Of a stretch of 43,874 bases of DNA, positions 1 to 43,874 are shown piece after piece; position 1 is the stretch's first letter; each line of letters begins with the position of its first letter. The stretch is from Actinomycetota bacterium (lineage in GTDB: Bacteria; Actinomycetota; Acidimicrobiia; Acidimicrobiales; Ilumatobacteraceae). The notes below the pieces were generated by a model. It worked only from the letters and a program-made list of their open reading frames with translations. It was not told the DNA's origin and did no database searches. Position numbers and translations under genes: made by a program. Where the stretch lies: NCBI GenBank assembly GCA_026393535.1, contig JAPKZY010000019.1, forward strand, positions 1 through 43,874, given 5' to 3'.

Positions 1-1
1 T

Positions 2-175
2 ATTATTGCTGCTGAACATGACCAGTTCACAACTCCAGACGAAATGGCAACAGCAGTGTCAACGTGGAGCAACAGTGAAATAATTTTGGCTACAGGTGTT
101 GATCATTCATTTGCCGTGAACGCCGCATCGCTCTGCAACACTGCCCTGTCTCGCCTGCTGGCGATAATTTCCTAA
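2..175 (+). CDS. Alpha/beta hydrolase, C-terminal end only (partial)
   Basis: The window opens inside a plus-strand frame that ends at a TAA at 173-175 and gives 57 residues. The fragment holds two features typical of the C-terminal third of small alpha/beta hydrolases: an acidic residue in EHDQF, fitting the catalytic Asp, and a His in GVDHSF, fitting the catalytic His. These are separated by about 33 residues, with a closing amphipathic helix after the His. The nucleophile and oxyanion region lie outside the window, so the substrate cannot be named. The stop is directly followed by the stop of the convergent hisF with no spacer. A dienelactone-hydrolase-like or COG2945-like protein is the best guess. 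Confidence 0.55.
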   Translation: MIAAEHDQFTTPDEMATAVSTWSNSEIILATGVDHSFAVNAASLCNTALSRLLAIIS

Positions 176-949
176 TTAGGAATTACGAACGCGAATACCG
201 CGTGAGACCATGTCCCGCTTGGCGTCACCAATGGTGTGTTCGCCGAAGTGAAATATTGACGCAGCGAGCACGCCTGTCGCTCCGCCCTCGATGACACCTT
301 CCGACAAGTGTCCAAGAGTGCCCACACCGCCGCTTGCGATGACCGGCACGCCGACTGCTTCAGATACTGCGCGCGTGAGACCAAGATCAAAACCGTCTCG
401 CGTGCCATCACGATCCATTGACGTGAGAAGAATTTCACCGGCGCCTAGCGATACCGCTGCCACAGCCCACTCCACAGCATTTAATTCTGTTGCCGTACGT
501 CCACCGTGCAGAAACACCATCCACTGATGAGTTGCCGCATCCCATTTGGCGTCAATAGCGCACACCACACACTGAGACCCGAATTCATCTGCAATGTCTG
601 CAATTACCTGTGGACGCTGCACTGCAGATGTGTTGACGCTGATTTTGTCTGCACCAGCACGTAACAAAGCTCGCGCATCAGATAGTTCACGGATACCACC
701 GCCCACAGTGAATGGAATAAACACTTCTTCGGCAGTGCGAGAAACAACATCAATCATGGTGTCACGCCCATCAGATGATGCCGTGATATCTAAGAACACC
801 AATTCATCAGCACCTTGTGCGTCATAGCGCGCAGCTAATTCAACTGGATCGCCTGCATCACGTAAGTCAACAAAATTGATTCCCTTAACAACTCGGCCAT
901 TAGTTACGTCGAGGCAAGGAATAACGCGGGCAACAAGATCTGGATTCAT
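176..949 (-). CDS. hisF: Imidazole glycerol phosphate synthase, cyclase subunit HisF
   Basis: HisF joins ammonia, delivered by HisH, to PRFAR and releases imidazole glycerol phosphate and AICAR, linking histidine and purine synthesis in the cytosol. The 257 residues form a typical full-length (beta/alpha)8 barrel. Visible landmarks are the catalytic Asp in IPCLDVTNG near residue 14, the second Asp in CAIDAKW near residue 133, and the two phosphate-binding glycine loops TVGGGIR and ASGGVGT. The ATG overlaps the hisA stop by four bases (ATGA), so the two are translationally coupled. It is the last gene of the his block and its stop abuts a convergent hydrolase gene. Confidence 0.97.
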
Positions 950-1656
950 GACAACACCGCCAAAGCCTCAGACACGGTGAACTTCGATTCATACAAAGCT
1001 TTGCCAACAATGACACCGTTCAACCCAATGACTGCCGCCAACTCTGCGATATGAGACAGAGTGCCCACGCCACCGCTTGCAACAACGGGTATTGACGTGC
1101 GAGAAACTGCCCGCGCGAGCCCTTCGATATCTGGGCCGGTCAACATGCCATCGCGAGAGATATCTGTAATTACAAACGCCGATGCCGTAGGAAATTGAGT
1201 CAACAAGTCATCTACTTGAACACCAGAAGATTCTGTCCAGCCATGGGTAGCTGCGACACCGTTGCGATGATCAAGACCGACAGCAACCGAAACAACATCG
1301 GACACACGACGAACGAGCGCAGGGTCGGCAACGGCAGCAGAACCCATGACAACGCGCGTGACTCCAGCTGCCGCAAGAGCTTCAGCGTCGGCTTCTGTAC
1401 GCACGCCTCCGCCCACTTGCAAGGAAGCGCGACCAGCGATGGCACGAGCCACAGAAGCAATGACAGAACGATTGACAGGTTCACCACTGCGGGCCGCATC
1501 TAGATCAACCATGTGCACCCACGTTGCCCCTTGGTCAACGAACGACAACGCCATTGCAACAGGGTCAACCCCATACACAGTGCTGTCGTCGTACTCGCCT
1601 TGGCGCAAGCGCACTACTTTGCCACCAAAGACATCAATTGCTGGATACAAAATCAT
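946..1656 (-). CDS. hisA: Phosphoribosylformimino-AICAR-P isomerase HisA
   Basis: This 236-residue (beta/alpha)8 barrel isomerises ProFAR to PRFAR, the fourth step of histidine synthesis. The catalytic Asp residues are in YPAIDVFGG (residue 8) and VGLDHRNG; phosphate is bound by QVGGGVR and ASGGVGT. Many actinobacteria carry PriA here, a bifunctional HisA/TrpF enzyme with an Arg just before a Gly-Trp in its substrate loop. This protein has THGWTESSG instead, which resembles monofunctional HisA, so I call HisA and expect a separate trpF elsewhere; that part is inference. It overlaps hisH and hisF by four bases on either side. Confidence 0.9.
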
Positions 1657-2279
1657 GATGTCGCCACTGACTTCACAAAATTTTCAAGCAACTGCAAACC
1701 GGCCGTTGCAGATTTCTCTGGGTGAAACTGCGTTGCAAAGACATTGTTGCGACGAAAGGCAACATTTAATGTCTCGCCATAACGAACCGTGGCTGCAACA
1801 TCGTTGATGTCTGCGGGAACACCGTGCAGTGAATGCACGAAATACATCCACGGCCGCTCTTCGAGACCGGCAAACAAAACATCACTCTTTGTGATGTTGA
1901 GTTGATTCCACTGCATTTGTGGTCGGGGTACATCAGAAGACAACCACTGCACCGAGCCTGGAATAATGCCAAGTCCGGTTGCTGTCTCATCTTCTTCGCT
2001 TGAATCGAACAGCATCTGCATGCCAACACAAATACCCATAAACGGCACTCCGCGAGCCACGGAATCGTGGACAACAGATTCGAGACCTGCAGTGCGCAGA
2101 GCATTCATGCATGCACCAAAGGCTCCGACGCCCGGCAAGACAACAGCATCCGCTGATTCAGCGATACGGGCGTCAGCAGTAAGTACAGCATCGGCACCGA
2201 CACGTTCTAACGCTTTTTGCGCTGAGCGCAAATTTCCGATTCCGTAATCAAGCACCGCAACGCGCGGGCGTGATGTCAC
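1653..2279 (-). CDS. hisH: Imidazole glycerol phosphate synthase, glutaminase subunit HisH
   Basis: HisH hydrolyses glutamine and channels ammonia to HisF. It is a class I glutamine amidotransferase of 208 residues, the usual length. The nucleophilic Cys is in GICVGMQML, and the His-Glu of the triad in TQFHPEKS near the C-terminus; the N-terminus VAVLDYGIGN is characteristic. The start overlaps the hisB stop and the end overlaps the hisA start, each by four bases, so hisB-hisH-hisA-hisF forms one tightly coupled unit. Confidence 0.97.
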   Translation of the reverse strand: MTSRPRVAVLDYGIGNLRSAQKALERVGADAVLTADARIAESADAVVLPGVGAFGACMNALRTAGLESVVHDSVARGVPFMGICVGMQMLFDSSEEDETATGLGIIPGSVQWLSSDVPRPQMQWNQLNITKSDVLFAGLEERPWMYFVHSLHGVPADINDVAATVRYGETLNVAFRRNNVFATQFHPEKSATAGLQLLENFVKSVATS

Positions 2280-2869
2280 GAAAGAACACCCTTCGTAGAG
2301 GGCACTCCCGCCGATTCAATGCGGACTGCGTCGCGCAGACAGCGTGCGAGTCCTTTGAACGTTGCTTCGATGATGTGATGAACATTGCGGCCTGCTCGCA
2401 AATTGACATGCAAGGTGATTGCGGCAGCATTAGCAAGAGATGAAACGGCGTGTTCGGCAAGTGACGGATCAAAAGCAGGATTTCCCAGCGGCAGACACTC
2501 GGGCAGTTCAACATTCCACGCAACGAAAGCGCGTCCACTGAGATCTAGCGAAACTTCTATGAGTGCTTCATCAAGCGGGTACAAGCCGCTAGCAAAACGT
2601 CGTACTCCGGCTTTATCGCCAAGCGCTTCACGTATTGCTTCGCCAACGCAGATTGCAACATCTTCCACTGTGTGATGTGTATCGATGTGCAGGTCACCCT
2701 TGGCCGCAATGGTGAGATCAAACCCTCCGTGACGTGCCAACTGCTCAAGCATGTGGTCGTAGAACGGGATACCGGTCGAGATAGACGCAGTCCCCGATCC
2801 GTCAAGATTGATGGACACATCAATCGATGTCTCTTTTGTGTTGCGTGTGACCTGGGCTGTACGTGCCAT
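2276..2869 (-). CDS. hisB: Imidazoleglycerol-phosphate dehydratase HisB
   Basis: HisB is the manganese-dependent dehydratase that makes imidazole acetol phosphate from IGP. At 197 residues this is the monofunctional form, without the phosphatase domain found in enterobacteria. The metal-binding His clusters are visible as DHMLEQLARHGG, DTHHTVED and a C-terminal VHHIIEATFKG. The frame is open 156 bases further upstream, but that stretch runs into hisC and has no family resemblance; the ATG at 2867-2869 (MARTAQVTRNT) begins right at the conserved domain. The spacer to hisC is 56 bases. Neither a clear Shine-Dalgarno nor a good leaderless box was seen, so it is probably read from the hisC transcript. 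Confidence 0.95.
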   Translation of the reverse strand: MARTAQVTRNTKETSIDVSINLDGSGTASISTGIPFYDHMLEQLARHGGFDLTIAAKGDLHIDTHHTVEDVAICVGEAIREALGDKAGVRRFASGLYPLDEALIEVSLDLSGRAFVAWNVELPECLPLGNPAFDPSLAEHAVSSLANAAAITLHVNLRAGRNVHHIIEATFKGLARCLRDAVRIESAGVPSTKGVLS

Positions 2870-2925
2870 GTCTCTATTCTCGCCGCTTAACGCCCATCTC
2901 GGACTGTCAATTACGTGATTTTTGG

Positions 2926-3993
2926 TTAATTGATTGACAGAGCGGCCGAGAGGGCGCCCAAGAAGGCCGAGTTCTCGTCTGCTGTACCGACGGTGACCCG
3001 CAAACAGCCAGTCAATCGTGGCCATGTGCTGCAGTCACGCACTAACACCCCCGCATCCACCATCCTCTGCCACACGGCAGACGCCGCAGACGACCGAGGC
3101 CGGAACAGAATGAAATTAGACCCGCTTGGCCAGACATCACAGTCCATATCGCTGACTGCAGTAAAGATCCGAGTGCGCTCTGATTTGATGGCATCGACGC
3201 GCTGTTCCATTTCAGACACAAAACCAAGCGCGGCGATCGTTGCCGCTTGCTTGAACGAATCTAGATGATATGGAAGGACAGCAATTTCTAAGTCGGCGAT
3301 CATTTGTTTCGGCGCCACTACATAACCCACGCGCAGTGCAGCCATTGACAGAGTCTTTGAGAATGTTCGAGTGACCGCGAGTGGCTTGTCTTCAGACACC
3401 ATGTCCATGGCAGACCATTCGGAAAACTCTGCATACGCTTCGTCGACAACAACAATGCCTGTTGTGTGCGCAAGCAGCGCATCAAGGTTTGCCCGAGGCT
3501 CAATAAGTCCTGTCGGATTATTTGGATTGCACAGAAACGACACAGACGGCTTATCGCGTGTGAGCACGCGCTCTATTTCTAACGGATCAAGCGTCAGGTC
3601 GGCTTTGCGCTCCCCTTGCACAACATCAGCGCCTGTGACGCCCGCAATTTGGGAATACATCTGATACGTGGGCTCAAAGGTTGCCACGCAACGTCCCGCG
3701 CCGCCGTATGCCAACAGAATTGTTTGAATCACTTCGTTAGAGCCATTTGCCACAAAAATATTTGCCGGAGAAACATTGTGTCGGCGCGCAATTGTTTCGC
3801 GTAGTTCAATTGCGCCTCGATCGGGATACCGATTCCATGGAACGGTTTTCGCAATATTCGCGACTGCATCGAGCCAACCGTCTGGCGGTGGAAACGGTGA
3901 CTCATTGGTATTGAGCCGAACAGGCACATCAACCTGCGCAGAGTGATACCCACTCATCGCCTGAATCTGCTCTCGCGGATTGAATGTGGTCAC
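2926..3993 (-). CDS. hisC: Histidinol-phosphate aminotransferase HisC
   Basis: A PLP fold-type I aminotransferase (355 residues, normal length) that transfers an amino group from glutamate to imidazole acetol phosphate. Evidence: RLNTNESPFPPP at the N-terminus, NPNNPTG for carboxylate binding, DEAYAEF with the Asp that contacts PLP, and the Schiff-base Lys in RTFSKTLSMAALRVGY. Start is GTG (3991-3993), preceded at exactly six bases by TAAGTT, so the mRNA is probably leaderless. It begins the his block, while the small gene upstream has its own similar box. Some actinobacterial homologues also accept aromatic substrates; that cannot be told from sequence. Confidence 0.94.
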   Translation of the reverse strand: MTTFNPREQIQAMSGYHSAQVDVPVRLNTNESPFPPPDGWLDAVANIAKTVPWNRYPDRGAIELRETIARRHNVSPANIFVANGSNEVIQTILLAYGGAGRCVATFEPTYQMYSQIAGVTGADVVQGERKADLTLDPLEIERVLTRDKPSVSFLCNPNNPTGLIEPRANLDALLAHTTGIVVVDEAYAEFSEWSAMDMVSEDKPLAVTRTFSKTLSMAALRVGYVVAPKQMIADLEIAVLPYHLDSFKQAATIAALGFVSEMEQRVDAIKSERTRIFTAVSDMDCDVWPSGSNFILFRPRSSAASAVWQRMVDAGVLVRDCSTWPRLTGCLRVTVGTADENSAFLGALSAALSIN

Positions 3994-3999
3994 ATCGGC

Positions 4000-4005
4000 A
4001 ACTTA
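4000..4005 (-). promoter_or_regulatory. -10 box of hisC, leaderless
   Basis: On the minus strand TAAGTT is followed by six bases (GCCGAT) and then the hisC GTG. This places the expected transcription start on the start codon. No Shine-Dalgarno sequence lies before it, and no convincing -35 was needed to make the call. Confidence 0.5.
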
Positions 4006-4022
4006 GTCAACGAAGCCACAAA

Positions 4023-4214
4023 CTAGCGGGCAATTTTTTCAGCGCGAATCAGCAGCCGCTCGGCTGACAACAGGGCCCGCTCTGCTTCATACATTGCGCT
4101 GACAAGATCTTCATGGTTTGCACCAATGTTCTCGATAAGCCCCGCCACTCTCATTCGGTAGCGGTTTACGGCATCTGCTGCTGCGCCCAGTTCGGCACAA
4201 ATGGTGGCTGTCAT
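4023..4214 (-). CDS. Small helical protein of unknown function
   Basis: A 63-residue reading frame that fills the space between nth and hisC on the same strand. I do not recognise the family. The sequence is rich in Ala, Glu, Leu and Arg and contains no Pro or Trp. It looks entirely helical, possibly a two-helix hairpin with a turn near IENIGANHED, with heptad-like leucines in its second half (residues 37-63). It has neither a signal peptide nor cysteines. Support for it being real: ATG start preceded by TAGCGT at seven bases, good fit between neighbours (24 bases after the nth stop, 29 before hisC), and no competing frame. Function unknown. Confidence 0.6.
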   Translation of the reverse strand: MTATICAELGAAADAVNRYRMRVAGLIENIGANHEDLVSAMYEAERALLSAERLLIRAEKIAR

Positions 4215-4221
4215 CGCACAG

Positions 4222-4227
4222 ACGCTA
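4222..4227 (-). promoter_or_regulatory. -10 box of the small helical protein gene, leaderless
   Basis: TAGCGT on the minus strand, then seven bases, then ATG. It lies in the 24-base spacer after the nth stop codon, so the small gene can be transcribed apart from nth. Confidence 0.45.
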
Positions 4228-4238
4228 CTTGACTGTCG

Positions 4239-4901
4239 TCACTTCTCCTTTGACTTTGATGGCATCAGAGTGGCTGGACAGATATCTTCCAACTCACAGA
4301 TGCCACATTTCGGCTTCTTTGCATCACACACACGACGCCCGTGCAAGATAAGACGCAGTCCGAAACGACCCCACTCTGGCGGGTCAATGAATCCGTTGAG
4401 GACCCTTTCCACCTTCACAGGATCTTCCTCTGTAGTGAGCCCAAGACGGCGCGACAATCGACCAACATGTGTATCGACAGCAAGACCTGGCAAATCAAAG
4501 ACCACACTACGCAGAACGTTTGCAGTTTTACGACCAACACCGGGAAGTGTCACGAGATCTTCCATCTCATGAGGAATTACTGAAGCAAATCGATCAACAA
4601 CGTTGCGGCCCATGCCGATGAGATTCTTTGCTTTGTTCTGATAGAAACCCGTCGAGCGAATGATTGTTTCAAGTTCCGTTGGGTTCGCCTCAGCCAACGC
4701 CAGTGGAGTCGGGTACTTGGCAAAGAGCGCCGGGGTCACCATGTTTACTCGAACATCGGTGCATTGCGCCGACAAGATGGTGGCGGCCAGCAGTTCATAG
4801 GCGTTCGAATGAGTCAATTCGCACTCGGCTTTCGGGTACAAGACCTCGAGGCGAGTAGCTATTTCTTTCGCGCGTCCAGCTGGCGTTCTCGGCTTTCCCA
4901 T
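4239..4901 (-). CDS. nth: Endonuclease III (base-excision DNA glycosylase/AP lyase)
   Basis: Nth removes oxidised pyrimidines from DNA and cuts the abasic site by beta-elimination. The 220-residue protein has the helix-hairpin-helix with catalytic Lys (LPGVGRKTANV), the catalytic Asp in AVDTHVGRLSRRLG, and a C-terminal [4Fe-4S] site with the exact spacing C-x6-C-x2-C-x5-C (CDAKKPKCGICELEDIC). An upstream in-frame ATG at 4934 exists, but the ATG at 4899-4901 is preceded at six bases by TACCTT, matching the leaderless pattern of this window, and gives the usual family length. It is divergent from mshD across a 23-base spacer. Confidence 0.96.
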   Translation of the reverse strand: MGKPRTPAGRAKEIATRLEVLYPKAECELTHSNAYELLAATILSAQCTDVRVNMVTPALFAKYPTPLALAEANPTELETIIRSTGFYQNKAKNLIGMGRNVVDRFASVIPHEMEDLVTLPGVGRKTANVLRSVVFDLPGLAVDTHVGRLSRRLGLTTEEDPVKVERVLNGFIDPPEWGRFGLRLILHGRRVCDAKKPKCGICELEDICPATLMPSKSKEK

Positions 4902-4907
4902 GGCCAA

Positions 4908-4913
4908 AAGGTA
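4908..4913 (-). promoter_or_regulatory. -10 box of nth, overlapping the mshD -10
   Basis: Minus-strand TACCTT followed by TTGGCC and the nth ATG. Its TA pair (4912-4913) is at the same time the TA of the plus-strand mshD box, so the two elements are nested around GGTACC. Confidence 0.5.
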
Positions 4914-4917
4914 CCCT
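4912..4917 (+). promoter_or_regulatory. -10 box of mshD, overlapping the nth -10
   Basis: Plus-strand TACCCT, seven bases (GACACGC), then GTG at 4925. The match supports GTG 4925 as start over the downstream ATG at 4952. Confidence 0.5.
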
Positions 4918-4924
4918 GACACGC

Positions 4925-5848
4925 GTGCGTTCACTCGAAATCAAGAGACAGATGGACCCGTCAAGCATTGACGAGGTCTCAGCGCTGATTAATGACACAT
5001 GGCGAGCCGACGGTGTACGCCCCCTGAGTGACCATCTCTGGCTTGATTTACGTGAAGGTGGACGTAAGGGATTTGCCGGAGTCATCGTTCGCGACACCGA
5101 CCACAACCACATTGTGGGGTACTGCCAAATATCTCGAGGTAACGAGTCGTGGTCGCTTGACCTCATTGTTCACCCCCACCACCGATACGACTCACTGGAG
5201 ATTGCACCGGACTTGATTACCGCAGCGCTCGACATCGTTGCAAGCGAAGGTGGCGGACACGTGCACTGGTGGGTGTTTGAGCCAAACAATATTCATAGAC
5301 AACTAGCCAACAATGCAGGGCTTGCATCCGGCCGACACTTAGTACAGATGCGCAGGTCGCTTCCTCTCAGCGATGAACAACTCTCTCTCATTTCCGATTT
5401 CACCACGACGCCATTTCGCACTGGTGTAGATGAAGATGCTTGGCTTGCTGTTAACAATGCGGCCTTCAGTGCACATCCAGAACAAGGCGGATGGACGCGC
5501 GATGTCATTGCTGCTCGCCAAGCTGAGAACTGGTTCAACCCAGAAGGCTTTTTGATGTGCTGGGACAATTCCTCTCTCTCTGCTTTCTGTTGGACCAAAG
5601 TGCATCGCGATACCGAACCTCAGATGGGCGAAATTTATGTCATCGCCGTTGACCCCACCTATGCAGGCAAAGGCTTAGGACGACGCATGACAATTGCAGG
5701 CCTTGCTTATTTGGCCAAACAAAATGTGCCTAATGCAATGTTGTATGTCGACGCCGATAACGCAGCAGCAATGTCTGTATACACTTCGCTCGGATTCACC
5801 TCCCATCACCGCGAACTCGCCTTTATCGGCGATGTGGCAGCAAAGTAA
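4925..5848 (+). CDS. mshD: Mycothiol synthase (acetyl-CoA:Cys-GlcN-Ins acetyltransferase)
   Basis: MshD acetylates the cysteinyl amine of Cys-GlcN-Ins, the last step to mycothiol, the main low-molecular-weight thiol of actinobacteria. The 307 residues form two tandem GNAT domains, as in the family. The C-terminal half carries the diagnostic stretches HPEQGGWT, GEIYVIAVDPTYAG with the acetyl-CoA loop GKGLGRRMT, and LYVDADNAAAMSVY ending in LGF. The N-terminal GNAT is more diverged, as expected for the non-catalytic domain. The GTG start fits a leaderless box; ATG 4952 (nine residues later) is the alternative. Four bases separate its stop from the rlmN ATG region, so the two are probably one operon. 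Confidence 0.93.
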   Translation: MRSLEIKRQMDPSSIDEVSALINDTWRADGVRPLSDHLWLDLREGGRKGFAGVIVRDTDHNHIVGYCQISRGNESWSLDLIVHPHHRYDSLEIAPDLITAALDIVASEGGGHVHWWVFEPNNIHRQLANNAGLASGRHLVQMRRSLPLSDEQLSLISDFTTTPFRTGVDEDAWLAVNNAAFSAHPEQGGWTRDVIAARQAENWFNPEGFLMCWDNSSLSAFCWTKVHRDTEPQMGEIYVIAVDPTYAGKGLGRRMTIAGLAYLAKQNVPNAMLYVDADNAAAMSVYTSLGFTSHHRELAFIGDVAAK

Positions 5849-5851
5849 CTA

Positions 5852-6907
5852 ATGACAACTCTCTACGACCCCACTCGCGAAGAAATCGCAACAATTCTTG
5901 AAGGCGAAGCGTCTTATCGACTCGACCAACTGTGGTCTGGCATGTACACACACTTCAAGAAGCCATCTGACATTCAAACCCTGCCGGCAGCACTACGGGC
6001 AAAACTTGATGCCGAACTGCCAGAAGGACTGATTGAGATTCGTCGCGAGACTTCAGAAAATGGCGACACCGTAAAGTTTTTGTGGCACCTTCTTGAAGGC
6101 AACCACCCCATCGAAACCGTTCTTATGTATTACGACGAACGCGCCACCGTGTGTGTCAGTACACAAGCTGGTTGCGCAATGGCGTGCGGTTTTTGCGCTA
6201 CAGGCCAAGCAGGGTTCAACCGTCAACTGTCCCCTGGTGAAATCATCGAGCAAGTTGTCCGTTGCGCACGCGAAGCAGCAACTAAAAATCGCCGCATCGA
6301 CAACATTGTGTTCATGGGAATGGGAGAACCGCTCGCCAACGAACCAAACGTGTGGGCAGCAGTCGAGCGAATCCATGGCGACATTGGCATCTCTGCTCGT
6401 CATCTCACTATCTCCACAGTCGGCATCGTCCCTGGCATCAAGGCATTGACTCAGCGTCCATTGCCAGTCAACCTTGCTGTGTCATTGCATGCCGCACGCG
6501 ACCAACTGCGAACAGAACTAGTTCCGATCAATGAGCGCTATCCACTCAAGATGCTGATGGAAACTTGCCGTGAATACCTATTCACTAAAGGTCGCCGCAT
6601 CACATTTGAATGGGCGCTGATTGACGCCGTCAACGACACAGACCGCGATGCACGCGAACTGGCTGAATTGTGCTTGCAGCTCACACCAGCAGCTCATGTC
6701 AACCTCATTCCGTTGAACCCCACACCAGGTTGGCCAACTGTTGGAAGTTCGCCAGGACGAGTTGCAGCATTTCAACGATTACTGCGAGATCTTGGCGTCA
6801 ACGCCACTACGCGGCAAAACCGTGGTACAGAAATTGCCGCTGCGTGTGGACAACTTGCTGCTGGCCAGCCAGTGACCCTGAACGCATCTCGCGATCAACG
6901 CAAATAA
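5852..6907 (+). CDS. rlmN: Dual-specificity 23S rRNA/tRNA adenine C2-methyltransferase RlmN
   Basis: A radical SAM enzyme that methylates C2 of A2503 in 23S rRNA and A37 in certain tRNAs. The [4Fe-4S] motif C-x3-C-x2-C is seen in GCAMACGFCATGQ (near residue 105-120), and the second catalytic Cys in the C-terminal IAAACGQL. MGMGEPLAN, STVGIVPG and VSLHAARD are further family signatures. Length of 351 is usual. It follows mshD by three bases. The last 13 bases overlap the convergent DUF6285 gene. Confidence 0.97.
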   Translation: MTTLYDPTREEIATILEGEASYRLDQLWSGMYTHFKKPSDIQTLPAALRAKLDAELPEGLIEIRRETSENGDTVKFLWHLLEGNHPIETVLMYYDERATVCVSTQAGCAMACGFCATGQAGFNRQLSPGEIIEQVVRCAREAATKNRRIDNIVFMGMGEPLANEPNVWAAVERIHGDIGISARHLTISTVGIVPGIKALTQRPLPVNLAVSLHAARDQLRTELVPINERYPLKMLMETCREYLFTKGRRITFEWALIDAVNDTDRDARELAELCLQLTPAAHVNLIPLNPTPGWPTVGSSPGRVAAFQRLLRDLGVNATTRQNRGTEIAAACGQLAAGQPVTLNASRDQRK

Positions 6908-7236
6908 CGCGGGTTCGCCACTCTCAATTTGTCCTCCACTATGGGTAGCAAGCGCGTTAACACTGCAGACAAATCTGAATCAAACGTGCCTGAACGAATG
7001 GCAGTAGCTAATTCTTCGTCGTCGTTCATTCCAAACGATGCCAGTACCGATTCATGTCGAGCTTCTTGATCTGAACCCAGTTCAAGCTCACGACGAACAA
7101 TGTCGACCATATTGATTGCGACTCGTGTGTGGAATTGCAATCGACCGTCAACTCCGGGCAACAAGTCACGCTCCATCCATTCATGAAGAGCCTCAAGGAG
7201 TTCGGCTGCTGTTGGCCGGTCATGCGGGGCGGTCAT
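6895..7236 (-). CDS. DUF6285 protein, LvaB-like partner of the kinase upstream
   Basis: A 113-residue acidic, helical protein that begins with a ProThrAlaAlaGluLeuLeu-type helix and continues into a FHTRVAINMVDIVRRELELG segment. The pattern matches the small DUF6285 proteins commonly encoded right after APH-fold phosphotransferases. In Pseudomonas putida a comparable small protein, LvaB, works together with the kinase LvaA in phosphorylating 4-hydroxyacyl-CoA; the equivalence is my inference from size, order and sequence pattern. The start overlaps the kinase stop by four bases, so the two proteins are likely made in step. The 3' end overlaps rlmN by 13 bases. Confidence 0.75.
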   Translation of the reverse strand: MTAPHDRPTAAELLEALHEWMERDLLPGVDGRLQFHTRVAINMVDIVRRELELGSDQEARHESVLASFGMNDDEELATAIRSGTFDSDLSAVLTRLLPIVEDKLRVANPRYLR

Positions 7237-8186
7237 GGTGTTCCTTTTGTAAGAAGTTCAATCAGGTCATATTCATTTTCACAGACTCGACGTCCGATAG
7301 CTGCTAATTCATGACTGCGCACGATGCCTGACAGATGTGTTGCTGCTTGAGAGATACAAATGATTCCCCATTTCACCGTGCCAAGAGTTTCCCACCATCG
7401 CACAACATCAGGATCTGGTCGCACGCCTGTAACAGATGCATATGCATCAAAGAGTTCGTCATATGTACCGAGGCCTGCTGCAGGGAATGCTCCGCCAAAG
7501 CGCCACGCGCGCACACACAACCACCCGAGGTCTTCCATTGGGTCACCAATGTGGGCAAGTTCCCAGTCAAGAATTGCAGCCAGACCTTGCTCGTTCACCA
7601 TGATGTTGCCGAGACGATAGTCACCATGCACCAGACATGCTGACGTCGACTCAGGCTGGTTGAGATGTAACCAGCGAAATGCCGCTTCGAAGACTGGATG
7701 AGGTTCTCCGAGGTCTCGCAGAACTGTCTGATATCTATTCATCTGGTCATCGGCCACTAGCCCAGGAATTGACGAGGCGTCGATCTGATGTAATTGCGCT
7801 GCCGCCACACCCAATTGTCCGGTGAGCGCAGTACGGGCTGTATTGAACCTGTCGTCTCGCAGGATTTTGCGAGCAATAGTTTCGCCTTCGACCGCACGCA
7901 CAATCATGAACGGGGACTGCAGTTCTGTCCTTTCTGCGCCGTCCACAACCAATTCAGCGACTGGTACGCCTGCCCGGTGTGCTGCCGACAAAACGCGGGG
8001 CTCGACTTGGAATCCGCCAATGGTGCCAGGTCGCACACGTTGCAGGACAAATTCCTCATCGTCGGCAGTGAAACGCCATGTCTCACGCGATGCTCCGCCC
8101 GACAGTCGTTGAAGATTTGTGATGGAGGCCGCATTCATCACGCGAGTCAACCCCTGCTCAAGTTCCTCGTGTGCAGGGCCGACCAT
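7233..8186 (-). CDS. APH-fold phosphotransferase, LvaA-like
   Basis: A 317-residue kinase with the aminoglycoside-phosphotransferase fold. Seen in order: a Gly-rich N-terminal loop LSGGASRETWRF, the ATP-binding lobe EFVLQRVRPG, the catalytic loop HGDYRLGNIM (Brenner motif), and the metal-binding ILDWELAHIGDP. Relatives with this signature are not antibiotic resistance enzymes; they act on small acyl-CoA or alcohol substrates and appear in ACAD10-type and LvaA-type systems. Its coupling with a DUF6285 gene suggests phosphorylation of a 4-hydroxyacyl-CoA before elimination. No acyl-CoA dehydrogenase of the LvaC type is adjacent, so the pathway context is incomplete. ATG start; a weak CAGAGT box lies six bases upstream. 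Confidence 0.82.
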   Translation of the reverse strand: MVGPAHEELEQGLTRVMNAASITNLQRLSGGASRETWRFTADDEEFVLQRVRPGTIGGFQVEPRVLSAAHRAGVPVAELVVDGAERTELQSPFMIVRAVEGETIARKILRDDRFNTARTALTGQLGVAAAQLHQIDASSIPGLVADDQMNRYQTVLRDLGEPHPVFEAAFRWLHLNQPESTSACLVHGDYRLGNIMVNEQGLAAILDWELAHIGDPMEDLGWLCVRAWRFGGAFPAAGLGTYDELFDAYASVTGVRPDPDVVRWWETLGTVKWGIICISQAATHLSGIVRSHELAAIGRRVCENEYDLIELLTKGTP

Positions 8187-8208
8187 GTGTCTACTCTGTC
8201 ATGCCCGA

Positions 8209-8214
8209 TACCGT
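8209..8214 (+). promoter_or_regulatory. -10 box of the ABC ATPase gene, leaderless
   Basis: TACCGT, six bases, then GTG 8221. This decides the start of the ATPase: the frame is open further upstream to 8119, but that extension would run into the divergent kinase gene. Confidence 0.5.
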
Positions 8215-8220
8215 GTCTTC

Positions 8221-9024
8221 GTGCCGAACGACCCTGATATTTCGCCAGTTCTACAAACCAGCATTGTCAGCATTGTCAGAGAGGGCCGTTCCATCCTTGA
8301 TTCGGTATCTCTCTCCATCTCGCCTACTGACAGGTGGGTCATCCTCGGGCCAAATGGTTGCGGCAAGACCACACTGCTTCGTGTTCTGTCGCTGTATCTA
8401 CACCCGTCGTCTGGAGATATTTTTGTACAGGGTCGCGCATTAGGAACATTTGATATTCGTCCTGTACGTCCACGCATCGCATATATGTCAGCATCGCTTG
8501 CTTCTGAGATTCGCCCCGCATTAACAGCTACTCAAGTCGTGATGTCAGCAAAATTTGGCGCACTTGAAACGTGGTGGCACTCGTACTCCGATGAAGACAC
8601 TCAGCGTGCCCTGGAATGTCTTGACCGACTTGGTGTCGCATGGTGCGCAGACCGCGAACTCGGAGCTTTGTCATCAGGCGAGCAACAACGTGTTCTTCTC
8701 GCTCGGGCATTAATGACTGACCCTATTGCCCTACTTCTCGACGAACCGACTGCTCGACTTGACCTCGGTGGGCGCGAGAATCTCATACGTCTATTGCAGA
8801 ACTTTGCGAGCGACAACCCGCAACTACCTTCGGTCGTTGTCACTCATCATGTCGATGAGATTCCTCTCAGCAGCACACACTGTGCACTAATGAGGGATGG
8901 AAAGATCATTGCATCGGGTCAATTGCTCGACACTTTGACTTCAGAGTCGCTTTCTGAGTGTTTCGGAACATCTCTGATTCTCGAGCAAAGAACAAACGGT
9001 CGGTTAACCGCTTACGCCCCGTGA
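8221..9024 (+). CDS. Stand-alone ABC-transporter ATPase, COG1119 (ModF/YlmA) type
   Basis: A 267-residue ATP-binding cassette when started at GTG 8221. Walker A is GPNGCGKTT, the Q-loop region is replaced by IAYMSASLAS, the signature is LSSGEQQR, Walker B is ALLLDEP followed by TARLD, and the switch His is in VVVTHHVDEIP. The combination of 'LGTFDIRPVRPRIAYMS' and the short helical domain with LETWWHS resembles COG1119 proteins, which are widespread in actinobacteria and often lack a partner permease. No membrane protein or solute-binding protein is next to it, so whether it serves a transporter is open. Its last 13 bases overlap the convergent SRPBCC gene. Confidence 0.85.
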   Translation: MPNDPDISPVLQTSIVSIVREGRSILDSVSLSISPTDRWVILGPNGCGKTTLLRVLSLYLHPSSGDIFVQGRALGTFDIRPVRPRIAYMSASLASEIRPALTATQVVMSAKFGALETWWHSYSDEDTQRALECLDRLGVAWCADRELGALSSGEQQRVLLARALMTDPIALLLDEPTARLDLGGRENLIRLLQNFASDNPQLPSVVVTHHVDEIPLSSTHCALMRDGKIIASGQLLDTLTSESLSECFGTSLILEQRTNGRLTAYAP

Positions 9025-9437
9025 ACGACGCGAGCTAATCCAGTTTTTCCCGCCTCAACTTGAGCAGCAAGAACTCTGTCAAGGATGCCCGCAGTCCACA
9101 AAGTACCGCCGTAGGAAAGATCAACTGTCACGACACATCCCGCATCGGTTGTCTGCAGTGCGATGGCCATGGTCCACGGCGAATGTCGCCTCCCATCAAT
9201 CTCATCACGTTCGAATACGATGTGTTGCGAGGTGTTCACAGTGCGTTTCATGCGCAAACGTTTCGACCGAGCAAACACTCCCACCTTTGCACGCAATTCA
9301 ACATTCCACACGCCGTCGCCCACCGCTTCGGCGCCATGAACCATCGGCATCCATTCGACATACCGAGCAAGATCTGCGACATAGGGATGTACGAATGCTG
9401 ACTCTACTGCCAACACCACATCAGATGAATACTGCAT
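9012..9437 (-). CDS. SRPBCC (START-like) family protein
   Basis: A 141-residue protein with the pattern of the polyketide-cyclase/START fold: an opening strand SSDVVLAVESAF, a helix with YVEWMPMV, several antiparallel strands (WNVELRAKVG, RRHSPWTMAIAL, CVVTVDLSYGG), and a closing helix ILDRVLAAQVEAG. These small ligand-binding proteins bind hydrophobic molecules, but no ligand can be assigned. The gene follows the DUF3499 gene by five bases and is probably translated from the same mRNA. Its end overlaps the convergent ATPase gene by 13 bases. Confidence 0.7.
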   Translation of the reverse strand: MQYSSDVVLAVESAFVHPYVADLARYVEWMPMVHGAEAVGDGVWNVELRAKVGVFARSKRLRMKRTVNTSQHIVFERDEIDGRRHSPWTMAIALQTTDAGCVVTVDLSYGGTLWTAGILDRVLAAQVEAGKTGLARVVHGA

Positions 9438-9442
9438 GTGAT

Positions 9443-9886
9443 TTACTCTTCGTCTTTGGGTTCTTGACCAAATGCTCGACCCAGTAATCGACCAAACGTG
9501 GGTTGGTCGTCATCAGGTTTAACCGACTTCGCAAGTCGTGGCGACCACGGAATTGCTTGCGTTTCGTCCGGGTCTGGATTTCCCTCAAAAAGTGACGGGC
9601 GTTCTCGTTCTGGTTTTTTGGCAGAGACACGCTTCGTTCGAGTGACGGGGGGCGGTTGCGGATCATCATCGACGCGGAATAATTTAGGAACAGCATCACG
9701 TCGATCATCAATGGTCCAACCCCTGGGAACACTGAGAGCATTGGCATGACGACGACAGAGGCGACCTGCTAATTCACGTTCGGGAACTGCGCGGTTATCG
9801 ACCCACACCATGAGTTGTGCCTTGTCAATGCCGTATGACACTTCAGCAAGACCTGCACACCCAGGTCTTTCACATAACTTTCGCAC
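9443..9886 (-). CDS. DUF3499-type actinobacterial protein
   Basis: A 147-residue protein that begins MRKLCERPGCAGLAEV and continues to LCRRHANALSVPRGWTIDD. Together the two Cys at the N-terminus, the later Cys and the His make a likely zinc site, and the 'RH...L..PRGW' block is the hallmark of DUF3499, a family confined to actinobacteria and commonly near cell-division or mannose-metabolism genes. The rest is Pro, Asp and Lys rich and looks disordered, ending in an acidic tail. Function unknown. The GTG start is preceded at seven bases by TATCGT. Confidence 0.8.
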   Translation of the reverse strand: MRKLCERPGCAGLAEVSYGIDKAQLMVWVDNRAVPERELAGRLCRRHANALSVPRGWTIDDRRDAVPKLFRVDDDPQPPPVTRTKRVSAKKPERERPSLFEGNPDPDETQAIPWSPRLAKSVKPDDDQPTFGRLLGRAFGQEPKDEE

Positions 9887-9893
9887 TAATCCA

Positions 9894-9899
9894 ACGATA
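9894..9899 (-). promoter_or_regulatory. -10 box of the DUF3499 gene, leaderless
   Basis: Minus-strand TATCGT, seven bases, then GTG 9886. It lies in the 73-base gap after the J-domain gene, so DUF3499 and the SRPBCC gene can be read on their own. Confidence 0.45.
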
Positions 9900-9959
9900 G
9901 TTCCAATTGGTCAGCATCGGGACCATTTCCCTAAGGACCACTAGTACAGAGGTCTGTAG

Positions 9960-10571
9960 TTACCCAGGGACTCCTGGCAATTGCACGCCTGGCACTGGCC
10001 GTGCCGGCAAGACACACACAACACCCATACCTTGACGATCTTTGAACTGCCCCATCTCAAGTGGACATGATCGGTCAATTGCAATCAGCTGCTCCACAAC
10101 GGCATCATGAGGTTGAGTGCAAGAGATTTCCACTGCAGATAGCGATGAGTCGATATTGACACACGACCCAGAAGCCAATAACTGGTCAATCGGACGAGGC
10201 ACACCTGGTGATGTCAAGGCATGAGCTATCAACACCAACACTGCACCAATGACACTGGCAATTACCATTCCACGCCATGGAAACCGCGCGGGGGAATACG
10301 AAATGAAAGTCTCAGTATTACTACCACCACTGCTGACCGATGAAAGTTTCGAAACAACTACTGATGCGTCATATGCGCGACGCAATTCAGGACTGGACAA
10401 TGTTTTCCATGCCAAATTTATTTCAGTCATTCGCTGTGAATCATTCGCTGACTTCTCATTCACATCGGGGTGAATAGCGCGCATCCGTTCTCGATACGCA
10501 CGCCGAATAACGTCGATACTTGCTTCTGCAGATACACCGAGAACTTGGTAGTGCGTTTTCTCAGTACCCAT
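9960..10571 (-). CDS. Membrane-anchored J-domain protein with an extracytoplasmic Cys-rich domain
   Basis: A 203-residue protein in three parts. Residues 5-70 are a DnaJ domain (HYQVLGVSAEASIDVIRRAY, with the HPD tripeptide at 34-36) expected to stimulate DnaK ATPase. Residues 101-119 are one hydrophobic helix preceded by RFPWR, giving a cytosolic N-terminus. Residues 120-203 contain GSCVNI, ISCTQPHDAVVEQL and two further Cys, a pattern like the septum-formation domain of actinobacterial surface proteins (Cys, then Cys-x-x-Pro-His-Asp/Glu). The J domain has no Gly/Phe or zinc-finger region, so it is a class C J protein. ATG 10571 is preferred over 10580 because it begins at the domain. It overlaps the dehydrogenase stop by 11 bases. 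Confidence 0.82.
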   Translation of the reverse strand: MGTEKTHYQVLGVSAEASIDVIRRAYRERMRAIHPDVNEKSANDSQRMTEINLAWKTLSSPELRRAYDASVVVSKLSSVSSGGSNTETFISYSPARFPWRGMVIASVIGAVLVLIAHALTSPGVPRPIDQLLASGSCVNIDSSLSAVEISCTQPHDAVVEQLIAIDRSCPLEMGQFKDRQGMGVVCVLPARPVPGVQLPGVPG

Positions 10572-11484
10572 GACGCACATCTACGAGACCAATGAGGGGC
10601 TCACCGTTTATGAACCGTTTGACATTCTCCGTAATGCGCGCAGACAACAATGGCACCGCCATCTCCGGCGTGTTTCCTACGTGGGGCGTGATGATGCAAT
10701 TTGGAAGCGACCACAACGGGTGGTTCTCAGGTAACGGCTCAGGGTCTGTTACATCGAGAGCTGCTCCCCCAATCACATTATTTTCCAATGCCCATACCAA
10801 GTCATCTGTGACGATATGCCCACCACGCGCAACATTGATGAGCCACGCATGTGGTTCCATCACTTCAAGTTCAGGTTTTCCAATCAATCCAACAGTCTCT
10901 GATGTCAGCGACAGCGCCAAGAACACAACGTCAGCACCCACCAATGTATCAACCAAATTTTCTTGCCCCACAACAGTGTCCACGCCATCAAGATCTTCCA
11001 CTGTTCTGCGCACCACAGTGATGCTGCAATGAAACGGCGTGAGTAACCGAACCAAAGACTCAGTAATTCCACCTCCACCAACAATGGTGACTGCAGCTCC
11101 CAACAAGTTCCGGCCAGCGGGACCAGTCCATTGCGATGCACGTGAATAGCCTGCAACGTGTCGCATACCTGCAAGAGCCAAAGCCAAAGCATGTTCGGCG
11201 ACTGGCTCGGCATAGACGCCCTTGCCACATGTCCAGATGCGATCATCATCGAGTATGGGAACAAAGTTCTCGATTCCTGCAAACGGAACTTGCACCCACT
11301 CAAGATGACCATGCGCGTCGAGGATTTCACGCAAGCCAGATGCATTTCGAGCTGCACTCCACACAATTGCCGAAGCATCGGCCGGTTCGACAATGTGTCC
11401 ACCACCAGCAATCACAGCATCGCGCACCCACTCAGGTGACGTGGGTGGCTGAACTGCTATTGCGCGACTACTCGGAGGTTCCAT
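10561..11484 (-). CDS. D-isomer-specific 2-hydroxyacid dehydrogenase family protein
   Basis: NAD(P)-dependent oxidoreductase of 307 residues. The catalytic Arg is in NVARGGHIV, the Glu in DVTDPEPLP, and the His in ITPHVGNTPEM, all in the usual order. The nucleotide-binding loop reads VGGGGITESL, in which the third Gly of the usual GxGxxG is Thr. The short N-terminal domain places it among glyoxylate/hydroxypyruvate reductase-like members, substrate unknown. It follows the permease gene by 17 bases and may be transcribed with the polyamine transporter, though nothing ties its chemistry to polyamines. Confidence 0.85.
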   Translation of the reverse strand: MEPPSSRAIAVQPPTSPEWVRDAVIAGGGHIVEPADASAIVWSAARNASGLREILDAHGHLEWVQVPFAGIENFVPILDDDRIWTCGKGVYAEPVAEHALALALAGMRHVAGYSRASQWTGPAGRNLLGAAVTIVGGGGITESLVRLLTPFHCSITVVRRTVEDLDGVDTVVGQENLVDTLVGADVVFLALSLTSETVGLIGKPELEVMEPHAWLINVARGGHIVTDDLVWALENNVIGGAALDVTDPEPLPENHPLWSLPNCIITPHVGNTPEMAVPLLSARITENVKRFINGEPLIGLVDVRHGY

Positions 11485-11501
11485 ATGGGTGTAACGCTAC
11501 G

Positions 11502-13532
11502 TCAACTACCCGCAAGAGTCGCAGCGATTTCGCTTGACGAACTACCGGACCTGCGCAAGACAACTGTTACGAACCACAGTGCACCCAAAGTCACACAGAA
11601 CAGAATTACTGCCCCTACTCCCCAGAATGGCTTGATGGTGCTACGAGTTGCACCAAGCAGTGCCACTGGGAATGTCGTGGAACCGGCCTCACTGATCAGG
11701 GTTGAGATAACTGCGTTATCGAGACACAAAGTAAACGACAACAATCCACCAGCAATGAGAGCTGACGAAATCAGTGGCAGTGTGATTTGTCGGAACGCAC
11801 GAGCAGGTGGAGCTCCCAAGTCAGCCGCAGCTTCTTCAAGTGCTTCGTCAAGCCCGGCTAGTCGGGCGCGAACAATCAGTGTGACAACAGCACTGGCATA
11901 CAGCGACTGACCTACCCACAATTTGTTCATGCCTCCGTTAAAGGGACCCCAACCGTGTTTGAACGGGTAACCGATGACTGGGAAATCAGCGACCCGTGGG
12001 AACCATGTGGCCAGCGCAATGGCATCCATGATTTCAGGTGTCACGAGAATAAGGAACACTGTTGCCATAAAGACTTTGGTCCATACACCAGGGCGTCGCG
12101 CTAGTGCTACACCTGCAAACCCTCCGAGAACGACAGCCAAAATAGTCGCGCCAAACGCTGCAATGAATGAGTTGCGAATGGCATCACCAATGCTTGCGAA
12201 ATCGAAAACGGTTTCATACCAATTAGTCGACATTCCATTGATGACAAACGCCAGCAAGAACGCAACTGGACCTGACCAATTTAAGAGGCGACGAGAGATC
12301 TTTGTCGTGCGCATCAACACGGTGCGAGCAACAACAGCAATAACAAAAAGTGCTGTAAAACGAGCCAACACTGCCCAAGCAACCGAACCATCAAACAGTT
12401 CATCCCACCACTTCACTCCGGCATTGCCTGACCAAATAGTGAAAGAACTTCCACCGTTAAACGAGTGGAACACCACGAGCAGAATAGGGATAAACAAAAA
12501 CACCAAGACGAGCACTGTCCACGCACTCAACGCGATCGGCAAGACGTCGAAGTTGAACAACCTTGCCTTTCCTTCGCGTGTACGACTAACAGAACGTTCA
12601 TGAAACAAATGTTTGATTCGAGTCGAAATTGAAGTTGGGTGTTTTAGGACCCACGTGATCAGCCACACAATGCCTGCACCCACAATCATGGAAAGCAACA
12701 CTGCGCCAATCATCAGAATTGCCATTGCCGAACCAAGCGGCCAGTTTTGAGCGCCGCTGAATTGTGATGCGATCATCGAACCGATCATGTTTCCTTTTGC
12801 GCCACCAAGAACAGTGGCCGTGACGTAATCACCACACATCGGTATGAACGTCAACAGAACACCGGCAATGATTCCTGGACCAGCCAACGGCAACGTGACA
12901 CCAAAGAATGTAGCTACTCGTCCGGCACCTAAGTCTTTGCTCGCTTCACGCATACGAATATCAATTCGATCAAGCGCCACGAACAACGGCAAGATCATGA
13001 AACCGAGATAGTTGTAAATGATGGCCACTTGCACAGCAAGAGGAGTCTCAAGGATTTGAATTCCTTGCGTACCGATCCAACCCATGTCGACCAGCCACTT
13101 CGAAAAGAAGCCGTTCGGCGCGAGCGGAATACGCCAAGCAACAGTGCGAATCAGGAAGCTAGTGAAGCTAGGGACCACCACTAAAGCAAGAATGATCGCT
13201 TTCCATTTTTCTGGCACTTTGAACGCAGCAAAATACGCAACTGGCAAACCAATAACCAAACACCCGATTGTCGCGATGGTTGATATTCGTAATGTTGACT
13301 TGAAAACCTTAAAAAAGGTCTCGTCAAAAACGTTTGAATAATTAGCTCCTGATAAATGGCCGTAGTCAACGGGAATTAACTTCGAGCCATCTTTTGCAGC
13401 AAAGCTGTAGACAACAATAAATGCAATCGGTACAGCAAAAAACAGCAGGTACCAGATAATCGACGGTAAGGCGAGTGCGAACTTAGGAGCTCGCAGCCGT
13501 TTGCGATGGGAGGTTGCGACCGGTGCGGTCAC
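11502..13532 (-). CDS. Fused polyamine ABC permease (PotB-PotC in one chain)
   Basis: A 676-residue membrane protein that joins both permease subunits of a spermidine/putrescine importer. The PotB half spans about 1-295 and has its EAA coupling loop at 196-215 (EASKDLGAGRV...LPLAGP). The PotC half spans about 330-665 with a second EAA loop at 566-586 (EEAAADLGAPP...LPLISS). A basic linker (302-325) joins them. The PotC half carries about 50 extra residues (385-435) with two hydrophobic stretches, flanked by two similar motifs: KWWDELFDGS at 374-383 and NWYETVFDFAS at 437-447. Start is GTG, five bases after the potD stop. Confidence 0.9.
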   Translation of the reverse strand: MTAPVATSHRKRLRAPKFALALPSIIWYLLFFAVPIAFIVVYSFAAKDGSKLIPVDYGHLSGANYSNVFDETFFKVFKSTLRISTIATIGCLVIGLPVAYFAAFKVPEKWKAIILALVVVPSFTSFLIRTVAWRIPLAPNGFFSKWLVDMGWIGTQGIQILETPLAVQVAIIYNYLGFMILPLFVALDRIDIRMREASKDLGAGRVATFFGVTLPLAGPGIIAGVLLTFIPMCGDYVTATVLGGAKGNMIGSMIASQFSGAQNWPLGSAMAILMIGAVLLSMIVGAGIVWLITWVLKHPTSISTRIKHLFHERSVSRTREGKARLFNFDVLPIALSAWTVLVLVFLFIPILLVVFHSFNGGSSFTIWSGNAGVKWWDELFDGSVAWAVLARFTALFVIAVVARTVLMRTTKISRRLLNWSGPVAFLLAFVINGMSTNWYETVFDFASIGDAIRNSFIAAFGATILAVVLGGFAGVALARRPGVWTKVFMATVFLILVTPEIMDAIALATWFPRVADFPVIGYPFKHGWGPFNGGMNKLWVGQSLYASAVVTLIVRARLAGLDEALEEAAADLGAPPARAFRQITLPLISSALIAGGLLSFTLCLDNAVISTLISEAGSTTFPVALLGATRSTIKPFWGVGAVILFCVTLGALWFVTVVLRRSGSSSSEIAATLAGS

Positions 13533-13537
13533 CCTTA

Positions 13538-14767
13538 TCAGGCTCCGGCCTTGGCTTTTGCTTTATTCAAGATGTCGACCAAGCGGTCAATTGAAGTATT
13601 CAAGATTTGCGTATGCATGGTCTTTACTTCTTCTGGCTTGAAGAAAATCATGTCGCCATCCACAAGATCTGGAGCCAACTCAGAGATGAGTTGTTCCATG
13701 TTCTTCATTCCTGTGTTGTAGCCGTGGTACGACAAGTCCGTAACGGAGTTCTCAGGTATCAGAATCCAGTTGATCCATGAATGCGCAGCCTCGATGTTCG
13801 GAGATCCGGCAGCAATACAGAACGTATCCATGAACAATTCAGTGTCGGGAGCGCCAAGGACCCAGCGCCAATTTTCTGGCGTGCCGCCTGCATCTTTAAT
13901 GCGAACATATGCCTGACGTGCGTCGCCATTCCATGCCATGGCCAAGGTATAGGCACCTTCAGCAAGCTTGGTACTTGGATAGCTGTCGAATGCCTTGATG
14001 TGTGGAGCAAGCTCGTCAACGAGGAACTTCTCAGCTGCGTCAAGCGATGCTTTGTCTTCAGTGTTCCAGTCAATGCCGTTGGCCCAAAAATATGGGCCTG
14101 CGTAGTTGGGTGCTGCATCAATAACTGAGCACTGACCACTTGCTTCACCCATGCATGCATCGAGGAAGTCTTGCCACGTATTGAGCTCTTTTTTGATCTT
14201 GGTGGTGTCGTAGAAGAAACCAGTCGTGCCCCAGTTCTTACATACTGAGTATTCGTTGTTCTTGTCCCATGATTGACTGAGGAAGGCAGGGTCAACATTG
14301 ACCATGTTTGGAAGAAGAGCCTTGTCGAACTTCTCAATGAGACCCTTTTGGATCATTTGAACGATGTACGGACCAGTTGGAACAACAATGTCGAATCCGC
14401 TGCTCTTTCCGCCGCCTGCTGACAACTTGGTGATGAGATCTTCGTTGCTACCGAAATAGTCAACTTTCATCTTTACGCCGAGACTTGATTCAGCAAATGA
14501 TCCAACAAGCGCTGGGTCGTCGTAGTCGCCCCATGTGTACATCGCCAATGTGCCTGAGCTCTTATTGATAACGCGGCTCCAGTCACCTGACGCTTCTTTA
14601 GCTCCGCCAGCTGCTGCTGTTGTGTCAGGTGAAGCAGAATCTGATCCGCCACATGCCATCAACACCACTGCCATACCGGCAGTTGCGGTACCCGCCTTGA
14701 TAAATGCACGACGATTTAGTTTTTCGCGAAAGCTATCTGGGGCAAGAATTCGAAGTTCCTGTGTCAT
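13538..14767 (-). CDS. potD: Spermidine/putrescine-binding lipoprotein PotD
   Basis: The extracytoplasmic substrate-binding protein of the importer, 409 residues. The N-terminus has a Tat-like NRRAFIKAG, a hydrophobic stretch and a lipobox VLMAC, so it is exported folded and anchored by lipid at Cys39 or so, followed by a Ser/Thr/Ala/Gly-rich linker. The mature domain starts with GTLAMYTWGDYDDPALV and has FDIVVPTGPYIVQMIQKGLIEKF in two parts, both typical of the PotD/PotF family. Substrate (putrescine or spermidine) cannot be fixed by sequence alone, but the neighbours favour putrescine. An AAGGAGA Shine-Dalgarno lies about seven bases before the ATG, one of the few strong ones in the window. 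Confidence 0.92.
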   Translation of the reverse strand: MTQELRILAPDSFREKLNRRAFIKAGTATAGMAVVLMACGGSDSASPDTTAAAGGAKEASGDWSRVINKSSGTLAMYTWGDYDDPALVGSFAESSLGVKMKVDYFGSNEDLITKLSAGGGKSSGFDIVVPTGPYIVQMIQKGLIEKFDKALLPNMVNVDPAFLSQSWDKNNEYSVCKNWGTTGFFYDTTKIKKELNTWQDFLDACMGEASGQCSVIDAAPNYAGPYFWANGIDWNTEDKASLDAAEKFLVDELAPHIKAFDSYPSTKLAEGAYTLAMAWNGDARQAYVRIKDAGGTPENWRWVLGAPDTELFMDTFCIAAGSPNIEAAHSWINWILIPENSVTDLSYHGYNTGMKNMEQLISELAPDLVDGDMIFFKPEEVKTMHTQILNTSIDRLVDILNKAKAKAGA

Positions 14768-14847
14768 GTGATTTCTCCTTGGTGTTTAGTTGTTAGAGAT
14801 TCGTTACTAGGGACAACCTAGTCCGTGGACTGGCGTTGCCTGGCGGT

Positions 14848-15957
14848 CTAGTCGTTGTGAGGTTCTGCCATAACTACCCCGGCTTGACGGGCCGAGAACA
14901 GATACACCTCTTCGGGCGCCCACGAGCACCACACCGAATCACCCAAGGCTGGGCGGTTCGCATTAGTACGAGGCGACATGACAATGAGGTCGCGGTCTCC
15001 TGCCGTCACCACGTACTGCAACACATCACCGAAATGAGAGATGCCCGAGACCGTTGCCTGCACCACATTGTGCGCTTGTTGCGGACGTTCTGATGTCAGC
15101 ACCATGCACTCTGGGCGAACTGCTGACAACGTGTCTTCACCATTGGGAACGTCTTCTTCTGGGCGTGACGCAATAAACACAGTGCCGTCATCTGCAATGG
15201 CACCATCTTCAGTAGCGACGCCGGTCCAGAAATTATTACGACCAATGAACCCCGCCACGAATGCTGACGATGGATGCTCATAGACAGTTTCGGGGTCACC
15301 GAGTTGTTCAATGTGGCCGTCGAGCATGATTGCGATGCGATCCGACATGGACATTGCTTCTTCTTGGTCGTGAGTCACAAAAACAAATGTGATTCCGAGA
15401 CGACTCTGCAGAAGCTTTAACTCGATCTGCATCTCTTCACGCAATTTGCGGTCAAGAGCGCCGAGTGGTTCGTCGAGAAGTAAAACGCTGGGGCGATTCA
15501 CCAGTGCGCGAGCAACAGCGACTCGCTGCTGCTGGCCACCAGACATTTGACGAGGCTGACGCTCAGCAAGTTTTGACATCTGCACCATGTCAAGAGCCTC
15601 AGCAACACGAGTTGCGACTTCACTCTTCGGTGTGCCTGATTGCTTCAGCCCATATGCCACGTTTTCAGCAACAGTCATGTGTGGAAACAACGCGTAATGC
15701 TGGAACACAGTGTTGACTTCTCGCTTGTAAGGCGGAACATGTTGCACTTCTAAACCGTTGATGCGGATATGACCAGAGTCCGGTTGTTCAAAACCAGCCA
15801 GCATGCGCAACGTTGTGGTCTTGCCACAACCGCTAGGACCTAACAGCGACAAAAATTCGCCTGGATGAACGGAGAGATTCATAGAATCGACTGCCACCAT
15901 GTCGCCGTATTTCTTCGTCACATTGACGAGTTCTACTGATCCGCGCTCATCTGCCAC
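14848..15957 (-). CDS. potA: Spermidine/putrescine ABC transporter ATPase PotA
   Basis: Cytosolic ATPase that powers the importer, 369 residues. Walker A LGPSGCGKTT, Q-loop VFQHYALFPHM, signature MSGGQQQRVA, Walker B VLLLDEPLGALD and switch FVTHDQEEA are all intact; the C-terminal third is a TOBE regulatory domain. GTG start preceded by the strong Shine-Dalgarno GGGGAGG. First gene of potA-potD-potBC (80 and 5 bases apart). It is divergent from the aminotransferase gene across 87 bases. Confidence 0.95.
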   Translation of the reverse strand: MADERGSVELVNVTKKYGDMVAVDSMNLSVHPGEFLSLLGPSGCGKTTTLRMLAGFEQPDSGHIRINGLEVQHVPPYKREVNTVFQHYALFPHMTVAENVAYGLKQSGTPKSEVATRVAEALDMVQMSKLAERQPRQMSGGQQQRVAVARALVNRPSVLLLDEPLGALDRKLREEMQIELKLLQSRLGITFVFVTHDQEEAMSMSDRIAIMLDGHIEQLGDPETVYEHPSSAFVAGFIGRNNFWTGVATEDGAIADDGTVFIASRPEEDVPNGEDTLSAVRPECMVLTSERPQQAHNVVQATVSGISHFGDVLQYVVTAGDRDLIVMSPRTNANRPALGDSVWCSWAPEEVYLFSARQAGVVMAEPHND

Positions 15958-15984
15958 TGGACCTCCCCTTTACTGTCGTTTCAA

Positions 15985-16012
15985 ATCATAGACATCTTCT
16001 AACGATGTTGAA
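15985..16012 (-). promoter_or_regulatory. Candidate promoter of potA
   Basis: Minus-strand -35-like TTCAAC (16007-16012), spacer of 16, and -10 TATGAT (15985-15990), followed by a short leader with the GGGGAGG ribosome site. The region overlaps the upstream part of the divergent aminotransferase promoter, which allows both directions to be controlled at one place. Confidence 0.4.
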
Positions 16013-16032
16013 GGAATCACGAGACCGCAACC

Positions 16033-16038
16033 TAGTGT
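16033..16038 (+). promoter_or_regulatory. -10 box of the aminotransferase gene, leaderless
   Basis: TAGTGT, six bases (TCATAC), then ATG 16045. The predicted transcription start is the A of the ATG. Confidence 0.5.
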
Positions 16039-16044
16039 TCATAC

Positions 16045-17427
16045 ATGGACCCCTCTGACTCTGAAGAGATTCAACACCTCGCTCAGCGTCACCTCTGGGG
16101 TCACTTCACTCGCCTCGCTGGCGTTCAGCGAGATGGGCTGCCAATTATTGATCACGGTAAGGGCGCCTATGTGTTCGACGCTCAAGGACGCAAGTACCTC
16201 GACGGACTCAGCGGCCTCTTCACTGTCAACGTCGGTCACGGACGCACGGAACTTGCTGAAGCAGCTCGTGCACAGACCGAGAAACTCGCATATTTCCCAA
16301 TCTGGAACTACGCAACGGAACCAGCTGCGCGGCTTGCAGGCAAACTGGCAGACCTTGCGCCCGGCAATCTCAACCGTGTCTTTTTTACAACCAGTGGTGG
16401 TGAAGCAGTTGAAGCGGCATGGAAATTGGCCATTCAATACTTTGCACTTATCGGACAACCGAAGCGCCGCAAAGTGATTAGTCGTGACTACTCGTACCAC
16501 GGCACATCGATGGGTGCTCTATCCATCACAGGAATTCAAGCATTACGAGAACCATTCGAACCGCTTTTACCGAATGCTCTCAAGATTCGCAATACGAACC
16601 ACTACCGGTGCGACACATGTTCTCACATCGATGCATGCGCGCTTGACTGTGCCGATGATTTAGAACGTCGAATACTTGAAGAAGGCCCAGACACCATCGC
16701 AATAGTGATTATGGAACCAGTGCAAAACACTGGCGGAGCATTGGTGCCACCAGACGGATATTGGAAACGTGTACGCGAGACGTGCAGCAAATATGGAATT
16801 TTGCTTGTGTCAGACGAAGTGATTTGCGCATTTGGCCGACTTGGCCACATGTTTGGCTCTGACAGATTCGGATACCAGCCGGACATGATTACTTTCGCAA
16901 AGGGAGTTACAAGCGGTTACTCCCCTCTCGGCGGAGTTCTGGTCAGCGATGCCATTGCTGCACCATTCCTTGAGGACGGAAACAATGTCTTCTTGCATGG
17001 GCACACTTTCGGTGGACACCCTGTCAGTTGCGCCGTTGCGCTTGCAAACATCAACATCCTTGAACGTGAAGATCTATGCGGAAACGTATTGCGACACGAA
17101 GCATTATTTGACGACGTAATGGCATCACTTGGTGAATTGCCAATTGTGGGCGACGTGAGAGGATGCGGTTATTTCCGTGTCGCTGAATTAGTTCGCGATG
17201 CAGAAACCGGTGAGACATTCTCTGACGAAGAAAGTGAATGGCTCTTACGCACAGTGGTATCTCCCATGATTTATGACGCTGGGCTTATTTGTCGTGCAGA
17301 CGACCGCGCAGACCCTGTCATCGTGCTGTCACCAACACTTGTATGTGGCGAACCAGAACTTGAATTTATTCGGTCAACACTGACAACAGTTTTTACTGAG
17401 GCCTGGCGTCAATACCAGAACCGGTAG
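16045..17427 (+). CDS. Class III omega-aminotransferase, probably putrescine:pyruvate (SpuC-like)
   Basis: A PLP enzyme of 460 residues. The PLP Lys is in TFAKGVTSGYSPLGG, the phosphate-binding SGGEAVEAAWKLA and SRDYSYHGTSMGALS sit upstream, and the Asp in LVSDEVICAFGR pairs with the PLP ring nitrogen. A four-Cys stretch near 190 (RCDTCSHIDACALDCA) resembles that of many SpuC-type omega-aminotransferases. Family members use putrescine, beta-alanine or GABA with pyruvate as acceptor. I favour putrescine because potABCD is divergent to it and an aminobutyraldehyde dehydrogenase gene is convergent with it at six bases. A beta-alanine or GABA aminotransferase is the alternative. Confidence 0.82.
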   Translation: MDPSDSEEIQHLAQRHLWGHFTRLAGVQRDGLPIIDHGKGAYVFDAQGRKYLDGLSGLFTVNVGHGRTELAEAARAQTEKLAYFPIWNYATEPAARLAGKLADLAPGNLNRVFFTTSGGEAVEAAWKLAIQYFALIGQPKRRKVISRDYSYHGTSMGALSITGIQALREPFEPLLPNALKIRNTNHYRCDTCSHIDACALDCADDLERRILEEGPDTIAIVIMEPVQNTGGALVPPDGYWKRVRETCSKYGILLVSDEVICAFGRLGHMFGSDRFGYQPDMITFAKGVTSGYSPLGGVLVSDAIAAPFLEDGNNVFLHGHTFGGHPVSCAVALANINILEREDLCGNVLRHEALFDDVMASLGELPIVGDVRGCGYFRVAELVRDAETGETFSDEESEWLLRTVVSPMIYDAGLICRADDRADPVIVLSPTLVCGEPELEFIRSTLTTVFTEAWRQYQNR

Positions 17428-17433
17428 AGCGGT

Positions 17434-18861
17434 TTAGCTCTCGAGGTTTGCCATTACATGCTTGATGCGCGTGTAGTCATCAAGTGCATAGGCCGACAAA
17501 TCTTTCCCGTATCCGGACTTTTTGTAACCACCGTGAGGCATCTCAGCAACAACGGGGATATGCGTGTTGATCCAGACGCAACCAAAGTCAAGATGTTTTG
17601 CCATGCGCATTGCACGACCGAAGTCACGAGTCCACACTGACGACGCAAGCCCATACTCAACTCCGTTAGCCCAACGCAACGCTTCATCTTCATCTGAGAA
17701 TCGCTGCACAGTAATAACCGGTCCAAAGATTTCGTTTTGGATCATCTCGTCATCTTGCTTCAGGTCTGCAATGACAGTTGGCGTAAAAAAGTACCCGTCG
17801 TTACCTTGACGTTCTCCACCCGTGACAACGCGGGCATGCTTTGGTGTGCGATCGACAAATCCCGCGACACGAGCAAGTTGACTCTGATTATTCAAGGGGC
17901 CAAAGGCCGCTTCAAGGTCTTTCGGACCACCTGTGCGCGTGGCAGCAGCTTGCTCAGCAAGTGCGGCTACGAACTCTGCATAAATCTTCGGGCCACACAC
18001 CACTCGTGTAGCTGCAGTGCAGTCTTGTCCAGCGTTGAAATAGCCCGCTGCAGCAATACCGGCAGCCGCCGCTTCAATGTCTGCATCATCAAACACAATG
18101 ACGGGCGCCTTACCACCTAGTTCAAGATGCACTCGCTTCAAACTTTTTGCAGCAGCTTCGGCTACTTCAATACCAGCGCGAACAGATCCGGTGACAGACA
18201 CCATGGAAGGAATGTCATGAGTCACCATTGCTCGACCGGTATCACGATCGCCACAAATGACGTTCAATACGCCTGCTGGCAAAAACTCTGCTGCGATTTC
18301 GGCAAGCAGGGTTGTTGACGCTGGAGTCGTATCAGACGGCTTCAACACCACCGCGTTACCTGCAGCAATTGCTGGCGCGAATTTCCAGACGGCCATCATC
18401 ATCGGATAATTCCATGGTGCAACTTGTGCACACACACCTATTGGTTCGCGACGAATCATTGATGTCATGTTTGCCATGTACTCAGCAGTTGCTTTACCTT
18501 CCAGCATTCGTGCTGCTCCGGCAAAGAAACGAATCTGGTCGACCATGGGAGGAATTTCCTCACTCATGGTGAGCGCAATCGGCTTGCCCGTGTTCAGCAC
18601 TTCAGCAGCAACTATTTCTTCAGCGCGTGCTTCGATGGCATCTGCAATGCGATACAACGCCAACGAACGTTCCGACGGAGTTGTTTGACCCCATGACTTG
18701 AACGCATGCGCAGCGGCCTTCATGGCACGGTCAACATCTGCGGCACCGCTTAGGGCTGCCTCACCGTATTGCTGTCCAGTAGACGGGTCGATAATGGCGG
18801 TTGTCTGACCATCACTCGCATCAACGTATTCACCATTAATAAAGTTCTTGAAACTCTTCAT
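17434..18861 (-). CDS. Gamma-aminobutyraldehyde dehydrogenase
   Basis: An NAD(P)-dependent aldehyde dehydrogenase of 475 residues. The catalytic Cys is in [11 protein letters not shown] and the general base Glu in LELGGKAP; the N-terminal Rossmann domain has [16 protein letters not shown] and VTGSVRAG. The C-terminal [15 protein letters not shown] with [12 protein letters not shown] is typical of the PatD/Prr type, which oxidises 4-aminobutanal to GABA. Betaine aldehyde or other amino-aldehydes are possible substrates. It sits tail to tail with the aminotransferase gene and divergent from alanine dehydrogenase. A weaker box AATCCT lies six bases before the ATG. Confidence 0.88.
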
Positions 18862-18918
18862 GTTCTAAGGATTCCACATATCCCACCATGCCGTCCACAC
18901 TCCACCCATTTAGTGAGA

Positions 18919-18924
18919 TATACC
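18919..18924 (+). promoter_or_regulatory. Possible -10 box of ald
   Basis: TATACC lies seven bases before the ald ATG with no Shine-Dalgarno between. The last base is C rather than the favoured T, so the call is weaker than others in the window. Confidence 0.35.
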
Positions 18925-18931
18925 TATTGGT

Positions 18932-20059
18932 ATGACAGAAATCCTTTCTATTGGAGTTCCTCGAGAAGTAAAGATCGCTGAAGGTCGAGTGGCGATGACT
19001 CCGGACGGTGTCAGAGAATGCGAGCGTTACGGCATAGCCGTGTGCGTGGAAACTGGCGCTGGCGAAGGTGCCTCTATTTCAGATTCAGACTTTGTTGCGG
19101 CTGGAGCGACAATTGTTCCCACTGCTGCTGACGCATGGGCGCAACCGATGGTGGTGAAGGTTAAGGAACCAAAGAAAGAAGAGTTCGGTTTCCTTCGCCG
19201 CGACCTCACGTTGTTTACGTACTTGCACCTGGCGGCATACCCGGACGTTGCTAGAGCTCTCATTACCGCAGGCACCACATCGTTTGCATACGAGACAGTA
19301 CAAATGCCAGATGCCTCACTGCCGTTGCTCGCACCAATGAGCGAAGTGGCGGGCCGATTGGCGCCGCAAATGGGAGCGCACTTCTTGGAGTCTCACAATG
19401 GCGGACGCGGAGTATTGATGGGTGGAGCGCCCGGAGTGCGTCCCGCCAAGGTTGTTGTACTCGGCGCTGGAAATGTCGGCTGGAATGCTGCGTGGATTGC
19501 AGCAGGCATGGAGGCAGAAGTAATTTTGATTGACAAGAACATTGATCGCTTGCGATACGTAGACCAGATACATCGGGGCAGAATTTCCACTCTCGCATCT
19601 AATCGCGGTTCCATTGAACGAAGCGTGCTAGATGCAGACCTTGTTATCGGAGCCGTGTTAGTTGCAGGTGGTAGAGCGCCGGTAGTTGTGAGCGAAGACA
19701 TGGTTCGGTCAATGAAGCGTGGCGCTGTCATTGTTGACGTGGCCGTAGACCAAGGCGGATGTATTGAAACCACACACGAGACAACACATACAGACCCCGT
19801 TTATGTGCAGCACGGTGTCGTGCACTACGCCGTAGGCAATATGCCAGGCGCCGTTTCACACACAAGTACGTATGCGCTGACAAACGTTACGTTGCCGTAT
19901 CAGTTAGAAATCGCTCGAAGTGGCGCGCGAAACGCTGTTGAAAAGAATCCTGCTCTTGCGCACGGGCTCAGCACTCACCATGGTCATGTGACCTACGAGG
20001 CAGTAGCTACTGCTCTCTCCCTACCGTTCGTTACGCCGCAGGACGCTGTCAGGGAATAG
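18932..20059 (+). CDS. ald: Alanine dehydrogenase
   Basis: Catalyses the reversible NAD-dependent deamination of L-alanine to pyruvate and ammonium. The 375 residues show the family N-terminus GVPREVKIAEGRVAMTP, the substrate-binding Lys in VVKVKEPKKEEF, the catalytic His in YLHLAAYPDV, and the NAD loop VLGAGNVGWNAAW. HYAVGNMPGAVSHTSTYAL near the C-terminus is diagnostic. Position suggests a role in recycling alanine made by the aminotransferase, returning pyruvate and freeing nitrogen. Its TAG stop forms the start of the -10 box of the following P450 gene. Confidence 0.95.
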   Translation: MTEILSIGVPREVKIAEGRVAMTPDGVRECERYGIAVCVETGAGEGASISDSDFVAAGATIVPTAADAWAQPMVVKVKEPKKEEFGFLRRDLTLFTYLHLAAYPDVARALITAGTTSFAYETVQMPDASLPLLAPMSEVAGRLAPQMGAHFLESHNGGRGVLMGGAPGVRPAKVVVLGAGNVGWNAAWIAAGMEAEVILIDKNIDRLRYVDQIHRGRISTLASNRGSIERSVLDADLVIGAVLVAGGRAPVVVSEDMVRSMKRGAVIVDVAVDQGGCIETTHETTHTDPVYVQHGVVHYAVGNMPGAVSHTSTYALTNVTLPYQLEIARSGARNAVEKNPALAHGLSTHHGHVTYEAVATALSLPFVTPQDAVRE

Positions 20060-20062
20060 GTT
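20057..20062 (+). promoter_or_regulatory. -10 box of the P450 gene, made partly of the ald stop codon
   Basis: TAGGTT, six bases, then ATG 20069. The first three bases are the TAG stop of ald. The P450 gene thus need not depend on ald read-through. Confidence 0.45.
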
Positions 20063-20068
20063 GTAGCG

Positions 20069-21289
20069 ATGGCATCGCTTGCAACTGACCTACAAATCCC
20101 CAAAGTCCCATTCGTTATGGATCAGCAACGGTCTGATCGTCATGCTCTACTGCGAGAGATAGCGAAAGACAGTTGGCTCGCTCGTACCGACATCGGATAT
20201 TCCGTCCTTACATACGACGCCGTCATGGGAATACTGCGTGACAAGCGCTGGCATTCGGCCACCGGCATGGTTGCCCAACTCCAAGGCATTACCGATGAAG
20301 CATTTCTCAGTCGCCGCCAAGTTTCTATTTTGAACGCCGAAGGTGACGTGCATGTTCGCTTGCGTCGCCTTGTAGCGCCAGCATTCTCACCACGCAGTGC
20401 AGACCGACTTCGCCCTTTCATGCGCGAGACCGTGAATTCACTTCTCGACCCGTTTACCGCTTCCGGCAAAGCCGAAGTGGTACGCGATATTTGCGAGCCA
20501 TACCCCATTCCCATTATTTGTGAGTTGTTGGGTGCACCAAAAGAAGACTGGAAACTCTTTAGTCGACTTGCCACTGAGATCTTGCTGATCTTTAGCCAAA
20601 ATTTGACACAGAATATGTCTGTTTTCCTGGCCGCACAACAAGAACTTGAAAAATACACAGAAGGACTCATTGAGAAACGCAGAAGTGTGCCAGCCGATGA
20701 CCTCATCACAGATCTCATCGCGGCAGAAGAAGCAGGGGACAAACTCAATACAGAAGAACTCACGATGATGGTGGACGCTGTCATTGTGGGCGGTACTGAT
20801 ACCACTCGAAATCAATTAGGTCTCGCACTCGCACTGTTTGCTGAATACCCAGAACAGTGGGCACTACTTGGCAAAGACCCGTCACTTGCACAACGCGCAG
20901 TTGAAGAAGTGCTGCGATTCTCTGGCGCAGTTGGCGGCACTATTCGTTTTGCATCAGAAGATATTGAATACAACGGAGTGCTTTTCCCTAAGGGAACCTT
21001 TATGAGCACATCAATGAGCACTGGAAATTACGACAAATCAGTCTTTCCTACACCAGAAACGTTTGACATCACTCGCGAACCAGTTGGTCAACCACACTTG
21101 TCGCTAGGCGCCGGAATTCATTATTGCCTTGGAGCATCGCTTGCTCGCGCGGAACTACAAGAGGCGTTCACGGTGTTGTCACAACGAATGCTGAACTTAG
21201 AACTCGATGGTCCCGTTATCTACAAACCATCAAATGTTGGCATTTTTGGGCCAGCATCACTTCCAGTGAAGTTCACTCCATCGCGCTAG
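20069..21289 (+). CDS. Cytochrome P450
   Basis: A soluble bacterial class I P450 of 406 residues. The heme-ligand Cys is in LGAGIHYCLGASLARAE, with Leu where most members have Phe at the start of the motif. The I-helix oxygen-activation motif is VGGTDTTRNQ and the K-helix ExxR is EEVLR. Substrate unknown; no ferredoxin or reductase gene is adjacent. Nine bases after ald, but likely with its own promoter. Its stop overlaps the convergent zinc-ribbon gene by four bases. Confidence 0.95.
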   Translation: MASLATDLQIPKVPFVMDQQRSDRHALLREIAKDSWLARTDIGYSVLTYDAVMGILRDKRWHSATGMVAQLQGITDEAFLSRRQVSILNAEGDVHVRLRRLVAPAFSPRSADRLRPFMRETVNSLLDPFTASGKAEVVRDICEPYPIPIICELLGAPKEDWKLFSRLATEILLIFSQNLTQNMSVFLAAQQELEKYTEGLIEKRRSVPADDLITDLIAAEEAGDKLNTEELTMMVDAVIVGGTDTTRNQLGLALALFAEYPEQWALLGKDPSLAQRAVEEVLRFSGAVGGTIRFASEDIEYNGVLFPKGTFMSTSMSTGNYDKSVFPTPETFDITREPVGQPHLSLGAGIHYCLGASLARAELQEAFTVLSQRMLNLELDGPVIYKPSNVGIFGPASLPVKFTPSR

Positions 21290-21456
21290 TCGCAGCAACT
21301 ATCTCGCCAACCACACGTGCGGCATTTGAAGTGAGCATGTTCTGGCGTGAGATCACCCGTACATAACGGACACTCAGCGAATGTGCCGTACCGAGTACGG
21401 CAACTATCAGCATTTGTTGTTGGGGCCGTCACTGTGGTCGGTGAATCTATTTGCAC
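21286..21456 (-). CDS. Small zinc-ribbon protein
   Basis: A 56-residue frame on the minus strand between the P450 and MFS genes. The N-terminal half is Thr/Asp/Pro rich and probably disordered. The C-terminal half has two Cys pairs, ECPLC and KCRTCGW, twelve residues apart in a zinc-ribbon layout, and ends RDSCCD. This ending (Gly-Trp, then a charged residue, then Asp-Ser-Cys-Cys) recurs in short actinobacterial zinc-ribbon proteins of unknown function. An in-frame TGA upstream limits the frame; GTG 21454-21456 is the likely start, preceded at six bases by AATAAT. It could bind nucleic acid or a partner protein, but nothing fixes this. Confidence 0.7.
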   Translation of the reverse strand: MQIDSPTTVTAPTTNADSCRTRYGTFAECPLCTGDLTPEHAHFKCRTCGWRDSCCD

Positions 21457-21462
21457 ACTGTC

Positions 21463-21468
21463 ATTATT
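21463..21468 (-). promoter_or_regulatory. Possible -10 box of the zinc-ribbon gene
   Basis: Minus-strand AATAAT, six bases, then GTG. It keeps the two most conserved -10 bases (A at 2, T at 6) and supports the chosen start. Confidence 0.35.
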
Positions 21469-21542
21469 GTCACATTCAGCCCTTCACGCGTGGACCAATA
21501 CGCCAAACGCCTGCCGCGAGAAGTATCGTCGCAGTGTCCCCT

Positions 21543-22805
21543 ATGAGCCCCACCCCGCAACCACGCCGCACAGACCGTAAACCTGGCACCATCAGTGCGG
21601 CACTGAGTTACCGAGATTTCCGTGTGATGTGGATCAGCAGTTTTCTGTCGAGCATCGGAGTGTGGATGCAGCAAGTAATCTTGCCTGCCTACATTTATTC
21701 ACGAACCGGTAGTGCCTCGACGGTGGCGTTATTCACTCTTGCCCAACTGGGACCTTTGCTTCTTTTGTCCATTCCTGCTGGGGTGATGGCCGACAAATTT
21801 GACCGCCGCAATTGGCTGATATTCGCACAATGTATACAGATGGCAGGGTCAGTGTTGCTCGGCTTCCTCACATCTGTCGATAGCTCAATTGCACTTCTCT
21901 TTTGCGCTCAACTCACTGTCGGCATTGGCAATTCATTCAATGCTCCTGCATTTTCTGCGGTCTTGCCAAGCTTGGTACGCCCAGAGGACCTCGGCGGATC
22001 CATCAGTTTGTCGTCTACATCAGTCAATGGTTCGCGAGTAGTTGGCCCAATCCTCGCTGCACTATTGATGCATTGGGGTGTCACCACTTCGCAGGTGTTT
22101 TTCATCAACTCCTGCACCTATCTCATTGTGATGTCAGCAGTTATTCGCATTGCGCTACCTGTAGCAAAACGCACTCAAGAATCTGGGTGGCAATCATTAA
22201 CACTAGGAATTCGCACCGCACGCGCCCGCCCTGTACTGCGCAGATTACTGATAACTATGTTTTCATTTTCGCTTTTTAGTCTCCCCTTTGTCGGACTATT
22301 TCCCGCCGTTGCTGACCTCACATTTGGCATCAAACCACGTACGCCGGTGTATAAATGGCTCTACGCCACATGGGGACTTGGGGCAATGTTCGGAGCGCTT
22401 GCAATTGGCACGGTGCTAGCAGGAGTTGACAAGAGAAAGGCCGCACGCGGAGGGTTTGTTTGTTTTGCAATCTTTATGACCGCATTTGCCTCTGTGCGTT
22501 CCACTCCCCTTGCCTTTACCACAGGGTTTTTTCTCGGAGCGTCCTATTTTTCAACGACAACTGCCCTGATGACAATTCTACAAAGTCGCCTTGAAATGGA
22601 GATTCGTGCTCGTGTGTTGTCGTTGTGGTTTATGGCGTTTGGTGGGACAATTCCAATTGGAAACTTGATATTCGGCCCAATTATGGACCGCATCGGATCA
22701 CGTCCGGTTTTATTGTTTGGTGCGGCTTGGGCTTTGTTTCTCGCGTGGTTCTGCAATATCGAAAAGATTGACCAACCCGTTGACTCTCAGCCCATCAAGG
22801 CCTGA
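21543..22805 (+). CDS. MFS exporter (MFS_3/EntS-like)
   Basis: A 420-residue major facilitator protein with about twelve hydrophobic helices. It opens with SYRDFRVMWISSFLSSIG and has the loop 2-3 motif GVMADKFDRRNWL typical of MFS_3 members, which include siderophore and drug exporters. The frame is open for 162 bases further upstream, but that extension is Cys/His rich, unlike a transporter N-terminus, and overlaps the zinc-ribbon gene; ATG 21543 (MSPTPQPRRT) is the natural start. Substrate unknown. The last 19 bases overlap convergent murF. Confidence 0.87.
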   Translation: MSPTPQPRRTDRKPGTISAALSYRDFRVMWISSFLSSIGVWMQQVILPAYIYSRTGSASTVALFTLAQLGPLLLLSIPAGVMADKFDRRNWLIFAQCIQMAGSVLLGFLTSVDSSIALLFCAQLTVGIGNSFNAPAFSAVLPSLVRPEDLGGSISLSSTSVNGSRVVGPILAALLMHWGVTTSQVFFINSCTYLIVMSAVIRIALPVAKRTQESGWQSLTLGIRTARARPVLRRLLITMFSFSLFSLPFVGLFPAVADLTFGIKPRTPVYKWLYATWGLGAMFGALAIGTVLAGVDKRKAARGGFVCFAIFMTAFASVRSTPLAFTTGFFLGASYFSTTTALMTILQSRLEMEIRARVLSLWFMAFGGTIPIGNLIFGPIMDRIGSRPVLLFGAAWALFLAWFCNIEKIDQPVDSQPIKA

Positions 22806-24106
22806 ACGACTCGTTCTGTTGCCGCAACGCGCGACCCCTTAACTAGTACAGCAGTGTTTGAATCAAGACCACCCAAAGTGTTTGCTACATCGGTCAGTGA
22901 CAACGCATTAGTTCCATAGAGGTCGGTCTCTAACGCAAGTAATTCGATTCCTAATTGCCCACATAATGTTGCAATCTCCTGATGTGCCATGTCTGAATGA
23001 AGTACTTCAGCCATAACTCCCAGCACCGCATATTTCTGCTTGGCAGACGTCTCTGCCACCGTACGTAATGCAGCAGCAACTGACACTGGGTTTGCGTTAT
23101 ACGAATCATCAAGAATGCGAATTCCATTACGACCAACAACCCATTGCATGCGTTGGCTAGAACTTTGTGTATTAGATAGCGCCTCAACACACTGTGCAAT
23201 TCCGATTCCACACGTAATGCCAACTGCAACTGCAGAAGCAGCATTTGATGCCATGTGAATTCCCGGCAGTGGGACTACACCTACTGCACTCTGAACCCCC
23301 GTGGTGAAACGCACCGTGCAACATCCGCGGTCATCCACAGAGACAATCTCCCATCGAACAGAAGCAGTTTCAGAAGATCCAAAGGTCATGACGCGAGCTG
23401 AAATACCGTGCACAGTTTTCATTGCATTGACAGAGTCTGAATTAACAATTGCCACTCCCGACGGCGGCAAGGCCATGAACAGTTCAGCTTTGGCGCGAAC
23501 TACTCCTTCGATTCCACCCACTCGCTCGCTATGTGCATCACCAACTTCAGTAATGACGCCAATCTGCGGATGACCAACGTCGCACAACCTGGCAATTTCA
23601 CCGAGGCCGCGCATTCCCATCTCTAACACCAAAGCGTCGCACGCATCTGGTGCATTGACAATCGTGACTGGTACTCCGATGTCGTTGTTCAATGACTTCT
23701 CAGGCCCATGCGCATTCGCGAACTGCGATTGCAAAACGGCCAGCACTAAATCTTTCGTACTCGTTTTGCCGACTGAACCAGTAATACCAATGACACGACC
23801 GTTAAGAGTTGTTGCGAGCCGGCCTCGACAATGATTACCAAGCGCGGTTAATGCTGCATCGCAATCATCAACTTCGACACATGTCAAAGCATCGATAGAT
23901 TTTCCTCGCTGCACGATGGCAAATGGTGCACCAGCAGTAACTGCGTCACGAAGATAATCATGACCATCCGCTTCGCCGCCCAATGCCACAAATGCTTGGC
24001 CGTGGCGCAGGGTTCGAGAATCAAAAGCAATGCCGGATGCCTCACAATCAAGCCCCACAAGCGTTCCGTGAGCAACTGATGCCACTTCAGAGGCGGTGAT
24101 GAGCAT
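22787..24106 (-). CDS. murF: UDP-MurNAc-tripeptide:D-Ala-D-Ala ligase MurF
   Basis: MurF adds D-Ala-D-Ala to the UDP-MurNAc-tripeptide, the last cytosolic step of the peptidoglycan precursor. The 439 residues contain the three Mur ligase domains: an N-terminal substrate domain (residues 1-100, DSRTLRHGQAFVALGGE), the ATPase core with P-loop GITGSVGKTSTKD and EMGMRGLGEIARL, and the C-terminal Rossmann-like domain starting near RILDDSYNANP. It is divergent from ddl, whose product it uses, across only 33 bases. TAGGGT lies six bases before the ATG. Confidence 0.95.
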   Translation of the reverse strand: MLITASEVASVAHGTLVGLDCEASGIAFDSRTLRHGQAFVALGGEADGHDYLRDAVTAGAPFAIVQRGKSIDALTCVEVDDCDAALTALGNHCRGRLATTLNGRVIGITGSVGKTSTKDLVLAVLQSQFANAHGPEKSLNNDIGVPVTIVNAPDACDALVLEMGMRGLGEIARLCDVGHPQIGVITEVGDAHSERVGGIEGVVRAKAELFMALPPSGVAIVNSDSVNAMKTVHGISARVMTFGSSETASVRWEIVSVDDRGCCTVRFTTGVQSAVGVVPLPGIHMASNAASAVAVGITCGIGIAQCVEALSNTQSSSQRMQWVVGRNGIRILDDSYNANPVSVAAALRTVAETSAKQKYAVLGVMAEVLHSDMAHQEIATLCGQLGIELLALETDLYGTNALSLTDVANTLGGLDSNTAVLVKGSRVAATERVVQALMG

Positions 24107-24112
24107 GGAACG

Positions 24113-24118
24113 ACCCTA
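24113..24118 (-). promoter_or_regulatory. -10 box of murF, leaderless
   Basis: Minus-strand TAGGGT, six bases (CGTTCC), then ATG 24106. Eight bases separate it from the oppositely directed ddl box. Confidence 0.5.
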
Positions 24119-24126
24119 GTGGCGAG

Positions 24127-24132
24127 TACCGT
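24127..24132 (+). promoter_or_regulatory. -10 box of ddl, leaderless
   Basis: Plus-strand TACCGT, seven bases (CTTACCG), then ATG 24140. Its -35 region would fall on the murF start codon. It supports ATG 24140 over the upstream GTG at 24119. Confidence 0.5.
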
Positions 24133-24139
24133 CTTACCG

Positions 24140-25219
24140 ATGGACACCACCGACCGGCGCACCACCCTTGTGGTCATTTTTGGTGGGCAATCTGCAGAAC
24201 ATGACGTGAGTTGTGTGACCGCAGCTCATGTCCTTCGCGCAGCGAACCCGGACACCTATCGCACAGTGCCTGTTGGCATTGCCCGCGACGGAAGATGGCA
24301 CCTGCCTGATATGGCCGAACTACCTCACGGTGGTGTTGACCCTGCATCGGTACCAACACATCTGATTGCTACAGGAACAGTGACTACATCAACAGTTGTT
24401 TCCCTGTTGGCCGAATCTGGCCCCATCGTTGTGATGCCTCTCCTTCATGGTCCACTCGGCGAAGATGGAACAATCCAGGGACTCTTAGAAATGCTCGATC
24501 TTCCCTATGTCGGTAGCGCGGTCTTAGCAAGCGCAGTTGCAATGGATAAAGGCGTCTCGAAGTCTCTTTTTGCACACGCGGGAATTCCGCAAGCACGACA
24601 TGCCACATTGCGAGAAGACGCAGTGACGACTGAACCCCTGAACGACGTTGTTCTTTCTCTTGGCTTTCCGATGTTTGTAAAGCCAGCCAACATGGGCTCT
24701 TCCGTTGGTGTTTCAAAAGCACATGACCTAGATGAACTTGGCGCAGCGATACAGCTCGCTGCTTCCTATGACCAGTGGATTGTGTGTGAAGAAGCAATAG
24801 TCGGAAGAGAGATTGAAGTTGCAGTTATTGGTAACCGCACTCCTCGTGCTTCAGTTGCCGGTGAAATAACTCCTGGCAATGACTTCTACGACTACGAAGA
24901 CAAATACGTCACCGATGCTGCGACTCTGAATATTCCAGCACGACTTACATCTGAACAATCTGATGCTGTTCGTGCGTTAGCAATCGCAGCCTACGAAGCG
25001 TTGCATTGTGAAGGAATGGCACGAGTTGATTTCTTCTTTGAAGAAAACGGTCGCGGTTTTCTCTGTAACGAAATAAACACAATTCCTGGCTTCACACCAA
25101 TATCGATGTACCCGAAGTTGTGGGCGGCCTCAGGTTTGTCCTACCCCGACCTCATTGACGAGTTAATTGTTCATGCACTAGAACGTCACGGTCGACGCAA
25201 GCGCAACACGACGCACTAA
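24140..25219 (+). CDS. ddl: D-alanine-D-alanine ligase
   Basis: An ATP-grasp ligase that makes D-Ala-D-Ala for MurF, 359 residues from ATG 24140. N-terminal FGGQSAEHDVS binds the first D-Ala; ATP-grasp elements are KPANMGSSVGVSKAHD, CEEAIVGREIEVAV and FYDYEDKYV; the metal and second substrate site is NEINTIPGFTPISMYP. The Tyr of YDYEDKY in the omega loop is the type for D-Ala-D-Ala rather than D-Ala-D-Lac ligases. The end overlaps the convergent LysM gene by four bases. Confidence 0.95.
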   Translation: MDTTDRRTTLVVIFGGQSAEHDVSCVTAAHVLRAANPDTYRTVPVGIARDGRWHLPDMAELPHGGVDPASVPTHLIATGTVTTSTVVSLLAESGPIVVMPLLHGPLGEDGTIQGLLEMLDLPYVGSAVLASAVAMDKGVSKSLFAHAGIPQARHATLREDAVTTEPLNDVVLSLGFPMFVKPANMGSSVGVSKAHDLDELGAAIQLAASYDQWIVCEEAIVGREIEVAVIGNRTPRASVAGEITPGNDFYDYEDKYVTDAATLNIPARLTSEQSDAVRALAIAAYEALHCEGMARVDFFFEENGRGFLCNEINTIPGFTPISMYPKLWAASGLSYPDLIDELIVHALERHGRRKRNTTH

Positions 25220-25851
25220 CTGCCTGCGGCAGGAATATTGATTACTTGACCAGGTAACAACAATTGACTGCTATCCGGCCAATTATTCGCAGTCAATAAC
25301 GAACCGAGCGATACGCAGAAATTTTTCTGAATTCGGTAAAACGAATCGTTCGCTGCAATGGTGTACGTACCAGCAGGCCGAGTACCGCAACCAGGGCCGA
25401 CTGGCGCAGCCGGTGCATTTGTAGCCCCTGGTGTAGCGGGATTTGCCGGTGTGGCATTGGGATCAACAGGCGCCACTACTGCTTGCGGCGGAATACGCAA
25501 AGTTTGACCTGGGTATGGGAACTGCGCTGGGCTGACCATTGCGTTATATGCCAACAACGTTGTCAGCGAAATACCGAACTTATTAGCAACTGCAAGTGGA
25601 GAGTCGCCTGCAACAACTGTGTACACCGTTTCTGTACCCACGGCATTAGAAGGCAACGTAGTTGTTGTGCCTGGCAATGTGCTTGCAACCGGAGGAATAG
25701 TTGCAAAGTTGGTGGGCGTTACGTTCACAACAGTGGTGGCAACACCCAATGTGTCTCCCCCACATGATGAAAAACCGAAACCAGAAATCATGACGAGCGC
25801 CAGTGCCAACGAAGTGGACTTCGATTTCGAAAAGACGCGGCGACCTAACAC
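25216..25851 (-). CDS. Lipoprotein with two LysM domains
   Basis: A 211-residue exported protein. Basic N-terminus, hydrophobic helix and a lipobox-like GFSSCGG near residue 30 predict lipid attachment. Two LysM modules follow: TVYTVVAGDSPLAVANKFG... (about 77-122) and GTYTIAANDSFYRIQKNFC... (about 162-208), joined by a Pro/Ala/Asn-rich linker. LysM binds GlcNAc in peptidoglycan. The second module has a Cys (KNFCVS) that could pair with GCGTRP just before it. No catalytic domain is attached, so it may be a wall-binding scaffold. GTG start with AGGA close upstream. Confidence 0.85.
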   Translation of the reverse strand: MLGRRVFSKSKSTSLALALVMISGFGFSSCGGDTLGVATTVVNVTPTNFATIPPVASTLPGTTTTLPSNAVGTETVYTVVAGDSPLAVANKFGISLTTLLAYNAMVSPAQFPYPGQTLRIPPQAVVAPVDPNATPANPATPGATNAPAAPVGPGCGTRPAGTYTIAANDSFYRIQKNFCVSLGSLLTANNWPDSSQLLLPGQVINIPAAGS

Positions 25852-25886
25852 AGGTCCTAACAGTAGAGCCTGAGAGGGCCCAAAGG

Positions 25887-25901
25887 GTGACGCTTCGTCA
25901 C
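25887..25901. repeat. Small hairpin between gltD and the LysM gene
   Basis: GTGACG-CTT-CGTCAC forms a perfect six-base stem with a three-base loop just after the gltD stop (25910, minus strand). No T-run follows on the minus strand, so it may be a weak terminator of gltBD, an mRNA end stabiliser, or chance. Confidence 0.3.
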
Positions 25902-25909
25902 TGCCAGTG

Positions 25910-27361
25910 TCACATCAAGGGTCGCTCGGTGGGAAGGATTGGTGACGGCAACGATGTTTCACCCATGAGATAGGTGTCAACGCCTGCAGCACATGCACGG
26001 CCTTCAGCAATAGCCCACACTATGAGGCTTTGTCCACGACCCATGTCGCCTGCCACAAAGATGCCAGGAACGTTTGTCTGGTACTCACGATCGCGGGCAA
26101 TATTTCCGCGTTCATCAAGAGACACTCCTAACTGATCGAGCCAGGAACCCTTGTCAGGCCCAACAAAACCCATTGCAAGAAATACAAGGTCAGCGGGAAT
26201 CTCAGTATCGGTTCCCTCTTTCTTTACGAATCGACCATCAATCATTTCCACTTCATGAATTAACAGTGCGCGCACATTGCCATTTCCGTCATCAACAAAC
26301 CGTTCGGTGTTCACGCTGAAAATCCGATCGCCGCCTTCTTCATGTGCTGATGACGTGCGATAGATCATGTTGTACTGCGGCCATGGGTTACCCGCAGAGC
26401 GAGTCTCTGGAGGGCGAGCCATGATCTCAAGTTGAATAACTTGCGTGGCACCTTGACGCAATGCAGTTCCTAAACAGTCAGCACCAGTGTCGCCACCGCC
26501 AATAATGACAACGTTCTTTCCCTTGGCATCTATTTGATGCGACACATCATCGCCCTCTTGCACCTTGTTTGCCATTGGGAGGTATTCCATTGCCTGATAT
26601 ACCCCGTGAAGTTCACGGCCAGAGATTGGCAGGTCACGCCACGCTGTTGCGCCACATGCAAGCACAATCGCGTCGTGGGATGCACGGAGGATTTCAATGT
26701 CAACTGATCCACCAACATCGGCGTTAGTACGAAATTCGGTTCCCTCTTCGCGCATCTGCTCAAGTCGACGATCTAGGTGGCTCTTTTCCATTTTGAACTC
26801 AGGAATTCCATAGCGCAATAGTCCACCGATACGGTCAGCACGTTCAAGAACCACGACAGAGTGTCCGGCACGAGTCAACTGTTGAGCAGTTGCAAGTCCT
26901 GCAGGCCCACTACCGATGACAGCAATGCGCTTTCCGGTCTGCAGTGAAGGAATCTGTGGGGTGACCCACCCTTCAGCCCATGCACGATCGATAATCGTTA
27001 CTTCAACTTGTTTGATGTTCACCGGGTCCTGGTTGATACCAAGTACGCACGCTGATTCACACGGTGCAGGGCACAGACGTCCTGTGAATTCAGGAAAGTT
27101 GTTTGTTGCGTGCAGTCGCTCAATGGCATCCTGCCAATGTTCGCGATACACCAAGTCGTTCCAGTCAGGAATGAGGTTGCCAAGCGGGCATCCGTTATTG
27201 CAGAACGGAATACCGCAGTCCATGCAACGACCGGCTTGGCTCTTGAGAATGTCACCATCAAATGGTTCGTACACCTCTTTCCAATCCTTCAAACGAAGTT
27301 CGACTGGTCGACGAGTCGGGCCGCTACGACCCCATTTTAGAAATCCTGTTGTCTCACCCAC
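25910..27361 (-). CDS. gltD: Glutamate synthase, small subunit GltD
   Basis: The FAD and iron-sulphur subunit that feeds NADPH electrons to GltB, 483 residues. The N-terminal Cys clusters CMDCGIPFC-x3-C and [12 protein letters not shown] bind two [4Fe-4S] centres; [15 protein letters not shown] binds [14 protein letters not shown] binds [23 protein letters not shown] closes the FAD site. GTG start overlaps the gltB stop by eight bases, so subunits are coupled. Expression presumably follows gltB. Confidence 0.96.
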
Positions 27362-30300
27362 GGGCAGCCTCCATTACTCGATCAGACGTTTCTTGTTCTG
27401 TTAAACCATCTGCTTTGGCAGATGCCATGACAGAGAGAACCAGTTTGTAGTCACGCGGCATCACCTTGCGGAAATGTGTGACCTCGGTTTCAAAGTCATT
27501 CAAGACTCGCAGTGCAACAGCCGAGCCAGTGAATTCAAGATGGCGCGCAATTGTTGTGCGCAACCATTCGGCATCGATGCCTACAACAGTCTCAAGTTCC
27601 ACCATTTCGTAGTTCACTTTTCCAGAGAACTCATTCTTCGGGTCATAGACATACGCAATACCGCCCGACATTCCGGCCGCAAAGTTGCGACCAGTTGCAC
27701 CGAGCACAACAACATTGCCGCCTGTCATGTACTCACAACCATGGTCGCCTACACCTTCAACAACTGCAGTTGCCCCAGAGTTACGAACACAGAAACGCTC
27801 GCCAACCAAGCCACGAATAAAGATTTCGCCGCTTGTGGCGCCATAGCCAATGACATTGCCGGCAATCACGTTGTCTTCCGCCACGAATGGAGAATCACGA
27901 TGTGGGTGCAACACAATGCGTCCACCGGAAAGGCCCTTACCTAGATAGTCATTGCTGTCACCTTCGAGACGCAGATCAACACCTGATGGCACGAATGCCC
28001 CGAAGCTTTGACCAGCAGAGCCAGTGAAGTTGATGGTGATGGTGCCATCTGGCAGACCATCGCCTCCCCACTTCTTTGTGATCTCATAGCCGAGCATTGT
28101 TCCGACAGTGCGGTTGACGTTACGAATCGGCAATGAGATGGACACCGGAGTCGCATCAGCAAGTGCAGCCTTCGATAGTGCGATCAATTGATTATCGAGA
28201 GCATCAGCAAGTCCGTGATCTTGTGCAACAGACATGTACGGAGTTGATGAATACGGATTCTGTGGAACCACGAGCATCGGCGAAATATCAAGACCCTGTG
28301 CCTTCCAATGATTCACAGCTTTCTCAGCATCGATTAGTTCAACGTGACCCACCGCTTCTTTCAACGTGCGAAAGCCAAGTTCGGCCAAATACTCACGTAC
28401 TTCTTCAGCAATGTATTCAAAAAAGTTCACAACAAACTCAGGTTTGCCATTAAACCGCTTGCGCAATTCAGGGTTCTGCGTAGCGATACCTACAGGGCAT
28501 GTATCTAAGTGGCAGGCACGCATCATGACGCATCCGCTCACCACAAGCGGAGCTGTAGCAAAACCGAACTCTTCTGCACCGAGCAGGGTTGCGATGATGA
28601 CATCACGACCAGTTTTCATTTGTCCGTCTGCCTGTACCACAATGCGGTTACGTAAACCATTCAACATCAAGGTCTGCTGAGCTTCAGCAAGTCCAAGCTC
28701 CCATGGGGCGCCTGCATGTTTCAACGACGTCAATGGTGATGCACCAGTTCCGCCGTCGTGACCAGAAATCAATACAACATCTGCCTTTGCCTTACTGACT
28801 CCAGCAGCAACTGTGCCGATGCCAACCTCAGCTACCAACTTCACATGCACACGTGCCAATGGGTTGGCGTTTTTCAAGTCGTGAATTAGTTGCTTCAAGT
28901 CTTCAATGGAATAAATGTCATGGTGTGGAGGCGGACTGATAAGTCCAACACCCGGTGTCGAGTGACGAGTCTTTGCAATCCATGGGTACACCTTGAAACC
29001 AGGCAGTTGTCCGCCTTCACCAGGCTTTGCGCCCTGAGCCATCTTGATTTGTAAGTCATCGGCATTCACCAAGTATTCACTAGTAACACCGAAGCGACCA
29101 GAGGCCACTTGCTTAATCGATGAACGCTTTGAGTCACCATTAGCCATCGGTACGAACCGCTCCGGGTCTTCTCCACCTTCACCGGTGTTGCTCTTTGCAC
29201 CCAAACGGTTCATTGCAATTGCAAGGTTCTCGTGTGCCTCAGCAGATATTGATCCATAACTCATTGCGCCAGTTGAGAAACGCTTCACGATTTCCGATAC
29301 CGGCTCTACTTCGTCAATGGAGATTGACGGACGGTCACCTGTGCGGAGACGAAAGAGGCCGCGCAATGTGGCAAGGCGTTCCGACTGATCATCAACGTCA
29401 CGTGTGTATTGCTTGAACAAGTCGTAACGTCCCGCGCTTGTTGAATGCTGCAAGCGATACACCGTCTCTGGATTAAAGAGGTGGTATTCCCCTTCACGGC
29501 GCCACTGGTATTCGCCACCGAGTTCAATACGGCGATGCGCACGAAGATCAGGACGTGTTGGGTGCGCCAAAGCGTGACGTGTAGCAACTTCAGCTGCGAT
29601 CTCATCAAGACCAATGCCGCCTAAACGCGACACAGTTCCCGTAAAGAATTCGTTTACTAATTCGGTAGACAAACCAATTGCTTCGAAAATCTGAGCTCCC
29701 GTGTACGAGGCAACGGTCGATACGCCCATCTTCGACATGACTTTCAAAATACCCTTGCCAGATGCCTTGATGTAGTTCTTCACGGCCTTCAACGGATCCA
29801 TTGACCCGAGCAAGTACATGTCATTAGAAATGATGTTCTCAACAGTTTCGAATGCGAGGTACGGGTTAATTGCACCAGCACCAAATCCGACCAGCAATGC
29901 CATGTGGTGCACTTCACGTGCGTCGCCACATTCCACAACCATTCCTACTTGCGTACGGCGCTTCTCACGAATTAGGTGGTGATGCACTGCGCTTGTCAGT
30001 AACAACGACGGAATCGGCGCAAACACTTCATCGGAGTTGCGGTCAGACAACACAATGATTCGTGCACCATTAATAATTGCTTCGGTCACTTCAGCACGAA
30101 CATCATCAAGTGCAGAGCGCAATCCTGCGCCACCATCGGCCACGCGATACAAGCCGCTAATGACAACTGCGGCTAGGTGTGGATGCGTGTTGTCATCATT
30201 GATGTGGATGATCTTTGCCAAATCATCGTTGTCAATAATTGGAAACGGCAGAACTAACTGGCGACAACTATCTGGCCCAGGGACCAACAAGTTTGCTTCC

Positions 30301-31913
30301 GGTCCAACGCTGGTGCCAATAGCTGTCACCACTTCTTCACGAATTGCGTCAAGTGGCGGGTTCGTTACTTGTGCGAACAACTGCTGGAAGTAATCAAACA
30401 ACAAGCGAGAACGATCTGACAAAACAGCTATCGGAGTATCTGTTCCCATGGAACCAAGAGGCTCAGTTGCGGTACGGGCAGTTGGACCAAGAATGACCTT
30501 TAGTTCTTCTTCTGTGTAGCCGAACATTTGTTGACGGCGCGTCACGCTGTCATTGCTGTAGACAACATGCTCACGAGCAGGCAACGACGACAATTCAGTC
30601 AGACCTTCTGTTAACCACTTCTCGTACGGATGCTGTGCAGCCAAATCTGCCTTGATTTCTTCGTCGTCAACAATGCGACCAAGCGATGTATCAACAAGGA
30701 ACATCTTTCCTGGCTGCAAACGACCTTTACGAATGATGCGCGACGGTTCAATATCAAGAACGCCTGCTTCAGATGCAAGAACAACGAGGTCGTCATTCGT
30801 GACCCAATAACGTCCTGGGCGTAATCCGTTGCGGTCAAGAACTGCACCAATGAGCGTTCCGTCCGTAAATGCAATATCTGCTGGACCATCCCATGGCTCC
30901 ATCAACGATGAATGGAAGCGATAGAACGCGCGCTTTGCAGGGTCCATGTTCTCGTTGTTTTCCCAAGCCTCAGGAATCATCATCAACAAAGCGTGTGGCA
31001 ATGAGCGACCAGACAGATGCAATAGTTCCAGCACTTCATCGAAACTTGCAGAGTCACTCATGTCTGGCGAGCAAATTGGGAAAGCCCGTTCAAGACCCGG
31101 AATCATGTCGCTGTCAAGCAGTGCCTCGCGCGTTGCCATCCAGTTGCGGTTACCTTGCACTGTGTTGATTTCGCCGTTGTGGGCGATGTACCTGTACGGG
31201 TGAGCAAGTGGCCACGACGGGAAAGTGTTCGTAGAGAAACGACTATGCACCATCGCGAGGCATGATTCCATGCGCTCATCCCACAAGTCAGGAAAGTAAT
31301 CTCCAAGTTGAGGAGTGGTGAACATGCCCTTGTACACCAATGTGCGCGATGACAATGATGAGAAGTACGTACGCATGTCACCGACGAGTGCGGATTCAAT
31401 GCGCTTGCGAGGAACGAAGATCTTGCGATCAAGGTCAATGCCCTGTGCGCCAGCAAGATCATCAACAAAAAACTGACGAATGATCGGCATCATCGCGCGA
31501 GCAGATGTACCAAGGCAATCAGGATTAATCGGAACATCACGCCAACCCAATGGACGCAATCCCTCTTCGGTCATGATTTTCTCTACCGTGGCAACAGCTG
31601 TTGCGGCACGTGTCGGGTCAGCTGGCAAGAACACCAAGCCAGCTGCATAAGCGCCAGCAGCGGGAAGTGAAAAATCTACGACAGCTCGCAAGAACGCATC
31701 AGGAACTTGAATCAAGATTCCTGCACCATCGCCGGTGTCTGCTTCTGCACCCGTTGCACCACGGTGTTCCATGTTGCACAGCGCAGTGATACCGAGTGTC
31801 ACGATCTCGCGACTGCGCACACCTTTGATATTTGCCACGAATGAGACACCACACGCGTCATGTTCGAAACGTGGGTCATACAAGCCATGGGCAAGCGGGA
31901 GATCTGGGTTCAT
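27354..31913 (-). CDS. gltB: Glutamate synthase, large subunit GltB
   Basis: Converts glutamine and 2-oxoglutarate to two glutamates. With the ATG at 31911-31913 it has 1519 residues, the family length. The glutaminase nucleophile is Cys21 in EHDACGVSF, to be exposed by removal of a 20-residue propeptide. The central and FMN domains contain GGEDPERF and [12 protein letters not shown]; the [3Fe-4S] site is C-x5-C-x4-C in [15 protein letters not shown]; the C-terminal GXGXG beta-helix follows. The frame is open ten codons upstream, but an AAGGA site about ten bases before 31913 and the propeptide length favour the ATG given. Two hairpins precede it in the leader. Confidence 0.97.
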
Positions 31914-31935
31914 AAGCGTTATGTCCTTACAGGAA

Positions 31936-31972
31936 CCGTGCAAGCACGGCGGAGAATCAAAATGTGTTCTCC
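31936..31972 (-). promoter_or_regulatory. Two hairpins in the gltB leader
   Basis: CCGTGC-AA-GCACGG (31936-31949) is a perfect inverted repeat with a two-base centre, and GGAGAA-N10-TTCTCC (31951-31972) lies directly next to it. Both are within the 129-base gap between the crotonase stop and the gltB ATG, 23 bases or more before the start. They could be a protein operator plus an RNA hairpin or a regulatory leader. I saw no match to the conserved core of the known glutamine riboswitches. Confidence 0.35.
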
Positions 31973-32042
31973 CGGGACAACGCTGGCCCGAGCAAGATTA
32001 AGACTATCGAGCCTGACGGCCCCTCACCAAGGGATTATTGGC

Positions 32043-32861
32043 TTACTTGGCGTCGATGTAGGCAGGAGCGCGCTTTTCGAAGTCGCTCATCACTGATTCA
32101 CGCTGATTATGGCCACCAACGAGGCTGCCAATGATGCGACGCTCTGCTGCGAACTGAGTAGCGGCGAAATCAAGGGTCATGCGATTGAGCAATTCCTTCG
32201 CTCCACGCACTGCGTCTGGGCTGCGCTTGCAGATCTCTGCTGCATAGGTAAAGGCGTCTTCGCGAGGGGTGTCAGACAAACGAGTGACCACTCCAATTTC
32301 ATGTGCTTCGCGACCATCAAAGATACGAGCAGACATCACAATGTCTTTCATGATGTCTGGACGAACAAGACCCTGCAGCAACACTGTGCCTGCCATGTCA
32401 GGCACTAAACCCCAATAGGTTTCGCGCACACTGAACTTTGTATCGGGATGTGCGAAGCGAATGTCTGCACCAAGAGCAATTTGGCAACCGCCACCGAGAG
32501 CATGCCCGTGCACTGCAGCGATCACTGGAACCGGCACTTCTTGCCATACCCATGCAGATTGCTGACCGAGGTGCGTGATACGGCCCTCTTCCATGTCAGA
32601 TGCTGCAGGTTGCTTTTCTTGGGTACTGCGATCGCCGCCTCCGCCCATAGCTCCCATTGACGCAAGGTCAAGACCTGCACAGAACGAAGCACCTTCACCC
32701 GACAACACGACAACACGAATCTTCTTATTGGTCTTTAATGACTCACCAGCATCAACGATGGCCTGAAACTGCTCGCCATCAAGGGCATTGCGCTTATCGG
32801 GGCGGTTGAACCGCACATCGGCAATGCCGTCGGATATGGAGATTGTGACTCTGTCGCTCAT
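32043..32861 (-). CDS. Crotonase/enoyl-CoA hydratase family protein
   Basis: A 272-residue crotonase-fold protein: NRPDKRNALDGEQ, the first oxyanion strand ASFCAGLDL, and the second GHALGGGCQIALGADIRFA. In enoyl-CoA hydratase the residue after GGGC is a catalytic Glu; here it is Gln. The second Glu position is kept in SVRETYWG, and an Asp in GLVPDMAGT lies where dienoyl-CoA isomerases have their catalytic Asp. Simple hydratase activity is therefore doubtful; an isomerase or another acyl-CoA reaction fits better. Upstream of gltB on the same strand but 129 bases apart, so probably independent. Confidence 0.85.
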   Translation of the reverse strand: MSDRVTISISDGIADVRFNRPDKRNALDGEQFQAIVDAGESLKTNKKIRVVVLSGEGASFCAGLDLASMGAMGGGGDRSTQEKQPAASDMEEGRITHLGQQSAWVWQEVPVPVIAAVHGHALGGGCQIALGADIRFAHPDTKFSVRETYWGLVPDMAGTVLLQGLVRPDIMKDIVMSARIFDGREAHEIGVVTRLSDTPREDAFTYAAEICKRSPDAVRGAKELLNRMTLDFAATQFAAERRIIGSLVGGHNQRESVMSDFEKRAPAYIDAK

Positions 32862-32923
32862 GAAACAAGTTTGGCACGACTCGGCTCGTGATTTGTTATT
32901 CGGCGCGTGGCAGACTGCAACAT

Positions 32924-33571
32924 ATGCATTTAAACCTTTCCGCCGATGAAGTACTCAAAACAACCCGCAGCGTGCGCAAGCGCCTCGACTTCGACAAGCC
33001 AGTCGAACGCGCCATTGTTGAAGAGTGCCTTGAGATCGCACTTCAGGCCCCAACCGGTTCAAACAGCCAAGGTTGGCATTGGATCGTCATTGAAGACGCC
33101 GCAAAGAAGAAGGCACTCGCAGACATCTATCGCAAGAACTTCGCTCTCTACGCAAGCATGCCTGGCCGCGAATACAAGGAAGGCGATACACGTGGCGAAC
33201 GTCAACCACTTGTACGTGACTCAGCTGGTTACCTCACAGATAATTTCGAAAAGGCTCCAATGATGATGATCCCTTGCATCGATGGTCGTCTCGACAATCT
33301 GCCGGCATTTGCTGGCGCTGGCGCTTGGGGCTCGTTGCTTCCCGCCGTGTGGAGCTTCATGCTCGCATTACGCGAACGTGCGATGGGTTCTGCGTGGACC
33401 ACTATTCACCTCATGAATGATGGTGAGAAAGAAGCTGCAGATCTTCTCGGAATTCCTTACGACAAGGTCACTCAAGGCGGACTCTTTCCTATCGCGTACA
33501 CAATCGGAACCGATTTCAAGCCTGCAATCCGCGAACCACTTAGCAAGGTTCTTCACTGGGACAAGTGGTAA
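32924..33571 (+). CDS. Nitroreductase family flavoprotein
   Basis: An FMN-dependent nitroreductase-fold protein of 215 residues. TTRSVRKRLDFDKPV begins the domain; LQAPTGSNSQGWHW and WTTIHLMN are the FMN-contacting regions; GIPYDKVTQGGLFPIAYTIG is typical of the C-terminal part. Substrate unknown; homologues reduce quinones, nitro compounds or F420-like partners. The frame is open from a GTG at 32888, but ATG 32924 starts at the conserved domain and has CAGACT seven bases upstream. It ends four bases from the convergent GntR gene. Confidence 0.85.
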   Translation: MHLNLSADEVLKTTRSVRKRLDFDKPVERAIVEECLEIALQAPTGSNSQGWHWIVIEDAAKKKALADIYRKNFALYASMPGREYKEGDTRGERQPLVRDSAGYLTDNFEKAPMMMIPCIDGRLDNLPAFAGAGAWGSLLPAVWSFMLALRERAMGSAWTTIHLMNDGEKEAADLLGIPYDKVTQGGLFPIAYTIGTDFKPAIREPLSKVLHWDKW

Positions 33572-33575
33572 TCGC

Positions 33576-34307
33576 CTAATCGACTAGGCGTATTCCGCTT
33601 GGCGCAATTGATTGCTCTACAAACGGCAAGTCAACAACAAATTCTGTGCGATGAGCCGGAAACACATGTCGCGACACCAGCACTGTCTTGCCTTCCACGC
33701 TTTGTGTGGTTCGTTGACAACGCAACACAGGTGAACCAACAGGAACCTTAAGAAGTGCTGCTTCGTCTTGCGTTGCAGCATCTGCTCCAATTGTTTGTGT
33801 CGCGCCGGCAAGCGGAATATCGAGCAACTCATAAAACGGAGATCGTTCAACATCTGCACGAGACAAATGTTGGCCAAGTTCCGCCCCGCACCACACCGTG
33901 ACAATTGCAAAGGGTTCTCCATCAGCAAGATTGATACGACGAACGCGCAACACCTGTGATGTTCCCAAGGCCTTCGCGACATCTGTCGGCGCTTTTTCAA
34001 AAGCGAATTCCAAAACCTGTCGTTGCGGAATCATGCCAGACGCCCGCATTTGGTCTTCAATGGTTGCCAGGCGCGCAAGTGGTTGGCGCACGGTTTCGCC
34101 GGCAACGAACCATCCGAAACCTTGTCGGGCATCCACCAGCCCGATGTCTCGCAACACTTCCAGTGCCTTTCGAATGGTGACACGGCTGACAGCAAACTCT
34201 GCCGACATGTCCGACTCACTCGGCAAAAGACGCCCTGCCGCATACGAGCCAGACAGAACCCGGCTTTTGAGCTCTTCAGCGATTTGGTGATAGCGAATGG
34301 TGCGCAC
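33576..34307 (-). CDS. GntR-family regulator, HutC/UTRA type
   Basis: A DNA-binding regulator of about 243 residues. N-terminal winged helix: RYHQIAEELKSRVLSG, LPSESDMSAEFAVSRVTIRKAL, and the wing DARQGFGWFV. The C-terminal part is a UTRA ligand-binding domain (VLRVRRINLADGEPFAIVTVW). The start is uncertain: GTG 34307 gives the usual HutC N-terminus and lies after a TATAAT on the minus strand; ATG 34328 would add seven residues but overlaps the presumed operator. It is divergent from aconitase, its most likely target together with itself. The effector is unknown; small carboxylates would fit the context. Confidence 0.88.
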   Translation of the reverse strand: MRTIRYHQIAEELKSRVLSGSYAAGRLLPSESDMSAEFAVSRVTIRKALEVLRDIGLVDARQGFGWFVAGETVRQPLARLATIEDQMRASGMIPQRQVLEFAFEKAPTDVAKALGTSQVLRVRRINLADGEPFAIVTVWCGAELGQHLSRADVERSPFYELLDIPLAGATQTIGADAATQDEAALLKVPVGSPVLRCQRTTQSVEGKTVLVSRHVFPAHRTEFVVDLPFVEQSIAPSGIRLVD

Positions 34308-34327
34308 TTGTATTATAGTTGTATACA
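34308..34327. promoter_or_regulatory. Candidate GntR operator between gntR and acn
   Basis: Two direct TTGTAT repeats start 11 bases apart (34308 and 34319), one helical turn, and the second is part of the palindrome TGTATACA (34320-34327). GTAT/ATAC half-sites are common for GntR/HutC proteins. On the minus strand the same segment holds TATAAT (34312-34317), a good -10 for gntR, so binding would block its own promoter as well as act on aconitase. Confidence 0.45.
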
Positions 34328-34375
34328 TCAAGACAAAACGCAAGTACCTATTTCTTGCCCTGTGAAAGGCCCTCT

Positions 34376-36643
34376 ATGACTGTTTCAGCCGGCACTCCTA
34401 TTTCTCTCGTGAACGCGGTGTACGCAACGCTTCCTGCCAATACAGCTCTAGGCCGCGAACGCCTTGGCCGACCACTGACCCTGGCCGAAAAGATTCTCAT
34501 CAACCATCTAGTTGATCCACAGACACAGGAAATGGAACGAGGTCGTAGCTACGCCGACTTCAACCCAGACCGTGTTGCAATGCAAGACGCAACTGCACAG
34601 ATGGCGTTGCTGCAATTCATGACTGCTGGCTTGCCACAAACATTGGTGCCGTCAACAGTGCATTGTGATCACCTGATTCTCGCAAAGGCCGGCGCAAAGC
34701 TTGACCTTCGTGATGCAAACGATGTGAACCACGAGGTGTACGACTTCTTGCGTTCAGTGAGCGCAAAGTACGGAGTTGGTTTCTGGGGTCCAGGTAGCGG
34801 AATCATTCACCAAGTTGTTCTTGAGCATTACGCCTTCCCTGGCGGAATGATGATTGGTACAGACAGTCACACACCAAATGCTGGTGGACTCGGAATGGTT
34901 GCCATTGGTGTTGGTGGCGCAGACGCAGTTGATGTCATGACCGGTTTCCCGTTCAATGTTCGCTGGCCAAAAGTCATCGGCATCAAACTCACCGGAACTT
35001 TGTCTGGTTGGTCAAGTCCGAAAGACGTGATCTTGGAAGTTGCACGTCTGCTGACCGTTGAAGGCGGAACGGGTGCAATTGTTGAATACTTCGGTGATGG
35101 CGCAGACAGCATTTCTGCAACAGGAAAAGCAACCATCTGCAACATGGGTGCCGAAATTGGTGCCACCTGTTCTGTATTTGGATACGACGCAAACATGTCG
35201 GCATATTTGTCAGCAACTGGCCGGGCAGACATTGCAGCTGCTGCAGACAAGGTTGCCTCTGACCTTCGACCAGACGATGGCGCACAATACGACCAAGTGG
35301 TTGAGATCAATCTTGATGCATTGACACCACTTATCAACGGCCCTCACTCCCCTGACCGTGCGAACAAGATTGGCGCAAACGGTGTTGGTAAGGCCGCTCG
35401 CGAAAACGATTGGCCGCTTGATGTGTCAGCAACACTCATTGGTTCATGCACCAACTCGTCATACGAAGACATCACTCGCGCAGCCTCAATTGCCCGTCAA
35501 GCTGCTGCAAAGGGATTAAAGGCGAAAGTGGAACTTCTCATCTCACCGGGAAGTGAACAAATTCGCGCAACGATTGAACGCGACGGTTTACTTGCAGATC
35601 TTGAAGCAATTGGTGCAACTGTTCTTGCCAATGCCTGCGGACCATGCATCGGACAATGGGAACGTGCTGCAGATATCAATGCAAAGCCGAACAGCATCGT
35701 GAACTCCTTTAATCGTAACTTCCCGAAGCGCAATGATGGTTCAGCGAACACGTTGTCGTTTGTAACAAGCCCCGACACCGTTATGGCAATTGCATTGTCC
35801 GGTCGTCTTGACTTTGACCCAAGCGTTGACACCATTACGGCTCCAGATGGCTCACAAGTGAAACTTGATGCACCACGTGGCGACATTCTTCCTGCAAATG
35901 GCTACAACGAAGGCGAAGACACCTTTACTGCTCCACCAGCAGACGGAAGTGGCGTCACTGTCGCTGTCAGCCCCACAAGTGATCGTTTGCAGTTGCTGAG
36001 CCCATTCGGTGCATGGAACGGGAAGGACTACATCGGACTTCCCGTGCTGATGAAGGCACAAGGTAAGTGCACCACTGACCATATTTCTGCAGCTGGTAAA
36101 TGGCTGACATACCGCGGCCACCTTGAGAACATCTCTGGCAACTTGTTCATTGGTGCTGTCAATGCATTTGGTGGCGCAGTGGGCGAAGGCCTTGATGTCA
36201 TCGACGGCTCGCGCCGTAGTTACCCAGACATTGCCAAGCACTACGGAGAATCCGGTGTGCAGTGGTGTGCAATTGGTGACCAGAACTACGGAGAAGGATC
36301 ATCACGCGAACACGCTGCAATGGAACCCCGCTTTCGTGGCGGAGTAGTCATCTTTGCTCGCTCGTTTGCTCGAATTCACGAGACCAACTTGAAGAAGCAA
36401 GGTCTAGTTCCACTTACATTCGCTGACCCGAAAACGTATGACCTGATTGAAGAGACAGACCGCATCAATGTGCATAACTTGCCGCCAGTGCCTGATCAGC
36501 CCGTGAAGTGCTCAATCACGAAAGCCGATGGCACAACAGTTGAGTTCGAAGCAAAGCACACATTTAGCCCAGAGCAAGTGGAATGGTTCAAAGCTGGATC
36601 AGCGTTGAACATCGTTCGCGCAAAAGTTGCAGCTCAGAAATAA
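34376..36643 (+). CDS. acn: Aconitate hydratase, mitochondrial type
   Basis: Aconitase converts citrate to isocitrate with a [4Fe-4S] cluster. The 755 residues match the mitochondrial-type family rather than the ~900-residue AcnA/IRP type of most actinobacteria. Cluster ligands are the Cys in [11 protein letters not shown] and the pair in [38 protein letters not shown] and [17 protein letters not shown] are substrate and swivel-domain signatures. ATG 34376 has GAAAGG upstream at about eight bases; an earlier ATG at 34319 lies within the operator and is rejected. Convergent and abutting with the HAD-acyltransferase gene. Confidence 0.95.
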
Positions 36644-38068
36644 TTAGTCGGTACCCGGGCGCCGTTCATCTTCGGCGTTTGGGTCACCTGCATAGTTCGA
36701 CGGATACGAGCGTCGCAGTTCATCCTCTGTCGGTTCGTAATACTCACGTCCCTCTGGTGGAAGCAGTGCGCTAATTGCAGCCATGATTGCCACCGTGTCT
36801 GCATCCGGGTCTGTGTATTGCAATTGCACCGGTGGCCCCACCACGATAATTACTTCTGGTGGCGACGTGACATTCGTAATGTTCGGAAGTTTGGCATTAC
36901 GTGGCCACACTTTTTCTGTTCCCCAAATACCGATGGGAATCACAGGCGCGCGCGTGGCAGCAGCAAGTTTCGCAGCTCCCCATCTGCCCTTCAAGATCGG
37001 ATCAAAAAATGCATGTCCGCGCGGAATGGTGCCTTGAGGCATGAGAGCAACAAGATCGCCGGCATTAATGAGTTCTGTTGCTGCACGCAATGGTTCATCG
37101 CTCCCCGTGCCTCGTTCGACACGAATACCACCAAGAGCAGTTGCAATCGGCCCAATGACCGGCGCGTCAAAAACTTCTTTCTTACCGAGGAAACGAACCG
37201 CGCGGCCAGTTTTTGCAACAGCAAGTGACACGGCAGCAATATCGAAATAACTGCGGTGGTTTCCACACAGAATCGCTGCACTGTCTTTCGGAATATTCTC
37301 TGTACCTGAAATAGTGAAGCGCGCATATGGAAATACTTCTGGTCGTGCGAATTTCATCAGTAGTTGTTGCGCTTCTAAGCCGATAACTGGCACCTTTGCC
37401 ACACCATGTGGCACATCAAGGTGCATGACTGGCCAGCGACGTGCGGCTGCCATGAGACGAAGGCGCCAATCAGGGTTCACGCAATGTGGGAACCCCACAG
37501 CAGCGAGCAATGGTTCATCAAACACACTGTCGCTGTATGCATACGAACCCGATAGATCCACATCATTCTCTTGTGACCACGCACGCACTGCATCGCGCTT
37601 TCCACGTGACCACACATACGTACCATCAAGTTCGCCGGTGTACACGCCCTCGCTATCAACTCCGTACGTTGTTGCAATCACCGCATCAAACCCCATGAGA
37701 TCTGCGAATGGTTCAATAAGGTCACGCGGTGTAGTAGTTGCCAGCACAACACTGCGACCCTCAGCACGGTGTGAGTCAATAACTTTTTGCGCATACGGCT
37801 GCACCATTGCCACCAAGTCAGGTGCAGCTATTCGTGCAGCTTCGCGCACTTCATCACGACGATGTCCACGCATTGCAAGAACTGCTTGACGGCCGAGAAC
37901 CATCGACGGCAAATTCTCGCCGAATGTTTCAAAAATTGAATACATCAATGACTCGCCTGGAATTGTACGCGTGACTATTCCCGTCTCACGAAGAACGCGA
38001 CTCACGACATGTGCAGACGCACCAGACAAAATTGTTCTGTCAAGATCAAAAAACGCTGCATATGCCAC
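36644..38068 (-). CDS. HAD-IB phosphatase fused to 1-acylglycerol-3-phosphate acyltransferase (PlsC)
   Basis: A 474-residue two-domain protein. Residues 1-215 are a HAD-IB phosphatase: FFDLDRT (nucleophile and acid Asp), VVLATTTPRD (motif II), and YAYSDSVFDEPLL (metal-binding). Residues 240-430 are an LPLAT domain: NHRSYFDIAA is the H-x4-D catalytic pair, LGKKEVF and the MPQGTIPRG loop bind substrate, and PVIPIGIWGTE follows. The domain order resembles mycobacterial PlsC-like fusions. The product may handle phosphatidate or a precursor in phospholipid synthesis. GTG start; the transcript may start upstream at the 6C RNA region, whose terminator ends about 55 bases before. Confidence 0.92.
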   Translation of the reverse strand: MAYAAFFDLDRTILSGASAHVVSRVLRETGIVTRTIPGESLMYSIFETFGENLPSMVLGRQAVLAMRGHRRDEVREAARIAAPDLVAMVQPYAQKVIDSHRAEGRSVVLATTTPRDLIEPFADLMGFDAVIATTYGVDSEGVYTGELDGTYVWSRGKRDAVRAWSQENDVDLSGSYAYSDSVFDEPLLAAVGFPHCVNPDWRLRLMAAARRWPVMHLDVPHGVAKVPVIGLEAQQLLMKFARPEVFPYARFTISGTENIPKDSAAILCGNHRSYFDIAAVSLAVAKTGRAVRFLGKKEVFDAPVIGPIATALGGIRVERGTGSDEPLRAATELINAGDLVALMPQGTIPRGHAFFDPILKGRWGAAKLAAATRAPVIPIGIWGTEKVWPRNAKLPNITNVTSPPEVIIVVGPPVQLQYTDPDADTVAIMAAISALLPPEGREYYEPTEDELRRSYPSNYAGDPNAEDERRPGTD

Positions 38069-38122
38069 GCGCGAAGGTTACGCCAGCAACAGACGATTAC
38101 ATTTCCACATATGCCGAGAAAT

Positions 38123-38235
38123 GGGAAAGACCCCGCCTAAGCGGGGCCTCTCAACCGAAACCCATGATCGGGGGGGATCATTATGTTGGGTTCATTCGGC
38201 CGGACTATGGGGGGCATGTCCGGCGCGATCTGTTA
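38123..38235 (-). ncRNA. 6C small RNA
   Basis: On the minus strand two hairpins carry loops with runs of cytosines. The first is GCCGGAC / GTCCGGC (38218-38224 with 38199-38205) around ATG-CCCCCC-ATA; the second is ATGATC-CCCCCC-GATCAT (38164-38181). This is the defining layout of the actinobacterial 6C RNA family (two stem-loops, each with six or more C). A promoter lies directly upstream and an intrinsic terminator directly after, giving a transcript of about 110 bases. In Mycobacterium tuberculosis the 6C RNA (B11) sits beside a HAD-family phosphatase gene (Rv3661), an arrangement also found here; that comparison is from memory. C-rich loops are thought to pair with G-rich ribosome-binding regions of target mRNAs. 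Confidence 0.85.
38124..38146 (-). terminator. Intrinsic terminator of the 6C RNA
   Basis: CCCCGC-TTAG-GCGGGG stem (38131-38146) followed on the minus strand by TCTTTCCC. Six G-C pairs plus a T-rich tail make this the only convincing rho-independent terminator in the window. Confidence 0.7.
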
Positions 38236-38240
38236 GTGAA

Positions 38241-38269
38241 AGTATGCACGTGAATGCGTGAACACTCAA
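38241..38269 (-). promoter_or_regulatory. Promoter of the 6C RNA
   Basis: Minus-strand -35 TTGAGT (38264-38269), a spacer of exactly 17 bases, and -10 CATACT (38241-38246). The expected start is around 38234, about ten bases before the first hairpin. Confidence 0.6.
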
Positions 38270-38280
38270 GTTGAACGAGG

Positions 38281-38295
38281 CGATAGTTGCTATCG
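38281..38295. promoter_or_regulatory. Palindrome between the 6C RNA and lysR, candidate LysR operator
   Basis: CGATAG-TTG-CTATCG is a perfect 15-base inverted repeat. Its centre lies about 54 bases before the predicted 6C start and 53 bases before the lysR ATG, a usual distance for LysR-type sites. It could serve both directions. Confidence 0.4.
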
Positions 38296-38340
38296 TCTTT
38301 AGAGATAGGCTAGTGACAGGACAGAAATGAGGCTTCCCCT

Positions 38341-39294
38341 ATGGAAATCAAGCAATTACAGAGTCTGGTGGCAATTGCTGACCACGGCACCTTTTCCGCA
38401 GCTGCCAAGGCTCTCGACACAGTCCAATCAAATGTGTCTGCCCACATAGGTCGCCTTGAGAAGGAACTCGGCACATCCCTGATCGACCGATCAACCGGAG
38501 TTCTGACCGACGAAGGCGACATGGTGGCCATCCGCGCTCGGCGCATCTTGCACGAAATGGAAGACATTGATGCAGATATTCATTCACTTGGTTCTTCCAC
38601 TACCGGCGACTGCCGCATCGGAAGTATCGGTACTACAGCACGATGGCTGATGCCGTCTCTCTTGGCATCACTGCAGCGTCATCATCCTGGCGTACACACA
38701 ACTGTTATTGAAGGTGTAACAAGTTCACTCATATTGAGACTCACAAGCGGAGAAATAGATGCAGCAATTGTGCATCTCCCCATTCCCGATACAAGTCTTG
38801 ATGTCAAAGAATTATTTGCAGAGGAATTATTCCTTATTGCACCAAAATCTCATGAATTAGCAACTCACACGACTATTAGTTTGGAAGAGTTGTCGTTGCA
38901 CCCCATTCTTCTTGCGCCTCGCGGCACAGCACAACGTCGCATTATTGATCGAGCAGCTGCTAACCAAGGAGTCGCTCTGCAGTCCCAAGCAGAGATAGAC
39001 GGTGTTCGCCTGATGGCGTCGCTCGTGTTTGAAGGGTTCGGCCCCGCCATTGTTCCTGCAAGTGCCGTGCCAGGATGGCTGGAAGGAAACTTTGTACGCA
39101 TCCCCGTGCCCGAACTACCCCGCCGCGTTGTGGGATGGGTACAGCGCCCACGCCCTCGGCCAAACAGAGCAACCCTCGCTGTTCGTGACAGAGCCTTTGA
39201 CATGGTGAACCGGCACGGCCCGAAGCAGCCAGGGATTTCTCTTGAAATTGGCGTGAAACCCACCAAGGGAACCCTCACCTCGCTCACTGTCTAG
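38341..39294 (+). CDS. LysR-family transcription regulator
   Basis: A 317-residue regulator. Winged helix at residues 1-60: IKQLQSLVAIADHGTFSAAAKAL, SNVSAHIGRLEKELGTSLIDRS. A linker helix and a periplasmic-binding-protein-like effector domain follow (GSIGTTARWLMPSLLASL, EIDAAIVHLP, LILLAPRGT). The C-terminal ~35 residues extend beyond the usual end. GAGG lies about eight bases before the ATG. It is divergent from the 6C RNA and followed at ten bases by a carboxyltransferase gene; either may be its target. Effector unknown. Confidence 0.9.
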   Translation: MEIKQLQSLVAIADHGTFSAAAKALDTVQSNVSAHIGRLEKELGTSLIDRSTGVLTDEGDMVAIRARRILHEMEDIDADIHSLGSSTTGDCRIGSIGTTARWLMPSLLASLQRHHPGVHTTVIEGVTSSLILRLTSGEIDAAIVHLPIPDTSLDVKELFAEELFLIAPKSHELATHTTISLEELSLHPILLAPRGTAQRRIIDRAAANQGVALQSQAEIDGVRLMASLVFEGFGPAIVPASAVPGWLEGNFVRIPVPELPRRVVGWVQRPRPRPNRATLAVRDRAFDMVNRHGPKQPGISLEIGVKPTKGTLTSLTV

Positions 39295-39297
39295 TCT
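39292..39297 (+). promoter_or_regulatory. -10 box of the carboxyltransferase gene, made partly of the lysR stop codon
   Basis: TAGTCT, seven bases, then GTG 39305. Its first three bases are the TAG stop of lysR, as in the ald-P450 pair. Confidence 0.45.
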
Positions 39298-39304
39298 GTA
39301 CCTA

Positions 39305-40678
39305 GTGAGTACAAGCCAGCCCAACACTCAGAACGTGATGGTGGGACTACAACACAAGGTTCCCGGCGCCGCGCAAGCCAATGTCGTGACTTTGTCGACA
39401 GGCCGACATGTTGTGTGGCTTACAGTCGACGGCTCGCTCCATCGTGGTGCACTCAGTGCCGCAGCCTCGTATGTCATTGCCACAGCTGCTGACACAGCAC
39501 GCACAAAAGGTATTCCTCTTGTCGTGCAGATGGAATCATCTGGTGCAGACATTCTTGAGGGAATCGCAGCACTTCATGGTTGGGGCACTGCAGCCAAAGC
39601 TCTTGCAGATTGTTCAGGAGTAGTTCCCACGATCAGCATTGTTATAGGGCCCGCTGTCTCTGGCCCCGCACTTCTTCTTGGCTTGTCCGACTTTGTCGTC
39701 ATGACGCAAGATGCATACGCATTTGTGAGCGGCCCGACGATGGTTGTTGAGTTCACTGGCATTGACGTCAGCACCGACGAACTTGGCGGCGCAGGCACCC
39801 ACGCACGACACACTGGCGTGAGTTCAGTTGTTGTTGCCGACCTTGATGAAGCCACAGTGTGGCTAGAAGAATTACTCGAATACCTTCCGAACGGCGTTGA
39901 CCAACTAGCGCCGGTGATGCCAACGTCTGACCCAGACGACAGGTCGACGCCAGAAGCCGGCGATCTCATTCCTACCACATCAACAGGCAGTTACGACGTT
40001 CGACATGTCATCGAATCAATCGCTGATGACGGCATCTACTTCGAAATGAAACCATGGTGGGCTAGCAATGTCGTCACGGCATTTGCACATATGGCTGGCT
40101 ACCCCATTGGCATAGTTGCAAACCAACCCATTTCTCTTGCAGGCACCCTAGATATTCCTGCATCACAAAAAGCTGCTCGATTTGTGGCGTTCTGTGATGC
40201 CTTCAATATTCCCGTTCTCACATTGGTCGATACTCCTGGCTTTTATCCGGGCAAGGACCTCGAATGGCGCGGCATGATTCGCCATGGCGCGCAATTGGTG
40301 TTTGCGTACGCACGCGCCACCGTGCCCCGCATCTGTGTTGTTCTGCGCAAGTCCTACGGCGGTGCATACATCGTGATGGACTCAAAAGAGATGGGCAATG
40401 ACTTGTGCCTTGCGTGGCCATGCGCAGAATTGGCAGTAATGGGCGCCGGCCAAGCTGCGGCAATTTTGCAACGTCGAGCCACCCCTGAAGAACGAGCCGA
40501 GTTCGAAGCGGATTATTCTGCCCGGTTGCTGAACCCGTACATCGCCGCTGAGCGTGGTTATATCGATGCCGTTATTGACCCAGCAGATACTCGCCGAGAG
40601 ATTTGTGCAGCACTTCACATGCTCCGCGACAAACGTGAACGCTTGGTTTCTCGCAAACACGACAACACCCCGTTGTAG
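39305..40678 (+). CDS. Acyl-CoA carboxylase beta-subunit (carboxyltransferase) family protein, short N-terminus
   Basis: A 457-residue carboxyltransferase. The C-terminal half is highly typical: SLAGTLDIPASQKAARF, LVDTPGFYPGKDLEWRG, LRKSYGGAYIVMDSKEMG, WPCAELAVMGAGQAA. The N-terminal half is recognisable (LGGAGTHARHTGVSS) but lacks about 60-80 residues at its start, including the opening segment before the first crotonase-like core, and has MESSGADILEG where family members usually have a DSGGARIQEG-like loop. No biotin carboxylase or biotin carrier gene is adjacent. It could still be part of an acetyl-, propionyl- or other acyl-CoA carboxylase, or have lost that role. Confidence 0.8.
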   Translation: MSTSQPNTQNVMVGLQHKVPGAAQANVVTLSTGRHVVWLTVDGSLHRGALSAAASYVIATAADTARTKGIPLVVQMESSGADILEGIAALHGWGTAAKALADCSGVVPTISIVIGPAVSGPALLLGLSDFVVMTQDAYAFVSGPTMVVEFTGIDVSTDELGGAGTHARHTGVSSVVVADLDEATVWLEELLEYLPNGVDQLAPVMPTSDPDDRSTPEAGDLIPTTSTGSYDVRHVIESIADDGIYFEMKPWWASNVVTAFAHMAGYPIGIVANQPISLAGTLDIPASQKAARFVAFCDAFNIPVLTLVDTPGFYPGKDLEWRGMIRHGAQLVFAYARATVPRICVVLRKSYGGAYIVMDSKEMGNDLCLAWPCAELAVMGAGQAAAILQRRATPEERAEFEADYSARLLNPYIAAERGYIDAVIDPADTRREICAALHMLRDKRERLVSRKHDNTPL

Positions 40679-40723
40679 TTGTCTGTTCACCCGTTTGAGT
40701 GGGTTTCAGCGTGTCGGTTCGCC

Positions 40724-40742
40724 TAACCTGTCTGCGGGGGAG
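40724..40742 (+). promoter_or_regulatory. Possible gltA promoter and G-rich leader start
   Basis: TAACCT (40724-40729) is a plausible -10, which would start the transcript at the run GGGGGAG (40736-40742). The leader of about 48 bases also has the Shine-Dalgarno GAGGAG before ATG 40784. No good -35 was found. Confidence 0.3.
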
Positions 40743-40783
40743 AAAGCCCTCGCACGCAAAAATTACAGTCGAGGAGATCCCAT

Positions 40784-42052
40784 ATGACTGACACAATCAC
40801 CATCACAGATGACAGAACCGGAAAAACAGTAACGGTTCCCATCACAGGCGGAGTCTTTAGTTCTGCAGCATTGCGCGAATTAGACCCAAGCCTTTTCATG
40901 TACGACCCTGCGTACCTTTCCACCGCATCATGTGCCTCTTCCATCACCTACCTCGATGGCGACGCGGGCATTCTTCGCTACCGCGGTATCCCGATCGAGC
41001 AGCTTGCCGAAAATTCAACATTTCTTGAAGTCGCCTATCTCCTTCTCAAGGGTGAATTACCAACAACGCAAGAACTTGAAAAATGGGAACTTGATGTCAC
41101 TCATCACACCATGATTCACGAAAACATGCGTAAGCGTTTTGTTGACGGATTCCATTACGACGCCCACCCAATGGGTATGTTCATTTCTGCAACTGCTGCA
41201 CTCGGAACTTTCTATGACGACGCCAAGGACATCTTCGATAAAGATTCATTCGAGAAACAAGTCCTGCGGCTGGTCGCAAAGGTACCCACCATTGCAGCAA
41301 TGTGTTACCGATTCAGCCAAGGTCTCCCCTTCGTATCCCCAGACAATGCCTTGTCATACGGCGAAAACTTCCTGAACATGATGTTCAAGATTGGCGATGA
41401 CTACAAAGTCAACCCGGTACTTGCTCATGCAATGGATGTCCTCTTCATTCTTCATGCGGACCACGAACAGAACTGTGGCACCACAGCAATGCGCGTTGTA
41501 AGTTCTGCCAACTCAGACCCGTACACAGCCACTGCTGCCGCAGCTGCAGCGTTGTACGGCCCACTTCATGGTGGCGCAAATGAGGCAGTCGTGCGGATGC
41601 TTACCGAGATCGGTGACATTAAGAATGTTCCCGCATTCGTCGAAAGCGTAAAGGCTGGCGAAGGCAAGCTGATGGGCTTTGGACATCGCGTCTACAAGAA
41701 CTTTGACCCTCGTGCCACCATCATCAAGAAGGCTGCATACGACGTCTTTGAAGTCACCGGCAAGAACCCGCTTCTTGACATCGCGCTTGAACTTGAAAAA
41801 GTGGCGCTGAACGACGAGTACTTCATCACGCGCAAGTTGTACCCGAACGTTGACTTCTATTCAGGACTCATATATCAAGCTCTTGGTTTCCCCGTTGACA
41901 TGTTCACCGTATTATTCGCCATTCCTCGCACAGTCGGCTGGCTCACTCACATGCAAGAACTTCTGAACGACAAAGAACAAAAGATCAGTCGTCCTCGCCA
42001 GTGGTACACCGGCTCAGACGAGCGCCCATACGTTCCTGCTGCGAAGCGCTAG
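40784..42052 (+). CDS. gltA: Citrate synthase (type II)
   Basis: Joins acetyl-CoA and oxaloacetate to citrate, the entry to the TCA cycle. The 422 residues are of the hexameric, bacterial type II with the N-terminal all-beta segment (TITDDRTGKTVTVPI). The active-site His residues are in HADHEQNCGT and GPLHGGANEAV, and the Asp/Arg loop is GFGHRVYKNFDPRA. Strong GAGGAG ribosome site. It lies next to aconitase and isocitrate dehydrogenase. Eight bases separate it from convergent qor. Confidence 0.96.
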   Translation: MTDTITITDDRTGKTVTVPITGGVFSSAALRELDPSLFMYDPAYLSTASCASSITYLDGDAGILRYRGIPIEQLAENSTFLEVAYLLLKGELPTTQELEKWELDVTHHTMIHENMRKRFVDGFHYDAHPMGMFISATAALGTFYDDAKDIFDKDSFEKQVLRLVAKVPTIAAMCYRFSQGLPFVSPDNALSYGENFLNMMFKIGDDYKVNPVLAHAMDVLFILHADHEQNCGTTAMRVVSSANSDPYTATAAAAAALYGPLHGGANEAVVRMLTEIGDIKNVPAFVESVKAGEGKLMGFGHRVYKNFDPRATIIKKAAYDVFEVTGKNPLLDIALELEKVALNDEYFITRKLYPNVDFYSGLIYQALGFPVDMFTVLFAIPRTVGWLTHMQELLNDKEQKISRPRQWYTGSDERPYVPAAKR

Positions 42053-42060
42053 ATAATCCG

Positions 42061-43041
42061 TCAGGCGACGGTTATAACAATTTTGCCGACATTGCCATTG
42101 GTGGCCATGTATTCATGAGCCGAAGCAATATCTGCAAACGCATACGTTGAGTCAATGACGGGCTTCAAATGGCCCGAATCAAACAACGGCAACATTTCAG
42201 CGCCAAATCGCTGACTTATTGCAATCTTTTCTTCCAGAGGTCGAGCCCGCAACACAGTGCCTGTGATTGATGCACGCTTGCCAAGCAACAAACCAACATT
42301 GAACGGCACAGGCTTGCCTGCCATAACACCCACTTGAATGATGTGGCCCTTCACTGCAAGCGAAGCAACATCTCGTTCCACGTAATCGCCGCCGATGACA
42401 TCAAGGATGACATCGACGCCCTTGCCTGCAGTTGCAGTTGCAACTTCAGCGACAAAGTCTTGTGTTCCGTAATCAACTACGACATCAGCACCGAGCGCAC
42501 GACATGCTTCCACTTTTCCACCCGAACAGGTGACAACAATGCGTGCACCAATAGCTTTGCAAATTTGAATTGCAGCAGTACCCACACCAGATGCACCTGC
42601 GTGCACCATTGCCCAGCGACCCGAGGTGAGCCCACCTTGAACCACAAGCGCATCCCACGCAGTGATAAATACTTCGGGAATTCCAGCAGCATCATGCAAC
42701 GACATACCAGAGGGCACCGCCATTGCTTGGCGCTCGTGTATAGCAAGTTGCTCTGCATATGCACCACCGCTAGTAATACCCATCACGTGATCACCAACAG
42801 CCCACACGGTGACCTTGTCACCAATTGCTGCGACTGTGCCGGCGAATTCGAGACCAGGAATCTCAGGTCCACTAGGAAATGGGTTCGGGTAAAAGCCCAT
42901 GCGCTGCAACAGGTCTGCGCGATTCAGCGCAGTAGCCGCGACTGTGACCAAGATGTCTTGTTCGCCAATAACTGGAGAAGCAACATCTTCGAATTGGAGA
43001 ACGTCTGGCCCTCCGTGTTCACGCAGGACTACAGCACGCAT
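42061..43041 (-). CDS. NAD(P)H quinone oxidoreductase, PIG3-like zinc-free MDR
   Basis: A medium-chain reductase of 326 residues. The N-terminal catalytic domain opens with MRAVVLREHGGPDVL and NRADLLQRMGFYP, the latter typical of PIG3/QOR-type enzymes, and lacks the zinc Cys cluster of alcohol dehydrogenases. The NADPH loop is HAGASGVGTAAIQICKAIG. GNVGKIVITV ends the protein. It starts three bases after the idh stop, so it is likely in one operon with isocitrate dehydrogenase, which could supply its NADPH; that link is inference. Confidence 0.9.
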   Translation of the reverse strand: MRAVVLREHGGPDVLQFEDVASPVIGEQDILVTVAATALNRADLLQRMGFYPNPFPSGPEIPGLEFAGTVAAIGDKVTVWAVGDHVMGITSGGAYAEQLAIHERQAMAVPSGMSLHDAAGIPEVFITAWDALVVQGGLTSGRWAMVHAGASGVGTAAIQICKAIGARIVVTCSGGKVEACRALGADVVVDYGTQDFVAEVATATAGKGVDVILDVIGGDYVERDVASLAVKGHIIQVGVMAGKPVPFNVGLLLGKRASITGTVLRARPLEEKIAISQRFGAEMLPLFDSGHLKPVIDSTYAFADIASAHEYMATNGNVGKIVITVA

Positions 43042-43044
43042 GAT

Positions 43045-43874
43045 TTAGGCCATCTTTGCTTGAAGGCGACGATCAAGTGCTGCGAGGAAGTCTTCTGTTG
43101 TCAACCATGGAGCATCTTTTGAAATGAGAATGGAAAGATCCTTTGTCATTTCGCCAGCTTCAATTGTTTCCACGCATACACGCTCGAGAAGTTCAGCAAA
43201 TTCAAGCAATTTCGGATTGTTGTCTAGCTTGCCGCGGTGCTTGAGGCCACCGGTCCATGCGTAAATTGACGCAACTGGGTTCGTTGAGGTCTTGTTGCCC
43301 TTCTGGTGTTCGCGATAATGACGAGTCACTGTGCCGTGTGCTGCTTCTGCTTCAACAGTGCGACCATCTGGTGTCATCAAGACTGATGTCATCAGACCAA
43401 GAGAACCGAATCCTTGCGCCACGGTGTCTGACTGCACGTCACCGTCGTAGTTCTTACATGCCCAGAGGTATCCGCCTTCCCACTTCATTGCACATGCGAC
43501 CATGTCGTCAATGAGGCGGTGTTCGTATGTAAGACCTGCTTTATCGAAATCTGCTTTGAATTCAGTAACAAATACTTCTTCAAACAAATCTTTGAACTGA
43601 CCGTCATAGGCCTTCAAGATTGTGTTCTTGGTGCTCATGTACACGGGGTAATTACGTGACAATCCGTAACGAAGAGACGCACGAGCGAAATCGCGGATGC
43701 TGTCATTGAAGTTGTACATACCCATGGTGACGCCACCGTCTTTGCCGAACTTTGCCACTTCGAACTGCATTGGCTCGCTGCCGTCTTCGGGTGTGTATGT
43801 CATGGTGACTGTTCCTGCACCAGGAACTTTGAAGTCTGTTGCTTTGTACTGGTCACCATGTGCATGACGACCGA
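43045..43874 (-). CDS. idh: NADP-dependent isocitrate dehydrogenase, C-terminal part (5' end outside window)
   Basis: The frame runs off the window end; 275 C-terminal residues are present, starting at [18 protein letters not shown]. This is the dimeric, eukaryote-like NADP enzyme family: [20 protein letters not shown] for metal and substrate, and [16 protein letters not shown] with [15 protein letters not shown] for NADP binding. It oxidises isocitrate to 2-oxoglutarate, producing NADPH and the substrate of GltB. The His-Gly-Thr-Val loop with the following Arg-His favours NADP over NAD. Confidence 0.93.

Follow-up and report, generated by a model that had tools for sequence, protein, structure and literature searches.

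Probable leaderless promoters with a TANNNT box, and symmetric cores common to divergent genes, in the Acidimicrobiales

The window analyzed here is a 44-kb stretch (43,874 nucleotides), contig C16 of a 1.96-Mb draft genome of the order Acidimicrobiales, which apparently derives from a freshwater actinobacterium. Twelve start codons carry the hexamer TANNNT six or seven bases upstream (gap 6 or gap 7). The divergent genes nth (reverse strand, start 4901) and mshD (start GTG 4925) are likely served by one symmetric -10 core, AAGGTACCCT, read on both strands at 4908..4917, with the nth box at 4908-4913 (reverse, gap 6) and the mshD box at 4912-4917 (forward, gap 7). The murF and ddl genes have a facing pair of boxes at 24113..24132 on the two strands, consisting of ACCCTA for murF (24113-24118, reverse, gap 6 to ATG 24106) and TACCGT for ddl (24127-24132, forward, gap 7 to ATG 24140). 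The 8-base middle of this pair is conserved, and both boxes are found in 18/18 same-genus loci counted. On the reverse strand, boxes precede hisC (4000..4005, GTG 3993, gap 6), a 63-residue gene (4222..4227, ATG 4214, gap 7), a DUF3499-like gene matching its Pfam family only below the Pfam cut-off (9894..9899, GTG 9886, gap 7) and a HAD/acyltransferase gene (38075..38080, GTG 38068, gap 6). Forward-strand boxes precede an ABC ATPase (COG1119; 8209..8214, GTG 8221, gap 6), a class-III aminotransferase (16033..16038, ATG 16045, gap 6), a cytochrome P450 (20057..20062, ATG 20069, gap 6) and a carboxyltransferase (39292..39297, GTG 39305, gap 7). Related upstream sequences contain TANNNT at gaps 6-9 in 15/18 cases for hisC, and the box recurs in 13/16 for the 63-residue gene, 2/2 for P450, 17/18 for the HAD/acyltransferase gene and 14/17 for the carboxyltransferase. 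Two weaker candidates on the reverse strand, at 11494..11499 (gap 9 before ATG 11484) and 25860..25865 (gap 8 before GTG 25851), raise the share to 14/38 called genes of the window.

The original prediction named eleven of these genes, all of which were confirmed by position, and was silent on GTG 38068, on the box common to divergent genes and on the scarcity of the motif within genes. Its distance of exactly six or seven bases holds for all eleven but is slightly narrow, as the enrichment across the genome extends to gaps 8 and 9. The chance expectation at gaps 6-7 is 0.97 among 85 candidate RTG starts (binomial p = 3e-10), which agrees with the proposed figure of about one. The start choices GTG 4925, ATG 24140 and GTG 39305 are backed by relatives. 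Shine-Dalgarno motifs had been claimed to be absent, and AGGA, GGAG, GAGG and GGTG are indeed missing from positions -20 to -5 (16 bases) at all twelve starts; an AAGG is found at mshD alone, directly before its box. Such four-mers are likewise absent in 16/24 window genes without a box, so that this absence alone discriminates little.

A scan of TANNNT at each distance before starts, proposed earlier as a check for the whole genome, revealed a clear excess. The scan covered 614,086 unmasked bases, part of the same genome, with starts from a simple purpose-written gene caller. At longest-ORF starts, TANNNT occurs at gap 6 in 66/543 cases (p = 5e-64) and at gaps 6-9 in 117/543, against 0.57% per offset. 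No excess at gaps 6-9 was found at internal start codons of the same sample. A box precedes 188/544 genes and control offsets give 29/544, hence the predicted share of about a third holds, or about 29% after subtraction. The offset-specific excess recurs in the genomes G001 and G007 and is lower in G028, and among related upstream sequences boxes are kept while spacers vary. No boxes were found in G020, a member of the same order at 75% GC, where the gene caller worked poorly; this genome is thus not usable for start statistics. A separate gap-9 class with non-standard start codons was considered and is unsupported, the triplets preceding the start being mixed.

The spacing of the boxes bears on where the RNA might begin. 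Promoters producing mRNAs with very short leaders of 1-5 bases, hence nearly leaderless, would fit the enrichment of gaps 7, 8 and 9 as well as the variable distance from -10 to start site described in E. coli (PMC12825309). However, longest-ORF starts of our own sample, G001, G007 and G028 all have their mode at gap 6, while coding-score starts of G028 have it at gap 7. The frequency of C at -1 is 0.52-0.77 at gap-6 starts, 0.42-0.47 at the remaining called starts and 0.29-0.34 at internal starts, which fits initiation on the codon. This support is modest because starts lacking a gap-6 box often have C at this position as well. We consider short leaders quite improbable as the general rule, and favor initiation on the start codon itself; genes with gaps 8-9 could have leaders of 1-3 bases.

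Start codons, ribosome binding motifs and gene context differ at box starts. The 190 box matches comprise 125 ATG, 61 GTG and 4 TTG (p = 1e-17), yet TTG makes up 357/1568 candidate starts. Shine-Dalgarno motifs occur in 9/188 genes with a box versus 103/356 without, including 52/149 boxless genes at most 20 bases behind an upstream same-strand gene, and the 16S anti-Shine-Dalgarno sequence is present. Box starts cluster where transcription must begin, at 103/195 divergent starts versus 22/171 starts with a same-strand gene no more than 20 bases away. With TTGACA as the only -35 consensus tried, similar hexamers were near control rates at box starts. The carboxyltransferase box at 39305 takes its TA from the TAG that ends the preceding gene, as would be expected if the TA were mainly a by-product of upstream TAA or TAG stops close before the next start. 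The frequency of boxes at divergent starts, which no same-strand gene precedes, contradicts this origin, and TACCGT and TACGGT are among the commonest boxes, leaving a by-product next to no probability. The interior of the box is G+C-rich, in genomes of 51-57% GC.

Symmetric cores common to two divergent genes are conserved across the genus. The nth/mshD core lies 6-7 bases from the start codon on each side in 15/15 testable same-genus loci, that is, loci holding both starts, and reads AGGGTACC[T/C]T in the nth sense in 15/15 loci. The gene rnhB and its MOSC neighbor have a common core in 15/16 same-genus loci. Among 98 candidate pairs of divergent starts in the genus, 8 have such a core, against 0.41 expected from shuffling the bases between the two codons. 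Gene interiors as an alternative null give 3/25,404, a value that is too low because TANNNT itself is scarce there, making the shuffle the fairer null. Loci of other families were excluded from these counts; by eye, they did not have the genus arrangement, except for a ddl/murF core in G028. A conserved common core at trpS/scpA was discarded, as it is present in G007, has lost the TA in G009 and elsewhere, as judged by eye, gives way to separate boxes further apart. All ten core bases are nearly invariant including the N positions, beyond what TANNNT needs, which might point to palindromic operators bound by a regulator instead of two-way -10 elements. We regard operators as unlikely, since the distance to a start codon is 6-7 bases on each side while the spacers vary in sequence and length, and the interior bases differ from pair to pair. 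Furthermore, the reciprocal hexamers take two offsets, -1 and +4, which place the predicted start sites at separations of 18 and 23 bp, as published for bidirectional promoters. We lean towards a reading in which two divergent protein genes are controlled entirely by a single symmetric 10-base -10 core. Whichever way the polymerase binds, it would produce a leaderless mRNA, the genes would be rivals for a common binding site, and each gene's first codons would act as the other's upstream promoter DNA. Such an arrangement would have been kept across the genus despite the 4-8-fold under-representation of the motif in gene interiors. A symmetric base occurs in 46/229 divergent and 18/179 co-directional boxes (p = 0.006), a weak contrast. 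Avoidance of A at -16 and -6 to keep promoters one-way was rejected; gene and intergenic controls show the same scarcity, which is thus part of the general avoidance of TANNNT.

Within genes, TANNNT falls 4-8-fold below a synonymous-codon null on both strands. Four Acidimicrobiales, of which three belong to the genus and one to another family, have observed-to-expected ratios of 0.23, 0.15, 0.12 and 0.22, compared to 0.84 in E. coli, and in each of the four TANNNT ranks last among 64 words. Across whole sequences, the ratio of 0.30-0.38 in the genus is the lowest among 15 samples compared. A frame-free count in G020 found no depletion. Codon-pair or amino-acid bias, or restriction-site avoidance, can reduce the use of any short word, and spacings 2-4 also deviate somewhat (0.68-1.53). 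Such causes are nonetheless highly improbable here, as the depletion is strong at spacing 5, in each of the three phases on either strand, survives the synonymous shuffle in every frame, extends to another family and deepens with a G at -14, the extended -10 position.

The boxes most likely represent leaderless promoters with a bare -10 element, RNA starting at the start codon, two-way cores and removal from gene interiors by selection, a reading to which we assign a probability of nearly 0.9 from sequence evidence. The offset-specific excess, the RTG preference, the few Shine-Dalgarno motifs and the operon-start context support the leaderless interpretation originally proposed. The housekeeping RNA polymerase, with the presumed primary sigma factor, would read a -10 reduced in essence to the three bases T-12, A-11 and T-7, without a -35 element. 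The start codon would supply the first base of the mRNA, leaving it without a leader, and translation would begin on the 5' RTG unaided by a Shine-Dalgarno sequence. This mode would apply to about 30% of all genes and around half of the divergent ones, with genes close behind a same-strand gene relying more often on Shine-Dalgarno motifs. The symmetry of TA and of A-NNN-T would allow one core to serve two divergent genes, and at nth/mshD and rnhB/MOSC control may lie entirely within a single 10-base core. Given so short a promoter, selection against spurious transcription would have cleared the motif from gene interiors on both strands. Absence of RbpA was considered as a lineage trait and dropped: 0/21 genomes match, our own included, but only 8/80 genomes of the phylum do.

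The box is mainly useful for fixing gene starts in uncultured Acidimicrobiales. The common cores would lend themselves, as naturally occurring minimal switches between two genes, to experiments on how polymerase selects a direction. The marked scarcity of TANNNT in genomes of moderate GC allows the cost of a very short promoter to be gauged, and promoter strength may be readable from what genes avoid.

The leaderless habit is known in Actinobacteria, and our best reading is that it is seen here in Acidimicrobiales. Leaderless genes were reported in 86/89 Actinobacteria, at 19.2% on average (range 2.3-29.8; Zheng 2011, PMC3160421); the string "Acidimicrobi" is absent from the main text of that study. 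TANNNT lies about 12 bp before the start of such genes (Zheng 2011; Cortes 2013, PMC3898074), and no -35 motif was found in a study where 26% of the genes that had a primary start site were leaderless (Cortes 2013). The genes described here likewise have TANNNT before the start without a clear -35, and their share of about 29-35% was obtained by a different method than that of Zheng 2011. Where that study describes TAtaaT-like boxes in medium-GC groups, those found here keep a G+C-rich interior at comparable GC. Depletion of TANNNT in gene interiors was already published for Mycobacterium tuberculosis, with under-use in all three frames of coding sequence and internal start sites created by recoding (Hegelmeyer 2023, PMC10653884), and a general -10 avoidance was described by Froula and Francino (2007, PMC1939733). 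Our results similarly concern TANNNT in every frame, but in another class, on both strands and against a synonymous null. In the bacterial literature, our searches found no paper linking a symmetric two-way -10 to leaderless genes. Bidirectional promoters with a symmetric -10 most commonly have start sites 18 bp apart, with 23 bp also common (PMC12825309, PMC10268837). The cores of the genus match this geometry as deduced from their sequence, but differ in that both putative start sites are the start codons of protein genes, with no leader on either side.

TANNNT, a candidate -10 box with T at -12, A at -11 and T at -7, precedes all eleven genes of the original prediction by a six- or seven-base gap to the start codon. 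A twelfth was added, an HAD/acyltransferase gene starting at GTG 38068. Chance accounts for 0.97 boxes at these gaps over the 85 candidate starts, close to the single one first estimated, and two additional boxes at gaps of 8-9 bring the share to 14 of 38 genes. The names mshD, nth, murF and hisC hold, with TIGR03448, TIGR01083, TIGR01143 and TIGR01141 matching above their cut-offs, and window proteins carry D-Ala ligase, P450, class-III aminotransferase, ABC and carboxyltransferase Pfam domains. The name DUF3499 has a Pfam match, but one below the cut-off (E = 7e-4).

The genome is an incomplete draft of 1,956,235 bases in 113 contigs, the window being contig C16. About a third of it was sampled, namely the window and 60 further stretches, with 614,086 unmasked bases in total. 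Genes were called with a home-made dicodon model, and box excess was then tested on the called genes. The comparison set comprised 18 further genomes of the same genus and 12 of the same order; one genus was sampled in depth, and related genomes are non-independent observations. The best 18 loci for one window protein (L093-L110) show 63-100% identity. Their titles, with some isolate names referring to lakes such as Baikal and Pavin, led us to infer a freshwater member of the Acidimicrobiales. In three of the loci, titled Bifidobacterium breve (L093, L095, L096), the protein gene shows 95-100% identity to its counterpart in the Acidimicrobiales window, and these MAG titles look mislabelled.

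A scan for TANNNT excess across the genome sample, set beforehand as a test of the prediction, peaked at gap 6. Among 543 longest-ORF starts, 66 had the box at gap 6, 21 at gap 7, 13 at gap 8 and 17 at gap 9, over a background averaging 0.57% per offset at gaps 15-40. No excess occurred at 10,063 internal in-frame start codons (0.1-0.4% at gaps 6-9, mean 0.22%). The same peak appears in two same-genus genomes, G001 and G007, and a lower one in G028 from another family. G020, of the same order at 75% GC, has no peak before starts, and the gene caller performs poorly on it.

Features unused in box finding agree with leaderless transcription as read from sequence. Shine-Dalgarno motifs, reported as lacking at the eleven starts, are rare at boxed genes of the sample, with a motif at 9 of 188 genes with a box versus 103 of 356 without. 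The 16S rRNA retains GGATCACCTCC, and Shine-Dalgarno pairing is therefore usable by other genes; the part of a 2024 survey consulted gives the Acidimicrobiia anti-Shine-Dalgarno as UCACCUCCUU (PMC10783764). Boxes match ATG at 125, GTG at 61 and TTG at 4 of 190 starts, and TTG makes up 357 of 1568 candidates. The share of starts with a box is 103/195 for divergent genes, 35/85 for same-strand genes at 21-60 base spacing, 24/86 at wider spacing and 22/171 where the same-strand neighbour is at most 20 bases away; TANNNT at control offsets is seen for 29 of 544 starts overall. The box interior is G+C-rich, and C at -1 reaches 0.52-0.77 at gap-6 starts, 0.42-0.47 at other called starts and 0.29-0.34 at internal starts. 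No clear -35 hexamer was found, TTGACA-like words reaching 0-9% by spacing versus 3-5% in control stretches.

Conservation, counted over distinct upstream sequences of relatives with TANNNT at gaps 6-9, covers nine of the twelve genes and supports their predicted starts. The box is present for hisC (3993) in 15/18 sequences, the 63-residue gene in 13/16, nth (4901) in 19/25, mshD (4925) in 17/19, P450 in 2/2, murF (24106) in 5/5, ddl (24140) in 3/3, HAD/acyltransferase in 17/18 and carboxyltransferase (39305) in 14/17. At the HAD/acyltransferase gene the interior varies (TAACCT, TAGTGT, TAGCCT) and T, A and T stay constant. In some exceptions (e.g. loci L075, L077, L103 and L104) the start seems to have shifted together with the box, because a nearby TANNNT has an alternative RTG at gap 6-7.

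Divergent pairs often carry boxes on both genes (29/95 here, 16/65 in G001, 16/58 in G007 and 9/31 in G028). We searched candidate start pairs 18-33 bases apart for one symmetric core, TANNNTA or ANNNTANNNT, with a gap of 6-9 on each side. Shared cores were found in 4/34, 2/29, 2/35 and 1/13 pairs, respectively. Interior CAY...RTG pairs gave 3/10,097, 0/7,111, 0/8,196 and 0/3,608; as genes contain little TANNNT, this null is set too low. With the inter-codon bases shuffled, the means were 0.18, 0.13, 0.10 and 0.04, and 0, 11, 8 and 86 of 2000 shuffles reached or exceeded the observed count. The nth/mshD core is AGGGTACCTT or AGGGTACCCT in all 15 same-genus loci with both starts (G003, G004, G005 and G016 excluded), flanked by spacers of 6-7 bases with variable sequence. 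Between rnhB and the gene diverging from it, which codes for a MOSC-domain protein in G001, where it was tested, the core reads AGCCTACGCT in 15/16 loci including our own (G006, G007 and G010 excluded); the arrangement is missing only from G009. A common core is shared in G028 by ddl and a second Mur-ligase-like gene, called murF from its first residues only.

Two face-to-face boxes lie between murF and ddl in 18/18 loci; the G016 locus is truncated by its contig end. The 8 bases between them (24119-24126) read GTGGCGAG in 14 of these loci, all from the same genus, and differ slightly in the remaining 4; needed by neither -10, they are possibly a regulator site. The core of a trpS/scpA-like pair, named from first residues (L161:12622-12646, L223), is not conserved: it is shared in G007 only, the TA being absent from the closely related G009. 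This two-way promoter is apparently a recent gain or loss.

Inside genes, TANNNT is scarce. For TA with a second T exactly five bases downstream of the first, the observed/expected ratio is 0.31 sense and 0.32 antisense here, 0.22 and 0.28 in G001, 0.23 and 0.22 in G007, 0.37 and 0.39 in G028, and 0.82 and 0.86 in E. coli K-12 (150 kb). The depletion holds in all three phases; spacings of 6-15 give 0.88-1.11 and spacings of 2-4 give 0.68-1.53. Against shuffles preserving protein and codon usage, we counted 1142 versus 4921 expected (0.23), 408 versus 2641 in G001 (0.15), 263 versus 2164 in G007 (0.12) and 197 versus 888 in G028 (0.22). Of 64 words, TANNNT ranks lowest in all four (next-lowest 0.82, 0.83, 0.59 and 0.64), with opposite-strand ratios of 0.23, 0.18, 0.12 and 0.25; in E. 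coli it is third lowest at 0.84. Avoidance is almost uniform along genes (0.18-0.23). It is least marked for T at -8 (0.39) and stronger for G at -14 (0.077), for A at -8 (0.057) and for A at -6 (0.036), the last being about the square of 0.19, as expected for a motif present on both strands. TANNAT, with A at -8, is the most avoided interior in coding sequences of this genome, G001 and G007; A at -8 is also rare among leaderless promoters in use, and TANNAT is perhaps too strong a promoter.

A phase-matched count free of gene calls, on mostly small samples (19-150 kb, several of them plasmids), gave 0.30-0.38 in the genus, 0.55 in G028, 0.47 in mycobacterial loci, and 0.67, 0.55 and 0.59 in Mycobacterium, Streptomyces and Rhodococcus plasmid stretches. 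Deinococcus, Rossellomorea and E. coli gave 0.89, Sinorhizobium 0.96, and two small mixed samples 0.82 and 1.02. G020 shows no depletion (1.20); either the promoters of its family may take a different form or its composition may defeat the test. RbpA had no match in 21 Acidimicrobiales genomes and a match in only 8 of 80 phylum members. CarD_TRCF_RID matched in 21/21 Acidimicrobiales genomes, 18 of which have an additional short-frame match that is CarD-like.

In the parts of the literature consulted, Zheng 2011 predicted TANNNT-based leaderless genes in 86 of 89 Actinobacteria (PMC3160421), and Cortes 2013 mapped leaderless genes in M. tuberculosis, where divergent promoters are often closely juxtaposed (PMC3898074). 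M. tuberculosis genes are TANNNT-depleted in all three frames, and internal start sites arise on recoding (Hegelmeyer 2023, PMC10653884). Of the papers found on leaderless genes and Acidimicrobiia, the one consulted mentions the class for its anti-Shine-Dalgarno only (PMC10783764). Searches combining leaderless with bidirectional or divergent promoters, with subscription papers mostly outside their reach, returned one archaeal paper and otherwise no title on leaderless two-way promoters; with TANNNT added, they returned nothing. Leaderless boxes and TANNNT avoidance are thus of kinds already known, here in a new lineage, and the conserved two-way leaderless core would be the new part, since the literature searched covers the former and yielded no precedent for the latter. 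Its two geometries, with predicted start sites separated by 18 and 23 bp, correspond to the commonest and to an also common arrangement reported for E. coli in the part of that study consulted (PMC12825309).
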